From: Acholeplasmataceae bacterium
GTDB lineage: Bacteria > Bacillota_I > Bacilli_A > Acholeplasmatales > Acholeplasmataceae
NCBI GenBank assembly: GCA_007692425.1
Contig: RECG01000020.1
Coordinates: forward strand, 1 to 59,017
Reading direction: 5' to 3'
DNA length: 59,017 bases
In this document: positions 1 to 59,017 of the stretch, in pieces
Layout of the letters: each line of letters starts with the position of its first letter
How positions within the stretch are numbered: the first letter of the stretch is position 1
The notes under the pieces: model-generated
Told to the model about the DNA's origin: nothing
Database searches by the model: none
What the model saw: the letters and a program-made list of their open reading frames with translations, nothing else
Made by a program: the position numbers and the translations under genes

Positions 1-959
1 CCATGCACATCCTTGATCATTTGGAGGGAGACGCCCTCAATCTTACGCAAGCCAAAGATCATGGCGTCGCTTAACAGGTCGGCTGACGTCTGTTTAACAG
101 ATGCCGCCAAAGGTTGGTTGACATAATCCTTGAACAAGCGCTGGTTTTGTGTGCGGTGCCCACCGATGAAGCCATGTGCGCCAAGGCCGGTACCGATATA
201 TTCGCCAAGTGACCAGTAAAGCAAATTGTGTCTGGACTGTTGTCCGGGTCTGGCGAAATTGGAAATTTCGTAATGTTCAAATCCGTGTCGTGTGAGCGTC
301 TTGCTGACATGTTGGTACATTTCGGCTTCAAGATCCTCTTCAAGCGGTTGAAAACGGTGTTGCAGAAATTGTTGATAGAACGCGGTTTTTTCTTCAAGAA
401 TCAGGCTATAACAGGAGACATGACCGATATCAAGGGCGACAGCCTTATTTAGAGCAGTGTCCAGGTCGGCCATGGTCTGACCGGGGATGGCGTAAATCAG
501 ATCGATGCTGATATGAGGCAGGTTCAATGTCTTAAGATGTTGGACAGTGTCAATGACCATCTGTTCGGTATGTTTGCGATTCAGATATTGAAGCAGGCCG
601 CCATGAAAAGTCTGGACGCCAAGGCTGACACGGTTGATGCCGTAACGGACGAACAGGTCGCCTTTCGCCTTTGTGTATGATTCGGGATTGACCTCGATCG
701 TGTATTCGACCGGTCGGATCGGTTTGAGTGATTCAAACAAAAAAGCCAGCTGGTCAACCGATAGCATGCTGGGCGTGCCCCCGCCGATGTAAATCGTGTC
801 AATGGTGTCAAAGTGCGCCTCATAAGAGGCGATTTCACGGACAAGGGCTTGCAGATAATCGTCGATCATCTGATTGTTTTTCGGCACCCGTTTGACAAAA
901 TCACAATAGTGGCAGATCGATTCACAAAACGGGATATGCACATAAAGACCTTTCATCAT
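1..959 (-). CDS. hemW: HemW-type radical SAM heme chaperone, partial
   Basis: Reading from an ATG at 959 gives an uninterrupted frame to the window edge (319 codons), so the C-terminus is missing. The N-terminus carries the radical SAM cluster motif CESICHYC (residues 12-19), followed by a GGGTPS motif and the NPES segment typical of HemN/HemW proteins. HemW proteins bind heme and a 4Fe-4S cluster and are thought to deliver heme to target proteins; they are often misnamed coproporphyrinogen oxidases. The start is supported by AAGGGGAAG just upstream. It lies downstream of lepA, the usual Bacillota order, but separated from it by a hairpin terminator and with its own promoter. The family is certain; heme delivery as the role is taken from family knowledge. 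Confidence 0.93.
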   Translation of the reverse strand, partial: MMKGLYVHIPFCESICHYCDFVKRVPKNNQMIDDYLQALVREIASYEAHFDTIDTIYIGGGTPSMLSVDQLAFLFESLKPIRPVEYTIEVNPESYTKAKGDLFVRYGINRVSLGVQTFHGGLLQYLNRKHTEQMVIDTVQHLKTLNLPHISIDLIYAIPGQTMADLDTALNKAVALDIGHVSCYSLILEEKTAFYQQFLQHRFQPLEEDLEAEMYQHVSKTLTRHGFEHYEISNFARPGQQSRHNLLYWSLGEYIGTGLGAHGFIGGHRTQNQRLFKDYVNQPLAASVKQTSADLLSDAMIFGLRKIEGVSLQMIKDVH

Positions 960-979
960 GTCTTCCCCTTTACCTTTTC

Positions 980-1009
980 ATTATAGCAAATTTGGTTGAC
1001 ATAATACAA
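980..1009 (-). promoter_or_regulatory. Promoter of hemW
   Basis: On the minus strand TTGTAT (1004-1009) and TATAAT (980-985) are separated by 18 bases, and a ribosome binding site and the hemW ATG follow within about 20 bases of the -10. It sits directly after the lepA terminator, so hemW can be transcribed independently of lepA. Confidence 0.6.
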
Positions 1010-1036
1010 AAAAGTGATGATTTCTCAATCATCACT
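1007..1036 (-). terminator. Intrinsic terminator of lepA, overlapping its stop codon
   Basis: A perfect 10-bp stem (1013-1022 with 1027-1036, loop TCTC) is followed on the minus strand by a run of T. The lepA TGA (1025-1027) spans the loop and the edge of the stem, so the last lepA codons form one arm. Confidence 0.85.
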
Positions 1037-2848
1037 GTTGGCCAGGATGGCCAGGAAGGCTTCCTGAGGCACCTCGACACTGCCGACCGCCTTCATTTTC
1101 TTTTTGCCTTCCTTTTGTTTTTGAAGAAGTTTCTTTTTACGGGTGATGTCACCACCGTAACACTTCGCCAAGACATCTTTACGCATCGCCTTGATGGTCG
1201 AACGGGCGATGATCTTGGTGCCAAGTGCCGCCTGAACCGGAATCTCAAACATCTGGCGGGGTATCAGCTGGGCCATCTTGTCGGTGATTGCCCTGCCTCT
1301 GACATAGGCGAATTCACGGTGGACGATGGTCGACAAGGCATCGACCACTTCGCCATTGAGCAAAATATCCATTTTTTGCAGATTTGATGTTTTATAGCCT
1401 GACATTTCATAGTCAAAGGACGCATAACCCCTGGTCGAGGATTTGAGTTTGTCGAAAAAGTCATAGACGATTTCCGAGAGCGGCAGTTCATACGTCAACA
1501 ACACCCGGTTGGCATCGATATATTTCATGTCACCAAAAATACCGCGCTTGCGTTTGGAGAGGTCCATGATGGCGCCGACATAGTCTTTCGGCGTCATGAT
1601 GAACGCTTTCACATAGGGTTCTTCGATATGGTCGATGAATTGCGGTGCCGGCAGTTTGCATGGATTGTCAATCTTGACCACGCTTTTATCGGTCAGATGG
1701 ACGTGGTAGATGACCGAAGGCGCGGTGGCGATCAGGTCGATCTTGAATTCACGACCGATTCGTTCCTGGACGATTTCCATATGCAAAAGACCAAGAAAAC
1801 CGGTCCGGAAACCGAAACCAAGCGCTTGCGAGGTTTCCGGTTCATAGATGAGCGAGGCATCATTGAGCTTGAGTTTGTCCAAGGCTTCCTTGAGGTCGTT
1901 GTATTTATCACTTTCAATCGGATACAACCCGCAAAAGACAACCGAATTCAACGTCCGGTATCCCGGCAAGGCCACTTTGGCCGGTTGGGTGGCGGTGGTG
2001 ACAGTGTCACCGACCCGGACGGTGTTGATGTCTTTGATGGCAGCCGTCAGATAACCGACGTCGCCAGGCCCAAGCACGTCGCGTTTGACCGATTTGGGAG
2101 TATGGACGCCGACTTCGACGACTTCGTAAACGGCCCCCGATGCCATGAACTTGATCATGTCACCCTTGCTGATGGTCCCATTGACAACGCGGACCGAGGG
2201 GATGACACCTTTGTAAGCGTCATAAAGCGAATCAAAGACGAGGGCTTGCAACGGTGCATCCGCGTCCCCTTTAGGCGCGGGAATGTCTCTGACGATGCGC
2301 TCAAGGACATCATCGATGCCGATGCCGTCCTTGGCTGAAGCGAGCACCGCATCCTGGGCGGGAATGCCGATGACATCCTCGATGGCTTTTTTGACCTTGT
2401 CAGGTTCGGCGCTTGGCAGGTCGATCTTGTTGATGACGGGAATGATCTCAAGGTCATTGTCGATGGCCAGATAGACATTGGCCAGTGTCTGGGCTTCAAT
2501 GCCTTGGGCGGCATCGACGACCAGGACTGCGCCTTCACACGCGGCCAGCGAACGTGAGACTTCGTAGGTGAAATCGACATGACCGGGTGTATCAATCAGA
2601 TGCATGATATAGGATTCGCCGTTTTGAGCATGGTAAAGCATCTCAACGGCGTTGAGTTTGATGGTGATGCCCCGTTCCCGCTCGAGATCCATCGAGTCGA
2701 GCAGTTGGGCGCGCATTTCCCGGTCGGTGACCGTGTTGGTGCGTTGCAGCAACCGGTCTGCCAAGGTCGATTTGCCATGGTCGATATGGGCGATGATCGA
2801 GAAATTACGGATGCGTTTTTGTCGTTCGTTCAAGGCTGCCTTATTCAT
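1025..2848 (-). CDS. lepA: Elongation factor 4 (LepA), ribosome-associated GTPase
   Basis: The 607-residue product has the normal LepA length and starts with the G1 motif AHIDHGKST, then DTPGHVDF (G3) and NKIDLP (G4), followed by EF-G-like domains and the LepA-specific C-terminal domain with the lysine-rich segment [16 protein letters not shown] near the end. LepA is a translational GTPase related to EF-G that acts on stalled or initiating ribosomes. The ATG at 2848 is preceded by AGGATAGGA. The next gene in the direction of transcription is hemW, a conserved pair. Identification rests on the whole sequence and is secure. Confidence 0.98.
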
Positions 2849-2876
2849 GAGTCAGTCCTATCCTTTCTGCCATTCT

Positions 2877-2905
2877 ATTGTATCATTATTACGACATGAT
2901 GAAAA
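2877..2905 (-). promoter_or_regulatory. Probable lepA promoter
   Basis: Minus-strand TTTTCA (2900-2905) and TACAAT (2877-2882) are 17 bases apart, about 30 bases upstream of the lepA ATG. The -10 is good, the -35 is weak. Confidence 0.45.
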
Positions 2906-2948
2906 GCAGGATTGTCGTATTCATCCATTTCAGACACTTTTTCGAGTA

Positions 2949-2962
2949 AGAAAACGCTTTTA
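2949..2962 (+). promoter_or_regulatory. cre-like palindrome upstream of the flavin lipoprotein
   Basis: AGAAAACGCTTTTA differs at two positions from a good CcpA site of the form TGAAAACGCTTTCA and lies about 23 bases upstream of the -35 of the lipoprotein promoter, a position where CcpA activates in Bacillus. No ccpA gene is visible here, so this is only a sequence resemblance. Confidence 0.25.
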
Positions 2963-2984
2963 TTAAAAATCTCATCAAATCGCG

Positions 2985-3014
2985 TTGCATAATACCTGTA
3001 TTATGGGTTATAAT
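2985..3014 (+). promoter_or_regulatory. Promoter with palindromic operator, flavin lipoprotein
   Basis: TTGCAT (2985-2990) and TATAAT (3009-3014) are 18 bases apart. The spacer contains a perfect 7-2-7 palindrome, ATAATAC-CT-GTATTAT (2989-3004). A repressor bound there would block RNA polymerase. The palindrome does not match a regulator box that I can name with confidence. Confidence 0.65.
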
Positions 3015-3052
3015 AAACATGTAAGTAACCATACATAAGGAGGAATTAGAAA

Positions 3053-3874
3053 GTGAAGAAATGGTTTGCGTTATTTTTTATTGCGTTCTTCGCCTTCGTG
3101 CTTGTCGGCTGCAATGGCGCGGAAGAGTGTGAAGTGTGTGAGGAATGCCCGGTCTGTGAAGAACAGAATTTTGGTTTTGGTGTCGGCTACGGTTTGGTAC
3201 ACGGCCATTATGTCGGTTATGTGGAAATCACGATTGATGCCGATCTGAATGTTGTCGCCGTTCGTTTTGACGAATACTATCTGCCATATCTATCGGGCCA
3301 GGTCGCCGTTGATGATCCTGAAGATCTTCCTGACTTTGTCGTCCCTGTGGTCAGAACCGTCAGAGGCAATGTGGTAACCAATTACTTTGCCGAATATATC
3401 CAAGTTGGCAGCCTTCTGTTTGAACTGGAAGTCACTGGAGAAGCCCCGACACAAAACTTTGTCTACAAGACAGACACCATCGCTGATATCGATGCCTGGG
3501 TTGAAGACGAAGCCAATGCGAAGTATTATGTCGATGCGATTTATGCCGGCGAAGTTTTCTTTGCCGATGACGAAGGCAACCCGCTTGATTATGCGTTTGC
3601 CAATATCAATGTCAGCCGCGGCTGGACCAAGTCTGCAACCGGTTATTGGACAAATCCTGCAATCTGGTTGGGATGGGGTGGCAACATGTATGCCATGGCA
3701 CAAGCCATCATCGGCACTGACATGAGCACACCACTTGGAGACATTGAGCAAAACGTTGACACCAATCTGTGGCATGTCGGCGACATCGTCACCGGCGCTA
3801 CCCTGGTCGATTTCATCGACTACTGGCAAGTTGCCCTGCGCGCTTACAACAACGCTGTCGCGTCAATGGAGTAA
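3053..3874 (+). CDS. FMN-binding-type lipoprotein with N-terminal CxxC cluster
   Basis: The 273-residue product starts at a GTG behind AAGGAGG. A lipoprotein signal peptide ends at LVGC (lipid-modified Cys about residue 20). Directly after it comes EECEVCEECPVCEEQ, four cysteines as CxxC-xx-CxxC. The rest is acidic and aromatic and ends with GDIVTGATLVDF (about residues 243-254), which resembles the D-x-x-T/S-GAT motif of FMN_bind domains, where a threonine carries covalent FMN in proteins such as RnfG/NqrC and PplA. The likely role is an extracytoplasmic flavin-carrying electron carrier; the Cys cluster could bind a metal or form disulfides. It is a single gene with its own regulated promoter and terminator. 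The FMN assignment is probable; the partner is unknown. Confidence 0.7.
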   Translation: MKKWFALFFIAFFAFVLVGCNGAEECEVCEECPVCEEQNFGFGVGYGLVHGHYVGYVEITIDADLNVVAVRFDEYYLPYLSGQVAVDDPEDLPDFVVPVVRTVRGNVVTNYFAEYIQVGSLLFELEVTGEAPTQNFVYKTDTIADIDAWVEDEANAKYYVDAIYAGEVFFADDEGNPLDYAFANINVSRGWTKSATGYWTNPAIWLGWGGNMYAMAQAIIGTDMSTPLGDIEQNVDTNLWHVGDIVTGATLVDFIDYWQVALRAYNNAVASME

Positions 3875-3895
3875 CCCTCAAAAATCACTTTTTGG

Positions 3896-3925
3896 AGAAC
3901 ACACTTCGGTGTGTTCTTTTTTTTT
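3896..3925 (+). terminator. Intrinsic terminator of the flavin lipoprotein gene
   Basis: AGAACACAC and GTGTGTTCT form a 9-bp stem with a TTCG tetraloop, followed by eight T. Confidence 0.93.
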
Positions 3926-3941
3926 CAGTCGGAGGCCAGAT

Positions 3942-3972
3942 GAAAAAAAGACGAGAGATTAATCTTCGTCTT
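3942..3972 (-). terminator. Intrinsic terminator of the corC operon
   Basis: On the minus strand AAGACGA (3966-3972) pairs with TCGTCTT (3948-3954), followed by a T run (3943-3949). The stop codon of the CorC-type gene (3959-3961) lies in the loop. Confidence 0.7.
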
Positions 3973-5212
3973 CTTCAATGGGACTGAGTTTGACCAGGAT
4001 CTCCAACACCTTTTTCAAGTCGGCATTCAGAATGGTGACCGACAAATGTTTGTACTCAAAGTGTTCGCCATGAGCGGGAATATGACCGATTGTCTCCAAT
4101 ACCCAGCCGTTGACGGTGACATGATTGACTTCATCCTTGATGCCGACCTGTTCAAAAAACTCTTCAAGATCGGCGTTGCCTTTGACTTTGTAGGTGTCAG
4201 GTGCGACCTTTGCCATGTGTTCGATGATGTCATCATGTTCATCCCAGATTTCACCCACCAGTTCTTCCAGGATATCTTCCATTGTCACGACACCCAGTGT
4301 GCCACCGAACTCATCCTTGACAATTGCCATATGGGCCTTGTTTTGTTTGAGCAACGACAGTAGATCCCTGATTCGCATATACTCCGTGACATTGACAACC
4401 GGACTGATGATAGCTTCAAGCGGTTTCTTGTCAACCAGCACATCATGATAGAAATCCTTATGGTTGATCAGACCGATAACATGGTCGATGTCCTCATCAT
4501 AGACTGGCAGGCGGGAGAAACCTGATGTCTTGAATGCCTTGGTGACGGCGTCGGTGTCATGTTCCAGGCTGACGGCGATGACATCGACACGGGGTGTGAA
4601 GATTTCCTCAATCTTACGCTCGTCAAAGTCAATGACTGATTTGATGAGTTGTCTTTCGTTCTCGTTGATCTCGCCTTCCTGCTTGGCCTCATCGACATAC
4701 GTCAACAATTCCTCTTCGGTGACTGTCGCCTCTTTCTTGAAACGGAAAAGGCGGTTCATCAACCGTTGCCAAAAGGCAAACACCACACCGAGCGGGGTCA
4801 GCACCCAGATGAGGAAGAACAAGACCGGTGTGACCACGATCGCGAATTTCTCCGGGATTTCCTTGGCCAGGCTTTTCGGGGTGATTTCGCCGAAAATCAG
4901 GATGGCGGTCGTCATGACCACGGTGGCGAGCGTCACGCCGATGTCGCCCCAGTTTTTGACAAAAAAGACTGTCGCCAACGAAGCGGCAGCGATGTTGACG
5001 ATGTTGTTGCCAATCAAAATCGTGATCAGCACACGGTCAAAACGCTCCGCCAGATGAAGCGTGCGGGCGGCGGCTTTACTGCCGTTCTGGACCCTGTTTT
5101 TCAGTTTGATTTTGTTGACCGACGAAAAAGCTGTCTCGGTTGCTGAGAAAAAGCCCGACACCAGCACGAGTACGGCAAGCACGATGATTAACGTCAAATC
5201 TTCTGGATTCAT
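3959..5212 (-). CDS. CNNM/CorC-family membrane transporter, second copy
   Basis: The 417-residue product has an N-terminal DUF21 (CNNM) membrane domain with about four hydrophobic segments (residues 8-165), a tandem CBS pair (about 200-330, with EIFTPRVDVIAV and FGGTLGVVTMEDILEELVGE) and a C-terminal CorC_HlyC domain (about 340-415). Bacterial CNNM proteins transport or regulate Mg2+ (MpfA, CorC); older names call them hemolysins. The ATG at 5212 has GGAG five bases upstream. It follows its paralogue at 5224-6588 by 11 bases, so the two are co-transcribed. Two consecutive copies suggest a heteromer or different ion affinities, but the sequence does not settle that. Confidence 0.92.
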   Translation of the reverse strand: MNPEDLTLIIVLAVLVLVSGFFSATETAFSSVNKIKLKNRVQNGSKAAARTLHLAERFDRVLITILIGNNIVNIAAASLATVFFVKNWGDIGVTLATVVMTTAILIFGEITPKSLAKEIPEKFAIVVTPVLFFLIWVLTPLGVVFAFWQRLMNRLFRFKKEATVTEEELLTYVDEAKQEGEINENERQLIKSVIDFDERKIEEIFTPRVDVIAVSLEHDTDAVTKAFKTSGFSRLPVYDEDIDHVIGLINHKDFYHDVLVDKKPLEAIISPVVNVTEYMRIRDLLSLLKQNKAHMAIVKDEFGGTLGVVTMEDILEELVGEIWDEHDDIIEHMAKVAPDTYKVKGNADLEEFFEQVGIKDEVNHVTVNGWVLETIGHIPAHGEHFEYKHLSVTILNADLKKVLEILVKLSPIEEDED

Positions 5213-5223
5213 ATATACTCCAT

Positions 5224-6588
5224 TCAGCTGTCAATCGTTTCCGTTTGTTTCTTTAACCGGGTCACGCGGACCTTGGTGATGACTTGTTCGTCCACCTGCA
5301 AGACTTCGAACAGATAACCGTTGGCTTCAAATGCGATGTCTTCATCCACTTCGGGAATACGTCCGAGTTGTCCCAAAATGAAACCGGAAAGCGTATCATA
5401 GTCTTCGACCGGAAGACCGGCCTCGATCATGTCTTCGACATCATCGATGTTGGTCAGGCCGTCAATCTCGTATTGGTGGTCATCGACTTTGACAATATCG
5501 ATTTCAACATCATCAAACTCATCAAAGATATTGCCGACGATTTCTTCAATCAAATCTTCGATGGTCACGATCCCGGCGGTGCCACCGAACTCATCCAAAA
5601 CGATGGCGATGTGATTCTTGCTTTTTTGCATGTCTTTGAAAAGCCTGCTCGTTTTCATCGATTCTGGGACGAACAACGGTTTTCGGATGATGCTTTTCAA
5701 ATTGAGGCGACCATTTTTATCAGCCATGTGTTTCAATAGATCCTTGACGTGCAACGTCCCGATGATATGATCAAGATTGCCTTCATAAACCGGAAAACGG
5801 GTATATTGTTCCGCGTTGATAAAGTCAATGACCTTGGTCTTCGTGGTCTTGACATCAAGGGCGGAAATCTCCGTGCGGTGTGTCATGATTTCCGACACAT
5901 AGGTATCGTCGAATTCAAAAATGTTGTTGATCATGACACTTTCTTCCCGGTCGATGGCGCCGGTTTTCGAACTCGCTTCAACAATCGTGCGGATCTCTTC
6001 TTCAGTCAAATGACGCCCCTGTTCTGAAGGATGTAAGCCGAAAAGGCGTCCCAGCACATTTGACATTTGTCTAAAAAACCAGGCGACCGGACGCATCAAT
6101 CCATGCATAAAACCGATAAATCCGACCAGCACATAGGCCAGCATCTCCGCTTGCTTGGCGGCAAGCCGTCTGGCAATCAATTGTCCAAAAACAACATGAA
6201 AGAACAAGATGATCAAGATGATGATGACGACGCTGACGATTTCGAGGACGACCCCGGGCGTGCCAAACCATGCCATGACATCGTACCGGAAGGTATCGAA
6301 CGCAATGGCGCCATTGGCCAGCGCCAGCAATGTCTTCCAGATCTGGATCGAGGTCATATAGGCGTTTGCGTTTTTGGTGAATATCTGCACCTTGAGGGCG
6401 CGACGGTTGCCCGCTTCGGCATCCTGGTTGACTTTTTGGTCGCTGATGGCGACCAATGCGCCTTCACCGACGGTCAGAAGCGCGGATAAGAAAACGATGA
6501 ATAACATGGCTCCCACCGCGATATAAGCGGAACCAAGCATGACCGATACGATGATGATCAGAAACATGAGAATCACAGCGGCAATCAT
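5224..6588 (-). CDS. CNNM/CorC-family membrane transporter, first copy
   Basis: The 454-residue product has the same architecture as the downstream gene: DUF21 membrane domain (residues 1-180), CBS pair with EIMTHRTEISALDV and FGGTAGIVTIEDLIEEIVGN, and a C-terminal CorC_HlyC domain. The first membrane segment is very hydrophobic (MIAAVILMFLIIIVSVML). I chose the ATG at 6588 because GGAGGG lies eight bases upstream; in the same reading frame an earlier GTG at 6612 would lie inside the leader. The gene is preceded by a strong promoter, a 100-base leader and a hairpin terminator, which suggests attenuation in response to an ion. The probable role is Mg2+ homeostasis by family membership. Confidence 0.92.
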   Translation of the reverse strand: MIAAVILMFLIIIVSVMLGSAYIAVGAMLFIVFLSALLTVGEGALVAISDQKVNQDAEAGNRRALKVQIFTKNANAYMTSIQIWKTLLALANGAIAFDTFRYDVMAWFGTPGVVLEIVSVVIIILIILFFHVVFGQLIARRLAAKQAEMLAYVLVGFIGFMHGLMRPVAWFFRQMSNVLGRLFGLHPSEQGRHLTEEEIRTIVEASSKTGAIDREESVMINNIFEFDDTYVSEIMTHRTEISALDVKTTKTKVIDFINAEQYTRFPVYEGNLDHIIGTLHVKDLLKHMADKNGRLNLKSIIRKPLFVPESMKTSRLFKDMQKSKNHIAIVLDEFGGTAGIVTIEDLIEEIVGNIFDEFDDVEIDIVKVDDHQYEIDGLTNIDDVEDMIEAGLPVEDYDTLSGFILGQLGRIPEVDEDIAFEANGYLFEVLQVDEQVITKVRVTRLKKQTETIDS

Positions 6589-6698
6589 GACATCATCCCT
6601 CCGTTGGCACAAAAAAAGACACCGAAAAAAGGTGTGTCCTGTTGCGTGTTGTTGCGTAAGTGACCCGGATCGTCGATCCTACTACTGCTGTCTTCCAT
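6585..6698 (-). other. Possible 37-codon leader ORF ahead of corC
   Basis: An ATG at 6698 opens a frame that begins MEDSSSRIDDPG and ends in TGA overlapping the corC start as ATGA. It runs through the leader hairpin. AGGAGG lies 14 bases upstream of the ATG, which is farther than usual, so translation is uncertain. If translated, ribosome progress would control the terminator hairpin at 6611-6638. Confidence 0.3.
6611..6638 (-). terminator. Hairpin terminator inside the corC leader (attenuator)
   Basis: On the minus strand ACACC and GGTGT form a short stem with a T-rich loop (GACACACC on the 5' side, GGTGTC on the 3' side), followed by seven T. It lies between the promoter and the corC ribosome binding site. 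Upstream, ATCCT can pair either with AGGAT or be left free when GGATC-GAC-GATCC folds locally, so alternative structures are possible. It does not match the M-box or yybP-ykoY consensus as I recall them. Confidence 0.55.
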
Positions 6699-6736
6699 TG
6701 AAAAGGATACTGCCTCCTGTAAATGATGATGATCAT

Positions 6737-6765
6737 ATCATACCCTTTTTATCTTTAAAAGTCAA
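6737..6765 (-). promoter_or_regulatory. Strong promoter of the corC operon
   Basis: Minus-strand TTGACT (6760-6765) and TATGAT (6737-6742) are 17 bases apart. It lies about 150 bases upstream of the first corC start and leaves a leader containing AGGAGG, a small ORF and a terminator. Confidence 0.8.
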
Positions 6766-6785
6766 GCATGCGCGCACGCGCATGC
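6766..6785. repeat. Alternating purine-pyrimidine palindrome (Z-DNA prone)
   Basis: GCATGCGCG and CGCGCATGC form 9-base arms around CA. The alternation of purine and pyrimidine continues to 6789, 24 bases in all. It abuts the -35 of the corC promoter and lies between the divergent corC and exchanger promoters. Confidence 0.85.
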
Positions 6786-6808
6786 GCATTTATGCATGGT
6801 TTTTCATC

Positions 6809-6838
6809 TTGTTTATCATGCTACTCTTATGTTACAAT
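6809..6838 (+). promoter_or_regulatory. Probable promoter of the cation exchanger
   Basis: TTGTTT (6809-6814) and TACAAT (6833-6838) are 18 bases apart, about 140 bases upstream of the chosen start. Confidence 0.5.
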
Positions 6839-6978
6839 AACGATTGGAAGCATATGGTGCGTCATCACGGATTTCAAAGGTGGCGACGTGGCTGGTTTTG
6901 CCGGTATGCAACTGTGAATGTGGCCTTTGAGACATGTGTCTTGACGTCGTATTCGATTACAAGAAAGGGTGTGTTGTC

Positions 6979-7974
6979 GTGCAGATCGTCTGGCATGTGC
7001 TGTTTCTCGTCTTTGGCTTTGTCTTCTTGATCAAGGGCGCTGACTTCTTTGTTGTTTCATCGAGTTCGATCGCACGCAAGTTCAACGTCTCACCATTATT
7101 GATCGGTTTGACATTGGTCGCTTTCGGGACATCATTGCCCGAACTGGCTGTCAGTTTCGCGGCGTCGATCTCCGCTGCCAGACAAGGAATGACCGCGGAT
7201 ATCGCGATGGGCAATGTCATGGGTTCGAACATTGCGAACCTGACATTGATTCTCGGGTTTGCAGCACTTGTCATGCCCATGACCGTCAGATCATCGCTTT
7301 TCAGGAAGGAACTGCCCTTTTTGTTTGCCATCACAATCGTGTTCGCTGTCTTCAGCTATCACTTCCAGGCTGAAGCCATGATTGCCCGTTGGGAGGCGCT
7401 GATCCTGTTGGGCTTGTTCGCCTTATACATGTATATGTCGATCAAAGGCTCGAAAAACATCGATGAGGTCGAAGAGATCAAAGTCATCAATGTCAAACAC
7501 GCCATCATCTTTCTTGTGATCGGACTTGCTGGCGTCTCATTAGGCGGTTGGCTGGTCACGACCGGTGCTGAATTCATTGCAATCGAACTTTTGATGAAAG
7601 CTTTTGCCGTCGAACAGTCAAGAGCGACGGTCCTGGTCGGTTTGAGCGTCGTCGCACTCGGCACCTCATTGCCTGAACTCGTGACCTCGGCGGTGGCTGC
7701 CAAAAAAGGTGAAAACGAGATTGCCATCGGTAACATCATCGGCTCGAATATTTTCAACACCTTGTTGATTGTCGGCCTGGCCGGCATCGTCACGCCACTT
7801 GGCATCAGCGGCGATGTCCTGTCAGACATCTATATCTTGTTCGGTATCATGATCGTGGTCTTGATCGTCTGCCTGACCGGCAGACGTGTCATGAAGGGCG
7901 AAGGCGTGTTGTTACTTGTGATCTATGTCTCCTATATCACTTACATCATCTTGCGCGGCATCGGCCGCATCTGA
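6979..7974 (+). CDS. Calcium/sodium antiporter, CaCA family (YrbG-like)
   Basis: The product has the two inverted alpha-repeats of the CaCA family: LLIGLTLVAFGTSLPELAVS with GNVMGSNIANL in the first half, and ATVLVGLSVVALGTSLPELVTS with GNIIGSNIFN in the second half. About ten membrane segments are visible and the length (331 residues from the GTG at 6979) is normal for bacterial K+-independent Na+/Ca2+ exchangers such as YrbG. The GTG at 6979 has AAAGGG nine bases upstream and puts the first membrane helix at the N-terminus; an ATG at 6934 in frame lacks a good ribosome binding site. It is divergent from the corC pair, so the intergenic region sits between two divalent-cation functions. Confidence 0.92.
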   Translation: MQIVWHVLFLVFGFVFLIKGADFFVVSSSSIARKFNVSPLLIGLTLVAFGTSLPELAVSFAASISAARQGMTADIAMGNVMGSNIANLTLILGFAALVMPMTVRSSLFRKELPFLFAITIVFAVFSYHFQAEAMIARWEALILLGLFALYMYMSIKGSKNIDEVEEIKVINVKHAIIFLVIGLAGVSLGGWLVTTGAEFIAIELLMKAFAVEQSRATVLVGLSVVALGTSLPELVTSAVAAKKGENEIAIGNIIGSNIFNTLLIVGLAGIVTPLGISGDVLSDIYILFGIMIVVLIVCLTGRRVMKGEGVLLLVIYVSYITYIILRGIGRI

Positions 7975-7983
7975 GCAAAATAG

Positions 7984-8006
7984 AACCCCGCGTTTGCGGG
8001 GTTTTT
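7984..8006 (+). terminator. Intrinsic terminator of the exchanger gene
   Basis: AACCCCGC and GCGGGGTT form an 8-bp G+C-rich stem with loop GTTT, ending in five T. Confidence 0.9.
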
Positions 8007-8662
8007 CATTCGAGGAAGTTGCTGATGACGGGGGCCAGTTCATCGCTGTTGACGACATAATCATCATGATGCCGGTCCGGCATGATCAAACATTGGCTGT
8101 CACGGATCAGACGATGGATTTTGAGTGTATGCGTCTGTTTGACGACATCATGCTCGCCCGCGATCACAAGGGTCGGAACCGGGATGCATCTCAAGGCACA
8201 AGCCCGGATGCGCGGTTGTTTCAGCATCATGCCGACATAAGGATCCAGATTCGCCTTGTATTGCTCTTTATAAGTCTTCAATACCTTTTTATCCAGACCG
8301 CCCGGATGCAAATTGGCTCCGGCCACGATCAGTTTGGACAACAAGTTCGGATGACGGCTTGCCAGCATCAAACCGACGATGCCACCATCGGAGAAACCGA
8401 AGACGACCGGCTTTGACAGTTTGAGTTGCATGATGAAGGCATGGATGTCACGCGTCATTTGCTGATAGTCATAAACACCGGTCTTCGTGGTCTTGCCGTG
8501 GTTACGGGCATCGACCAGATACAAGGTGTAGTATGCTTCCAGCTTGCGAGCCAGCGGTAAAAAAATGGTGTGGTCTTCACGGTTGCCATGCAACATCACC
8601 ACCGGTGTGCCGGTTCCCCTTTTTTCATAATACATTTCAATGTCGTTGATTTTGACAAACAT
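8006..8662 (-). CDS. Alpha/beta-hydrolase
   Basis: The 218-residue product has the oxyanion-hole region VVMLHGNRE, the nucleophile elbow GFSDGG (Ser about residue 90), a later GEHDVV segment with the acid residue, and RHHDDYV near the C-terminus with the likely catalytic His. This is the standard alpha/beta-hydrolase fold of small esterases; the substrate cannot be read from sequence. The ATG at 8662 follows GGATGGTGACAGG. An in-frame extension to 8776 runs into the RNase P RNA and is not coding. The gene lies directly downstream of the rnpB terminator and has no obvious promoter of its own, so it may rely on read-through. Confidence 0.85.
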   Translation of the reverse strand: MFVKINDIEMYYEKRGTGTPVVMLHGNREDHTIFLPLARKLEAYYTLYLVDARNHGKTTKTGVYDYQQMTRDIHAFIMQLKLSKPVVFGFSDGGIVGLMLASRHPNLLSKLIVAGANLHPGGLDKKVLKTYKEQYKANLDPYVGMMLKQPRIRACALRCIPVPTLVIAGEHDVVKQTHTLKIHRLIRDSQCLIMPDRHHDDYVVNSDELAPVISNFLE

Positions 8663-8680
8663 CCTGTCACCATCCTTGGC

Positions 8681-8704
8681 AAAAAGGTCCCAAGGGACCT
8701 TTTT
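8681..8704 (-). terminator. Intrinsic terminator of rnpB
   Basis: AAAAAGGTCC and GGACCTTTTT form a 10-bp stem around CAAG/CTTG. It lies directly after the predicted 3' end of the RNase P RNA. Confidence 0.88.
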
Positions 8705-8705
8705 A

Positions 8706-9060
8706 GGCGTCAATGAGCATAAGCCATGTTCTGTTCCCTGACGGGTGTGACCATTTATCTCTACATCATGTAGCATGTGTCGGCTTCAATTCGCCTTCAC
8801 ACGTGCCCCTACCAAAATTTGGGTTGCTAGCTTGAGGGGTTTACCGCGTTTCATCCACCGGTTTCCCGGCAGCTCGTCTCTGTGGCACCTTAGGTCCGCC
8901 GATCATGGGTTGCCCTTTAGATCCTTGGACGCCGTTACGATGAATCGTACCCTAAGTTATTGTTTCCTTAGGCACAAACACTACATTCGTCTCAGAATGT
9001 GCTAGCATGGACTTTCCTAACCTGTTTAAAAAACAAGCTCGGTCACCTTCCATTGACAGG
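8706..9060 (-). ncRNA. rnpB: RNase P RNA, bacterial type B-like
   Basis: On the minus strand the conserved 5' core AGGAAAGTCC follows a first helix, then the internal conserved segments GGCGTCCAAGG, CAGAGACGAG and GCCGGGAAACCGGTGGATG, and near the 3' end ACAGAACATGGCTTATG. The ends GTCAATG (9051-9057) and CATTGAC (8709-8715) pair as helix P1, which sets the boundaries to within a few bases. RNase P RNA is the catalytic RNA that removes tRNA 5' leaders. The type-B look fits Bacillota; the type is judged by eye. It has its own strong promoter and terminator. Confidence 0.93.
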
Positions 9061-9063
9061 ATG

Positions 9064-9092
9064 ATTATATCATATTCATCGTGGTTTCACAA
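9064..9092 (-). promoter_or_regulatory. Promoter of rnpB
   Basis: Minus-strand TTGTGA (9087-9092) and TATAAT (9064-9069) with a 17-base spacer lie about 7 bases upstream of the predicted RNA 5' end. Confidence 0.8.
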
Positions 9093-9097
9093 GATAA

Positions 9098-9122
9098 GAA
9101 AAAACCACCTATTCGGTGGTTT
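9098..9122 (-). terminator. Intrinsic terminator of rplY, overlapping its last codons
   Basis: AAACCACC (9115-9122 on the complement) and GGTGGTTT (9102-9109) form an 8-bp stem followed by T residues. The TAG stop is at the loop, so the final Thr-Thr-Glu codons are part of the hairpin. Confidence 0.82.
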
Positions 9123-9732
9123 CCTCTTTAATTTCTGCTTCGTCTTCGGTGTCTTCTGCTTCTTCACCTTCGACTTCTTCATCTTCTTCAACAGGTTCTT
9201 CGACTTCCGAAGCTTCCTTGATGACGACGATCATGTGTTCGGGGTCATCCTTGATTTTGATGCCTGCATCCATGGTCAGGTCCTTGACATAGATGGCATC
9301 GCCGACTTCGAGTCCTGAGACGTCGACTTCGAGTTGCTGCATGCCGGAACCGGCCGAGACTTCGCATGTCAAGGCGCTGAGTGCCTGTTGCGGGAAAGCC
9401 CGGGTCTGGTAGAATTTCTCCTTGCCTGTGATGACGAGTGGAATTTCAGCCGTGATCGTTTCCGTGGCAGAAATACGATGGAGGTCGAAATGGATGATTT
9501 CACTAGGTTTGAGAATGTTGCTTTGGACGTTTTTGATGTAGACGGTGTGGGTCTTGCCATCAAGCTTGACCTTGAAGGTCATGTTCTTACCATACGCTTT
9601 AAGGGCGTCCTTGAAGGCTTTGTCCTCGACCTGTACAGAGGTGGATTCGATTGATCTGCCATACATGACACCGGGAATCAGGCCTTGGCCGCGGACCCGG
9701 TTGAGTGGCTGGGTTCTAAGTTCGAGTTTCAT
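9109..9732 (-). CDS. rplY: 50S ribosomal protein L25/general stress protein Ctc
   Basis: The 207-residue product has an N-terminal 5S-rRNA-binding L25 domain (about residues 1-88, with NRVRGQGLIPGVMYG) and a TL5-type beta domain (about 90-180), then a long acidic tail rich in Glu and Asp (about 175-207). This two-domain form is the Ctc/TL5 type rather than the short E. coli L25. It binds 5S rRNA in the large subunit; Ctc is stress-induced in Bacillus. The ATG has AAGGAG at the usual distance. It is flanked by its own promoter and terminator, so it is monocistronic. The acidic tail is common in this family. Confidence 0.95.
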   Translation of the reverse strand: MKLELRTQPLNRVRGQGLIPGVMYGRSIESTSVQVEDKAFKDALKAYGKNMTFKVKLDGKTHTVYIKNVQSNILKPSEIIHFDLHRISATETITAEIPLVITGKEKFYQTRAFPQQALSALTCEVSAGSGMQQLEVDVSGLEVGDAIYVKDLTMDAGIKIKDDPEHMIVVIKEASEVEEPVEEDEEVEGEEAEDTEDEAEIKEETTE

Positions 9733-9763
9733 GGTTATCTCCTTATATTGATGATGCGGATTT

Positions 9764-9792
9764 ATTGTAACATATTTGATTGTGCGTGTCTA
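9764..9792 (-). promoter_or_regulatory. Promoter of rplY
   Basis: TAGACA (9787-9792 complement) and TACAAT (9764-9769) are 17 bases apart, about 32 bases upstream of the ATG. No sigma-B-type motif was seen. Confidence 0.65.
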
Positions 9793-9803
9793 TGCTCAGA
9801 AGG

Positions 9804-11942
9804 TCAGGATTTGACCGCGGACAAGGCGTCCTTACGGGAAAGGTCGACCCGTCCCTTCTCATCGATCTTGATGCATTTGACCAGGATCTGGTCGCCCAAT
9901 GACACGACACTTTCGACTTTTTCAACGCGTTCTTTGGCGAGTCTTGAGATATGGACGAGTCCATCCGTGCCAGGCCACAGTTCGACGAAGCAGCCGAATT
10001 TCTCGATCCGGACCACCTTGCCTTCATAAATCTCGCCGACTTTCGGTTCGCGGACAAGGTCCAGGATCCGTTGCGCGGCACGTTCGATCCATTGTGTCTC
10101 CATGTGCATCAGGAAGACGCGTCCGTCTTGTTCGATGTCGATCTTGACACCGTTGTTGTCTTCAATGATCTGGTTGATGATCTTGCCACCGGGGCCGATC
10201 ACGTCGCGGATCTTGTCCGGATTGATGCTGATCATCTTGACCTTCGGTGCATATTTCGACATTTCCGGTCTGACTTCGGGAAGGACGGACAACATATGGT
10301 CCAAGATGTGGAGCCTGCTCTTGCGGGCCTGTTCAAGGGCTTCGCCTAAAATGGTTTCAGTGATGCCTTTGACCTTGATGTCCATCTGTAAGGAAGTAAT
10401 CCCCTTCTTTGAACCGGCGACCTTGAAATCCATATCGCCTTCATGGTCTTCCATGCCTTGGATATCAGACAGGATGGTGTAATGTTCGCCTTCGGCGATC
10501 ATGCCCATGGCGACACCGGCGACCGGTGCCTTGATCGGCACACCGGCCGACATCAGGGCCATCGTTCCAGCACAGATGGTGGCCATCGAACTTGAGCCGT
10601 TCGATTCCAGAATTTCGGAGACGATGCGCAGGCAGTAAGGGAATTCTTCTTCACTTGGCAACACTTGCAGCAAGGCACGCTCGCTCAAGGCGCCATGACC
10701 GACTTCGCGACGGCCGACAAAACCATAGCGGCCTGTCTCACCGACGCTGAAAGGCGGGAAGTTGTAATGCAGCATGAACCGTTTGGAATCTTCAAGACCG
10801 AGGCCGTCGATGATCTGGTTCTCATTGAGTGACCCGAGTGTCAAGACACCGAGTGCCTGGGTCTGGCCTCTGGTGAAGAGGGCGGAACCGTGCGTCCGGG
10901 GCAGGACATCGACACGTGAGTCAAGTGCCCTGATTTCATCGACCTTGCGGCCGTCGGGACGGATCTTGTCGACCGTGATCAGACGTCTGAGTTCCTGGGT
11001 GACGATTTCATCAAGCACGGCCTTGACCTGCTTGAGCATGTCATCATAAGTGTCCTGGTCAAGCACCTTGACGCCTTCGACTTCTCTGAAAAAGGCCCGT
11101 TTACCAAAATGTTCAAGTGTTTCTTCATTGATGCTGTCAATGGCTTCATAACGTTCGAGCTTGTCATGGATCGACACGGCTTTGATCAACCGTTCATGCG
11201 CATGGGCGCGGACTTCCTGACGGACCTTCTCATCAATTGAGAAGACCTTGATGTCCATTTTGGGTTGCCCCAGTTCCTTGATGATGCCTTCTTGGAAGGC
11301 AACCAGTTCCTTGACCGCCTCATGGCCTAACATGATGGCTTTGAGCATGTCTTCCTCAACCACTTCTTCAGCACCGGCTTCGACCATGTTGATGGCATCC
11401 TTGGTACCGGAAACAATCAGTTCGATATCGGATTGTTCCTGTTGCTCGCGGGTCGGATTGATGATGAACTCACCATCGACACGGCCGACATTGACGGCGG
11501 CGACGGGACCACTGAATGGAATGTTGGAAATCGATAATGCCACGGATGAACCGAGCATGGCAGCCATTTCACTGCTGCAATCGGCATCACTTGACAAGAC
11601 CATGTTGATGACCTGGACTTCGTTTTTAAATCCTTCAGGGAAAAGAGGTCTGAGCGGACGATCGATCAGGCGCGAGGTCAATGTCTCGTGTTCGGAGGGA
11701 CGTCCTTCTCTTCTGAAGAAACCGCCCGGAATCTTACCGGCGGCATAAAGTTTTTCCTGATAGACAACCATCAAGGGAAAGAAATCCAATCTTGACGGTT
11801 CCTTGCTGGCGGTGACGACCGATAAGACCGATGACTCGCCATAAGTGACAAGGGCCGCCCCGTTCGCTTGTTTGGCGATTTCGCCGATTTCCACGCGAAG
11901 CGGTCTGCCCCCTAGTGTTGTTTCGTAAACCTTTTTCTGCAT
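9804..11942 (-). CDS. pnp: Polynucleotide phosphorylase
   Basis: The 712-residue product has the full PNPase order: first RNase PH domain (about 1-215), helical linker, second RNase PH domain (about 310-530), KH domain (about 550-610 with [12 protein letters not shown]) and S1 domain (about 620-690 with [26 protein letters not shown]). PNPase degrades RNA 3' to 5' using phosphate. It follows rpsO, the usual order, but rpsO ends in its own terminator, so pnp also needs the promoter at about 12000. The ribosome binding site AAGGAG is 13 bases from the ATG, unusually far, perhaps linked to the autoregulation known for pnp. Confidence 0.98.
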
Positions 11943-11997
11943 AATAATATAAAATCTCCTTCATTTTATATGTTTCTTTTTCTTTTTAACCTTAATA

Positions 11998-12026
11998 ATG
12001 ATACCACAAAACAGGTGGTTTGTATA
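11998..12026 (-). promoter_or_regulatory. Possible pnp promoter
   Basis: TATACA (12021-12026 complement) and TATCAT (11998-12003) are 17 bases apart. The spacer contains ACCAC and GTGGT as a small inverted repeat. Neither hexamer is perfect. Confidence 0.4.
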
Positions 12027-12033
12027 GCAAATC

Positions 12034-12060
12034 AAAAAAAAGATTGCCTAAGCAACCTTT
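12034..12060 (-). terminator. Intrinsic terminator of rpsO
   Basis: AAAGGTTGC and GCAATCTTT form a 9-bp stem with one G-U pair and loop TTAG, followed by eight T. It begins two bases after the rpsO stop. Confidence 0.85.
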
Positions 12061-12061
12061 C

Positions 12062-12331
12062 TTAGCGACGCAATCCAAGCTTTTTGATTAATGTCTGATA
12101 ACGGTCGACATCTCTGTGACGCAAGTAGCTCAAGAGACGACGTCTCTGACCGATCATTTTGTACAGACCGCGTCGTGAATGAAAATCATGGATGTGCTGT
12201 TTCAAATGTTCGTTCAGCTCATTGATTTCATGAGTCAGAACGGCTATTTGAACTTCCGGTGAACCGGTATCGCCTTCCTTGGTGGCATACGCCTTGATGA
12301 TTTCATTCTTTGCTTCTTTGGTAAGTGCCAT
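12062..12331 (-). CDS. rpsO: 30S ribosomal protein S15
   Basis: The 89-residue product has the exact usual length of S15 and its signature segments: [20 protein letters not shown] (about residues 20-40), [26 protein letters not shown] and [16 protein letters not shown] at the end. S15 binds 16S rRNA helices 20-22 early in small-subunit assembly. The ATG is preceded by AAGGAGG. It has its own promoter and terminator and lies between darA and pnp. Confidence 0.98.
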
Positions 12332-12402
12332 GGTGGTGCTTTCCTCCTTCGAATAACTAAAGATGCGGTCGGCTTTCCAACATCCTTGTTACCGCCTTAT
12401 TC

Positions 12403-12430
12403 ATTGTACCATGTTTTGACTGAAATGCAA
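12403..12430 (-). promoter_or_regulatory. Promoter of rpsO
   Basis: TTGCAT (12425-12430 complement) and TACAAT (12403-12408) are 16 bases apart and lie directly after the darA stop. Confidence 0.6.
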
Positions 12431-12433
12431 GGG

Positions 12434-12757
12434 TTATATTTTGACAAATTGATCGACGGTGATGATGAAGACTGTGGCGCCACCGACTTCGACCTCGATC
12501 GGCAAAGCCGAAAATGAGCCGAACTCGTTGACAATGGTGTTGGGGACGAGTTTGGTGCGTTTCTTGCTGTGGGCCTCGATGATTTCGAGTGCCTGGGAAA
12601 CCTTTTCGTCGTTGACACCGATCAAAAATGTGACTTGTCCAGCCCGTAGGAAACCACCGGTGCTGGAAAGTCGGGTTGAAAAGAATTTGTCCTTGACAAG
12701 CGCTTTTTGAACCTTGTTGGCATCGTCATTTGAGACGATGGCGATGATCAGTTTCAT
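12434..12757 (-). CDS. darA: DarA/PstA-type cyclic-di-AMP receptor (PII-like)
   Basis: The 107-residue product begins MKLIIAIVSNDDANKVQKAL and contains STGGFLRAGQVTFLIGV (about residues 32-48), the segments that shape the nucleotide pocket in the DarA (YaaQ/PstA) family. These trimeric PII-like proteins bind c-di-AMP in Bacillota; their targets are still poorly known. Length and motifs match the family. It lies between ribF and rpsO, whereas in Bacillus darA sits near tmk, so this placement is unusual. A good promoter overlaps the end of ribF. Confidence 0.93.
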   Translation of the reverse strand: MKLIIAIVSNDDANKVQKALVKDKFFSTRLSSTGGFLRAGQVTFLIGVNDEKVSQALEIIEAHSKKRTKLVPNTIVNEFGSFSALPIEVEVGGATVFIITVDQFVKI

Positions 12758-12776
12758 ACAATCACCTCGTAAACTT

Positions 12777-12805
12777 ATTTTAACACATTTTATTTAAATT
12801 GTCAG
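12777..12805 (-). promoter_or_regulatory. Promoter of darA
   Basis: CTGACA (12800-12805 complement, inside the last ribF codons) and TAAAAT (12777-12782) have a 17-base spacer. The darA ribosome binding site follows. Confidence 0.6.
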
Positions 12806-13684
12806 TTTTCTAATGGTCGATTCATCTTTTTTCAGTTGCTGGATCAAGCCGTCGCGGTTTTTGAATTTCATTTCCGGACGCAAATATTGGTAAAAGGACA
12901 GTTCGATGCGCTTACCGTAGATGTTTTGCTTGAAGTCGAGGATGTAGACTTCGAGCCGGCGGTCAAAACTGAAATTGATGGTCGGATTGTTCCCGATGTT
13001 GGCCATGCCTTTGAGCCAGACGCCATCGACCTTGATCCGGACATAATAGACGCCGTTTTTGGGCATGAAATAATTGCCGAAATCAATGTTGGCGGTTGGA
13101 AAACCGAGTTGCTTGCCGATGTTGTTGCCCTTGATGACGGTGCCGTGCACCGTGTAAGGCCGGTTGAGGAGGCGGGCGGCCTGGTTGAGGTCCGCATCCA
13201 ATAACAGGTCCTTGACATAACTTGAAGAGACACGAGTATGGTTGAAAAGGATATCGTCAAGGATGATGACATGGAAATAGCGTTTCAGATGATAGACGGT
13301 GCCTTCGCCCCGGTAGCCGAAACGGGCATCGCGTCCCATGACGATGCGGCGGATATTGATCGATTTGAGAAATTCGATGAACTCAGGAATACGCAATTGC
13401 GAAAAAGCCTCGTTGAACTGGATGAACATGACGAGGTCGAGATCATACTCGGCGAACAGTTTGATTTTGTCCGCTTTTTGCGTCAGCGTCCGAAAAGGCT
13501 GGTCGCGCAAGACACTCGAAGGGTGAGGATCGAAGGTCAGGACGGCCCGCTTGGTATCGACATATTGGACGACCCGCTCGATCAGTTGCTGGTGACCGAT
13601 ATGGATCCCGTCGAAATTGCCGAGCGTCAAGGTCAGCGGTTCGCTGTTTCTGATGAAATTGTAGGCGGCATGAATGACTTTCAT
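12794..13684 (-). CDS. ribF: Bifunctional riboflavin kinase/FAD synthetase
   Basis: The 296-residue product has an N-terminal FMN adenylyltransferase domain with TLGNFDGIHIGHQQLI (residues 19-34) and a C-terminal riboflavin kinase domain with GKQLGFPTANI (about 188-198). It makes FMN from riboflavin and FAD from FMN. It follows truB with only three bases between, and shares the ribosome binding site region (GGAGTGACCT, which includes the truB stop). The order truB-ribF is conserved in Bacillota. FMN from this enzyme would serve the flavin lipoprotein at 3053-3874 only in a general sense. Confidence 0.97.
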   Translation of the reverse strand: MKVIHAAYNFIRNSEPLTLTLGNFDGIHIGHQQLIERVVQYVDTKRAVLTFDPHPSSVLRDQPFRTLTQKADKIKLFAEYDLDLVMFIQFNEAFSQLRIPEFIEFLKSINIRRIVMGRDARFGYRGEGTVYHLKRYFHVIILDDILFNHTRVSSSYVKDLLLDADLNQAARLLNRPYTVHGTVIKGNNIGKQLGFPTANIDFGNYFMPKNGVYYVRIKVDGVWLKGMANIGNNPTINFSFDRRLEVYILDFKQNIYGKRIELSFYQYLRPEMKFKNRDGLIQQLKKDESTIRKLTI

Positions 13685-13687
13685 AGG

Positions 13688-14551
13688 TCACTCCTTGAAG
13701 ATCAGGATCGGTTTGTAGCGGTGTGTCTCGACCGGTTCATAATAAGCGATGGGCTTGCCTTCACTGTCAATGGCGACGAAGGGTTTGTCTGTCTTGATCT
13801 GACGTTGGTCGAGATAGACGCCGTTTTGACATAACTTGACCATGTAATCGTTCAAAACGACAACCGGATGACCGGCAAAATACTGTTCAAGCTTGAAGAG
13901 ATCGGCAGGACTGGCATCGTGCATGTTGACAGCCTGATCGAGACGATAAGGACCGATGTCCGTACGGACAAGGGTCTTGAGCGCACCAAAGGTGCCGAGC
14001 CTGCCGGCGAGATCAGCTGCCAGACTGCGGACATAGGTGCCTTTCGAGACATGTGCGTGAAAACGGTAGGTGTGGTCGTCAACTTGTCCGGTGATGACCA
14101 GATCATGCACATGAACGGTTCTTGGCTCACGTTCGACCTCTTGACCCTTGCGGGCGAGACGGTAAAGCCTGGTGCCCGCCTGCTTGATGGCCGAATACAT
14201 CGGCGGTGTCTGCAAATAATCGCCCTTGAAAGTCTCGGCGGCGGCTTTGATGGCATGTTCATCAAAGGTGACATCACGTGTCGACAGGACTTCACCGGTC
14301 GTGTCAAGCGTGTCATAATGAAGGCCGAACACCATGATGCCCTCATAGCGCTTGTCGAGATTTTGAAAAAGATAGGCCAGCTTTGTGGCGCTACCGATGC
14401 AAAGGACGAGCAGGCCGCTGGCGAAAGGATCGAGCGTCCCGGTATGACCGACTTTGTCCAGCTGCCAGCTTTTCCTGATATGGTTGACGACATCGTGTGA
14501 TGTCAAGCCTGTGGGCTTATGGATGAAAAGAAAGCCGTCCAACGTGATCAC
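13688..14551 (-). CDS. truB: tRNA pseudouridine-55 synthase
   Basis: The 287-residue product has the TruB catalytic motif VGHTGTLDPFASGLL (about residues 35-49, Asp nucleophile) and the PPMYSA segment, followed by a C-terminal PUA-like extension. It makes pseudouridine 55 in the T-loop of tRNAs. The start is uncertain: GTG at 14551 lies only about eight bases from a TATAAT, which would give a leaderless mRNA, whereas TTG at 14542 has GGTGAT five to six bases upstream and yields the usual N-terminus (xDGFLFIHKPTG). ribF follows immediately. Confidence 0.96.
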   Translation of the reverse strand: MITLDGFLFIHKPTGLTSHDVVNHIRKSWQLDKVGHTGTLDPFASGLLVLCIGSATKLAYLFQNLDKRYEGIMVFGLHYDTLDTTGEVLSTRDVTFDEHAIKAAAETFKGDYLQTPPMYSAIKQAGTRLYRLARKGQEVEREPRTVHVHDLVITGQVDDHTYRFHAHVSKGTYVRSLAADLAGRLGTFGALKTLVRTDIGPYRLDQAVNMHDASPADLFKLEQYFAGHPVVVLNDYMVKLCQNGVYLDQRQIKTDKPFVAIDSEGKPIAYYEPVETHRYKPILIFKE

Positions 14552-14558
14552 CGTCTTT

Positions 14559-14564
14559 ATTATA
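14559..14564 (-). promoter_or_regulatory. Minus-10 element very close to truB start
   Basis: TATAAT on the minus strand ends eight bases before the first possible truB start codon. The -35 region is only T-rich (it overlaps the T-run of the thioredoxin terminator), so the promoter is supported mainly by the perfect -10. Confidence 0.4.
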
Positions 14565-14580
14565 GCCTAAAATGATCAAT

Positions 14581-14602
14581 AAAAAAAGCACTTTCGTGCT
14601 TT
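14581..14602 (-). terminator. Intrinsic terminator of the thioredoxin gene
   Basis: AAAGCAC and GTGCTTT form a 7-bp stem with a GAAA loop, followed by seven T. Confidence 0.9.
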
Positions 14603-14604
14603 AA

Positions 14605-14913
14605 TTATTGGAACTTCTCCATCCAGGATGCCATCCGTTCCTTCGGTTGATAACCAGCTTGACGGTCAACTTCCTCACCATCTTTGTAGAGGACGACGGT
14701 GGGGACGCTGCGAATGCCGGCTTCAATCGCCTGCTGTCTGTACTGGTCGATGTCGACACGGAAGAATTTGACGTCCTTCATGTCGTCACTCAGGCTGTCT
14801 AGAACAGGTTTGAGCATCTTGCACGGTCCACACCAGGTGGCATAATACTGGACGGCGACGATGCCTTGTTGCCCAATGACGGTTTCATAAGCTTGGCCTT
14901 CATATTCTTTCAT
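14605..14913 (-). CDS. Thioredoxin
   Basis: The 102-residue product carries ATWCGPCKMLKP (active-site WCGPC about residues 27-31) and the cis-proline segment RSVPTVVLYKDGEEV, the full thioredoxin fold at normal length. It reduces protein disulfides in the cytoplasm. The ATG at 14913 has GAGGGAT at the right distance; an in-frame extension to 14970 covers the promoter and is not coding. It is monocistronic with a strong promoter and terminator. MsrA (21455-21952) would be a natural client. Confidence 0.95.
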   Translation of the reverse strand: MKEYEGQAYETVIGQQGIVAVQYYATWCGPCKMLKPVLDSLSDDMKDVKFFRVDIDQYRQQAIEAGIRSVPTVVLYKDGEEVDRQAGYQPKERMASWMEKFQ

Positions 14914-14952
14914 TAAAAATCCCTCATTTCTTACATATCTTATTATGCTTCC

Positions 14953-14981
14953 ATTATATGCGATTGACACCTGTTTTTCAA
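14953..14981 (-). promoter_or_regulatory. Promoter of the thioredoxin gene
   Basis: TTGAAA (14976-14981 complement) and TATAAT (14953-14958) are exactly 17 bases apart, 40 bases upstream of the ATG. Confidence 0.8.
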
Positions 14982-14991
14982 GCGTAAAGCA

Positions 14992-17310
14992 TTATTTGAA
15001 TGTGATGATCGTGACACCGTTGAGTCCTTCGCCCTCACCACCGAAGCGATGACTTTTGACATGTGATGAACGTTTGATGACATCATGTACGGCTTTTCTT
15101 ACCGCACCACTGCCGAAACCGTGGATGACACGCAAGGTGCTCAAACCGGAGAGAAGTGCCTGATCGATGGCATCTTCCAAGGCCGGTGCGACCTCTTCAT
15201 AGCGGTAACCACGCAAATCAAGTTCCAATTTGGCGGTGCGAACCGGGGTGCTCCCGGTCGGCGACGTGCTCTTTTCAGGGACGGATTTGGGTTTGACAGG
15301 AGACTGACGGCGCAATTCATGAGCTTTGAAATCAATCGTGAATTTGCCGAAGGTGACCGTATAGGTATCCGCTTTGACCGCCTTGATGATGCCGGGTTGT
15401 TGATAAGGCAGGATGAAAACGTCGTCTTTGACTTTGAACATCTCGTCATCGGCGGGTTCGATTTCGCCCTCGGGTGTTTTTCGCAAGGCATGTTTGAGTT
15501 GCGCGATATCGGGCTTGCCGATGGCCTCTTTGGCTTGCAGATCCGCCATCATCGTCCGGACTTCGTCTTTCAGTGCCTCCCATTTGGTTTCTTCTTTTTT
15601 GCGAACCTTGTCAATCGCCTTGTCTTGTTCGGCAATCAATGTATCGCGTTGCGCCAGATAATCGGCTTTGGCGGCTTTGGCGGCATCGAGCTCGTCATAA
15701 AGGACTTTTTTCTTCTGCTCGAGTTTGAACATGTCATCATTGAGTTTTTCCATGATGCGCGCCAGGTCGGTCTGGCGGCCGCGATACAAGGTTTTCGCCT
15801 GCTTGACGATCTCATCCGCGAGTCCGAGCCGACGGGCGATCAGAAAGGCATGGGACGAACCCGTCGTCCCCATTTGAAGATGATAGAGCGGCTGCAGGCT
15901 TTTCTTGTCGAAGGCGACGCTGGCGGTGGCCATATGGTCTTGTTCATAGGCATAGCTTTTCAGTTCGGAATAGTGGGTGGTGACCATGAGACGGATGTCA
16001 TGTTTGCGGAAGGCGTCGATCATGGCAATGGCGAGTGAAACCCCTTCATTAGGGTCTGTGCCACTGCCGATTTCATCGAGCAGGACCAGGCTGTTGTCGG
16101 TCAGATGCTCAAGCATTTTGACAATCTTGGTCATGTGTGAGGAAAATGTCGACAAGGATTGCATGATCGACTGTTCATCACCAATATCGGCAAAGACGCG
16201 GTCGAAGACGGCGATGTCGCTTGCTTCTTTCGCCGGAATCATGATGCCGCATTGCGTCATCAGGGTCAGAAGACCGACCGTCTTGAGCGCGACGGTCTTG
16301 CCACCGGTGTTAGGGCCTGTGATCAACAACGTCTTGATGTCCTGGCTGAGTTCGACATCGATCGGAACAACCGTCTTCGCATCAAGAAGCGGATGTCTGG
16401 CTTGAATGAGACGAATGTTACCTTGATGGTTGAGTTGTGGTTTGGACGCATGGATCTCAAGGGCATAACGGGCTTTGGCGCTGATGAAATCGAGTGCCAG
16501 CAAGCAGTCCAGATTGCCTTTCAGGGAATCATGGGCGACATGCACCTCATGGCTCATCAAGCTGATGATGGTATGGATTTCCTGTTCCTCCATGACTTTG
16601 AGCGACTCGATCTGGGCGGTGATGCCGCGGGTCGCCTCAGGTTCGATGTAGACAGTCTGGCGACTCGCCGACATGTCATGGACGACACCCTTGACCTTGT
16701 TTTTGAATGTTTCCTTGAAAGGGATGCAAAAGCGGTCATTTCTGATGACGATGACAGGCTCGTTGATAAAAGCCGCATGATCGACCAGCAGTTTTTGCAG
16801 TTTTTCATGCAATTGCTTGTCAAGCCGGGCCAGATCTTTCCTGATTTTGAGAAGACCGGGGGTGGCGTCATCGGGAATGACGCCGTCATCATCCATCTTC
16901 TGTTTGAAATAAGTCAGTATCGGTTGATGGTTGGCCATGTGTTCAAGATAGTTCTTGATGACGCCGGGATCGACTTGTTGACGGGCGGCTTCCCTGAAAT
17001 GGTTAAGGACGTCCTGTTCCATTGTCAAGAAGAGGCGGATCAACAACAGTTCGCGGATGGTAAAGATGCGCTCACGGGCGGCTGCGTGGATCAAATCCTG
17101 GATGTCAAAATCATCAATCAGCGGCAAGACACCCAGTCTGGCAATCAAACGGGTCATGTCTGCGACTTCCAAAAGCGCGGCGTCGATCGCGGCAAGGTCT
17201 GTCATCGGTTCCAGAACATCCAGTTCGCCTTTGATCGTGTCAGTCCTGGCATACTGGCTGATCCGTTTGAGTATCAGATCGAGTTCAAGCGTTTTGGTCA
17301 TAAATCGCAT
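14992..17310 (-). CDS. mutS2: MutS2 endonuclease/ribosome-splitting ATPase
   Basis: The 772-residue product contains the MutS core and ATPase with Walker A TGPNTGGKT (about residues 327-335) and Walker B VLLDEIGSGTDP, then a long coiled coil (about 505-600), and a C-terminal Smr domain with LDLRGYRYEEV and HGFGSGAVRKAVHD. MutS2 lacks the mismatch-recognition domain of MutS; in Bacillus it acts on collided ribosomes and in recombination control. Start ATG at 17310 has AAGGAAG upstream. It is divergent from rnhC across 53 bases. Confidence 0.97.
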   Translation of the reverse strand: MRFMTKTLELDLILKRISQYARTDTIKGELDVLEPMTDLAAIDAALLEVADMTRLIARLGVLPLIDDFDIQDLIHAAARERIFTIRELLLIRLFLTMEQDVLNHFREAARQQVDPGVIKNYLEHMANHQPILTYFKQKMDDDGVIPDDATPGLLKIRKDLARLDKQLHEKLQKLLVDHAAFINEPVIVIRNDRFCIPFKETFKNKVKGVVHDMSASRQTVYIEPEATRGITAQIESLKVMEEQEIHTIISLMSHEVHVAHDSLKGNLDCLLALDFISAKARYALEIHASKPQLNHQGNIRLIQARHPLLDAKTVVPIDVELSQDIKTLLITGPNTGGKTVALKTVGLLTLMTQCGIMIPAKEASDIAVFDRVFADIGDEQSIMQSLSTFSSHMTKIVKMLEHLTDNSLVLLDEIGSGTDPNEGVSLAIAMIDAFRKHDIRLMVTTHYSELKSYAYEQDHMATASVAFDKKSLQPLYHLQMGTTGSSHAFLIARRLGLADEIVKQAKTLYRGRQTDLARIMEKLNDDMFKLEQKKKVLYDELDAAKAAKADYLAQRDTLIAEQDKAIDKVRKKEETKWEALKDEVRTMMADLQAKEAIGKPDIAQLKHALRKTPEGEIEPADDEMFKVKDDVFILPYQQPGIIKAVKADTYTVTFGKFTIDFKAHELRRQSPVKPKSVPEKSTSPTGSTPVRTAKLELDLRGYRYEEVAPALEDAIDQALLSGLSTLRVIHGFGSGAVRKAVHDVIKRSSHVKSHRFGGEGEGLNGVTIITFK

Positions 17311-17363
17311 AGGTGCACTTCCTTTTATTTTATGATATAATATAAATAGACGCAGGAGATAAG

Positions 17364-18221
17364 ATGAAGCACTATACCATCTCGGTTTCCGAGACCGAGC
17401 TCAAAAAACTGCATCAGGTGTATCAACATCACACGATTGAAGATGATAACCAATATCTTCTTTTTCATGCTGTCCATCACAACATCGACATTCTCGCATA
17501 CAAGACCGGCAAGGTCTTGCTTCAAGGTGATGAGATCACACATGAGCTGATTGCCATCAAGCAACATCTTGAACGTGAAGATTATGAAGCCATCGGTTCT
17601 GACGAGGTCGGCACCGGTGACGTCTTTGGTCCGATCGTGGTGTGCGCACTTTATGCCAGTTTGTCCGATATCGCCTTCATGGAAAGCCTCAATGTGCGTG
17701 ATTCAAAGAACATGAATGACAAGACGATTGCATCACTAGGTCCTAAAATTGCCAAAAAGATGACACACTCGCTACTCATTCTGACACCGAAGAAATACAA
17801 CAGTCTGGTTAAAAAAGGCTACAATCTCAACAAGATCAAAGCGCTCTTGCACAACCAGGCCATCATCAAGACCACTTCCAAGGTCAACAAGGAAGTCCCG
17901 GTCATCATTGACCAGTTTTGTACACCGCAGCTTTACTTCAACTATGTCAAGGATGAGACGCTTGTTTATCGCAACGTTGATTTTCATGTCCGGGCCGAAC
18001 AGGTGCATCTGGCGGTCGCGGCCGCCTCGATTGTCGCCCGTTACGCCTTTTTGGCCAAGATGCGCGAGTATCAACAGAAACTAGGCATCAAGCTGCCCAA
18101 AGGGGCAGGCAAGGAAGTCGACGAGCAGGTGTTTGACATCCACAAGCAAAAAGGACTGGAAACACTCAAACTGGTCGCCAAGATGAACTTCAAGAACGTC
18201 ACGAAGCAGAAACTTGAGTAA
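17364..18221 (+). CDS. rnhC: Ribonuclease HIII
   Basis: The 285-residue product has an N-terminal TBP-like substrate-binding domain (about 1-75) and an RNase H2-type catalytic domain with GSDEVGTGDVFGP (about 78-90), the RNase HIII form of the DE motif, RDSKNM, and AAASIVARYAFL. RNase HIII cleaves RNA in RNA-DNA hybrids. AGGAGATAAG precedes the ATG. It is divergent from mutS2 and convergent with rluD; the 3' ends of rnhC and rluD overlap by 23 bases. Confidence 0.97.
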   Translation: MKHYTISVSETELKKLHQVYQHHTIEDDNQYLLFHAVHHNIDILAYKTGKVLLQGDEITHELIAIKQHLEREDYEAIGSDEVGTGDVFGPIVVCALYASLSDIAFMESLNVRDSKNMNDKTIASLGPKIAKKMTHSLLILTPKKYNSLVKKGYNLNKIKALLHNQAIIKTTSKVNKEVPVIIDQFCTPQLYFNYVKDETLVYRNVDFHVRAEQVHLAVAAASIVARYAFLAKMREYQQKLGIKLPKGAGKEVDEQVFDIHKQKGLETLKLVAKMNFKNVTKQKLE

Positions 18222-19113
18222 GTGAACTTAAAAACGATTGGAAATCATCCGGCAGATCGACGGTGAACGTCATCTGCTTTTTTGTTGTCGGATGGATGAA
18301 GGCTAGCGTACCGGCATGAAGGAACTGGCCGGTTTTGCCGATGACTTGTTTCGGACCGTAGACGGGGTCACCGACGATCGGATGATGGATATGGGCCATG
18401 TGGACACGGATCTGGTGGGTCCGGCCGGTTTCCAACTTGCAAGCCAGCAAGGCATAATGTTCATATTGTTCCAAGACGGTGAAATGGGTGATGGCCGGGC
18501 GTCCGCCGGACAAGACCGCCATTTTGCGGCGATGCTTCGGATGACGCTCGATCGGTGCGTCGATCATGCCTCTGGTCTCCTGGAAACGACCATAGACCAA
18601 GGCGGTGTAAAGACGGGTCACCTCATGACGGGCGAGGGCGTCGGAAAGGGCTTGATGGGCGGCATCGTTTTTGGCGACAACCAACAAACCGCTCGTATCC
18701 TTGTCGATCCGGTGGACGATGCCGGGACGGATCACGCTGTTGATCGTTGACAAGTCGTCGACTTGGTGCAGAAGCCCGTGGACCAGCGTCGGTTCATGAT
18801 GGCTGTCGGCCGGATGGACGACGAGTCCCTTGGGCTTGTTGACGACCAGGAGGTCATCATCCTCATAGACGATGTCGAGATTGAGATCGACCGGTTCGAG
18901 ATCCAGTGTCTTCGGTGCCATGTATGTGATGGTGATGCGATCACCGGTCTTGAGGGCATAACCGGTCTTGACCTGTTCATCGTTGACGAGGACGTGCGCG
19001 CTTTTGATCATTTGCTGCAGGTGGTTGCGACTGATGTCGGGCATCTGCTGTTTGAGAAACTGGTCAAGCCGGGCGCCGGCCGATGCCGTGTCGACCTTAA
19101 TGATCCGTGACAT
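18199..19113 (-). CDS. rluD: 23S rRNA pseudouridine synthase, RluD-type
   Basis: The 304-residue product has an N-terminal S4 RNA-binding domain (about residues 10-75) and a pseudouridine synthase domain with the catalytic motif HRIDKDTSGLLVVAK (about 133-147). This is the RluA/RluD family (Bacillus YlyB). The start at 19113 is chosen because AAGGAGG lies nine bases upstream; it overlaps the end of lspA by 17 bases. The pair lspA-rluD is conserved in Bacillota. Which 23S positions it modifies cannot be told, hence the gene name is a family label. Confidence 0.93.
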   Translation of the reverse strand: MSRIIKVDTASAGARLDQFLKQQMPDISRNHLQQMIKSAHVLVNDEQVKTGYALKTGDRITITYMAPKTLDLEPVDLNLDIVYEDDDLLVVNKPKGLVVHPADSHHEPTLVHGLLHQVDDLSTINSVIRPGIVHRIDKDTSGLLVVAKNDAAHQALSDALARHEVTRLYTALVYGRFQETRGMIDAPIERHPKHRRKMAVLSGGRPAITHFTVLEQYEHYALLACKLETGRTHQIRVHMAHIHHPIVGDPVYGPKQVIGKTGQFLHAGTLAFIHPTTKKQMTFTVDLPDDFQSFLSSLTQVSAS

Positions 19114-19615
19114 GGTCGGCAGCCTCCTTTTTGGCATGCCGTTTCGGCTCGAAGATGAAAATGTCGATCAGAAACAGCACGATGGCGGCAGAGAGGGCCA
19201 GATCGGCGATATTATTATAAAAATTGGAGAGACCCACCCAAGATAGGGGAATGGTCAAAAACGGAAAATGGAGAAAATCAATGACATAGCCGAGCAACGC
19301 CCGGTCGATGGCGTTGCCGAAGGTCCCACCGATGAACAAGGCGATGGCGGTGCTGTAAACCTTGCGCTGACGGAAATCGACATCAAGAAAAAGATACCCG
19401 AACAACGTCAGGGCAACAATCGTGATCAACGCAAAAAGCAACTGTTGGCCTGCCAGCAATCCAAACGAAATGCCGAAATTCTTATGATAGCCGAATTCGA
19501 GCAAAGCACGGATCGCGATGACCGAATGTCCTTCCGGAACCATGGCGGCGGCCAGTCGTTTTGTCAGTTGGTCAAAGATGATGACAACAACGATGATTAT
19601 CAAACCAATGCGCAT
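19097..19615 (-). CDS. lspA: Lipoprotein signal peptidase
   Basis: The 172-residue product has four membrane segments and the LspA catalytic region: GNAIDRALLGYVIDFLHF and NFYNNIADLALSAA, each giving one of the two active-site aspartates. It cleaves prolipoproteins at the lipobox cysteine in the membrane. Start ATG at 19615 has AGGAG five bases upstream. Targets in this window include the lipoproteins at 3053, 31962 and 50604. The usual NIADL motif replaces NVADL. It lies late in the T-box operon. Confidence 0.96.
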   Translation of the reverse strand: MRIGLIIIVVVIIFDQLTKRLAAAMVPEGHSVIAIRALLEFGYHKNFGISFGLLAGQQLLFALITIVALTLFGYLFLDVDFRQRKVYSTAIALFIGGTFGNAIDRALLGYVIDFLHFPFLTIPLSWVGLSNFYNNIADLALSAAIVLFLIDIFIFEPKRHAKKEAADHVTDH

Positions 19616-19623
19616 ATGATCTC

Positions 19624-20010
19624 CTAATATATCGTCACAAGCAACACAATGCCGAACACCATGAGGATGCATGCGACCAAGGTGCTTTCGACAAGCTGCG
19701 GCAAGCGCGTATTGATGTCTTCAAGTGTTTCATGATAATGGTGGAGCAGACGATAGAACAGTGCGTAATAGAGAAAACTCCATGATACAGCCATGATGAC
19801 CAATAAAATAGACAACATGATGTGTAGTTTAGTAAATATAAACATATTGACAACGAACAACACCGGAATCAAGAGCATCAGAAACGACAAAAGCAACGCG
19901 CCGAGCACCGCTTTGGTGACCGACGTCACCGTGGTCTTCTGATCAACGCGCCGATTCAAGGTCCGATAGCGTCGATAAAATTGGCGAATCTTATTCAACA
20001 TGGTTGTCAT
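19624..20010 (-). CDS. Small membrane protein of unknown function
   Basis: A 128-residue product with a basic N-terminus ([16 protein letters not shown]), two adjacent hydrophobic segments (about 32-85), an amphipathic stretch with HHYHETLEDINTRLPQLVEST, and a C-terminal hydrophobic helix. I do not recognise the family. I chose the ATG at 20010 because GGAGCG lies seven bases upstream; it overlaps the end of the upstream protease gene by 20 bases. Its place between a YlbL-type protease and lspA hints at membrane or envelope housekeeping, but nothing specific can be said. Confidence 0.75.
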   Translation of the reverse strand: MTTMLNKIRQFYRRYRTLNRRVDQKTTVTSVTKAVLGALLLSFLMLLIPVLFVVNMFIFTKLHIMLSILLVIMAVSWSFLYYALFYRLLHHYHETLEDINTRLPQLVESTLVACILMVFGIVLLVTIY

Positions 20011-20998
20011 GAAGCGCTCCAATGACATTTCTTATGTCTTCAGTATTGTCAATATAGATGATTTCAAATCCATATTCTCGATCTGGAACATCGTTTCGAT
20101 GGGCTTCAGGTACAAGAAATATATCAACTTTTGCATCATGTGCAGCGGCCAATTTCTCTTTCAAACCGCCGATTCTTCCGACATTTCCAGCCATGGTCAT
20201 CGTCCCTGTGCCTGCAATTTTGATTGGACCAATGTTTATATTTACTAAACTTACATACAACATGATGGTCTGCATGGCGCCGCCGCTCGGCCCTCCATAA
20301 ATGCTGTCAAGTCCAGGCAGGTCGATGTGGGGTGTGAGACTGTTGATGACATGATTGGGGACAAACAGCATGGGGTTGTCTGTTTCCATTTTGACATGGC
20401 TGAATGCGAAGGTTTCGACGCCATCACGGCTGTCTCGTTCCACCAGCCAGACGGCCGTGTCCTGATAGGCCATCATGAGAAAGTCCTCATGGGAATGGTC
20501 GGTCGCCCGTTCACCATTGATGGCGATGATCCGGTCACCGATTTTGAGTTCGCGCAGTCGAGCGGGCCGGTAATAGACATACAAGCCGGCATACGTGTGA
20601 TCAATGGCGATACCTGGATCATCCAGTGCCGCCATCTCATACGCCATGATGATTGATGTTTTATAGGAAACATGCTTGGCCACCTGACTCGCCGCGTATT
20701 CATCCGCCCATGATGTGTCCCTTTGTCGTGCCGTCATCTCATTGATACTCATGTCCGGATTTTGATTCATGACCCAGGAGAGAAACGGTGTCAACGGGTA
20801 ATAGGATAACACATAGACGACATGAAACTGGTCTGCCAGGGCGATGCCTTCAATGTCAAACGATTCGTTGACATTGCGCAGACCGCCAGGCGCCGTACCG
20901 GCAAAACCGGTCGGCATGACCAGGATCATGAGCAAGTATACATATGGAAATGACAGGACCACGAGCAGTTTTTTATACTGCTTCAGCAGTTTCAGCAT
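19991..20998 (-). CDS. PDZ-Lon membrane protease, YlbL-like
   Basis: The 335-residue product starts with one membrane segment (about 10-30), followed by an extracytoplasmic PDZ-like region (about 125-190, with [13 protein letters not shown]) and a C-terminal Lon-type (S16) protease domain. The catalytic Ser is in [11 protein letters not shown] (about residue 240) and the Lys in [14 protein letters not shown] (about 286). YlbL-type proteases act at the membrane; in Bacillus YlbL (DdcP) degrades a DNA-damage checkpoint inhibitor. The start at 20998 overlaps comEB by 26 bases. It is part of the T-box operon. Confidence 0.9.
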
Positions 20999-21455
20999 AA
21001 GTGATGTCTCCAACCTTGATCTGGCGGTAGGTCACACCCGCCGCCTGCAACATCCTGATCGCGGCCCGGTGTTCCCTGGTGTCCGCGTATTTGTTAGACT
21101 CATAAACAATTTCCCTGATGCCACTTTGGATGATGAGTTTGGTGCATTCATTACAGGGGAAGAGACTGACATAAATCGACGCCCCTGCAAGCGCGCGGGT
21201 CGCGTTCAAAATCGCATTCGCCTCCGCATGCACGACATAAGGATATTTGGTCTTGTCGTAGTCGCCTTCGCTGTTCCATGGGAAGGCATCGTCGGCACAA
21301 CCGTGCGGCAGACCGTTGTAACCGATGCCGATGATGCGCCGGTCATTGCTGACAATGCAGGCGCCGACTTGCGTGCTTGGATCCTTGCTGCGCAGAGCGG
21401 ACAGCTTGGCGACACCCATGAAATAGGCGTCCCAGGATAGATAATCCTTGCGCAT
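20973..21455 (-). CDS. comEB: dCMP deaminase (ComEB family)
   Basis: The 160-residue product carries the zinc-binding cytidine/deoxycytidylate deaminase motifs HAEANAIL (about residues 67-74) and [13 protein letters not shown] (about 96-108), preceded by [11 protein letters not shown], which is typical for dCMP deaminases. The enzyme converts dCMP to dUMP for dTMP synthesis. The ATG at 21455 overlaps the msrA stop as TGATG and has AGGAGAAG upstream. In Bacillus comEB lies in a competence operon but is not needed for competence. Confidence 0.94.
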
Positions 21456-21952
21456 CACTTCTTCTCCTGTGGCTTGGCCAGGCCGAGATTGACATGGCAA
21501 TAGCCGTTCGGGTTCTTGGCGAGATAATCCTGGTGATAGGCCTCGGCCAGGTCATAATCAAGATTTTCCTGGACGGTCGTGGCGACCTTCAGGATGTTGT
21601 CACCGAACAATTTTTCCATGATGTCGTAAAGAGGGTCCTCATCATTACGGTCTTCGTAATAAATACCGCTGCGGTACTGGGGACCGACATCATTGCCCTG
21701 ACGGTTGACCGTGAAGGGATTGATGATGCGGAAAAAATGTTCGATCACCTGTTCAAGTGTGATCACGTTCTCATCATAGACGACGCGGCACGCTTCGGTA
21801 TGACTGGCTTTGCCATTGCAGACTTCCTCATAGGAAGGGTTGCGTTTGTTGCCGTCGACATAACCGACGGACGTCTCCATGACGCCTTTGAGTTGTTTGA
21901 AATAGGCTTCAACACCCCAGAAACAACCACCGGCTAAAACAATGCTTTTCAT
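21455..21952 (-). CDS. msrA: Peptide methionine-S-sulfoxide reductase A
   Basis: The 165-residue product begins [18 protein letters not shown], with the catalytic Cys in GGCFWG, followed by [26 protein letters not shown] and [12 protein letters not shown], all MsrA hallmarks. It repairs methionine-S-sulfoxide using thioredoxin. ATG at 21952 starts one base after the aspS stop; a GTG three codons upstream is an alternative. No MsrB domain is fused. Confidence 0.96.
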
Positions 21953-21953
21953 G

Positions 21954-23669
21954 TTATTCACCTACCTTGATTTTTAATGCTTCCAACTGGTCTTCATCGA
22001 CACTGTCAGGCGACTGCATCATCAGGTCCTTGGCGCTTTGTGTCTTGGGAAAGGCCACGACATCCTTGATATTTTCGGTATGGGTCATCAACATGACAAT
22101 GCGGTCCAAACCGAGCGCGATGCCGCCATGAGGCGGCGTGCCGTATTTGAGTGCGTCGACAAAGAAGCCGAAACGTCTTTTTACTTCATGGTCATCCAGA
22201 CCAAGTGTCTTGAACATCAACTTTTGGATGGCCTGGTCATGAATCCTGATCGAGCCGCCGCCGATTTCATGGCCGTTCAAGACAATGTCATATGCCTTGG
22301 CCAAGGCTTGGGCCGGATCATGTTTAAGCATGTCCGGATCGGCTGGTGCGGTGAAAGGATGGTGTTTGGCATAGTAACGACCGTCTTCTTCGTTGTATTC
22401 GAGCAGGGGCCAGTCGGTGATCCAGACGACATGGTAGACATCCTTTGGAATCAGGTCGAACATGCGGGCCAATGTCTCACGCAAGACGCCGAGACTTTGC
22501 GCGACATCCGCCTCAGACCCGGGGACGACAAACAGGATGTCGCCGTCTTTCAAACCAAGTTTGTCCTGCATCGTCTGATCGATGAACCGGGCAAGGCTGC
22601 CGGACAGGGCACCACCTTCATATTTGAGCCAGGCAAGCGCTTCGCCATGGTGTTTCTTGACCAGTTCGGTCAGTTGATCGATTTGTTTACGTGTCAACGT
22701 GGCACCGGCTTCGAGCACGAGTCCCTTGATCGCTTGCTTGTCTTTGAACAAGGGGATGTCGCATCCCGCAAACAGCGCGCTGTAATCCTTGAGCAGCATG
22801 TCATAGCGGGTATCAGGCTTGTCCGTGCCATAATCACGCATCGCGTCGGCATATGTCATCCTGGCAAAAGGCATGGTCAGTTCGTGTTTCAAAACGGTCT
22901 TGAAAGTATGTGAAAGCACCCTTTCCACAAGCGCTTGGACATCCGTCTCATCGACGAATGACGCCTCGATGTCAATCTGGGTGAACTCCGGTTGCCGGTC
23001 GGCCCTCAGGTCCTCATCCCTGAAACAGCGGGCGACCTGGAAGTACTTCTCGAAGCCTGCCACCATGAAAAGCTGCTTGTAGATCTGCGGCGACTGGGGA
23101 AGGGCATAAAACTGGCCGGGATACAACCTTGAGGGCACGAGATAGTCGCGTGCGCCCTCAGGTGTCGATTTCCCGAGCATCGGTGTTTCAAACTCATAAT
23201 AGCCTTCGTTGAGAAGGGCGGTGCGGATGGCTTGCGTGATGTCATGGCGCATGATCATGTAACGTTGCATGACCGGACGCCGTAAATCGAGATAGCGGTA
23301 GCGCAGACGGACCTCTTCCAAGGCATCGGTCTGGTCGGCGATGATTAAAGGCGGGTTCGCAGCGGTGCTCAGGACGGTCAGTCCCGACACGTCGACCTCG
23401 ATGTCGCCGGTAGGCAGATTCTTGTTTTTGCTTTCACGCTCGATGACCGTGCCTTCGATGGTGATCACGTATTCATTTTTGATTTTCAAGGCCGCTTCGT
23501 AATGCGGATTTTCAGGCTTGACGACCAGTTGCGTGATGCCATGGCGGTCACGCAGGTCGATGAAGACAAGCCCGCCGAGATTGCGGACCTTTTGAACCCA
23601 GCCTTTGAGCCGGACCTGTTGTCCGAGCTCGCTCAGGGTCAAGGCGTTGTTATGGTGGGTATGACTCAT
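21954..23669 (-). CDS. aspS: Aspartyl-tRNA synthetase
   Basis: The 571-residue product has the N-terminal OB-fold anticodon-binding domain (LSELGQQVRLKGWVQKVRNLGGLVFIDLRD), the class II core with FRDEDLRADRQPEFTQID (motif 2, about residues 205-222), a bacterial insertion domain, and motif 3 GGIALGLDRIVML near the end. It charges tRNA with Asp. It overlaps hisS by four bases (ATGA). hisS-aspS is the conserved Bacillota pair. Confidence 0.98.
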   Translation of the reverse strand: MSHTHHNNALTLSELGQQVRLKGWVQKVRNLGGLVFIDLRDRHGITQLVVKPENPHYEAALKIKNEYVITIEGTVIERESKNKNLPTGDIEVDVSGLTVLSTAANPPLIIADQTDALEEVRLRYRYLDLRRPVMQRYMIMRHDITQAIRTALLNEGYYEFETPMLGKSTPEGARDYLVPSRLYPGQFYALPQSPQIYKQLFMVAGFEKYFQVARCFRDEDLRADRQPEFTQIDIEASFVDETDVQALVERVLSHTFKTVLKHELTMPFARMTYADAMRDYGTDKPDTRYDMLLKDYSALFAGCDIPLFKDKQAIKGLVLEAGATLTRKQIDQLTELVKKHHGEALAWLKYEGGALSGSLARFIDQTMQDKLGLKDGDILFVVPGSEADVAQSLGVLRETLARMFDLIPKDVYHVVWITDWPLLEYNEEDGRYYAKHHPFTAPADPDMLKHDPAQALAKAYDIVLNGHEIGGGSIRIHDQAIQKLMFKTLGLDDHEVKRRFGFFVDALKYGTPPHGGIALGLDRIVMLMTHTENIKDVVAFPKTQSAKDLMMQSPDSVDEDQLEALKIKVGE

Positions 23670-24940
23670 TGCTCTGCCCCCAGATGATCGACGAGGTAAC
23701 GTTTGACTTGTTTGAGCAGGACTTCTTCCTGCACCTCGGTTTTCGTGTTCTTGATGCTGACGACGCCACGGCTCATCTCATCCTCACCCAGAATCACCAG
23801 GTACTTCGCACCCAGTTTCAAGGCTTGTTTGAGTTGACCTTTGAAAGCTTTCTTGGTGTAGTTCATGTCACAGACAAGGTCCGCACCACGCAGTTCATAA
23901 AGCAGTTTGGTCGCCAGTGTGCGGTCAGCCTCTTTAAAGACGATGACAAAGACATCAACAGTTTGTATGTCGGCGATGGTGACATGCTCGGCTTCCAAGG
24001 CCATAAGCAACCGTTCCATGCCAAACGCAAAACCGATGCCCCCCAGGTCGGGCCCGCCGAGTTCGGCGACCATCTGCTGGTAGCGTCCGCCGCCGCCAAG
24101 CACGTTTTGGGCACCAAAGCCTTCGATGTCGGCTTCGATTTCAAACACGGTATGGCTGTAGTAATCCAGACCACGGACCATCTTGTGGGCGATCTCATAG
24201 CTGATCTTGGCGGCATTCAAATGATCAAGAACCTGTTTGAAATACGCTTTTGAATCATCATTCAGGACATCAATCGTCTTCGGTGCGCTGGTCATGGCCG
24301 GATGCTTGGCATCCACCTTGCAATCGAGAATACGCAATGGATTCTTGACCAGACGTTGCCGGCAATCCTCGCACATCGTGTCCTGATGCGGGGTGAAGTG
24401 TGTTTTCAAGGCTTCCTGATAGGCAGTTCGGGATGATTCATCACCAAGCGTGTTCAAACGGACACGGACGCCTTTGAGTCCGAGTCTTTTGATGAAGTCA
24501 TACGAAAGGATGATCATTTCCGCATCCAAAGCAGGATCAAGCGCACCGATGGCTTCGACCCCGAACTGATAAAACTCGCGGTATCGGCCCTTCTGCGGTC
24601 GCTCATAGCGGAAATGAGGTCCGATATAATAGACCTTTTCAAGTTCCTGACTGGCATACATCTTGTGTTCGACATAGCTTCTGATGACCCCGGCCGTTCC
24701 TTCAGGACGCAAAGTCAACCGTCGTTCACCGCGATCATCAAAATCATACGTTTCCTTGGTCACCATGTCCGATAACTCGGTCTGGCGGTGGAATACCTCG
24801 CTATATTCGATAATCGGTGTGCGGATCTCCCGCATGTTGTAAAGTCCGAGAATGGTTCTGATTTTGTTTTCAAGCGCTTGCCACAGATAGGATTCCCCGG
24901 GCAGGACGTCATAGGTTCCTTTCACGCGATGGATGGCCAT
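23666..24940 (-). CDS. hisS: Histidyl-tRNA synthetase
   Basis: The 424-residue product has HisRS features: VKGTYDVLPGES at the start, motif 2 with GPHFRYERPQKGRYREFYQFGVE (about 108-130), HisRS-specific RGLDYYSHTVFE, and a C-terminal anticodon-binding domain. It has the normal length. The ATG lies 32 bases inside the end of the upstream GNAT gene. The T-box leader ahead of that GNAT gene carries a probable His specifier, which fits hisS as the regulated target. Confidence 0.98.
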   Translation of the reverse strand: MAIHRVKGTYDVLPGESYLWQALENKIRTILGLYNMREIRTPIIEYSEVFHRQTELSDMVTKETYDFDDRGERRLTLRPEGTAGVIRSYVEHKMYASQELEKVYYIGPHFRYERPQKGRYREFYQFGVEAIGALDPALDAEMIILSYDFIKRLGLKGVRVRLNTLGDESSRTAYQEALKTHFTPHQDTMCEDCRQRLVKNPLRILDCKVDAKHPAMTSAPKTIDVLNDDSKAYFKQVLDHLNAAKISYEIAHKMVRGLDYYSHTVFEIEADIEGFGAQNVLGGGGRYQQMVAELGGPDLGGIGFAFGMERLLMALEAEHVTIADIQTVDVFVIVFKEADRTLATKLLYELRGADLVCDMNYTKKAFKGQLKQALKLGAKYLVILGEDEMSRGVVSIKNTKTEVQEEVLLKQVKRYLVDHLGAEQ

Positions 24941-25499
24941 GATACATCTCCTTTGTCATGTGATAGATCATCATCTCATCGTCGATGCGATGATGTTTTT
25001 TTTGCAGACTGAACGGTTCGCTTCCCAGATAGAGAAAACCGTTTTTTTCAATGACCCGCTGGCTGGCGGCATTGGCTTTCAAGTGTTTGACGATGATGAC
25101 ATCGTAACCCAGATGATCAAAACCGAGCGGGATCATCGCCTTGACAGCTTTGGTCATGATGCCCTGGTGCCAATAAGCACGGTGCAAGGCAAACCCGATC
25201 TCGGCACCGTTCCTACCTTCCATTTTACTATGAAAGTCGATGGTGCCGATCATTTTTGATGTTTTCACATCAATAATCGCATAACCGATCGGTAGTTGAC
25301 GGCGCAAACGTTTGAAAAAGACATGTTTGATCGCCCACTTCGCCTCCTTGATGTCAGTGAAGGGGCCCCAGTTGAGAAAACGGGTCACCTCGGGATCGGA
25401 TCCATAGTCATACATGTCGTTGACATCCTCTTTTCTCAAAGTCCTGAGCATGATGTCGTCAAGATGGACTTCCGGCATGCGTCGATATGCGTGTGTCAT
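24909..25499 (-). CDS. GNAT acetyltransferase, RimJ/RimL-like
   Basis: The 196-residue product shows GNAT motifs: the N-terminal VHLDDIMLRTLRKEDVNDMYDYGSDPEVTRFLNWGPF pattern, IGTIDFH, the AEIGFALHRAYWHQGIMTKAVKAMI acetyl-CoA-binding segment (about 109-135) and HLKANAASQRVIEKNGF. This is the RimJ/RimL type, which acetylates protein N-termini or small molecules; the substrate is unknown. It is the first gene after the T-box, with GGAGG six bases from the ATG, and overlaps hisS. A GNAT gene between a T-box and hisS is not part of the usual Bacillus arrangement. Confidence 0.88.
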   Translation of the reverse strand: MTHAYRRMPEVHLDDIMLRTLRKEDVNDMYDYGSDPEVTRFLNWGPFTDIKEAKWAIKHVFFKRLRRQLPIGYAIIDVKTSKMIGTIDFHSKMEGRNGAEIGFALHRAYWHQGIMTKAVKAMIPLGFDHLGYDVIIVKHLKANAASQRVIEKNGFLYLGSEPFSLQKKHHRIDDEMMIYHMTKEMYHGHPSRERNL

Positions 25500-25511
25500 C
25501 TTTCCTCCAAA

Positions 25512-25708
25512 TAAAAACGTCCCTAAAAAACGCTAAGGACGCAAGATCTTACGCGGTACCACCTTAGTTCTGGAGCATGCCCCAGCACTCAATTGTTCGA
25601 GTCATCTCCGAAGGTGCCACAACCCCGTCCCGCCGGCACTTTCACCTTTTGCCGTCGCTTGGTGCGTTCAGGTGGTTCTTCCTTCTTCACCGATGGATTT
25701 AATTGCCT
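25512..25708 (-). promoter_or_regulatory. T-box leader, probably tRNA-His responsive
   Basis: The minus strand carries the T-box sequence AAGGTGGTACCGCG (25552-25565), then a terminator hairpin CGTCCTTA/TAGGGACG (25518-25541) with a T run. Upstream, CTGG(G)GCATGCTCCAG looks like stem III. In stem I, GAAG/CTTC and CCAC/GTGG bracket an internal loop whose 3' side is CAC (25614-25616), a His codon in the specifier position. T-boxes read uncharged tRNA and prevent termination. The specifier assignment is by hand folding; GAC (Asp) is the alternative. It controls the GNAT-hisS-aspS operon. Confidence 0.88.
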
Positions 25709-25714
25709 GGCTAT

Positions 25715-25743
25715 ATCTTATCGCAAAAGACATCTTTTGTCAA
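25715..25743 (-). promoter_or_regulatory. Promoter of the T-box operon
   Basis: TTGACA (25738-25743 complement) and TAAGAT (25715-25720) are 17 bases apart. The spacer contains the inverted repeat CAAAAGA-TG-TCTTTTG. The -35 lies eight bases after the dtd stop and no terminator for the upstream operon is visible. Confidence 0.8.
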
Positions 25744-25750
25744 TTTGCAG

Positions 25751-26185
25751 TCACATCTCGATCCAGATGGTGACCGGTCCGTCATTGACCGCTTGAACGG
25801 CCATGCGGGCGGCAAAGACACCGCTTTCGACATGATGCCGCATCCTGAGTTGGCTGATGAAGGCATCGTAGAGCGCTTCGGCCTTGTCAGGAGACGCGGC
25901 CTGGGTGAACGATGGGCGGTTATTGCCTTTGGTGTCACCATAAAGCGTGAACTGCGAGACGGCCAGGATGGCCCCGTCGATGGCTTTCAGGTTGAGGTTC
26001 ATCTTGCCTTGGTCGTCTTCGAACACACGAAGATTTGTGATCTTCTCAGCCATTTTGACGATGGTGGCGTCATCATCGTCATGATGGATGCCGACATAAA
26101 GGAGGTAACCTTTGCCGATCCGGGCGACCCGGGCACTTTCGACCGTGACTTCAGCGGTGCTGACACGTTGGACAAGGACTCTCAT
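25751..26185 (-). CDS. dtd: D-aminoacyl-tRNA deacylase
   Basis: The 144-residue product starts MRVLVQRVSTAEVTVE and contains SQFTLYGDTKGNNRPSFTQAA (about 77-97) and a C-terminal NDGPVTIWIE with the Gly-cisPro motif, matching DTD at normal length. It hydrolyses D-amino acids (and Gly mischarged on tRNA-Ala) from tRNA. It overlaps the rel gene by four bases, the conserved rel-dtd order of Bacillota. Confidence 0.97.
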   Translation of the reverse strand: MRVLVQRVSTAEVTVESARVARIGKGYLLYVGIHHDDDDATIVKMAEKITNLRVFEDDQGKMNLNLKAIDGAILAVSQFTLYGDTKGNNRPSFTQAASPDKAEALYDAFISQLRMRHHVESGVFAARMAVQAVNDGPVTIWIEM

Positions 26186-28362
26186 TTGAAATCCCTCTCG
26201 ACACTGTAGATATCGGTGATCTTGCGGACATTGAGCATCAGGTTCTGCAACGCCGTATGATTGCCGACGGAGACCTTGATGCGGATGATCATCTCAAGAT
26301 TGGCCGTCGTCCTGGCATTGACTTCGGCGATGGCGACCTGGGCGGCATTGATGGCGGCAACCACTTCTGAAAGCAAGGTCGGGCGGTTTGTACCGACGAC
26401 CTTGAGCCAGGCCGGATACTTGCGGCTGATCTGATTTGCCCAGAAGACCTCGATCAAACGGTCTTCTTCGAGCTGTTTGATATTCGGGCAGAAATGGGCA
26501 TGGATGACGATGCCGCTATGTTTGCTGACATAACCGATGATGGCATCACCCGGAATGGGCAGACAGCAGTTCGCCAGTTTGATCTGCGGGCTGGTAAGCC
26601 CTTCGATGACCACGCCGGTTTCACTATGGGTGGTCAGTTGCTTGCTGGCTTTTTCCATTTGCCGCTGCAGCATCGTTTCATGATCGGGTTCCGCACCGAT
26701 GGCCTTGGCAACCACCGTCTTGGCACTGATCATGCCCTTGCCGACTTCGGCATGGAGATCCGCGACGGTGCTGATCGTGTGTTTTTCAAAATGTTTGCGG
26801 ACAAAAGCGTCGTCAAGATGATATTCGGTCTTCTGTGCGACAAACTCACGGTCGACCAGTTCCTTGCCGAGCTGGACAAGCTGGTCGCGGTTAAGCCGGT
26901 TCAAGAAATTCTTGATTTTATGGCGGGCATGGGCGGACTTGACGATCTTGAGCCAGTCTTCGCTCGGTCCGACCGAATTCTTGTTGGTCTTGACGCTGAC
27001 GATGTCACCGGTCTTGAGTTCGTAGTCGAGCGTCACAATCCGGTTGTTGACAAGCGCACCGACCATCTTGTGGCCGATGTCGGTATGGATGCGGTAGGCG
27101 AAATCGATCGGTGTCGCGCCTTTCGGCAGTTCAATGACCTCACCCTTGGGGGTGAAGACATAGACATTGGCATCCAGGATGTCGCCCTTGATGGTGTCGA
27201 CAAACTCTTCGGCACCTTCATCCATGTCATCAGGGTCATCGCTCATCTTGAGCAGTTCACCGTACCATTTGAGTTTTTGGGCGATCTCAAACTGTTCTTT
27301 CTCCTTGGAATAGGTCTTGTGTTCCTTGTAAGCCCAATGAGCCGCGACACCGAATTCAGCGACCTCGTCCATCTCATTGGTGCGGATCTGCACTTCAAAA
27401 AGCGTGCCGTCATCTGACAGCAAGGTCGTATGCAAAGACTGGTACATGTTTGGTTTTGGGACCGCGATGTAGTCCTTGAAGCGACGCGGAATCGGCGTGA
27501 AGTTGGCGTGGATCAGGCCTAGTGCCTGATAACAGGACTCGATCTTGTCCACGATGATGCGGACCGCCAACAAATCGTATATATCTTCAAAGGCGCGGTT
27601 ATCCCGCACCATTTTCTTGTAAATGCTGTAAATGTTTTTGATCCTGCCTCTGATCTCGAACTCTTCGAGTTTGCTTTCCTTGAAAAGCGTGGTGATGGTG
27701 CTGATGACTTTTTCAATCGATTTTTCGCGTTCGGTCCGTTTGGCCTGGATCATGTTTGAGACGCGGTAATACATGGGCGGATCGGTGTAACGGAGCGAAC
27801 GGTCTTCCAGTTCGGCCTTGACCCGGAAGATTCCCAAGCGGTGCGCCAGGGGCGCATAAATCTCAAGCGTTTCCCGGGCGATCTTGTATTGTTTGTCAGG
27901 TGACATCGATTCCAAAGTCCTGACATTGTGCAGACGATCGGCGATCTTGATGATGACGACGCGGATGTCTTTGGCCATGGCCAGGAGCATCTTCTGTTGA
28001 TTGTCAGCCTGTGAGGCGGTCGTGGTGAAGGACAACTTACCGATCTTGGTGACGCCGTCGACGAGATGGGCGATGTCACTGCCGAATTGCTTGTCGACAT
28101 CCTTGACCGTCATATCCGTATCTTCGACCGTGTCATGCAGGAGGGCGGCGATCAACGTGGCCGGTCCGGCACTGAGCTCCGCCAGGATCTTGGCGACCGC
28201 CACCGGATGGGTGATATATGGATCGCCGCTTTTACGAATTTGGCCCTGATGCTTTTCCTTAGCCAAAAAATAAGCCTTTTCAATCAGCTTGACGTCAGCA
28301 GTTTTTTGAATGTAGGTGCCAAAGGCTTCGGCTAATGACTGATAGAGCGCATCATCGGACAC
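26182..28362 (-). CDS. rel: Bifunctional (p)ppGpp synthetase/hydrolase
   Basis: The 726-residue product has the long RelA/SpoT architecture: HD hydrolase domain (about 30-180, with AALLHDTVEDTD, intact His-Asp), synthetase domain (about 220-350, with YDLLAVRIIVD), TGS (about 395-460, VYVFTPKGEVIELPKGATPIDFAYRIH), a helical/zinc-finger region (CCLPIPGD and HFCPN) and a C-terminal ACT domain. It makes and degrades the stringent-response alarmone. It lies between apt and dtd, as in Bacillus. Confidence 0.97.
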   Translation of the reverse strand: MSDDALYQSLAEAFGTYIQKTADVKLIEKAYFLAKEKHQGQIRKSGDPYITHPVAVAKILAELSAGPATLIAALLHDTVEDTDMTVKDVDKQFGSDIAHLVDGVTKIGKLSFTTTASQADNQQKMLLAMAKDIRVVIIKIADRLHNVRTLESMSPDKQYKIARETLEIYAPLAHRLGIFRVKAELEDRSLRYTDPPMYYRVSNMIQAKRTEREKSIEKVISTITTLFKESKLEEFEIRGRIKNIYSIYKKMVRDNRAFEDIYDLLAVRIIVDKIESCYQALGLIHANFTPIPRRFKDYIAVPKPNMYQSLHTTLLSDDGTLFEVQIRTNEMDEVAEFGVAAHWAYKEHKTYSKEKEQFEIAQKLKWYGELLKMSDDPDDMDEGAEEFVDTIKGDILDANVYVFTPKGEVIELPKGATPIDFAYRIHTDIGHKMVGALVNNRIVTLDYELKTGDIVSVKTNKNSVGPSEDWLKIVKSAHARHKIKNFLNRLNRDQLVQLGKELVDREFVAQKTEYHLDDAFVRKHFEKHTISTVADLHAEVGKGMISAKTVVAKAIGAEPDHETMLQRQMEKASKQLTTHSETGVVIEGLTSPQIKLANCCLPIPGDAIIGYVSKHSGIVIHAHFCPNIKQLEEDRLIEVFWANQISRKYPAWLKVVGTNRPTLLSEVVAAINAAQVAIAEVNARTTANLEMIIRIKVSVGNHTALQNLMLNVRKITDIYSVERDFK

Positions 28363-28376
28363 TGGGTCACATCCCT

Positions 28377-28889
28377 TCAGTAAGTAATCAGGGTCAGGAT
28401 ATCATGGCCGGTCAGCTTATCGCGGCCTTTCAAATCTGCCAGTTCAATCAAAAAGGCGAGTCCGACGACTTCACCGCCGAGTTTCTCGACCAGTTCGATG
28501 GTCGCGACCATCGTCCCGCCGGTGGCGAGCAGATCGTCGACGATCAACACTTTATCGCCCGGTTTGACGGCATCGGCATGCAGACACAGTTCATTTGATC
28601 CATATTCGAGTTCATACGAAACCTTGACGGCCGGACGTGGCAGCTTATTAGGTTTGCGCACGGGCGCGAAACCGATGCCCAGGTTGGTGGCCACGGGACA
28701 ACCGAAGATGAATCCGCGGGCTTCCGGGCCGACAATCAGGGTCGCTTCCTTGTCACGTGCATACTGGGTGAATGCTTCTGCGGCATGACGATACGCATTG
28801 CCGTCTAGCATCAATGGCGTGATGTCACGGAAAAGGATGCCCTCTTTGGGAAAATCAGGTATTGCGGCGATGTAATCCTTGAGATTCAT
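28377..28889 (-). CDS. apt: Adenine phosphoribosyltransferase
   Basis: The 170-residue product has the PRPP-binding motif [14 protein letters not shown] (about 115-128), the N-terminal [17 protein letters not shown] and [14 protein letters not shown], all typical of Apt. It makes AMP from adenine and PRPP. The ATG at 28889 has GGAGG six bases upstream; an in-frame extension to 28925 covers the leader. It heads the apt-rel-dtd operon and is divergent from rarA. Confidence 0.97.
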
Positions 28890-28947
28890 GTTTTTCCTCC
28901 GATATGAGATGTATGATAGAAACAAAATAGCTTCGTTCTACCGTCTT

Positions 28948-28976
28948 ATTTTATCTTATTCAACGCCATTTTACAA
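28948..28976 (-). promoter_or_regulatory. Promoter of apt-rel-dtd
   Basis: TTGTAA (28971-28976 complement) and TAAAAT (28948-28953) are 17 bases apart, about 60 bases upstream of apt. Confidence 0.6.
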
Positions 28977-29021
28977 GTCAAAGAACGCTTCCATCATGGT
29001 ATAATTGACCTGGGTGATATC

Positions 29022-30254
29022 ATGAAGCCACTTGCTTACCGCATGCGGCCCGAAAATTTCAGCGAAGTCTATGGACAAGACCACCTCGTCGGCAAGGACG
29101 GCGTGTTGGTCGCCATGCTCAACAAAGGCAAGTTGCTTTCTTTTATTCTGCATGGTCCGCCGGGGACCGGCAAGACCACGATCGCCAAGCTTTTTGCCGG
29201 ACAGTCCGGACTTGACCATTACGTCTTCAATGCGTCGACTGATAACAAGGCAAGACTCAAGGACATCCTTGACACGACCGCTTATCACGATATTTTGATC
29301 GTCATCGATGAAATCCACCGCATGAAGACGGACGTGCAGGACTATCTGTTGCCTTTCATGGAAAACGGCAAGGCGACCGTCATCGGTCTGACCGCGCTGA
29401 ATCCTTATCAAAACATCAACATGGCCATCCGCTCCAGATGCCATTTGTACGAAGTCAAGAAACTGGACGGGCCGGCGATCGAACAGGCGGTAATGCGCGG
29501 TCTCAAGGATCTTGATGTCGACATCAGGATCGACAAGCAGGCATTGGCCGCCATCGTCCGTTACAGCAACCACGAAGTCAGGACCGCCTTGAATCTTTTG
29601 GAAGCCGCCTCGCTCGTGCTTGAGGACGGCGCGACCATGACTGCCAAACACGTCTACCGGGTGGCCGGCAAGGTCAGTCATGACCTCGACGACCATGAGG
29701 ACCATTTTTATGATTTGCTCAGTGCCTTGCAAAAATCAATCCGTGGCTCGGATGTCGATGCCGCGCTTCACTATCTGGCCCGACTGTTGACCTTGGGTGA
29801 CCTGCAAGCCATCATCAGAAGGCTTTTAGTCATTGCGTATGAGGACATCGGACTGGCCAATCCGTTGATGGGCGGCAAGGTGCTCTCGGCCGCGGATGCG
29901 GCCATCAGGGTCGGTCTGCCTGAAGCACGCATCATCTTGGGCACGGTCGTCATCGACATGGCGCTCTCTCCTAAATCAAACACCGCTTACCTGGCCATTG
30001 ATTCCGCCCTGTCCGATTATGACCAAAACGACACCGGTTCGGTCCCTGACCAGGCGAATAACCGCAAGATCCGGGTCAACCCGGACATTTACCACTATCC
30101 GCACAATGACAAGGATTCGGTCAACACACAGACATACCTGCCCGAACCGATCAAGAACCGGACTTATTATCTGCCCAAGGAAGAATCGGGGTATGAGAAA
30201 GCCTTGGCCGAGCGTTTGAAAATGATTGACAAACTCAAAAACAAGAAACGTTGA
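29022..30254 (+). CDS. rarA: RarA/MgsA replication-associated AAA+ ATPase
   Basis: The 410-residue product has Walker A HGPPGTGKTT (about 43-52) and Walker B VIDEIHR (about 91-97), then SRCHLYE, and a C-terminal tetramerisation domain with ALHYLARLLTLGDLQAIIRRLLVIAYEDIGLANP, the MgsA/WRNIP1 signature. RarA acts at stalled replication forks. The ATG has GGGTGAT upstream and a TATAAT at 29001-29006. It is divergent from apt and ends in a shared terminator. In Bacillus, rarA also lies close to aspS. Confidence 0.96.
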   Translation: MKPLAYRMRPENFSEVYGQDHLVGKDGVLVAMLNKGKLLSFILHGPPGTGKTTIAKLFAGQSGLDHYVFNASTDNKARLKDILDTTAYHDILIVIDEIHRMKTDVQDYLLPFMENGKATVIGLTALNPYQNINMAIRSRCHLYEVKKLDGPAIEQAVMRGLKDLDVDIRIDKQALAAIVRYSNHEVRTALNLLEAASLVLEDGATMTAKHVYRVAGKVSHDLDDHEDHFYDLLSALQKSIRGSDVDAALHYLARLLTLGDLQAIIRRLLVIAYEDIGLANPLMGGKVLSAADAAIRVGLPEARIILGTVVIDMALSPKSNTAYLAIDSALSDYDQNDTGSVPDQANNRKIRVNPDIYHYPHNDKDSVNTQTYLPEPIKNRTYYLPKEESGYEKALAERLKMIDKLKNKKR

Positions 30255-30259
30255 AACAA

Positions 30260-30286
30260 AAAAACCGCTCAAATTGAGCGGTTTTT
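30260..30286. terminator. Bidirectional terminator between rarA and the solute-binding protein
   Basis: AAAAACCGCTC and GAGCGGTTTTT form an 11-bp stem around AAATT. T runs occur in both directions, so it can serve rarA (plus) and the convergent gene at 30304 (minus). Confidence 0.92.
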
Positions 30287-30303
30287 CTTCATCATTCAGT
30301 GTG

Positions 30304-31962
30304 TCAGTCATCCTCTCGACCAGTCATCTGGTCGACCTTGGCCTGCAAGGCCGGAAGGTTGGCGGCGATGGCCGCGGTCACGGACTCACCGGGATTGTTG
30401 ATGATCATGCCGAAGAGGTTACCGACACCATCAGTTACCTCTGTTCCCCAGACGACCTGATAGACAAATGATTTCTCAAAATAACCCATGCGTGATCCAC
30501 TGACATATGCACGGAGTGACGTCCTGTCATCCATGTGGTCGCGCATCGTGTCGGTATAACGCAGGTCTTGGACTTCGTCATCACCCCATGGGAACATATT
30601 CGAGAAGAACTGAACGTATTGCTCAGCTTCGGCATCGGTGGCGTCACCACGCAACACCCAAAGGTTGCCGACCGTGATGGGCAGACGATATTCCGCTTCG
30701 AAATCAACAATATCCGGTCCGACCGGGAATGGAACCATGCCAAGCGGAAACTGGACGGCAGCACCTGGTTTCAATAATTGCGGATCGCCGGAAATCCAGT
30801 CGGCACCGAAATAGAAGACCATCTCGCCGCTGGTGAACCTGACACGGGTGGCGGTGTCATCATCGCCATAAAAGACATAGCCGCGTTCATTGAGTTCTTG
30901 GGCGAACTCGAGCGCATTGTAAACGCGCGGGTCTTCGAGAGCGAACATGTCAGTGTCCGGATCGATGACCTTGCCGCCGTTGGCGCCGATCAGATATGAG
31001 CCGAGGTTATAACTGTTAATGCCGAAAATCTCGATGTTGGACGGGGCGTTTTCCTTGATGCTCGAAGCGATATTCATCAACGCGCTCCAGTTCCATTCAC
31101 CGTCTTCCCAAAGTTCGGCTGGATTGGTTTGCGAATATTCTTCGATTAAGTCAAGATTCACGTAAATGCCCATGTTGACATTGATCCGTTCATTCCAGAC
31201 GCCATATACTTCGCCTTTCCAAGTGCCGAACTGCTTGTTGATGTCAAAGTAGAAATCAGGCAAATGATCCATGTATTCAGTAATCGGACGGATGGCGCCC
31301 GCTTCTGCCAGGATGCCCAGGTAGTGTGAATTGATGTTGAACCAGTCGGCCTGGAAACTACCGGTCAGGTATTGCTGGATGATTTCGTTGTAATGATTGA
31401 GTGCATTGGCGTAGGTATACCATTTGATGGTGGCATCGTGCTCGGTTTCCGCCCGGGTGAAACAGGTGCGTTTCATGTCGTTGAGTTCGCTTGGTTTGGC
31501 GGTGAACCAGAACGGATCAAGGAAGTTACGCATCCAGGTGCCAAAGCGGACATCGATACCCCCAAGATCGAAGTTGATCTGCCCTGCCGGGAAGTTGGGA
31601 TCACAGTTGCCGAAAAGATCGAGCGGTTCGATGATCCGGATGACGATGTCATATTCGGTCGTCTGGCCAACCGAGTTGGTATAACTGTATGTCACACGGA
31701 ACGTGCCGATGACATTCATGTTGACCCGGCTGAGGTCAATCATGTCGGTCGTGACCGTCACTACACCATCGATGTCATCGACAATCGTCACATACGTCGT
31801 GAAATCAGGCACGTCATCGCCTTGGATGAACTCTTTTTGAATGCCGGCGATTTCAGTAATCACCGGTGAGGGTAGGACATCATCATCGCCATTGTCATCG
31901 CGACAGGCAATTAACACCGATAACAATCCGATCAGGACCAGTAACATGTAAAGTTTTTTCAT
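30304..31962 (-). CDS. Extracellular solute-binding lipoprotein, sugar ABC type, with Ig-like domain
   Basis: The 552-residue product has a lipoprotein signal with lipobox LIAC (Cys about residue 20), an Asp-rich linker, an Ig-like/DUF5011-type domain (about 35-112, from ITEIAGIQKEF to YDIVIRII) and then a family 1 extracellular solute-binding domain (about 130-550). Such proteins capture oligosaccharides for CUT1 ABC transporters. The Ig-like domain between lipid anchor and binding domain would lift it from the membrane. GGAGGAG precedes the ATG. Its promoter overlaps a GntR-type operator, so it is probably co-regulated with nagB. The permeases are probably those in the operon at 51710-59017. 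Confidence 0.88.
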   Translation of the reverse strand: MKKLYMLLVLIGLLSVLIACRDDNGDDDVLPSPVITEIAGIQKEFIQGDDVPDFTTYVTIVDDIDGVVTVTTDMIDLSRVNMNVIGTFRVTYSYTNSVGQTTEYDIVIRIIEPLDLFGNCDPNFPAGQINFDLGGIDVRFGTWMRNFLDPFWFTAKPSELNDMKRTCFTRAETEHDATIKWYTYANALNHYNEIIQQYLTGSFQADWFNINSHYLGILAEAGAIRPITEYMDHLPDFYFDINKQFGTWKGEVYGVWNERINVNMGIYVNLDLIEEYSQTNPAELWEDGEWNWSALMNIASSIKENAPSNIEIFGINSYNLGSYLIGANGGKVIDPDTDMFALEDPRVYNALEFAQELNERGYVFYGDDDTATRVRFTSGEMVFYFGADWISGDPQLLKPGAAVQFPLGMVPFPVGPDIVDFEAEYRLPITVGNLWVLRGDATDAEAEQYVQFFSNMFPWGDDEVQDLRYTDTMRDHMDDRTSLRAYVSGSRMGYFEKSFVYQVVWGTEVTDGVGNLFGMIINNPGESVTAAIAANLPALQAKVDQMTGREDD

Positions 31963-32003
31963 TGGTTTCTCCTCCGTTGGTTTCAGTCATTGTTTAAACG
32001 CGG

Positions 32004-32026
32004 TTGTCTATATAAGTATTATACAA
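32004..32026. promoter_or_regulatory. GntR-type operator at the solute-binding protein promoter
   Basis: TTGTCTATA on the plus strand and TTATACAA form outer half-sites of the TTGTATAGACAA-type operator, with the inner part expanded. The site overlaps the -10 (32018-32023) and the start region. It is the most divergent of the four sites. Confidence 0.55.
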
Positions 32027-32047
32027 CAAAAGACAGTACGCTTGCAA
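32018..32047 (-). promoter_or_regulatory. Promoter of the solute-binding protein gene
   Basis: TTGCAA (32042-32047) and TATAAT (32018-32023 complement) have an 18-base spacer. It lies 60 bases upstream of the ATG and just downstream of the phosphodiester glycosidase gene. Confidence 0.7.
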
Positions 32048-32098
32048 GTATCATTTGATGATTTTCAGGCATGACAAGTCATCAGCACCTGCAAAGGT

Positions 32099-33907
32099 TC
32101 AGCGACTTCGCCAATAAAGCAGTTCCTTGAACAAGTCGAATGTCCATCTGACTTCCTGTTCAACTGCTGAATAGACGCGGTGATGATAAATGGCAGTGTC
32201 CGAATGGGCGGTGTTAAACCCATCACCAAGCGCTCTGACCGCGATGACATGTTGGCCCGGCGGAAGATTGAGCGTTGCCAGATTGAAACGGTTCAAGGAG
32301 AGCGTATAAGTCCGCCCGTCGACCGTAAAGGCATAACTGTCATGCGGATCATCTGTGTCCCATGTCAGAATGCCGGCGGCACTCAAGGCGAAACCGGCAG
32401 GCAATGGCAGTTTCAAAGGGCCCTCGTAGACATAGTCAAAGGTCTCTGACCATGGTCCGTCGCCATGATAAAGGCCATCACCACGGGCCCGTACTTGAAT
32501 GGGATACACACCCGGTTCAGAAATGAGTGACGCCAGATTCAATAGTGTGGACGTCGTAAACCGCTGCTCATGACCGATTTGCACTTCATAGTCTTGGCGA
32601 TCTGCGACAGTCTGCCAGGTGAGCAGACCATTGTTGACAGCAAGCCCCTCGACCATCGGCAACGGTTGTGAGTAATCCGGCAGGGGATGTGGCGTTCGGT
32701 CCACGGGATGGATCCTTACAGCCAGCAACAGGCTGTTGGTGACCTGTCTCGGTGTACCGCTGGGTTGATTGGCGATTGTGAAATCATCGTCGTCACGCAA
32801 AACCATGGTGGTGGAACCCCCGCCATCCAGATTATACGCCAGCACCGCCCCATGAGCGATCATCAAATCGGCGAGATCATAAAGATTGATCCCGTCGGAA
32901 TAACCAGGTTGCCTTCCATCGACGGTAACCATGAAGACACTGTTGTCGGCTTTGACACCAATGGCGGTACGCGGATGGCGGAAGGTCGGATCGATGCCGC
33001 CGATGATGGCAGGCTTTTCACCGTTTTCAACCAAAAGGCCGTAGGTGCCGGCCGCCCAACGGACATCTTCGAAATCACCTGATATCCTGGCTTGGACAAT
33101 GATTTCATCACCAGGCTCGACCAGGTTTTGCAAATAGATGCTGTTCGAGACGACCACCATCTGGCCGGCTGCGACGGTTCTTCTTTCCAAGGCGTTGGCA
33201 ATCGTGACCTCGCCATGCACATAGAGTTTGGGAAAGCCACCCTTGCGTTCAATCACCTCGGTCACATACTTTGATGCCATGGGAGGGAGATCGCCCGAAT
33301 ATTGATCGGTGTACACATAAAGTTCATAGGGATGGCTCACATATGGGACATTGACACCCTTGACGGGCATACGCAAGCGCTCACGGCCGTTGGCATCGGT
33401 GACAATCACCTCAAGCGATTCAAAGTTCGGTTTGCCATGGGCGACGCTTTGGTCGTCACGAAAACCGATGACTGACCTGTTGGCATAACCGATACCTTGG
33501 GAAACGATGTGTCCGTTGCGGATATAGGCTTCCTGCGGCACACCCCATCCTTCGAAGAAATCAGCGTTCACACCACCGATGACCAGATACTCGTCACCGA
33601 AATCCGCCTGGCTTTTCTGGGCATGACGGACCACGGTGGCAGGACGATAACCGGTGCTGGTGTAATCATCACCGGTGATGATTGCAAAGTCATCACTTTG
33701 GAAATCCGCCTCAAGCACATGATACACCTGTCGCACGGTCGTGCTGCCGACCTGGAGCTGGCGTGCGGTGCGGGTATGGGCGGCACCATGAATCATGGTG
33801 GTTTCCGTCTCGATGATTGTCACAGAAGCCCATGTCGGATGGGCCAGGACCATCATGGCCGAGATGGTGATCAGAATGACAACGATGATACGTTTCAGGA
33901 TGTGCAT
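32099..33907 (-). CDS. Secreted NAGPA-domain phosphodiester glycosidase with Fn3-like repeats
   Basis: The 602-residue product has a signal peptide ending near HPTWA, then a NAGPA (phosphodiester glycosidase, PF09992-type) domain of about 300 residues with GGVNADFFEGWGVPQ, AAGTYGLLVENGEKP, RTAIGVKADNSVFMVTVDGRQ and LAYNLDGGGSTTMVL. Mammalian NAGPA removes GlcNAc from GlcNAc-1-P-6-mannose; bacterial members act on phosphodiester-linked sugars in exopolysaccharides or wall polymers. The C-terminal part has two Fn3-like repeats (about 405-490 and 500-580) and a tail ending LFKELLYWRSR. The ATG overlaps the upstream acyltransferase by 13 bases and has AAGGAGG. The substrate is inferred only. Confidence 0.88.
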   Translation of the reverse strand: MHILKRIIVVILITISAMMVLAHPTWASVTIIETETTMIHGAAHTRTARQLQVGSTTVRQVYHVLEADFQSDDFAIITGDDYTSTGYRPATVVRHAQKSQADFGDEYLVIGGVNADFFEGWGVPQEAYIRNGHIVSQGIGYANRSVIGFRDDQSVAHGKPNFESLEVIVTDANGRERLRMPVKGVNVPYVSHPYELYVYTDQYSGDLPPMASKYVTEVIERKGGFPKLYVHGEVTIANALERRTVAAGQMVVVSNSIYLQNLVEPGDEIIVQARISGDFEDVRWAAGTYGLLVENGEKPAIIGGIDPTFRHPRTAIGVKADNSVFMVTVDGRQPGYSDGINLYDLADLMIAHGAVLAYNLDGGGSTTMVLRDDDDFTIANQPSGTPRQVTNSLLLAVRIHPVDRTPHPLPDYSQPLPMVEGLAVNNGLLTWQTVADRQDYEVQIGHEQRFTTSTLLNLASLISEPGVYPIQVRARGDGLYHGDGPWSETFDYVYEGPLKLPLPAGFALSAAGILTWDTDDPHDSYAFTVDGRTYTLSLNRFNLATLNLPPGQHVIAVRALGDGFNTAHSDTAIYHHRVYSAVEQEVRWTFDLFKELLYWRSR

Positions 33908-35193
33908 GTGGTTTCCTCCTTGATCATGTGTGGCAACTTCATGAAAGCTTTCTCGTCACCGGGTGTCACATACGGTCGCGTTCCGAAACGGTCGATATCC
34001 TGAAGGCCGTACAAATATAGACCGGCGTTAATCCGTCCGCCTTGTTTGACAAACGCGATGACATCACGTTCAAGCGAACTGCGCGGTTCATGCTTGTCAA
34101 GGTCAGGCGATGCGTGTTGGAACACGAAGGTAAAAAGACTTTCCTGACCCGGTGTCGCCGGCAGGACATAACCCTGCCTCGCGATGTTGAGGATGTTGCT
34201 CGTCGGCTTACGGATGAACCATGGCAACTGGGGTGAATAGAGCCAGGAGACACACCAGAAGGCCTGGTAGTCATATTCGGGATAATGGGTGTTGAAGAAA
34301 GTCTTGGCGAGGTTGAACGCTTGTTTGATGTCATCAACGCCATAAGCTGATTTCGAGGGAATGTGGAAGTCAATGACAGGGTCGTCTTTCCTGATGACAA
34401 GCTGCCAATGCTTGAGATCAAGGGTCGTGGTCTCTTTTTCTATGGAGCCACAAGGATTGACCCTATGTCCCTTACAGCGCCGCTCATCACATGTCAAGGT
34501 GGTCGTGAAGGCTGGTTGCGAAACACCGTTGATACCATCGAACTGGCCATCGGTCCGGACGGTGACACCGGCTTCCGCGATTGCACACAATGCCTGGTTT
34601 TGACGATGTCGGTAGAGCCGGAAGCGGTCGGTGAAAACATGATGCATGAATTGCAGACAGCCGAGTTTGATCAAACCGAGCGAAGCGAGATACGTGCACC
34701 AGCCAAAGTTTTCGACACCGACCGTCCCATGCTTGTCATGATGCTGCTTGATGTAACCCTTGAGATGTCCAAGGTTGAAATCGGCATGGACGGGATCGAT
34801 GCCTTTTGCACGGTGTGTCTCAAGACTGGCGGGGACCAAGGCCAACAAGGCCATGAGTGCAAAGGCGGATGACTCGACATCACCTTGTTTGAGCAACGGT
34901 GCGCCTTTCACCAGCCAATGCGAGGGATGGGCTACGCCGATGATCACATGGCGTAAGAACTTGATGAGGGCATGGATGGTGGGTTGTCGCAGGATGGCAT
35001 CACGCGCGTCGAGCAACACCCGCCGGTGGCGAGCATCAAGTTCCAGTCGGTCCATGACATCTTCCAAGGCGGCCAATGTCATGAAAGGGGAATCGTCCTG
35101 GATGGACAGATATGATGGGACATGGTCTTCTGCTTTTTTATCGAAACATGATGTTTCAAGACATGAAAGCATGTCATCAAAGAATGCGTTCAC
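33895..35193 (-). CDS. Acyltransferase-domain protein (NAT_N plus GNAT-like C-terminal domain)
   Basis: The 432-residue product resembles the acyltransferase-domain family with an N-terminal helical domain and a GNAT-like C-terminal domain (the PF18082/PF18164 pair as I recall it). Recognisable blocks are DFNLGHLKGYIKQHHDKHGTVG, LGLIKLGCLQFM, FHIPSKSAYGVDDIKQAFNLAKTFFNTHYPEYDYQAFWCVSWLYSPQL and PTSNIL. The biochemical role of the family is unknown. No signal peptide is present. It starts at GTG 35193, 13 bases after a palindromic operator, and is translationally coupled to the NAGPA gene. Possible roles include acyl transfer to an imported amino sugar. Confidence 0.75.
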   Translation of the reverse strand: MNAFFDDMLSCLETSCFDKKAEDHVPSYLSIQDDSPFMTLAALEDVMDRLELDARHRRVLLDARDAILRQPTIHALIKFLRHVIIGVAHPSHWLVKGAPLLKQGDVESSAFALMALLALVPASLETHRAKGIDPVHADFNLGHLKGYIKQHHDKHGTVGVENFGWCTYLASLGLIKLGCLQFMHHVFTDRFRLYRHRQNQALCAIAEAGVTVRTDGQFDGINGVSQPAFTTTLTCDERRCKGHRVNPCGSIEKETTTLDLKHWQLVIRKDDPVIDFHIPSKSAYGVDDIKQAFNLAKTFFNTHYPEYDYQAFWCVSWLYSPQLPWFIRKPTSNILNIARQGYVLPATPGQESLFTFVFQHASPDLDKHEPRSSLERDVIAFVKQGGRINAGLYLYGLQDIDRFGTRPYVTPGDEKAFMKLPHMIKEETTCTS

Positions 35194-35205
35194 CTGGCAC
35201 CTCTA

Positions 35206-35219
35206 ATTGTCTATACAAT
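35206..35219. promoter_or_regulatory. GntR-type operator ahead of the acyltransferase gene
   Basis: ATTGTCTATACAAT is a 14-base site with outer palindrome ATTGT/ACAAT, the cleanest copy of the motif (TTGTATAGACAA on the minus strand). It lies just downstream of the -10, at about +8 to +22, where a bound repressor would block RNA polymerase. Confidence 0.75.
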
Positions 35220-35227
35220 ATACTTTA

Positions 35228-35256
35228 TTTATACCTTTTTTCTGGTCGATTTGCAA
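35228..35256 (-). promoter_or_regulatory. Promoter of the acyltransferase-NAGPA operon
   Basis: TTGCAA (35251-35256) and TATAAA (35228-35233 complement) are 17 bases apart. Confidence 0.7.
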
Positions 35257-35285
35257 GTGATGTCGTCATCCTTTATCATACGATA

Positions 35286-35320
35286 AAGAAAACGGACCAT
35301 GAATGAAGGCCCGTTTTCTT
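35286..35320 (-). terminator. Intrinsic terminator of the gntR-family gene
   Basis: AAGAAAACGGGCC and GGTCCGTTTTCTT form a 13-bp stem with one G-U pair and a nine-base loop, beginning ten bases after the gntR stop. Confidence 0.85.
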
Positions 35321-35329
35321 GTCGTTGAT

Positions 35330-36052
35330 TTAACGTACGGCATGCTGGATGAAGCGGTACTGGTCGGCACGGTAATAGGATTTCACATACTCGAAAGGAT
35401 AACCCCGGTCAAGAAAGGTGTTGCGGGTCATATACAAGACGGGGGCGTGACGTTGGATGTCCAGCAATTCAGCAACGTTTTGATTTGCACTTTTGGCCTC
35501 AACCGTCTGGATGCAGTAACTGATCTTGATGTTGAGTTCGTGCTCGACATAATCATAAAAGGATGATGCCATGATTTTCGGTTCAATGTTCTTGAAAAGC
35601 CTTTTGGGAATGAACAGTTTCTCAAACAGGACAGGAATGCCGTCGCCGTAACGGATGCGCTCAATCAGAAAGACTTCTTCGTTTTTCTTGAGAAACAGCT
35701 TCTCGCTGACTTCATCATCGGCCTTGACGACTTCAAAGGAGATCAGCCGGTTGCTGACCTTGCGGTTCATACGACGCATCTCTTCGGTAAAGCCGAGCAA
35801 ACCCTGGATTTTCTTCTCGATTTTCAAGTTATGGACGAACGTCCCCTTGCCCTTATGTCGATAGAGATAGCCTTCATTGACAAGGTTGTTCAGCGCCTGA
35901 CGTACCGTCATGCGCGAGACCGAATAGATCTCTTTTAGTTCGTTTTCACTGTGAATCATGTCACCATGGTTCAATTCGCCCTTCATGATTTTTTCTTTGA
36001 TGTCGTGTTCGATGACTTGGTAGACGGGGGTTTTCACAATATCACTTCCCAT
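35330..36052 (-). CDS. GntR/HutC-family transcriptional regulator, NagR-like
   Basis: The 240-residue product has an N-terminal winged helix-turn-helix (about 12-75; GDMIHSENELKEIYSVSRMTVRQALNNLVNEGYLYRHKGKGTFV) and a C-terminal UTRA ligand domain (about 95-235; LFLKKNEEVFLIERIRYGDGIPVLFEKLFIP). HutC-type regulators with nagB next door usually sense GlcNAc-6-P or GlcN-6-P (NagR/DasR). The start could be ATG 36052 without a clear ribosome binding site or GTG 36037 with GGGAAG upstream. It is divergent from nagB and its promoter carries the same operator, so it is probably autoregulated. Confidence 0.93.
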   Translation of the reverse strand: MGSDIVKTPVYQVIEHDIKEKIMKGELNHGDMIHSENELKEIYSVSRMTVRQALNNLVNEGYLYRHKGKGTFVHNLKIEKKIQGLLGFTEEMRRMNRKVSNRLISFEVVKADDEVSEKLFLKKNEEVFLIERIRYGDGIPVLFEKLFIPKRLFKNIEPKIMASSFYDYVEHELNIKISYCIQTVEAKSANQNVAELLDIQRHAPVLYMTRNTFLDRGYPFEYVKSYYRADQYRFIQHAVR

Positions 36053-36067
36053 GTATTTATGTAGAAC

Positions 36068-36079
36068 TTGTCTATATTA
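36068..36079. promoter_or_regulatory. GntR-type operator at the gntR promoter
   Basis: TTGTCTATATTA (plus strand) matches the TTGTCTATACAA motif at 10 of 12 positions and overlaps the gntR -10. A second half-site TTGTATAAT overlaps the -35. Confidence 0.6.
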
Positions 36080-36104
36080 TATGCGATTTATAATGATTAT
36101 ACAA
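36076..36104 (-). promoter_or_regulatory. Promoter of the gntR-family gene
   Basis: TTGTAT (36099-36104 complement) and TATAAT (36076-36081) are 17 bases apart. Confidence 0.75.
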
Positions 36105-36161
36105 GTTTATGACAATAAAACATGCCTTTTCTAAAAAGAGCATGGTCAAGACATTTTTTTC

Positions 36162-36190
36162 TTGTATAGATAACTAAAAAGTTGTATAAT
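36162..36190 (+). promoter_or_regulatory. Promoter of nagB with overlapping operator
   Basis: TTGTAT (36162-36167) and TATAAT (36185-36190) are 17 bases apart. TTGTATAGATAA (36162-36173) matches the operator motif TTGTATAGACAA at 11 of 12 positions and covers the -35; a second TTGTATAAT covers the -10. Confidence 0.75.
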
Positions 36191-36228
36191 GGAATTAAGA
36201 TCGATCACGATGAAACGGATGAGATGAT

Positions 36229-36966
36229 GTGCGTAAGATGATGAACATCTACATATTTGAAGACAGTCAGACCTTGTATGAGGAGGCCGCCAGGCAAGTC
36301 ATCAGCCTGGTGCGTCAAAAACCGGACGCTGTGCTTGGCCTTGCCACCGGCATCTCACCGTTGGGTCTTTATCGTGTCCTGATCGATGATCATCAAAAAA
36401 ATCGGACCAGTTATCAGCATGTCACGACCTATAATCTCGACGAATATCTCGGTCTGGCGCCCGATCATCCCCAAAGTTATCGGCATTACATGCACGAGCA
36501 TTTGTTCACACACATCGACATCAACTCCGACCATACCCATATTCCGCATGGCGATACTGACAATCCGCCACGTGAATGTAGGCGTTACAATGAGTTATTG
36601 ACCGGCACCACCCTCGATTTGCAGGTGCTTGGCATCGGTTCGAACGGACACATCGGTTTCAATGAACCGGGAACCCCTTTTGATTTGGAGACGCATGTCA
36701 TCGCCCTGGATGAAAAAACCCGTCAAGACAATGCCGTCTTCTTCGCTCAGATTGATGATGTGCCGACGCACGCCATCACCATGGGGATCGCCAACATCAT
36801 GCGTGCCAGGACCATCGTCTTGGTCGCCATAGGCGCTAAAAAAGCGCAAGCTGTCAAACAGATGATTCAAGGAGCGGTCGACAACAGTTGTCCGGCTTCG
36901 GTTTTGCAAACGCATCGTGATGTACACCTATATCTTGATATCGAGGCGGCAAAACATTTGTCGTAA
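36229..36966 (+). CDS. nagB: Glucosamine-6-phosphate deaminase
   Basis: The product (about 245 residues) has LGLATGISPLGLYRVL, TTYNLDEYLGL, and GIGSNGHIGFNEPGTPFDLETH, which carry the phosphate-binding and catalytic residues of NagB. It converts GlcN-6-P to fructose-6-P and ammonia. GTG at 36229 has GGATGAG upstream; ATG 36241 would give the more usual MNIYIFED start. It is divergent from the GntR regulator and ends at a shared terminator. nagA, the deacetylase normally next to it, is not in the window. Confidence 0.97.
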   Translation: MRKMMNIYIFEDSQTLYEEAARQVISLVRQKPDAVLGLATGISPLGLYRVLIDDHQKNRTSYQHVTTYNLDEYLGLAPDHPQSYRHYMHEHLFTHIDINSDHTHIPHGDTDNPPRECRRYNELLTGTTLDLQVLGIGSNGHIGFNEPGTPFDLETHVIALDEKTRQDNAVFFAQIDDVPTHAITMGIANIMRARTIVLVAIGAKKAQAVKQMIQGAVDNSCPASVLQTHRDVHLYLDIEAAKHLS

Positions 36967-36987
36967 TGCATTTTTTCCTTCTTTTGC

Positions 36988-37018
36988 AAAAACAGCGGTT
37001 GGCTCAACCGCTGTTTTT
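36988..37018. terminator. Bidirectional terminator between nagB and the GH38 gene
   Basis: AAAAACAGCGGTTG and CAACCGCTGTTTTT form a 14-bp stem around GCT. The GH38 stop codon lies inside the hairpin. Confidence 0.92.
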
Positions 37019-39595
37019 GTGTGTGATTGTCAATGTCATGACCGCTTTTGGCGGTAAGACAATGGTTGTTGTGGCAGGGCGGACAAATCCGCCTCTCATG
37101 TCTGTTTCAGCCACGGAAGTGATGTCGAGGTCGCTTGCCAGCCGGCAAGTCCTTTTTCCTTGTGTGGGGTTGTAAAGCCGGACTTCGATGACATCGGCCT
37201 TGAGATGACGTAGCGATGTCAGGGTGACGGCCTCATCATCGAGGGCGATCAAGGAAGGCCGTGCCGATCCGGCATCACCGGAAACAAACACCGGCGGATA
37301 TCGGAAATATTCGGCGACCCGAAGGCTCGAGATGACATCGCCCGTGACACCGAAGCCATAATCAAAAGCCATTTGACGCAGACATTGCGCCTCTGGTGTC
37401 GGCATCGACGGCCCGGCACCACCACCCCTGCTGGGAATGTCGTCACGGGAGAGGTAGCCGACGCTGCGGACCATGGTCAGATGGACGCTGGTTTGCTTTT
37501 CTTCTGTTTTTGTCTGATATTCCTGCAGGCCGCGGTGCATGATGACCAGGCCGCCTGACTGGTCGGCGGCATGAATGAAGGAAAGGCTGGGATCGACGAC
37601 AACCGGTACTTCTTTGCCTTTTTCTGCCACGAATGATTCCTGGCGTCCCGCCTGTCTTTCCACTAGATCATACGCACTGTCAGAGAAGGTCGTCTCAAGC
37701 AGTCTGTGGGTCGGGAAGACCACGACCAGACGATGATCGCGCGCTTTTTGGTCGACGATGGCTCGTACCCGTGCTTGTCTCGCATCAGCGGTCAATGTCA
37801 CCGTGACATCGACTTTGGTGCTCACTTTTTTTGCCAAGGGGCGCGTCATGGTTTCATCCAAGCCGGCCGGCTGTTCGAGCACGAGTCGGTATGTCATGAT
37901 GCTGATCAATCCGCTTTGCCGGACATCCGGACTGCCTTGAAGACCAGCGATGCTGAGGAGGTCATCGGCTGGTTTGGCATAATTATAGGTATCGCCGGCA
38001 TCCATGGTGGATTGCAGCCGGTTGAGACCTCGATATGTTTGATGGTTGGCTTTGTCTTCAAGCGTCAGCGTGCCGTCTTGCTCAAGTGTGATGCGCACAT
38101 GGGCGTTTTCAATGACCGAGGCCTTCGCTTTGATCATGTCCTGGTGACGACCTTTGACCACGGCAAAACGGGTCAGCCCTGTCGCTTTCAAATGAGCGCT
38201 CTTGAAGGCGACATCAAGTTCATGTCCATGCCTGAAACCTGGAGGCGCATCAAGCGGTGATGCGAAGGCACGTGCTTTTCGCGACCTGATCAAAACGGTC
38301 TCGCAAAGGTTGCCTCGTTCATCTTCCAAGGCAAATCCATCCTGCCATGAGTAAGCGTCATTGAGAAACAATGTCGCCTCGACCACGCCCTCATGAGGAC
38401 GTGGCAAGGGTTGGAACAACATGAAACGACGGTCATCATCATGAATCGGACGACCTGAAGGTTGATAAACTGTCATGGCTTTCCAACCGGCATCCGCCGA
38501 CGTGCCTGTCAACAGGGCGTCTATTTTTTGACGGGCTTTTTGCGCACGCATCTCGTTTTCCTGATGGACCGCATCGATGCTGCAGCCGCAAATGCTGTCA
38601 TGCGGCTGGTTTTGCAAAATGTCTTCCCAAATCGAATCGACATAAGTCAACGGTGCATCTTGACGGCCGAGATAGGCTAATGCCACGAGCGGTTCCGCCA
38701 CCCGTGTCATGACATCCTCAAGCGTCTGGTTGAGCACCTTGAGATAACTGCGTGTCGACCACACATTGGGCAAGATGTAACTGTTGGTGTTTTGACGCAG
38801 TTCGCCTTTGAGCACGGCCAGGTCCTGTCCGACTGTCTTGGCGGCAATGATTTTTGCATAACCGGTAAAGTCGTTGACTTTGACCGGATGGCCGAGGAAT
38901 GTCCTTAAGGCTTGTAGCCGTTCGCCGATGTCATCGGCAACCGGCATGAGATGATCGCCGCCCGCTGTCAGCAACATGTCATCCGTGACGGCTTTCGCTT
39001 TGATGCCTTCAAGATAGGTAGACACCTTTTCCAGATAATCGGGTTCATTGAGGATGTGCTGATAATAACCCGCACTTAAAAAAATCGTCAACAGGCGGCT
39101 GCCATCGGCGCCTTCCCAGGCAAAAGCGTGCTTGTCAAGATCGACACCGCGCCACATCATCGCCTTGTCAATGCCGAAACCCTTGAGGATCTGCGGCATC
39201 TGGCTGACATGGCCGAAGGTGTCGGGCAAATAACCGAACACCTGCGAGCCACCATGTCTTTGACAAGCCTTGTGTCCCAGTTCGAGATTGCGGATGATGC
39301 TTTCACCTTGGACCAGAAATTCGTCCATGGCAATATACCATGGTCCGATGACAAGACGGCCGGAGGCGATCAAGGCCGCCACCCGCTTTTGCCATGCAGA
39401 CCCGGCGACTTCAAGATAATCGTCAAGCGGCAAGGTCTGACCGTCTAAGACAAAACAGGCGATTTCATCCTGTTCAAGCGCCTCGATGATCCGGACCATC
39501 ACCTTCATCAGACGATGACGGTAGGTTTCAAAAGCCTCATACCACTCACGGTCCCAATGGGTGTGAAACACGATATGCAAAGTCGGTTTATCCAT
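37004..39595 (-). CDS. GH38 alpha-mannosidase
   Basis: The 863-residue product has the GH38 zinc and catalytic motifs: HTHWDREWY (His and Asp ligands, residues 9-17), YLPDTFGHVSQMPQIL with the nucleophile Asp (about 103-118), MMWRGVD and GGDHLMP, then the long C-terminal beta-sandwich domains. GH38 enzymes cleave alpha-mannosides from N-glycans or mannosylated oligosaccharides; bacterial homologues such as MngB act inside the cell. There is no signal peptide. ATG 39595 follows AGGAGGGA. It is the last gene of the long operon, nine bases after the FAD oxidoreductase. Confidence 0.95.
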   Translation of the reverse strand: MDKPTLHIVFHTHWDREWYEAFETYRHRLMKVMVRIIEALEQDEIACFVLDGQTLPLDDYLEVAGSAWQKRVAALIASGRLVIGPWYIAMDEFLVQGESIIRNLELGHKACQRHGGSQVFGYLPDTFGHVSQMPQILKGFGIDKAMMWRGVDLDKHAFAWEGADGSRLLTIFLSAGYYQHILNEPDYLEKVSTYLEGIKAKAVTDDMLLTAGGDHLMPVADDIGERLQALRTFLGHPVKVNDFTGYAKIIAAKTVGQDLAVLKGELRQNTNSYILPNVWSTRSYLKVLNQTLEDVMTRVAEPLVALAYLGRQDAPLTYVDSIWEDILQNQPHDSICGCSIDAVHQENEMRAQKARQKIDALLTGTSADAGWKAMTVYQPSGRPIHDDDRRFMLFQPLPRPHEGVVEATLFLNDAYSWQDGFALEDERGNLCETVLIRSRKARAFASPLDAPPGFRHGHELDVAFKSAHLKATGLTRFAVVKGRHQDMIKAKASVIENAHVRITLEQDGTLTLEDKANHQTYRGLNRLQSTMDAGDTYNYAKPADDLLSIAGLQGSPDVRQSGLISIMTYRLVLEQPAGLDETMTRPLAKKVSTKVDVTVTLTADARQARVRAIVDQKARDHRLVVVFPTHRLLETTFSDSAYDLVERQAGRQESFVAEKGKEVPVVVDPSLSFIHAADQSGGLVIMHRGLQEYQTKTEEKQTSVHLTMVRSVGYLSRDDIPSRGGGAGPSMPTPEAQCLRQMAFDYGFGVTGDVISSLRVAEYFRYPPVFVSGDAGSARPSLIALDDEAVTLTSLRHLKADVIEVRLYNPTQGKRTCRLASDLDITSVAETDMRGGFVRPATTTIVLPPKAVMTLTITHKNSG

Positions 39596-39603
39596 AATCC
39601 CTC

Positions 39604-41163
39604 CTAAATGACATGAACCTTGTCGGCCGGCCATGATCGTTCGATACCGGCTTGGTCGAGATGTGCCTGGAAACGGGCCAACCAAGCCGGATCGGCCTGG
39701 ATGACGCGTGGTGACACCTGCCATTCGATGGCTTTGGCGGCGAGATGGCCTGCCACCTCGCCAATGTTCCATTCGACCGGATGAAGTCGGAAACAACCAT
39801 TGGTCAGATGAGTCGTGCCGATGTTTTTACATGCAGGCAACACGTTTTCCTTTTGGACGGGGATAAAGGCGCCAAGCGGAATTTCAAAAGGCCAGCTACG
39901 GGCGAAAAAGAAACGGTTGGTGACGGTTGTCATATGCAGGTCGATGTGATAACAACCAATTCCGACACTATCAAGATGACGTGGCAGATGGTCAATCAGA
40001 TCGGCATTGATGTCGTGCTCGGTGATACGTTTGACAGCCTTGATGCGTCGCGATTCACGGATATAGGGGGCCATGGCAAGGCCATCATCGGTCCCCAGCA
40101 TGTCAGGGCGGAGATGAACGCCTGGATACCCTTTTCCACCATCGGGACGTGGCGCTTCATGCTGCAGCCAGTAAATCAAAGAACGTGTCAGTTCACGGGC
40201 CTGCTCCTTGTGATGGTCATCGCGTGCGGTGCCATAGATGTTGCCGAATATATAGTCGTTCTGGGGCCAGTTGATGAGCGTCACCTCATGATCAAAGACG
40301 CCGGGCTCGAAATCACGGGGATCGATGATGCGCCGATAAGACCAGAGGGGAAAACGTCCGGCACCTTCGTCATCGAACATGCCGAACCGCTTGGTCTTGC
40401 CCGTGCTTGAATCCGGTCCGTACCAACTGAGAACATGGGTGTCGTCACACGGCCATATGGCCGATTTGAAAAAATCGTAAGCGTCCGGTTTCCTGATCGG
40501 TCGTGGATGAAGGGGGGCATAACCGACCGCCGCCACCCATGTGACCGGCTGCATGTCGTCAGGCAAAGCCTGGTCCAATGCGTTCGGCTCACCGGTATCC
40601 GCTTGACTTTCAGCACCCGTGACAAAAGCCGTGCCGGTCAATGGCAACAGCTCACCGGTGTCGGTGGCATCCAGAAAATAAGTGCCGGTCACGGTCAATG
40701 TCTTTTGATCGCCGATTGATGCCAATGTCAGTTCTGACACCTGCTTCTCATCATGACGGGCGCTGACCACGTGATGTTGTCTCAATATCGTCAAGCGACC
40801 TGATTTGACAAAAGGTTCGAGCATGTGTTCAAGCACCTGAAGCATGATGGTCGGCGGTACGGAAAGACGGCTGACCGAAGCGTGACCCGGATTCCAGTGC
40901 GCAAGCCCGTGGACATGGGGCTTGACCGGGTAGCGTGTCTTCATCGTCTGCCTGACGGCATCCCGGAATGCACGATATGTGGCTGTGCAACCAAAAGACT
41001 CGATGAACGGATGCTCATCGGGCGGAACGGCCTGGCTCGTCAGCTGGCCGCCGATCCAGGCGGTCTCTTCGGTCAGCAGGACACGCAGGCCATGCGAGGC
41101 GGCCGCGCGGGCGGCCATCACGCCGCCGATGCTGCCACCAATGATTACGACATCAACATGCAT
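39604..41163 (-). CDS. FAD-dependent oxidoreductase of the glycan locus
   Basis: The 519-residue product begins with a dinucleotide-binding motif VVIIGGSIGGVMAARAAASHG and an acidic end of strand two (LLTEE), and contains FLDATDTGELLPLTG and a C-terminal NIGTTHLTNGCFRLHPVEWNIGEVAGHLA. This is the FAD_oxidored type (PF12831-like), often annotated xanthan lyase-like and frequent in polysaccharide loci. It probably binds FAD non-covalently in the cytoplasm; no signal peptide is seen. Possible roles are oxidation of a sugar hydroxyl before elimination-type glycoside cleavage. ATG 41163 starts one base after the GH84 stop, with GAGGAG upstream. Confidence 0.85.
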   Translation of the reverse strand: MHVDVVIIGGSIGGVMAARAAASHGLRVLLTEETAWIGGQLTSQAVPPDEHPFIESFGCTATYRAFRDAVRQTMKTRYPVKPHVHGLAHWNPGHASVSRLSVPPTIMLQVLEHMLEPFVKSGRLTILRQHHVVSARHDEKQVSELTLASIGDQKTLTVTGTYFLDATDTGELLPLTGTAFVTGAESQADTGEPNALDQALPDDMQPVTWVAAVGYAPLHPRPIRKPDAYDFFKSAIWPCDDTHVLSWYGPDSSTGKTKRFGMFDDEGAGRFPLWSYRRIIDPRDFEPGVFDHEVTLINWPQNDYIFGNIYGTARDDHHKEQARELTRSLIYWLQHEAPRPDGGKGYPGVHLRPDMLGTDDGLAMAPYIRESRRIKAVKRITEHDINADLIDHLPRHLDSVGIGCYHIDLHMTTVTNRFFFARSWPFEIPLGAFIPVQKENVLPACKNIGTTHLTNGCFRLHPVEWNIGEVAGHLAAKAIEWQVSPRVIQADPAWLARFQAHLDQAGIERSWPADKVHVI

Positions 41164-41164
41164 C

Positions 41165-42733
41165 TCATGTCTCCTCTTCGGGCAAATCCCAATGATTGGG
41201 ACGGATTTTCGGGTGAACCGGTCCTTCAACCAGGCCGAGCCTGATGCAAAGTTTCATGATGATGTTGGAGCCAAGGGCGTGCTTTTCAGCCTTGAGCGAA
41301 ACAACATCGGCGTCACCGGCCGTGCCTGATCTGATCTTGTGAAATAATCTTGCATCACGATCGAAACGGTCAAACCATGGTCTTGTCTGTTCCAGAAAGG
41401 CCTGATCGAAAGCAGAGGTCTTGAGACGGTCAAAGGCAAGCTTGGTCTCGGTGAAATATTGTTCCAAGCGGTCCATGTCAAGCGCATCGACGGCATCATC
41501 GGCCGCCGTTTTGTCATAGCTGATCAAGGAGGGCCTGTTTTCAGTGGCGAACACGTTGAGATCATCAAAAAGGTCCTGACGATCACCCAGCAAAAACTTC
41601 AAGGCGTTGGCATGGGCGTGTTCCGGGTCGTACCGGGACGCATCCCACATGTAGGCGGCCATCGTGTGGATGGCGATTTTCGAAGGATGCCATTCAACCA
41701 TCGGATTGGAGACCATGCCGAGGTGGCTCAGACCAAGTTTGGGACCACGGTTGCGCAAGGGACCCAAAAACAACCGGTACGGTTCAACGTCGTTGACCGG
41801 ATAGTTGTCCCAAAGGACCAGAGGACGTCCAAACCATTGTCGGGCATTGAACCCGTCGTGGTCCGGGATATATTCGGCAATCGTGCTGTAACCGGTCCAA
41901 AAGACCGCGATGTCATCATCAAGATGTTCGCGCAGATCCTGGCGGTAGGGCGTATCCCAGTTTTGCCAGTATTCGGTCGGACACATCACGAGATGATGGT
42001 CCAAGACCGTCTGGTCCAGATGGCGATGCAGTTGGTTGCTGACATGGGCGTGGGCAAGACCGGGACGTTTGAACAATCGCTGGCTCTCCGTATCGAGGGC
42101 ATAATCGATATCATCAAGCAACAGGGCGAAATGACGGACACCATGTTGCACCAACGAATCGATTTTCGCATGTAACATCTTCTCATCGGATTGATTGGCA
42201 TAATCAAAGTCCTTGCCCGGACTGATGCAAAAATAGAAATCGACTTGGTGCGTCTGGGCGGCCTGCACCAGTTCGAGCAGACGGGCAAGGGCGTCTTTAG
42301 GATAAGGTTCTCGCCAACGGTCACGATGCCAAGGATCATCCTTGGGGGCGTAGAAATAGGCATTTAAGCGCATCTTTTGACTGAATATCATGACATCAAG
42401 CCGGTCTTCATGAGACCAGGGAGGACCATAAAATCCTTCAATAATGCCACGAATGGCGAAATCAGGTATGTTTTCATAAAGTCCGGTGGTCAGACAAGGT
42501 GACATCGACTCAAGCAGTTCGAAAGCATAGTCAAGTCCGCGCTCATGTTCGTGGACGATGTCGATGCGATGATGTTTCGAAATGGTCAGTCGAAATCCGT
42601 CACCAAGGCCTTTCACTTGTTTGATGGTGACAGCCACATCCGGTTTGGCGGTGATGCGACGTTGCGGGCGATCGACATCCAGGCTTTCCAGTTCGAGTGT
42701 GTCACCAACCGTGTATAACGTTTTATATAACAT
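41165..42733 (-). CDS. GH84 beta-N-acetylhexosaminidase (OGA/NagJ-like)
   Basis: The 522-residue product has RGIIEGFYGPPWSHEDRLDVM (about 113-133), the hallmark of GH84, NAYFYAPKDDPWHRDRWREPYP, and the catalytic Asp pair in LLLDDIDYA. GH84 uses substrate-assisted retention and removes beta-GlcNAc from glycans or proteins. No signal peptide is seen, so it likely acts in the cytoplasm on imported oligosaccharides. An N-terminal beta domain (1-105) precedes the barrel; a helical domain (about 400-500) follows. ATG 42733 has AAGGAG nine bases upstream; an in-frame extension to 43117 overlaps the upstream gene. Confidence 0.93.
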   Translation of the reverse strand: MLYKTLYTVGDTLELESLDVDRPQRRITAKPDVAVTIKQVKGLGDGFRLTISKHHRIDIVHEHERGLDYAFELLESMSPCLTTGLYENIPDFAIRGIIEGFYGPPWSHEDRLDVMIFSQKMRLNAYFYAPKDDPWHRDRWREPYPKDALARLLELVQAAQTHQVDFYFCISPGKDFDYANQSDEKMLHAKIDSLVQHGVRHFALLLDDIDYALDTESQRLFKRPGLAHAHVSNQLHRHLDQTVLDHHLVMCPTEYWQNWDTPYRQDLREHLDDDIAVFWTGYSTIAEYIPDHDGFNARQWFGRPLVLWDNYPVNDVEPYRLFLGPLRNRGPKLGLSHLGMVSNPMVEWHPSKIAIHTMAAYMWDASRYDPEHAHANALKFLLGDRQDLFDDLNVFATENRPSLISYDKTAADDAVDALDMDRLEQYFTETKLAFDRLKTSAFDQAFLEQTRPWFDRFDRDARLFHKIRSGTAGDADVVSLKAEKHALGSNIIMKLCIRLGLVEGPVHPKIRPNHWDLPEEET

Positions 42734-42746
42734 GAACGCACGCTCC

Positions 42747-43871
42747 TTATCCAATCGGTTTGAACACGGTATTGACCAACACATCCTGGTCGTGTTCGTG
42801 TCCGGGTGATGTCCCCATGAAATGGCGGACAAGATGATTTTGTGTGGCAAACAGGACCACGCCTTGTACACACGTTTGCCTGACGGCTTCGACCTGGGCG
42901 ATGACGTGTTCGACGCCGAGGCCGAGATACCCGGGTGCGAGACCGGCATAGAGTGCACACCTTTCCTGGTTGATCTGGCACATTTGCCGGATTTCAGAGG
43001 CAACGCGGTCGACATCCTGATCATAAGCCATGGGCACGAGAATGTCAATCCAGCCCCGTTTAATCCAGGTCTGCCAGTCCTGGCATTTGACATCAAGTGC
43101 ATGGGCCGGATTACCAAAAACAGCGGTCGAGATGCGAATCCGTTTCCGGTAACGTGTGGTCAATCTTTCGACAAAGCCATTGATCTGACGGATCTTGAAA
43201 CGGTGCCAATCCTGGCGGCAGGCTTTACTTTGGAGTACAAGCACCCGCACATCACCATGATAGCCATATTCAAGTTTGAAACGGTTTTCCGCGACATGGG
43301 TGAAACCGTGGTCATCATGATAATCCGGCATCTCCGTTCGATAAGCCACGGGATAACGGATGTAGTCGAGGTGGAGACTCGCCAATCCTTCAAGGTCGAC
43401 CATGGCGTCATAAAGTCGTTCAAGGTGGTCAAGCACCTGGGTATTGGCAGGGTCAAGAAAGACATAATCAGCTTCGTGTTTTTGTCGGGTGCTACCGTCA
43501 TGATTGACCAGCACCCAATCTTGACGGTCTTTGAGAAAGGGAACGGGGTTGTCTTTGTGATGAATGCCGATAAAGAAATTTTCGACCCAAGCATGAACAT
43601 CAATGCCTGATTTGGCCCCCTCTTCGATGAATGCCTTGAGCAAATGTCGGCCATAAGGACCATAATGACCGACAAAATCGTGTGGCGGCAGCACCGCATC
43701 AGGATGCGGGAAGATCAGACGTCCGCCAAACCACGTTTCGACAAACAACTGGTTCATGTTCAACCGTTTGAGCTCGGCAAGCGTCGCCCTGACCTGGTCA
43801 AGATCGGTTTCATGGGGGCGATGCCAAAAGCCGCGCGCTTCACGCGGAAGGCCTGCAAGGTGGTCAGTCAC
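42747..43871 (-). CDS. GHL10-type glycoside hydrolase-like protein, cytoplasmic paralogue
   Basis: The 374-residue product is a single GHL10 (DUF187/YngK-like) barrel with RGFWHRPHETDLDQVRATL, NQLFVETWFGGRLIF, DVHAWVENFF, SLHLDYIRYPV, ISTAVFGNP and ILVPMAYDQD. It is clearly paralogous to residues about 125-490 of the next upstream gene (same motifs in the same order) but has no signal peptide and no C-terminal domains. GTG 43871 has GGTGG upstream and overlaps the neighbour by eight bases. GHL10 proteins act on bacterial-type or host glycans; the exact bond is unknown. Confidence 0.85.
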   Translation of the reverse strand: MTDHLAGLPREARGFWHRPHETDLDQVRATLAELKRLNMNQLFVETWFGGRLIFPHPDAVLPPHDFVGHYGPYGRHLLKAFIEEGAKSGIDVHAWVENFFIGIHHKDNPVPFLKDRQDWVLVNHDGSTRQKHEADYVFLDPANTQVLDHLERLYDAMVDLEGLASLHLDYIRYPVAYRTEMPDYHDDHGFTHVAENRFKLEYGYHGDVRVLVLQSKACRQDWHRFKIRQINGFVERLTTRYRKRIRISTAVFGNPAHALDVKCQDWQTWIKRGWIDILVPMAYDQDVDRVASEIRQMCQINQERCALYAGLAPGYLGLGVEHVIAQVEAVRQTCVQGVVLFATQNHLVRHFMGTSPGHEHDQDVLVNTVFKPIG

Positions 43872-46320
43872 GACGCATCCACCATAACAAAAATGCCTTG
43901 AGGTCTTCACGGGCCATCTGATAGATGGTGCTTTCCGCTTCCGTCATCTGTCTCGTCACGGTGTGCAGATATGGTTCCGAGTAACTTGAACTCAAGATGG
44001 CGCCGTTGTTGCCACGGGCCCTGACCGTGATGACATATTGACCGGGTGGAAGATTGTAAGGTGCCAGATCGAACATCGCTTCATTGACAATGAATTCAGT
44101 CTGATTGATGATGATTTCATATTCAACCGCCATCGGTACCGGGTCAAAAAAGACTTTGTTGTTTTCAACGCGGACGTTGGCAGGTGTGATTAATTGAATG
44201 GCGGAAACCACGTGTCCAACCGATTCGGATAATGCGGAATCGAGATAGAAATAACCGTCGCCGACGGCACGAAGGCGGAAGCTGTAACTGCCAATCTTCA
44301 AGCTGAGCAGGTCAAACGATGTCCCCTGGATATTCAACGTGACAGTCTCGTCGCCCAGGGTCGCGACCAGCTGGTAACGCAAGGCGTGGGCGACACCGTC
44401 CCATTGCAGGACATCCCCTTCGATCCGCAAATTTGCAGGCGCGGTCAGTTCCACCCCTTCATCAAATGTGTCAGGATCAGGATTGACGGTCAGGTCAATC
44501 GCGTCATCAAGACCGATACGTTCCAATTTGATGTCAAGAATACGGCTCAAATAAGCGATATCCTCGTTTATTCTCAGACTGGCGGGAATGTTGGCGTATG
44601 TCGCACCGCTCAAGGTGCGGATGTCAGCGATGAGTGCTTCAAGAGCTGTGTCGCTGTCATGTGGCAGACTGCTCAGGCGATTGAACTCGGCAGCCAAAGC
44701 CGCATATTGTCCGGCGGTCATCGCACCACGTGCAACATAAATCCTTTCCGCCTTGTCCAGCATGTCATCGAACATGGCATCAATCACGATGTCGACCGGT
44801 GCGTGTGGCAAGACAGCCGGCTTACGATAGACACCGTCGGTCAGGACGCGTTGCACCTCAAGCGCATACGCACCCTTGTTGATCGGTTGGTAATCATTAC
44901 GATACAACATGTAAAACTGGGATGCGAACATGGCGGTGCCCTGTGCCCGGTTGGCCAGCGATGCCTGGACCTGGGTGGTATTGTAGTGGGCATTGAAACC
45001 CATGTAGGTCGGTGCCAGACCCGCATAACTGAAGGCATTCAAGCCGACCAGCTGGGTCAGACGGTCGACTTCGCTACCGACGGTCAGTGAGGACTGATAA
45101 TAAGACATCGGCATGATGATATCGATGTAACCGTCCTGGATCCAACTGTTCCAATCCTGCATCTTCTCATCAATCGCGTTTTGGACATTGCCGAAAATGG
45201 CGGTCGACAAGACCACTTCCGGATTGACATTCTTGACCGTATGATAAACACCGGCGACAAAACGGCTGATGACGCCGGTCTTGTATTGTTTCCATAAGTT
45301 GGCGATGGTGGCGTTTTCCACCACGAGCGTGCGAAGATCACCGGTCAGACCGTGGATGAACTTGAATTCCGCTTCAGCGAAATCAGAGTAGCCGGTATCA
45401 AGGTTGTTGACCGGATTGGGTGAGCGGACATGTTTCGCGACCGGATAACGGATGTAATCAAGATGAATCGAGGCGACATCCGTGGTCATGACAATTTCGG
45501 CATAGATTTCTTTCAAATAACGGCGCACCTCGGGGTTGGCAGGATCCATGAAGAGATAGTTGACTTCGGAGCGTTGCGGAATACTGCCATCGAAATTAAT
45601 GGAAGCCCACTCCGGACGGTTGGCAAGAATCGGCGAGTCGAAATGACTGCTGCCGAAGCCGACAAAGAAATTCTCGACCCAGGCATGGACTTCGACACCG
45701 TAATGCTTTCCTTCTTCGACGAAGGCCAGCAGCAGATTGGTCCCATAATCACCATAACCCTGCTGGGTGGTGAACCCGTGCTGAAAGGTGCCAGGGATGT
45801 TTGAGTCATAAATCAACCGACCGAGCCAGAAGGTTTCGACATAAAGCATGTTGATGCCCATGTCGACCATTTCCTGCAAGGTCGCCCTGACTTCGTTCAA
45901 ATTGCGTTCGAAAGGACGGTGCCACATGCCCCGGCCGTCGACAGCCCGCGACTCGATAGTCGCGCCATAGATCGAAAAGAGTTCCTCGTAAAGGTCGTAA
46001 TAATAGTCCGGGTCGGCATTGAACATGGCCGTGGTCACACCGGACAGGGCGGCATCAACCACATCAAGACGGGCGTCGAGCGTGGCAAAATCGATGTCGC
46101 GCATCTGGGTGTTGGCGTTGGTCACGGTATTGCGGACATTGCTGCGCCAACTGTTGAGCTGGCTCAACGTCAAGGTCCACGGTGTCCTGCTTGAGCCGGG
46201 ACGTGGTTTGAGATATTGGGTCGCCGTATTGGTGGCGATGGTCACCGGTTCGATTGCACGGACCGTGAAGGTCCCTAGAAACAGACCGGTCAACAATAGG
46301 ATGATGATCAGTTTTCGCAT
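43864..46320 (-). CDS. Secreted GHL10-type glycoside hydrolase-like protein with Fn3-like domains
   Basis: The 818-residue product has a signal peptide (about 1-22, ILLLTGLFLGTFTVRA), a helical N-terminal region, a GHL10 barrel (about 125-490; RGMWHRPFERNLNEVRATL, EVHAWVENFF, SIHLDYIRYPV, LSTAIFGNV, IIMPMSYYQ), a helical linker, two Fn3-like domains (about 645-795), and a C-terminal tail ending DLKAFLLWWMRRD. The tail resembles that of the NAGPA protein at 32099-33907. GGAGTGACATC precedes the ATG. It overlaps the SGNH esterase upstream and its cytoplasmic paralogue downstream. Confidence 0.87.
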   Translation of the reverse strand: MRKLIIILLLTGLFLGTFTVRAIEPVTIATNTATQYLKPRPGSSRTPWTLTLSQLNSWRSNVRNTVTNANTQMRDIDFATLDARLDVVDAALSGVTTAMFNADPDYYYDLYEELFSIYGATIESRAVDGRGMWHRPFERNLNEVRATLQEMVDMGINMLYVETFWLGRLIYDSNIPGTFQHGFTTQQGYGDYGTNLLLAFVEEGKHYGVEVHAWVENFFVGFGSSHFDSPILANRPEWASINFDGSIPQRSEVNYLFMDPANPEVRRYLKEIYAEIVMTTDVASIHLDYIRYPVAKHVRSPNPVNNLDTGYSDFAEAEFKFIHGLTGDLRTLVVENATIANLWKQYKTGVISRFVAGVYHTVKNVNPEVVLSTAIFGNVQNAIDEKMQDWNSWIQDGYIDIIMPMSYYQSSLTVGSEVDRLTQLVGLNAFSYAGLAPTYMGFNAHYNTTQVQASLANRAQGTAMFASQFYMLYRNDYQPINKGAYALEVQRVLTDGVYRKPAVLPHAPVDIVIDAMFDDMLDKAERIYVARGAMTAGQYAALAAEFNRLSSLPHDSDTALEALIADIRTLSGATYANIPASLRINEDIAYLSRILDIKLERIGLDDAIDLTVNPDPDTFDEGVELTAPANLRIEGDVLQWDGVAHALRYQLVATLGDETVTLNIQGTSFDLLSLKIGSYSFRLRAVGDGYFYLDSALSESVGHVVSAIQLITPANVRVENNKVFFDPVPMAVEYEIIINQTEFIVNEAMFDLAPYNLPPGQYVITVRARGNNGAILSSSYSEPYLHTVTRQMTEAESTIYQMAREDLKAFLLWWMRRD

Positions 46321-47387
46321 GATGTCACTCCTTTTTGCTTCAAGATGCCCTGGCGTACGAGCCAGGGACCAGCTAGACGGTCAAACTGATCGGCCAGCAT
46401 GGCGAAACCATGGTCATTCAGGTGAATACCGTCTACGGTGCAGGCGCTGGCGTCCTCGGAAAGCAGCGCTTCACCGGAAAGATAGAGCAATGGTTCGATG
46501 TCTTGACGGGTCTCGGCCATTGCCTGTTGAAAGCGATGGTATCGACGCCGTCTTTCATGAAAAGCCTGATCGTGCCATTCACCAAGCCATGGCATCCGGC
46601 TGACCAGAATCAAAGGTGTCTGGCGATGAACGGTACGGATTGTCTCGATGAAGGCCGGCAGTCTTGATTCCAGAACATCAGCCGCACCTGCATTGGCTTC
46701 ACAGTCGATGATGATGGCGGAAACAACTTGACGGGTGATGGCCTGCGCCATGACGGGTTCCAGCAAGGCGTTGCCGGAGAAACCGAAATTGGTGATGGCG
46801 ACACCCCATTTCCGACCGAGCATCGCCGGATAAGCCAAACCGGGTCGCGATGCACAGGCACCTTGTGTGAGGGATGTGCCATAGATGAGGACAGGCGGGT
46901 CTTGATACGGTTGCCAGGCATGACAAACAGCCCCTGACTCCACCTTTAATCGTAAACCCTTGACCGCGTTGTAAAGCGGAAAATAAAGCAGGTATCGTCC
47001 CATCCTGTCAGCGCTGAACGGCAAATTGAAACGGTAACCATGGTCTGCCGAAGTGAGTGACGGTCTGGAGACATCAATGAACCGCCAAAGACCTTCGCTG
47101 AACCGGTAAAGGTCGAAACCGGACTGGCCGGTGGCGGCCATATGATTCAGCAGTGGTGGTTCGAAAAGGCTGGCCTCAAGATCCAGGATCTGGCTGTCGG
47201 TGGTGAAGGCGAGCATCATGCCAGCCGTCATCCGGCCAAGCCCGGGCAAGGCTGGATTGCTTTGGCCGATACTTGTCAGCAGGTCAGCCGGCAAACGGTC
47301 CAGCCGTCCTGATGATTGACAAGATGAACACCCATAAAGAGTCGCTTTGGACGGGTCCTGCCAGTCCAGATTGACGGCATTATTCAT
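46308..47387 (-). CDS. SGNH/GDSL esterase with GxDLY-type N-terminal domain
   Basis: The product (359 residues from ATG 47387) has an N-terminal beta domain with GQSGFDLYRFSEG, matching the GxDLY domain, and a C-terminal SGNH hydrolase domain with YGTSLTQGACASRPGLAYP (Ser block), NFGFSGNAL (Gly/Asn block), CEANAG and VDGIHLNDHGFAML (Asp-His block). Such enzymes remove acetyl or other acyl groups from sugars. No signal peptide is seen. ATGs at 47396 and 47402 are alternatives; no clear ribosome binding site is visible and translation is probably coupled to nanE. Confidence 0.87.
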   Translation of the reverse strand: MNNAVNLDWQDPSKATLYGCSSCQSSGRLDRLPADLLTSIGQSNPALPGLGRMTAGMMLAFTTDSQILDLEASLFEPPLLNHMAATGQSGFDLYRFSEGLWRFIDVSRPSLTSADHGYRFNLPFSADRMGRYLLYFPLYNAVKGLRLKVESGAVCHAWQPYQDPPVLIYGTSLTQGACASRPGLAYPAMLGRKWGVAITNFGFSGNALLEPVMAQAITRQVVSAIIIDCEANAGAADVLESRLPAFIETIRTVHRQTPLILVSRMPWLGEWHDQAFHERRRRYHRFQQAMAETRQDIEPLLYLSGEALLSEDASACTVDGIHLNDHGFAMLADQFDRLAGPWLVRQGILKQKGVTSCEN

Positions 47388-48051
47388 CGAAGACATGGGC
47401 AAACTTGGCCGTAATCAACTGGGGACGTGTGATGGCGGAACCAATGACGACCGCGTGAGGATGTAATGTCAGGATCTTGCGTAACTGGTCGACTTCGTTG
47501 ATACGTCCTTCGGCGATGACGGGAATCGTAAGGACCTCGACACACTGCCTGACCAGATCATAATCAGGTTCTTCGATCTGGGGCGAATAAGGGGTATAGC
47601 CGGAAAGGGTCGTCGAGATACAGTCAAAACCGATCATTTCGGCATGACGGGCCTCATCCAAGGTTGAAATGTCGGCCATCGCCTGGCGTCCGTGGTCGTG
47701 GATGAAATCAATCAGTGCCTTGAGCGATTCACCATTTGGCCGATGGCGGCCGGTCGCATCCAAGGCAATCATCTCACAACCAGACTCGATCAACGCCTTG
47801 ACTTCTTTCTGTGTCGGTGTGATGTTGACCTCCGAATCATCGTATTTCTTCTTGAAAAGACCGATGATGGGCAAGGCCACTTCTTTGCGGATGGCAGTGA
47901 TGTCTTCGACACTGTTCGAACGGATGGCGACTGCACCGCCCATTTGGGCGGCCAAAGCCATTTTCGCCATGATCATCGGATGATGAAGCGGCTCGCCCTC
48001 AAGTGCCTGGCAAGAGACGATGAGTTTTCCTTTGATTTGATTCAACATCAT
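47380..48051 (-). CDS. nanE: N-acetylmannosamine-6-phosphate 2-epimerase
   Basis: The 223-residue product has KLIVSCQALEGEPLHHP, IGLFKKKYDDSEVNITPT, EMIALDATGRHRPNGE, ADISTLDEA and VIAEGRINEVDQLRKIL, matching NanE at normal length. It turns ManNAc-6-P into GlcNAc-6-P, the entry to the NagA-NagB route. ATG 48051 has AGGGAG upstream. No sialate lyase or ManNAc kinase is seen in the window. It shows that the locus handles ManNAc or sialic-acid-derived sugar. Confidence 0.96.
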   Translation of the reverse strand: MMLNQIKGKLIVSCQALEGEPLHHPMIMAKMALAAQMGGAVAIRSNSVEDITAIRKEVALPIIGLFKKKYDDSEVNITPTQKEVKALIESGCEMIALDATGRHRPNGESLKALIDFIHDHGRQAMADISTLDEARHAEMIGFDCISTTLSGYTPYSPQIEEPDYDLVRQCVEVLTIPVIAEGRINEVDQLRKILTLHPHAVVIGSAITRPQLITAKFAHVFDE

Positions 48052-48060
48052 GTTCACTCC

Positions 48061-50604
48061 CTATCTTAATGTACCAAAATACTGTTGGTACTGGTTGGCA
48101 TAATCGAGAAACTCATAAGCATTGACAATCTGGTAGACACCCGGATGACTGGCCTCAAGCATCAGATGGATCTTATAAAAATCAGTCGGCGAGAGGCTGA
48201 TGACACCTTGGATGCCAGGTTCGCTGCGATACATGCTCAAACTGTGATCAGGCGAACCGACAAAACCATAATAAGCGACAATGAAGCGGTTGTTGTCATT
48301 GACGATACGATGGTAGATCTGACGGGCCATGCTGTCACGCGTCCCTGTCAGATGTTGAAATGTCTGGGTGACACCGTCTTCCGAAAACAAGGCGAATCCA
48401 CCACGTTCGACATGGGCGTCCACTTCATGGTGATCGATGATGACCAGGTCGTTGACCGTCAACATGATGCGGACATGTTCATCAAGCGGCGTTGACTTGT
48501 CGATACTGACCTTGACTTGTCGGCCTGACATATTGAAGATTCGTGAATCAATCGGCTCCTCGGCACCCCCACGCAAACGGTCCAGGTGAACCCGGCCGTC
48601 CTCGAAATAGATCCTGAAGCCATCACCGGCATCATTGGTGAACAAGTCGAACCCGGTCTTGGCCGTCGTGTCGGCAAGCGTGGTTTCGATGAACCAGTAA
48701 TCGCTTTCCGTCGTCTGGATGCCCCGTTCGGTCCCCAGCATGGTCAAGGCACTGAAGCTGACATGGCCGGAAGCGGCCCTTCTTGGATAAAAGTTGGTCC
48801 AACGGTTATAGACCGGCACGCCGCCCCATGTTTCAACCCGGATCGACGTGTTGCCGTCATGGATGCGGGTAAACGCACCGAAAACCGCGGAACGCATGAG
48901 ATAATTGCCAATCAAATCTTTCTCGGCAAAGGCGTCGGTCGGTGTATAACGGTCATTGTACATGTCGATGATGTGCTGGTCGGCCAGTGCCAGATAATAC
49001 GCATTGGCCGCGGCAATGCTGTTTCTTGATTCAAGCGGCATCTGTGAGTCAATATCTACGAAACCGATGGCTGAACCACCGCCCGAGTAAAAGTAATCAT
49101 TGGGTGTGGCGGTCCGGTAGAAATAATCAAAGACAAACGGGAAAGTCTCGCTCATGTCGGCAATCAGTCCCCAATTAATCGGCACCTTGCCCCGGTGCGG
49201 ATCAAGCCAGGCACCGTGCTGGAAGGCGACACCGACCTTGATGGTGTCGCTTTCAGATGCAAAAAAGGTCACGTACTTCTTGTCGGTGTCGTAAGTCGAC
49301 ACGTATTCAGCCTTTTGTGTGAAGACCGTATCCGGGTCGATTGGCAGCCGGCTGAGCAATGACAGGTTGCCATTGCCGACAACATTGATGACGCCACCGT
49401 ATTTGGAAATGAAGTCCAGGGCTGAACTTTCATGGTCGACCCAGCCGTAGACCGAAAAATGGGTGTTGTTTGCCTGGAACCAGGCATTGATATCCTCGCT
49501 GAGGGCGCGGTCGCGCTCGCTCTGCGTCATCTTAAGATCGAAAAACATCATCTGCTCGCTCGCGGCATAGTCCATGACCTCGGAGGTCAGCGACATGTAG
49601 GCCGTGCGATTGAAGACGGTGCGAAAACGGTTGAAGACGTGCTCATAAACCCCATAGGCGTCTGTGATACCCTCCTGCTGCAAATAGCTGGTGATATCAC
49701 CAGACAAGGTGTGACCGGCTACTTCGAATGTTTCCAAGAAGGGCAGGCCGGTCTCCGCCTCGAGCACTGTGTGCAAGCCGAAAGGCAACGGTGCAGCATC
49801 AACCAATGATGCCATCATCAAAGCGAAATCAGATTCCGCCGACACCCATTGGTTATAACTCTTCAAATTGTCTTTAAAAGCAATGATGCCGTTGAAATGG
49901 TCTTTGAAGGTATGCAGGACGCCTTCCAGACCGAAAATTTCTATGAGGTCGTATCCGGCAGCTTCAATGATCTGCAACCAAGTGTCGTCACTATGCCTGA
50001 AAAATGGGTTTCCGCCGGTCAGCGTCAACAACCGTGGCTGTGCACGGTTGATGATGCCTTGCATCGCCCGGAGTGACGTATGGCCGTCATATCGGCCCGG
50101 CACGCTATTGTAATGGATGTAATAAATGGCATGGTCGGGATCGAAGATGCGCGGATAGAGGTCTGTCGGCCTTTCGATCATGACTTCGATCTTGCGGTTG
50201 CGGATCCTGGCGGCAAAGATGTCTGCGTTGTCAAAAGGGATGAACTGCCCGTCTTGCATGTTGCCCATCACGAGATACACGTAAGCGGGATCGATGGCAA
50301 TGGGCATCTCGGCATCAAGGCTGATGACCTGCAGGCCATCAGGTAACGTGCTTTCCGCCGCAAACAGATCCATCAGACGGATCCCGGCGTAAACCGTGCT
50401 CAGCACAGGGGAGTGATCGACCGTCAGACTACGCAAGGTCAGTCCGGCAAGGCTGTCAACATCATGGATCTCCAGGCCTGCGGTGCCATGCACGCGAAAA
50501 ACGAATCCTTCTTCTGGTGTTGGTTGTTCGTTGTCATCACGTGAACAGGCATATAAGAAGCCTGCCATCAACACGATGATGATGATCAGGATGCGTTTGC
50601 TCAT
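48061..50604 (-). CDS. GxGYxYP-like lipoprotein with concanavalin-type C-terminal domain
   Basis: The 847-residue product has a lipobox YAC (Cys 20) followed by an Asp/Glu linker. Residues about 35-125 look like a small domain (GIRLMDLFAAES, VYLVMGNMQDGQFIPF) reminiscent of molybdopterin-type binding folds. The middle (about 150-560) resembles the GxGYxYP family found in polysaccharide loci, with NVVGNGNLSLLSRLP and the variant motif GGGSAIGFVD in place of GxGYxYP. The region about 600-770 looks like a LamG/DUF1080-type carbohydrate-binding sandwich (WFIETTLAD, FRIYFEDGRVHLDRLRG). The function is not established; a glycosidase or binding role is inferred from context. Confidence 0.7.
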   Translation of the reverse strand: MSKRILIIIIVLMAGFLYACSRDDNEQPTPEEGFVFRVHGTAGLEIHDVDSLAGLTLRSLTVDHSPVLSTVYAGIRLMDLFAAESTLPDGLQVISLDAEMPIAIDPAYVYLVMGNMQDGQFIPFDNADIFAARIRNRKIEVMIERPTDLYPRIFDPDHAIYYIHYNSVPGRYDGHTSLRAMQGIINRAQPRLLTLTGGNPFFRHSDDTWLQIIEAAGYDLIEIFGLEGVLHTFKDHFNGIIAFKDNLKSYNQWVSAESDFALMMASLVDAAPLPFGLHTVLEAETGLPFLETFEVAGHTLSGDITSYLQQEGITDAYGVYEHVFNRFRTVFNRTAYMSLTSEVMDYAASEQMMFFDLKMTQSERDRALSEDINAWFQANNTHFSVYGWVDHESSALDFISKYGGVINVVGNGNLSLLSRLPIDPDTVFTQKAEYVSTYDTDKKYVTFFASESDTIKVGVAFQHGAWLDPHRGKVPINWGLIADMSETFPFVFDYFYRTATPNDYFYSGGGSAIGFVDIDSQMPLESRNSIAAANAYYLALADQHIIDMYNDRYTPTDAFAEKDLIGNYLMRSAVFGAFTRIHDGNTSIRVETWGGVPVYNRWTNFYPRRAASGHVSFSALTMLGTERGIQTTESDYWFIETTLADTTAKTGFDLFTNDAGDGFRIYFEDGRVHLDRLRGGAEEPIDSRIFNMSGRQVKVSIDKSTPLDEHVRIMLTVNDLVIIDHHEVDAHVERGGFALFSEDGVTQTFQHLTGTRDSMARQIYHRIVNDNNRFIVAYYGFVGSPDHSLSMYRSEPGIQGVISLSPTDFYKIHLMLEASHPGVYQIVNAYEFLDYANQYQQYFGTLR

Positions 50605-51710
50605 GCCGATACTCCTTTCAAAGGTTTATCAATCTCAAAACCATCCTCGTCATGACGGATGTCAAAACCGGTTTTCTCAAAAAAGCCGAGACTTTGACCG
50701 AACACACGGGGCAATCGGTTGAAATAACCGCGCGTTGAGCCGATGACCAGTTTGCTTGCATGTTGTGTCAAGGCGTTGTCCGAAAGGGCCTCGATCATCC
50801 GACGTCCGTAACCGCGACGGCGATACCCTTTTTCAACAAGCAGCAGTTGAATACTGAACCGGTCTTCTTCCCTGACCGTCAACAAGCATCCGACCGGTTC
50901 TTCCTTGCCATCGAGCAAGACCAGGGAGAAACGGGGATCGGCATGTGCCGGATCAAGCGATGTGCGGACAAATGTCTCATAATCGATCGGATAGACATCT
51001 TCCATCGCTTCTTGCCACAGCGACCACAAGACTTCCGGTCGCGGGTAACTGTTCAAGGTCCGGCAGGTGACCTGCTCATCGGCGAATACCACGAACAGAC
51101 CCAACAGCTTTTTGCGTGCCAGCAAGAGATTGACAAAGGCCGGCAGGCTTAATGACAGGAAGGGGGCGACCGTGACCAGACGGATCATGACAACACCGTA
51201 GAAAAAGACGGTGTTGAGGGCAATCAAGAGTGTCGCCAATGGCATGCCCAAAGCCATCACCAACGCAAAACGCAGGTGTTCGACATTCTTGAAACGCGGA
51301 AAGGTGACGAAACTGATCGGCAGATAGGCGGTCATCAGAAAGGCACCGATGGCCAGAAAACCGACCACGACCAGACCGATCCAATGAAAGGTGGTCTCAA
51401 GATCGCCAAGGTAGAAAAACCAACTCAGGCCGAGCACGGCCCAGATCAACACCACGGCGGCACCAAGCAGGTTCGCTTTGACAAAACAGGTGCGGAAGGT
51501 GGTGACAAATGTTTTAAACAACGGCAGGTCGTCTTTGTCCAAAAGTCGCTTGATCATGGCATAGACCGTCATCAGGGCCGGAAAGAACCCGAAGACGACC
51601 AAGCCTGCCAAGGTGGCGATCAAGGCCAGGACATTGATGACGACAAGCTGGTAGATCCACTCCATCAACCGGCTGAACTTCGAATGATGCTTTTCCATGT
51701 ACTTGTCCAT
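50601..51710 (-). CDS. DUF624 (YesL-like) membrane protein fused to a GNAT domain
   Basis: The 369-residue product has an N-terminal DUF624 domain (about 1-205) with about five hydrophobic segments and the usual start ...FSRLMEWIYQLVVINVLALIATL, and a C-terminal GNAT domain (about 215-369) with the acetyl-CoA motif EKGYRRRGYGRRMIEALSD and VFGQSLGFFEKTGFDI. DUF624 proteins accompany sugar ABC permeases; their role is unknown. The GNAT domain would face the cytoplasm. The two parts form one uninterrupted frame. It overlaps the GxGYxYP gene by four bases and the permease stop by one base. Confidence 0.85.
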   Translation of the reverse strand: MDKYMEKHHSKFSRLMEWIYQLVVINVLALIATLAGLVVFGFFPALMTVYAMIKRLLDKDDLPLFKTFVTTFRTCFVKANLLGAAVVLIWAVLGLSWFFYLGDLETTFHWIGLVVVGFLAIGAFLMTAYLPISFVTFPRFKNVEHLRFALVMALGMPLATLLIALNTVFFYGVVMIRLVTVAPFLSLSLPAFVNLLLARKKLLGLFVVFADEQVTCRTLNSYPRPEVLWSLWQEAMEDVYPIDYETFVRTSLDPAHADPRFSLVLLDGKEEPVGCLLTVREEDRFSIQLLLVEKGYRRRGYGRRMIEALSDNALTQHASKLVIGSTRGYFNRLPRVFGQSLGFFEKTGFDIRHDEDGFEIDKPLKGVSA

Positions 51711-52726
51711 CAGCCGACGATCCCGACGCGCTCGACGCTTTCCACGAAGAGCCTTTGGACAAACAGATAACCGACCAGGAGCGGAAAGAGCATCAAGAGG
51801 GCGGCCGTGTTGGCGATCGTGCCGACGATCAACGGATTGCGGGCCATGCCTTCGGCCACCGTCTGGTCGATGCCGAGTCTATATAAGATGTAGGTCAGTC
51901 GCGGTGCGATCTCGGTGATGTTGAGCGACAACAAATCTAAAAACTGGGTGCTGATCAACAATTGTGAATAAAAGACGTCATTCCATTGCCAGACAAATGC
52001 GAACAGCATGACGGTCACGATGGCTGGTTTCGCGTTAGGCAGCATGACCTGCCAGAATGTGCGGACGATGCCGCATCCGTCGATCAAGGCTGCTTCTTCA
52101 AGTTCCTTGGGCAGGTTCCTGAACACCTGGGTGAAAATGAAGATGAAGATTCCGGCCTTGATGCCCATGCCTGTGAAAGCGAGGATGAACAAGGGCCAGA
52201 AGGTGCTGGTCAGGCCCAGGACATTGAAAAGCATGAACAAGGGCATGGCAATGGTCTGCGGTGGCACGACGATCGTGAACACCACGAAAATGAAGAGGAC
52301 GGTGATGCCCTTGAAACGGAGACGGGCAAACGCATAACCGGCCAGTGATGTCGAGAAGACCGTGATCAGCATGACACCCGTTGACATGATGAAGGTGTTA
52401 CGCAAGGCGGAGAAATAGTTGATGGCGTTGGCAGCGATATTGATCGTATCAAAGGAGATGCTACGTGGGACCCAGATGACAAGCGGGTCATTGAGGTCAC
52501 GCAGATTGCTGATGCTGGCGACGATCATCTGCAAAATCGGATAAATGACGACGAAACACAAACCGAATATGATGAATGAACGGATGATCGTAATCGCGCC
52601 TGTACGCGTTTTGGAAACCATTTTGTTTTTAAAGGCCCGTGACTTCATGGTCGCATACATGGTCGTCATCTTGGCACGTAAACGGGCGAGCATCGATGCG
52701 CCACGTGTCTTAACGGTCTTCATCAT
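51710..52726 (-). CDS. Sugar ABC transporter permease, MalG type
   Basis: The product (338 residues from ATG 52726) has six membrane segments and the EAA loop EEAALIDGCGIVRTFWQVMLPNAKPA (about 218-243), typical for CUT1 inner-membrane permeases. It follows its MalF-type partner with a 17-base overlap; AAGGGGG precedes the ATG. It carries an unusually long basic N-terminus (about 45 residues) before the first membrane segment. Partners are the permease at 52710-53690, an ATPase outside the window and probably a solute-binding protein such as that at 30304. Confidence 0.93.
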   Translation of the reverse strand: MMKTVKTRGASMLARLRAKMTTMYATMKSRAFKNKMVSKTRTGAITIIRSFIIFGLCFVVIYPILQMIVASISNLRDLNDPLVIWVPRSISFDTINIAANAINYFSALRNTFIMSTGVMLITVFSTSLAGYAFARLRFKGITVLFIFVVFTIVVPPQTIAMPLFMLFNVLGLTSTFWPLFILAFTGMGIKAGIFIFIFTQVFRNLPKELEEAALIDGCGIVRTFWQVMLPNAKPAIVTVMLFAFVWQWNDVFYSQLLISTQFLDLLSLNITEIAPRLTYILYRLGIDQTVAEGMARNPLIVGTIANTAALLMLFPLLVGYLFVQRLFVESVERVGIVG

Positions 52727-53690
52727 AATAGAACGCCCCCTTGTTCGCAAGATAAACAAAGATGCCTAGAAAAGCCATGACAGCGACAAAATACATCCAT
52801 GCCATCGCCGAGGACACCCCGAACTGCTGGTTGTCCTTGGTTTGGATGATCAGACGGGTCACCGGACTGCGCAGGAAAGAGTCGACGATGGTGAAGACAC
52901 CGACCGTGATGACGTGCGGTGACACCATCGGAATGGTGATTTTCCAAAATGATTCATAAGGTGTCGCCCCTTCGACCTTGGCAGCCTCATACAAATGCGA
53001 CGGAATCGACTGCAACCCGGCCAGGAAGATGAGAATCTGCACACCGGCCAGGGAGATGACCCTGAAGATGGTATTGACGATCTGGGCCAAAAAGTCCACG
53101 ATGGCTTCAGGAAAACCGGACTCGATCAAAAAGCTGTTCAGTTCAAGATTTCCGAAGACACCCAGACGGTCACCTTGCATCAATGCTTGGAGGTCAACGG
53201 CCTGGCTGAGGGCGATGTTGACCGCCTCGGAGGCCAGGATGACCGGCAGGAAGAAAATCGCCCGGGCCAGGACATTACCTTTGAAGCGGGTGTTGAGCAT
53301 GGTGGCGATCAACAAGCTGAAAATGATGATGACCGGCAAATTGACAGCCGCTTCGATCATGGCATTGACAAGCACGCGCCGGTATTCGGTATGAATGTTC
53401 CAGGCGAAATGGAAGTTATGCCAACCGACAAACTCGTGCAAGATGCCCAGTTTGAAGAAAGTCGTGCCGGTGATGCCCCGGTTTTGGATATAGTTGGCCA
53501 CGCCCTCAGGTGTGGAGGGACCCAGGAAATAGACATTAGAGAAACTGTAAATGACCGAATCGACCATCGTGTAGGCGAAAATGCCGACGAACCCGATGAT
53601 CCAAGGCAGCAAAAAGAGGACACCGAAGACAATCTTCTGCTGTCTGTAGGTCAGCGGCTTGCGTTTTTTAAGAACATTCGCATGTGTCAT
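52710..53690 (-). CDS. Sugar ABC transporter permease, MalF type
   Basis: The 326-residue product has six membrane segments and the EAA loop YEAAKVEGATPYESFWKITIPMVSPH (about 232-257). The long periplasm-side segment between helices one and two (about 55-105) is characteristic. The ATG at 53690 has AGGAGG eight bases upstream; GTG 53696 is a weaker alternative. It pairs with the MalG-type gene downstream. Confidence 0.93.
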   Translation of the reverse strand: MTHANVLKKRKPLTYRQQKIVFGVLFLLPWIIGFVGIFAYTMVDSVIYSFSNVYFLGPSTPEGVANYIQNRGITGTTFFKLGILHEFVGWHNFHFAWNIHTEYRRVLVNAMIEAAVNLPVIIIFSLLIATMLNTRFKGNVLARAIFFLPVILASEAVNIALSQAVDLQALMQGDRLGVFGNLELNSFLIESGFPEAIVDFLAQIVNTIFRVISLAGVQILIFLAGLQSIPSHLYEAAKVEGATPYESFWKITIPMVSPHVITVGVFTIVDSFLRSPVTRLIIQTKDNQQFGVSSAMAWMYFVAVMAFLGIFVYLANKGAFYYDEDR

Positions 53691-53702
53691 GGGCACCGCC
53701 TC

Positions 53703-56273
53703 CTAAAGGACCGACCAGGTCATGGCCTGGTAGTCAAGCATGATGCTGGTTCCGTTTGAATACGTGACCAGACGTCTGTGTTCATCCACAATCATATGAC
53801 CGACCAGATAGGCATCCTCGATTGGCAAGGATGCATACGTCGTCTGCAAATCGACCATTTGTTCATGGACACGGGCGAACATGGTCGCGAAATATTGGTT
53901 GTACTTGGTGTTGATCAACAAGCTCGAGTCACGATAAGTGACCGTGTATTTGAGACTTGAACCGGTTTCAATCGCCCGCATGAGATACCAGACCGGTTCG
54001 TAAATCTGATCAAGATTGACCGACGGCATCGCATAGGGAATGCGTCCGGCGATGGCCAGTTGATAAAACGGGATCGCCTCGTCAACCATCAGGAAGCGCG
54101 AGGTCTCGACCGGGATGTCTGCCAGATGATCGACAAACGGCAGGGCATAGTCATTGGGGTTGCTCAAATAAATGCGTTGTCCTTCAGACGCCAGATAGAG
54201 CATGTCTTGGATATGGCCGATCGCTTCATATCGGTACAGGCTGTTACCACGGTGAAAATCGCTGTAGACCTGGGTGCCGAAATGGCGCAGTGACAAGCCG
54301 TCGGCCGGCAGTTTGTCAAAATCACGCAAGAAACGGTTCAAATGGGTATTCACGGTATTGAGTTTGAGCAGATGATACGGTTTTTTGGAACGGTCTGGCA
54401 GCCTGGAGGCGATGTCATAAGGATAATACTCCGCCAAGGTGCCGCCGACAATGCGGCTGATATGCTGGTTGCCGTAAAATGACGGACGGTCATGCAAGCG
54501 GATCAAATCAACATTCAAATAACCATGATGGCCTTGTACTGCCAAATATTGATGAAAGGTTTGAAAATCACGTCGTGTGCCAAGCACCCGGTCCAACCGG
54601 ATGCGGTCGGGCATTTCATGATCGATCCCTTTGTTGAACCAGCCGATGACATTGACCACCATCTCGTCCAGTCCTGCCGCCTCAAGTGTCTGGATGATGT
54701 CCATGGCTTCTTGCCAGGTGGTCAGACTGTGTGTGTTCTTGTATGGGAAAAAGAGAAAATAATCCGGATCGTCATAGGAACCCAGGATGTCAAGATAAAG
54801 CGGTCTGGTCACCGCTTCCAACCAATCAAGTTCGTACCGCGCCGCCAGATAACGGCCATAGAGACGCGCCATGCCGACATAATCAGCTTCCGTATCCGTG
54901 CTGAAATAATAGCGGATGCGCGGATGATACTCATAGACATCGGGATGCCAGATCAACATGCCCGCCTGGGTCAGGTAATAGAGGCCGGAATCCATGAAGA
55001 TAAATTCGGCATGGGTTTTGTTGAAGACATCGTTCTTGCGTGAGACCTCGGCATGAATGATGGCATGGCCCGCACCTTCCTCGATGATGGCAAGCATCGC
55101 GTTTTGTTCATGTTTCAAGCCGAAGACCGGCAGACGTGCACCTTCGTCTTGCATGTCAAGACGATTGGGAATGATGGTGGTGTCACGGTCATAGACATGC
55201 GATTGATAACTGCGTTGCCGTTGCTTGCCGTTGTTGAAATGCATCAGCCCTCCCGAGCCTTCGGGGATGACCATGTAACCTTCATCATCCATTGAAGCTG
55301 CACCCATATAGGGCAACATGCGCATCGACACAATGGCATAAGGTGCCCTGACGATGATGTCCGAGGTGATAATCTCGGTGTGAAGGTGGTCTTCTTCAAG
55401 CGTCACCATCAAAGGAATGTAAAATTCCGGATTATCAAGTTCGATGTAATATTCATACATCTCATTGTCGTAGGCGACATCATCAAGATGATACTCTCCG
55501 GTCGGATTGCCATCATCATCAAAGACGTTGCCATAATGGCCGATTTCGTAAAAAATCTCATACAAATAAGAGACATCGACACCGGCCAGGTCTTTGGCGG
55601 TGTTTTCACCGGTGACAAGGGCCAGGATATAGGTGTCCGGATCATCTTCCATCTGGACGTAGGCGTTGCGCAAATAATTGCTGTACTCCTGACGTTCAGC
55701 CGGCGTGGCGAACGTATGTTCCTCGAATGGGTTAAGGACCAGTTGGATGTAACGCATCCGGGAAATCTTGGTTGGAAACCAGTAACCTTTGGGTTGACGG
55801 TCCGCCAGGTGATAGGTGACCTTGAACCCATTGTCAACTGCATCCACATCAATCTCAAAATGCTTTTCCTGGATGGCAAACTCATAGTTGGTCCAGACAC
55901 GGGTGGTGTTGTCTCGCTGGCGATATGTAATCGAAAAGGTTGATTTTTGCATGTTCCGCCATGTGCGTGAAGCCGATGGATCGATGACATTGACATTGGA
56001 GTGCCAGACATGGTCATTCCGTTTGTCCAAAACCGCGAAATGGGTCGTCTCCGGATGGAGAAACAACGCCAGGAAGGTGTTCTCGGCAATCAAATCATAA
56101 CCATCCGGCTGAACCGGTGAAGTCTGCCATGACGGCAGGTCGATAATCGTGCCGACAGGCGAAGCCTCATACAAATCGGCGATGTTGATCCTTGACGGCC
56201 TGTTGAGAAGGAAGACCAGCAGGACGAGCAGGACGGCCATCAGGATGATGGCGAGTTTTTTTAAAAGCATCAT
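53703..56273 (-). CDS. DUF5696-family membrane-anchored protein, probable glycosidase fold
   Basis: The 856-residue product has one N-terminal membrane segment (about 5-25, AIILMAVLLVLLVFLL) and then a large extracytoplasmic part. I recognise it as a DUF5696-type protein from its size, composition and its place beside CUT1 permeases, a YIP1 protein and an NHL protein. Residues about 60-470 are beta-rich (VIPEGSGGLMHFNNGK, GLKHEQNAMLAIIEEGAGHAI); about 480-760 look barrel-like (YLDILGSYDD, VVNVIGWFNKGIDHE, GYLNVDLIRLHDRPS, DGLSLRHFGTQVYSDFHRG). A glycoside hydrolase fold is an inference; no catalytic residue is assigned. Confidence 0.72.
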   Translation of the reverse strand: MMLLKKLAIILMAVLLVLLVFLLNRPSRINIADLYEASPVGTIIDLPSWQTSPVQPDGYDLIAENTFLALFLHPETTHFAVLDKRNDHVWHSNVNVIDPSASRTWRNMQKSTFSITYRQRDNTTRVWTNYEFAIQEKHFEIDVDAVDNGFKVTYHLADRQPKGYWFPTKISRMRYIQLVLNPFEEHTFATPAERQEYSNYLRNAYVQMEDDPDTYILALVTGENTAKDLAGVDVSYLYEIFYEIGHYGNVFDDDGNPTGEYHLDDVAYDNEMYEYYIELDNPEFYIPLMVTLEEDHLHTEIITSDIIVRAPYAIVSMRMLPYMGAASMDDEGYMVIPEGSGGLMHFNNGKQRQRSYQSHVYDRDTTIIPNRLDMQDEGARLPVFGLKHEQNAMLAIIEEGAGHAIIHAEVSRKNDVFNKTHAEFIFMDSGLYYLTQAGMLIWHPDVYEYHPRIRYYFSTDTEADYVGMARLYGRYLAARYELDWLEAVTRPLYLDILGSYDDPDYFLFFPYKNTHSLTTWQEAMDIIQTLEAAGLDEMVVNVIGWFNKGIDHEMPDRIRLDRVLGTRRDFQTFHQYLAVQGHHGYLNVDLIRLHDRPSFYGNQHISRIVGGTLAEYYPYDIASRLPDRSKKPYHLLKLNTVNTHLNRFLRDFDKLPADGLSLRHFGTQVYSDFHRGNSLYRYEAIGHIQDMLYLASEGQRIYLSNPNDYALPFVDHLADIPVETSRFLMVDEAIPFYQLAIAGRIPYAMPSVNLDQIYEPVWYLMRAIETGSSLKYTVTYRDSSLLINTKYNQYFATMFARVHEQMVDLQTTYASLPIEDAYLVGHMIVDEHRRLVTYSNGTSIMLDYQAMTWSVL

Positions 56274-56286
56274 GTCTGCCTCCTTC

Positions 56287-56976
56287 CTATAACCTCAACA
56301 TGATTTCACGGATGATGGTCTGTAAAAACAGCACGATTTGTTGGGCAAGATTAAGCGCCAACAGTCCGAGAAAGACAATGACCGACATGCTGACCATGGT
56401 CAGGATGACGGTGGTAACGGCACGCAGGACCGAGTATTCATGAATGGAACGCATGCCCATGAACAAAAGATAAAACATCAACAGGTAGCCCAGCGTGATG
56501 GCACCATGATAAAAGAATCCTTCTTCGAGCGTGAAGAAATTGCTGGTGAAGATCGAGATGATCCTCAAGACGATTATGGGAAAGAACGCGTAACCGGTGA
56601 CCATGAATATTTCCTTGAACCTGCCTTTGCCGTCCATCAGCGAGGTGATCGACCAGTTGGCGACAATGAAGATCAGATATGGTGCGACAGAGACGAGAAT
56701 CGAACGAAGAAAGCGGAATTGCGACGGGTCGGTCGTATTGAACAGAAAACCGGTGTAAGTGAACTCGACGATACCGAGTACCGCATGAATCACGAAAAAG
56801 ACCGCAGCTACACGTAATCGTCCCTGCCGGTTGTGTTTCATCTCGTAAAAACCATCAATCGGATGGGTCAGGATGTACAAGGGGAAGCGGATAAAAAGGG
56901 CGATGACGACCAACAGGATTTCTTTCATTTTACGCAGATGGTTGCGCCACGAGAATCTCGCGATCGATTTGGTCAT
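56287..56976 (-). CDS. YIP1-family membrane protein
   Basis: The 229-residue product has about five hydrophobic segments and the Yip1 region with LMDGKGRFKEIFMVTGYAFFPIIVLRIISI. It begins with a basic cytoplasmic stretch. Bacterial YIP1 proteins of this type recur in sugar ABC clusters with DUF5696 and NHL proteins; their function is unknown. It overlaps the NHL gene by four bases. Confidence 0.83.
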   Translation of the reverse strand: MTKSIARFSWRNHLRKMKEILLVVIALFIRFPLYILTHPIDGFYEMKHNRQGRLRVAAVFFVIHAVLGIVEFTYTGFLFNTTDPSQFRFLRSILVSVAPYLIFIVANWSITSLMDGKGRFKEIFMVTGYAFFPIIVLRIISIFTSNFFTLEEGFFYHGAITLGYLLMFYLLFMGMRSIHEYSVLRAVTTVILTMVSMSVIVFLGLLALNLAQQIVLFLQTIIREIMLRL

Positions 56977-58472
56977 GAGATATCGGCCTCCTCTTCTTTT
57001 TGCAAAAGGTCCTTGAGGATGGGCCAGGCCAATGCCACCAACACACCGCCACCGATGATTGAACCGATGACCGGGAAGTTTTGCTCAAACCGGATGCGTC
57101 TGTATTCCTTGTAAGCCTTTGAGTAGTTGATCCGGTCTTGTCCGAGGCGATAGCTTTCCATCGCCATCTCATAATCACGCTGACGGTAATAGGCATGGCC
57201 GATGCCGATATAGGCAAGCGAGTAATTGGTGTTCATATCCAAAATGTCATGCCAGACTTCCGCCGCTTCGATACTGTCTCCCTGATAGGTGAGGCGGTTG
57301 GCAAGATTGACCTTGGCGCCGAAATCGGTCGGTTCAAAGACGGTGATGATCGTCCGGGTATCGGTCGAATCGGAAACGATCAGCAGTTCGCCGTCATAAC
57401 TGACCGAGGTCGGAAAGAGAAAATTGCCTTCGAAATCACCTTCGAAACCGATGACATAGTTGAGATAGCCTTCATCGTTGTATGTGAAAATCTTCTTGTT
57501 AGTCCGGTCAAGGACGCTATACATGCCATAAGTATTGACGGTAATGCTGGTCAGACCGCTACGGTTTTGGTTTGGCATGCGCACCACGTCACCGATCGGT
57601 TGGACATAACCGGTCCGGCGCAAGACATCCGAACCACGTGGATTGATGCGTTGGATCGGTGCCGAACTGGTCCCGCTGGCACTGGCATAGATGAACCCTT
57701 CCTTGTCGATGCTCATCCCCATGTACTCAACCGGCAAAAAGAGACGGACGCGTTCGAGCTGCTCACGCGACATGAAATTACGCCAAAGAAGGTCAATCGG
57801 GTTGACCTGGACGGGTTGGACACCGACAAAGCGGGAAAACTCGCCGTCCCGTTGAAGCTCCACGATGCCATCAAATGCACCGATGACCACGACATACATG
57901 CGTCTGGCGACATCGACCACGATCTTGCTCGGCCTGAAAACCTCGGAGGTATAGGTCGGATGATCAGGGCGTCCGTGCCGGGCGACAAAGCCGTAATCCT
58001 CATCGAGGATGTAGATGAATCCGTCACGCTGGTTGTTTTCATCAGCGATGTAAATATAGCCGTCGTCCGTGACGAAAACGCCACGTGGACGCACGAGTGT
58101 GTGTGTGGTCACCAGGTTGTCATCATCATCGAACTCGTCAAAGTTGCGGATGACATCCAAGACATTGAAAGCCTTGTCGGTCACGACCAGTTTGGCCGCG
58201 GTCATGTCAATGAGAAAATACCGGTCCTCCGTGACAAAGATATCCTCGATGTAACGCAAGGTCTGGGGCGCACCCGGTGGATCGTCCGGCAGGGCGATCT
58301 GGACCGAACCCCCGATGATGGTCTGCTTGACCCGGTAGGGTGCCGCCGACAACAGGGGATTGCGCCAATAGTCATAAGTATAGCTTGGATAATTGGTTCC
58401 GGCCTGTACCTGGAGAAAGCTCGTGGAGAGTGACAGCAGGCCGATGAGCACGAACATCAACAGTTTGCGCAT
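56973..58472 (-). CDS. Exported NHL/beta-propeller protein with TPR and C-terminal membrane anchor
   Basis: The 499-residue product has a signal peptide (about 1-24), a beta-propeller-like region (about 55-380) with repeated blocks such as DDGYIYIADENNQRDGFIYIL, VDVARRMYVVVIGAFDGIVEL, MSIDKEGFIYASASG and NTYGMYSVLDRTNKKIFTY, a TPR-like helical part (about 390-460; NRLTYQGDSIEAAEVWHD, YIGIGHAYYRQRDYEMAMESY) and one C-terminal membrane helix (about 470-490) followed by an acidic tail. It would sit outside the membrane as a scaffold or sensor for the transport machinery. The function is not known. Confidence 0.82.
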   Translation of the reverse strand: MRKLLMFVLIGLLSLSTSFLQVQAGTNYPSYTYDYWRNPLLSAAPYRVKQTIIGGSVQIALPDDPPGAPQTLRYIEDIFVTEDRYFLIDMTAAKLVVTDKAFNVLDVIRNFDEFDDDDNLVTTHTLVRPRGVFVTDDGYIYIADENNQRDGFIYILDEDYGFVARHGRPDHPTYTSEVFRPSKIVVDVARRMYVVVIGAFDGIVELQRDGEFSRFVGVQPVQVNPIDLLWRNFMSREQLERVRLFLPVEYMGMSIDKEGFIYASASGTSSAPIQRINPRGSDVLRRTGYVQPIGDVVRMPNQNRSGLTSITVNTYGMYSVLDRTNKKIFTYNDEGYLNYVIGFEGDFEGNFLFPTSVSYDGELLIVSDSTDTRTIITVFEPTDFGAKVNLANRLTYQGDSIEAAEVWHDILDMNTNYSLAYIGIGHAYYRQRDYEMAMESYRLGQDRINYSKAYKEYRRIRFEQNFPVIGSIIGGGVLVALAWPILKDLLQKEEEADIS

Positions 58473-58479
58473 GGGGTCA

Positions 58480-59017
58480 CTACTCCTTGATGCCCGAATG
58501 GGCCATGGTTTCGATGATGCTGCTCTGCGAGATAACGAAGACGGTGACCGGCACCATCATCATGAAGAGCGAGACTGCCGCGACGACGCCTGTACGGGCG
58601 ATGCCTCCGCCGACAATCTGATTCAGGGCGAAACTAAGCGGTTTGAGTGCTTCATTATAGATATATTGACCACCGGTCGCACCCCACAAGGTCTGAAAAG
58701 ACAAGATGATCAACGTCAGCCACGCAGGTTTGACCAGCGGCATGACAATCATCCAAAAAATCTTGTATTCAGAAGCGCCGTCCATGTAGGCCGATTCGAT
58801 ATAAGTCGTCGGAATCTGTTCCATGAAGTTGCGCATCAGATAAAGACCGAGGCTGAATGCGAAAGCCGGCAGGATGATGGCCCAAAGGGTATCAATCATG
58901 TTGAGCTGCGTCATGACGATATAAGCCGGAATCGCGGTAACGGCCGTGTTGAACATGAGCGAGTAGACAATGATACGCGACAACATGCGCGACCCTGGAA
59001 ATTTGTGTTTGGCCAAC
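58480..59017 (-). CDS. Sugar ABC transporter permease, MalG type, partial
   Basis: The frame runs to the window edge, so the N-terminus is missing. The visible 178 residues hold four membrane segments and the EAA loop IESAYMDGASEYKIFWMIVMPLVKPA (about 74-99 of the visible part), and start with AKHKFPGS, which follows the third helix in MalG proteins. It is a second MalG-type permease, distinct from the one at 51710-52726, so a second permease pair is likely, with its MalF partner just outside the window. GGAGTAGTGACC precedes the NHL gene directly downstream. Confidence 0.92.
   Translation of the reverse strand, partial: LAKHKFPGSRMLSRIIVYSLMFNTAVTAIPAYIVMTQLNMIDTLWAIILPAFAFSLGLYLMRNFMEQIPTTYIESAYMDGASEYKIFWMIVMPLVKPAWLTLIILSFQTLWGATGGQYIYNEALKPLSFALNQIVGGGIARTGVVAAVSLFMMMVPVTVFVISQSSIIETMAHSGIKE

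Follow-up and report, generated by a model that had tools for sequence, protein, structure and literature searches.

We propose, with a probability of about one half, that the window (by which we mean the whole 59,017-nt stretch analyzed, contig RECG01000020.1) carries a NagR-controlled polysaccharide-utilization locus, with which a small, apparently wall-less, Acholeplasma-like bacterium would feed on a ManNAc/GlcNAc glycan of the bacterial wall type. Judged from their sequences, the genes look like one co-regulated set, apparently for cutting, importing, and burning an amino-sugar polymer, and that polymer is most likely the wall material of other bacteria.

Gene Content and Extent of the Locus

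A first-pass annotation of this DNA had proposed a system for an amino-sugar glycan, and our results support it. In a profile search of the window genes, every family that it named (NAGPA, GH84, GH38, two GHL10 proteins, GxGYxYP, DUF5696, an SGNH esterase, an FAD oxidoreductase, NanE, and NagB) scores above the Pfam gathering cut-offs, at the coordinates that it gave. The enzymes and their regulator are as follows.

32099..33907, minus strand: NAGPA (DUF2233) phosphodiester glycosidase, predicted secreted; PF09992, signal peptide
33895..35193, minus strand: NAT_N and GNAT_C acyltransferase-like protein, cytoplasmic; PF18082, PF18164
35330..36052, minus strand: GntR/UTRA regulator (HutC family), NagR-like; PF00392, PF07702
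36229..36966, plus strand: NagB, glucosamine-6-phosphate deaminase; TIGR00502, 267 bits against a cut-off of 237
37004..39595, minus strand: GH38 α-mannosidase-like protein, predicted cytoplasmic; PF01074, HTHWDREW and PDTFGH motifs; NCBIfam NF007331 (mannosylglycerate hydrolase MngB), 463.8 bits, below the cut-off of 1138
39604..41163, minus strand: FADox, FAD-dependent oxidoreductase; PF12831 (FAD_oxidored), 301 bits
41165..42733, minus strand: GH84 β-N-acetylglucosaminidase, predicted cytoplasmic; PF07555, 330 bits
42747..43910 (start approximate), minus strand: GHL10b, GHL10 TIM-barrel glycosidase-like protein without signal peptide; PF02638, 66 bits
43864..46320, minus strand: GHL10a, predicted secreted GHL10 protein; PF02638, 95 bits
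46308..47396, minus strand: SGNH esterase, predicted cytoplasmic; GxDLY and Lipase_GDSL_3
47380..48051, minus strand: NanE, ManNAc-6-phosphate 2-epimerase; PF04131, 209 bits, and PRK01130.1, 300 bits against a cut-off of 189
48061..50604, minus strand: GxGYxYP lipoprotein, putative glycosidase; PF14323 (GxGYxYP_C), lipobox LYAC

For GH38 (39595), FADox (41163), and GH84 (42733), the start given is one at which a start codon is accompanied by a ribosome site. Signal or lipoprotein peptides are predicted at the N-termini of NAGPA, GHL10a, GxGYxYP, the binding protein, and the NHL/TPR protein, and a membrane anchor at that of DUF5696; signal-peptide prediction found none on GH84, GH38, FADox, GHL10b, the SGNH esterase, or NanE. 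The two-stage layout that had been suggested thus holds, with secreted and cytoplasmic enzymes separated by predicted signal peptides.

To this set our analysis adds the binding protein at 30304-31962, the GntR/UTRA regulator with its operators, the importer cassette at 50601-59016, and a continuation beyond the window, as the locus extends past the end of its contig and into a second one, C4. There, we find the start of the split permease in frame, permease A, a binding protein of 963 aa (C4:1346-4237), DUF4127, and NagA. Since the two contigs share no sequence overlap, we infer the join from the split permease gene and from the operators common to both.

Regulator and Operators

Homologues of the regulator that are 73-78% identical lie beside the same gene set elsewhere. 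Six matching operators surround it, in this locus only, and they recur in related loci; those in the window are listed here.

32004..32015: NagR/dre-like operator upstream of the SBP gene, TTATATAGACAA, one mismatch to TTGTMTAGACAA
35207..35218: operator of the GNAT_C-NAGPA operon, exact match TTGTATAGACAA
36068..36079: weak operator upstream of the regulator gene, two mismatches
36162..36173: operator upstream of nagB, TTGTATAGATAA

The pairing of GntR and UTRA domains and the dre-like palindromes that precede both nag and locus genes are features of the NagR (YvoA) regulon of Bacillus subtilis, in which a GntR/HutC regulator likewise controls nagA and nagB (PMC4333415). Unlike that regulon, the one described here covers all of a locus for glycan import and degradation and has no PTS transporter gene. 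GlcNAc-6-P or GlcN-6-P would relieve NagR repression of the locus. Taken with NanE, NagA, and NagB, all in the locus, the NagR-like regulator and its six operators point to an amino-sugar end product.

Importer Cassette and Its Kinship

Positions 50601-59016 hold an ABC importer cassette, which, once the C4 part is added, comprises four permeases and a second binding protein (963 aa). Its components in the window, with the first binding protein, are these.

30304..31962, minus strand: solute-binding lipoprotein of an ABC importer (SBP_bac_8 by Pfam), lipobox LIAC
50601..51710, minus strand: DUF624 membrane protein fused to a GNAT domain; PF04854, PF00583
51710..52726, minus strand: ABC permease D; PF00528
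52710..53696, minus strand: ABC permease C; PF00528
53703..56273, minus strand: DUF5696, membrane-anchored cassette component; PF18952, 520 bits
56287..56976, minus strand: Yip1-domain membrane protein, cassette component; PF04893
56973..58472, minus strand: NHL/TPR cassette component with a signal peptide and, at its C-terminus, a membrane helix; PF01436
58480..59016, minus strand: C-terminal 178 aa of ABC permease B, whose N-terminal 116 aa lie on C4:1-350

DUF5696 holds the same position in all 20 further cassettes fetched, and the genome has four paralogous copies of the cassette. In both permease and DUF5696 trees, the GH16/glycoamylase cassettes split from the NanE plus NamZ-MurQ cassettes, with the copy in the window grouping with the peptidoglycan copies (100/100). 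We found no paper on this recurring four-permease cassette with DUF5696, NHL/TPR, and Yip1 proteins, the copies of which sort by glycan class, and nothing usable on DUF5696 or DUF4127.

Recurrence in Other Genomes

The co-occurrence elsewhere on which the first-pass annotation had staked its proposal was found, for the set turns up repeatedly across Bacilli. Of the 20 genomes that have both NanE and DUF4127, 15 have them ≤10 kb apart, where 0.4 would be expected (p = 1e-12, 296 genomes). The conserved FAD enzyme usually accompanies these pairs, and NAGPA, GHL10, and GH84 or GH20 often do. Paenibacillus terrae and Metabacillus indicus are among the cultured relatives with NanE, DUF4127, and FADox. 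No enzyme of the set is better conserved than FADox, whose relatives, many of which lie within NanE/DUF4127 clusters, are 47-64% identical to it. The structure models of DUF4127 (pLDDT 94.7) and FADox (pLDDT 94.0) are confident; comparison with the PDB gave no useful relative for DUF4127, with TM 0.30 or less for the matches listed, and for FADox a generic FAD fold only (TM <0.5).

The NamZ-NagZ-MurQ loci of this family, for MurNAc/peptidoglycan salvage, share the importer cassette, secreted and cytoplasmic GHL10, NAGPA, and NagB with the window, which has NanE, GH84, GH38, FADox, and DUF4127 whereas they have NamZ, GH3, MurQ, AnmK, and an amidase. One related peptidoglycan locus (G039) follows the same plan, with secreted and cytoplasmic GHL10, secreted NAGPA, and NagB, and carries NamZ, MurQ, and AnmK where the window has NanE. 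NamZ and MurQ were not found among the window genes scanned or in C4:1-15000; they are present on another contig, C10, which also has a paralogue of the window NAGPA.

NAGPA and GHL10

NAGPA (PF09992, 116.6 bits against a cut-off of 25) forms one operon with the GNAT_C protein, their reading frames overlapping. Its HPRT, VDGR, and NLDGGGSTT motifs align with the solved members 3OHG and 6OZD. The family is shared with the human and animal uncovering enzyme, in which the HPRT/VDGR/NLDGGGS motifs are likewise conserved, but the window protein is closer to bacterial 3OHG and lacks the phosphomannose context. NAGPA tracks wall-type loci: of the family's 21 NAGPA genes, 17 are ≤35 kb from a peptidoglycan- or NanE-type cassette, as compared with 2.5 expected for any DUF5696, and their neighbors are peptidoglycan loci (NamZ, NagZ-like GH3, MurQ, AnmK) and NanE loci. 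These neighborhoods suggest that NAGPA may cut GlcNAc-1-phosphate linkages of a bacterial wall glycan.

Both GHL10 proteins exceed the PF02638 cut-off of 27.9, and the C-terminal repeats of GHL10a are common to NAGPA. The GHL10 domain cuts peptidoglycan in Cwp19, a lytic transglycosylase of Clostridioides difficile (PMC6016235), to the structure of which (5OQ2) GHL10a is distantly related (E = 7e-10); for GHL10b, a PDB match was not found. Relative to Cwp19, the window proteins are divergent, and one copy is predicted cytoplasmic.

Weighing of the Candidate Substrates

No PBP transpeptidase was found in the genome, which is 97.8% complete (this and the other genome-wide absences come from single-family searches), so that the bacterium is probably wall-less and would take up wall glycan as food, not have it as its own material. 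Several observations count against a wall glycan. The NAGPA family is broad, with members in 6 of the 14 control genomes; nothing in the genome reaches a convincing score as a canonical ROK kinase; no known β-ManNAc-ase was identified; and the window GHL10 proteins are distant from Cwp19, with a fold that also serves GH156 sialidases (PMC6811678). According to the same paper, GH156 and Cwp19 do not have a conserved active center in common, and a GH156 sialidase identity for GHL10 was set aside.

Any ManNAc/GlcNAc polymer would suit NanE, NagA, NagB, and GH84, and there is a lesser, though real, chance that the substrate is a capsule or exopolysaccharide of these sugars, possibly with α-mannose and unrelated to the wall linkage unit, in which NAGPA would cut phosphodiester-linked repeats or caps. 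In several Bacillus-related genomes, GH38 is part of these operons, and GxGYxYP genes are found in Bacteroides α-mannan loci (PMC4071793); α-mannose suits both proteins better than ManNAc, which also counts against the wall glycan. However, the importer is related to the one for peptidoglycan and NAGPA is linked to peptidoglycan loci, both of which argue for wall material. The first-pass annotation had reasoned instead from animal NAGPA to a phosphomannosyl or N-glycan-like glycan, with NAGPA taking GlcNAc off GlcNAc-1-P-mannose and GH38 and GH84 trimming the remainder. All three genes are present and look intact, GH84 has its Asp-Asp catalytic pair (LLLDDIDY), and it is closest to O-GlcNAcase/BT_4395-type enzymes. 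Nevertheless, this weakly supported idea is improbable: NanE is a core member that such a glycan does not need, GH38 is optional, being missing from most related clusters, and NAGPA travels with peptidoglycan genes. In addition, the nearest relatives that bear names are MAGs (titled Tenericutes RIFOXYA12 and Acholeplasma sp. SURF_22), and these we take to be subsurface-derived.

In the nanA-nanE-nanK pathway, NanE usually takes the middle step, and it had been read as a sign of ManNAc or sialic acid. A ManNAc-containing glycan remains likely, but the scavenging of sialic acid, or of free ManNAc with NanE handling what sialic acid releases, is very improbable. The genome gives no match to the DHDPS family (PF00701), which all 14 control genomes match, so there is no NanA and ManNAc does not come from it; beside NanE in related clusters, no NanA-like gene was recognized. 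With NanA and a convincingly scoring ROK kinase both missing, NanE is what the genome shares with the nanA-nanE-nanK pathway, and we rejected the sialic acid route on the absence of DHDPS/NanA. Although the original observation was of a single locus, a chance neighborhood of unrelated carbohydrate genes has a negligible probability and was likewise rejected: Acholeplasma sp. SURF_22 has the genes in the same order, with a 72% identical counterpart of the first binding protein in the same position, the operators are shared, and the co-occurrence across the 296 genomes is significant.

Proposed Catabolic Scheme

For the favored wall-type glycan, the candidate food would be the linkage unit of wall teichoic acid or a ManNAc/GlcNAc secondary wall polymer. 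Wall teichoic acids and the wall polymer of B. anthracis are joined to MurNAc via β-ManNAc-(1-4)-α-GlcNAc-1-P (PMC7831098), and the wall polymer of P. alvei is a GlcNAc/ManNAc repeat (PMC6030368). The phosphodiester-bearing glycan proposed at the outset survives in altered form, as GlcNAc-1-P-MurNAc, the bond between wall glycopolymers and peptidoglycan, in place of its phosphomannosyl version. Outside the cell, secreted GHL10, the GxGYxYP lipoprotein, and NAGPA would cut the polymer, with NAGPA acting at α-GlcNAc-1-phosphate bonds, and the four-permease ABC cassette (two binding proteins, NHL/TPR, Yip1, and DUF5696) would import the fragments. Inside, GHL10b, GH84, GH38, the SGNH esterase, the FAD enzyme, and DUF4127 would take them to monosaccharides, which, after phosphorylation, NanE, NagA, and NagB would convert to fructose-6-phosphate. 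The scheme presumes a kinase and an ABC ATPase, genes for which are not in the locus. For several enzyme families of the set the role is as yet a predicted one, above all for FADox, DUF4127, GH38, and GxGYxYP, and the substrate and the bond that NAGPA cuts are likewise predictions.

To our knowledge, no enzyme has been established that releases wall glycopolymers from peptidoglycan by cutting the GlcNAc-1-phosphate bond; we found no paper on the catabolism of linkage-unit ManNAc and, in line with the first-pass annotation, no published pathway with this gene set. For the recovery of that ManNAc by bacteria, the locus offers NAGPA, DUF4127, the FAD enzyme, and NanE without NanA as candidates. 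We tentatively raise the possibility, itself somewhat doubtful, that the locus is the first catabolic system dedicated to the ManNAc-GlcNAc-1-phosphate linkage (or the ManNAc/GlcNAc repeat) of bacterial wall glycopolymers, in which NAGPA would cut GlcNAc-1-P-MurNAc and so free the polymer from peptidoglycan, and DUF4127 and the FAD enzyme would provide a new, partly non-hydrolytic removal of ManNAc that feeds NanE. If so, cultured Bacillus and Paenibacillus, in which NanE, DUF4127, and FADox are also found, would recycle wall polymer by way of this core; because these bacteria have walls of their own, the core could serve turnover there rather than scavenging, and because they are culturable, genetic testing is feasible.

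Content and Extent of the Locus

The source genome is 1.45 Mb in 29 contigs (97.8% complete), of which C24 is the entire window. Positions 1 to ~30,300 carry mainly housekeeping genes (LepA, PNPase, MutS2, HisS, AspS, RelA), and from 30,304 onward the genes lie almost exclusively on the minus strand, nearly all of them belonging to the locus. Pfam verified each family named in the first-pass annotation, and NanE and NagB also passed NCBIfam cutoffs. That annotation overlooked the following features.

30304-31962: solute-binding lipoprotein (SBP) of the importer cassette
35330-36052: GntR/UTRA regulator, mid-locus
50601-59016: ABC importer cassette

The final permease is truncated by the end of C24. 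Its missing 116 N-terminal residues lie at the start of contig C4, in matching orientation; joining the two pieces gives an uninterrupted frame similar to that of the paralogue from contig C10. Because C24 and C4 have no overlapping sequence, we can only infer that they form one locus. The continuation on C4 would comprise permease A, a 963-aa binding protein, a 605-aa Ig-domain lipoprotein, DUF4127 (C4:7213-8778, locus L138; 499 bits), and NagA.

A DUF624 membrane protein is fused to a GNAT acetyltransferase domain at 50601-51710, with an equal-length counterpart in Acholeplasma sp. SURF_22; in other clusters DUF624 is a separate, shorter protein. NAGPA and the secreted GHL10a have C-terminal repeats in common (at 32099-32700 and 43864-44500, respectively; 28% over 214 aa, E = 4e-12) that end with a short tail, and a third copy lies at C28:43451-43969. 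This region may serve as a signal for sorting or surface attachment.

Putative Operators

A palindrome resembling the NagR/DasR dre site, TTGTMTAGACAA, is the putative operator motif of the locus.

Putative operator sites
32004: before the SBP gene
35207: exact match, before GNAT_C-NAGPA
36068: two mismatches, before the regulator gene
36162: before the NagB gene
C4 4277: before the 963-aa binding protein
C4 6303: before the 605-aa lipoprotein

Only three other sites with at most one mismatch occur genome-wide (one on C3, two on C20), and the portions retrieved of the three other importer cassettes contain none. Similar sites lie upstream of cluster genes in the Tenericutes MAG RIFOXYA12, SURF_22, and genomes G003, G025, G126, G116, and G165. 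The effectors of Bacillus subtilis NagR are GlcNAc-6-P and GlcN-6-P (PMC4333415), and by analogy the window regulator would respond to the same compounds.

Co-occurrence across Genomes

The first-pass annotation looked to conserved co-occurrence across genomes as a check on its proposed system, and such co-occurrence was found. Of 296 genomes from the class, 50 carry NanE, 26 carry DUF4127, and 20 carry both (4.4 expected, p = 1e-12), while DUF4127 and NAGPA are found together in 22 (9.0 expected, p = 5e-8), both p-values being optimistic because the tests ignore the relatedness of the genomes. Common descent is unlikely to be the sole cause, because the co-occurrence is spread over several families. 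NanE and DUF4127 lie within 10 kb of one another in 15 of the 20 genomes with both (0.4 expected) and within 35 kb in 19; the remaining genome is the window's own, where they are split over C24 and C4.

We also compared the neighborhoods of GHL10a homologues and of the FAD-dependent oxidoreductase (FADox; 80 named loci, GTDB genomes). The recurring neighbors are NanE, DUF4127, FADox, permeases, a ROK kinase, and an RpiR or GntR regulator, with GHL10, GH84 or GH20, GH38, NAGPA, and SGNH as variable members. NanE is in the fetched flanks of 40 of the 80 FADox loci and DUF4127 in 43, only about half, so some FADox relatives are located elsewhere. From the 963-aa binding protein through the SBP, the gene order of SURF_22 matches that of the window gene for gene. 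In several genomes a protein of ~320 aa, without a Pfam match, lies near NanE/FADox/DUF4127 or NAGPA (L140:12089-13069, L141:15989-16906, L055:8849-9808).

Relatives of FADox share 47-64% identity with the window protein (mean column identity 63%, 35 rows), and DUF4127 has more than 40 invariant residues in a 30-row alignment. Both gave high-confidence structure models (DUF4127 pLDDT 94.7), and PDB comparison returned no close solved relative for either. The model of DUF4127 (L138; DUF4127 also in L059-L135) has no match above TM 0.30 among the matches listed and is possibly an unseen fold. Because both proteins are conserved jointly with NanE, our guess is that they act in a shared step on ManNAc-containing oligosaccharides.

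Importer Cassette and Peptidoglycan Loci

The genome holds four cassette copies (window, C10, C14, C16; L015-L018), in the order binding protein, ~970-aa binding protein, permease A, permease B, NHL/TPR, Yip1 (fused in some copies), DUF5696, permease C, permease D. The scanned parts of the locus revealed no ABC ATPase, and we therefore assume a shared one. We found no paper on DUF5696. Each copy adjoins enzymes for a different glycan class.

Enzymes adjoining the other cassette copies
C10: NamZ-GH3-kinase-MurQ
C14: GH16
C16: PF10091 glycoamylase and GH3

The C16 copy (L018, C16:25000-44999) adjoins two PF10091 glycoamylase-like proteins and one GH3, and its substrate is perhaps beta-1,2-glucan. 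Twenty further DUF5696 loci of the family (L158-L177) keep the same order with only minor variation, and their enzymes fall in the same three classes, except in SURF_22 (NanE set) and L169 (no recognized enzyme). When trees were built for permease D, permease B, and DUF5696 (the last a quick tree), GH16 and glycoamylase cassettes separated from NanE and NamZ-MurQ cassettes, with 100/100 support for both permeases, and the peptidoglycan cassettes formed a single group. Because NanE cassettes group with NamZ-MurQ cassettes, the window importer is related to the peptidoglycan-sugar importer.

A DUF5696 cassette is found no more than 35 kb from 17 of the family's 21 NAGPA genes, against an expectation of 2.5, and all such cassettes whose enzymes were read are of the NamZ-MurQ or NanE kind. 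The locus of genome G039 contains, in order, NAGPA, RpiR, AnmK, a GH4-like protein, and cytoplasmic and secreted GHL10, then a beta-lactamase-like protein, amidase, the cassette, NamZ, GH3, a kinase, MurQ, and NagB (AnmK, GH4, and beta-lactamase were named by sequence inspection rather than profile search). The window follows the same plan, but has NanE and GH84 where G039 has MurNAc genes. A peptidoglycan-degrading locus with GHL10, amidase, NamZ, NagZ-like GH3, and MurQ is present in L016 (C10:64000-83999) and L178.

Probable Target

By hydropathy and lipobox, NAGPA, GHL10a, GxGYxYP, the binding proteins, DUF5696, and NHL/TPR are predicted to be outside or anchored, and GHL10b, GH84, GH38, SGNH, FADox, NanE, NagB, and GNAT_C inside, which supports the two-stage pathway of the first-pass annotation; the amino-sugar end products likewise support its amino-sugar system. 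It had taken NanE to indicate ManNAc or sialic acid. A DHDPS-superfamily protein, present in 14/14 controls, is absent from the genome, which therefore has neither NanA nor DapA; sialic acid is unlikely, which leaves ManNAc. The phosphomannosyl glycan that it had raised is unlikely. No convincing ROK kinase was found in the genome, and a BadF-type kinase is present in the C10 locus.

We put at roughly 50% the probability that the locus scavenges a bacterial wall glycan with ManNAc and GlcNAc. Pointing this way are end products that are amino sugars, ManNAc that would not come from sialic acid, and the kinship of importer and NAGPA to peptidoglycan loci. Animal NAGPA cleaves bonds of the alpha-GlcNAc-1-P kind. 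Wall polymers also argue for this target, since linkage units of the form beta-ManNAc-(1-4)-alpha-GlcNAc-1-P-MurNAc (PMC7831098) and GlcNAc/ManNAc repeats (PMC6030368) occur among them, as does GHL10, the peptidoglycan-cutting domain of Cwp19 (PMC6016235). GH38 and GxGYxYP are the components that fit a wall glycan worst.

No PBP transpeptidase domain is encoded in the genome, of which 2% may be missing at 97.8% completeness; together with relatives named Acholeplasma or Tenericutes and the small genomes of the family, this indicates that the organism is probably wall-less. A peptidoglycan-degrading locus in an apparently wall-less lineage suggests that the walls of other bacteria serve as food. 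In kind, the window locus is a Gram-positive-type polysaccharide utilization locus, set apart from known loci by its gene combination, its importer, and its probable target.
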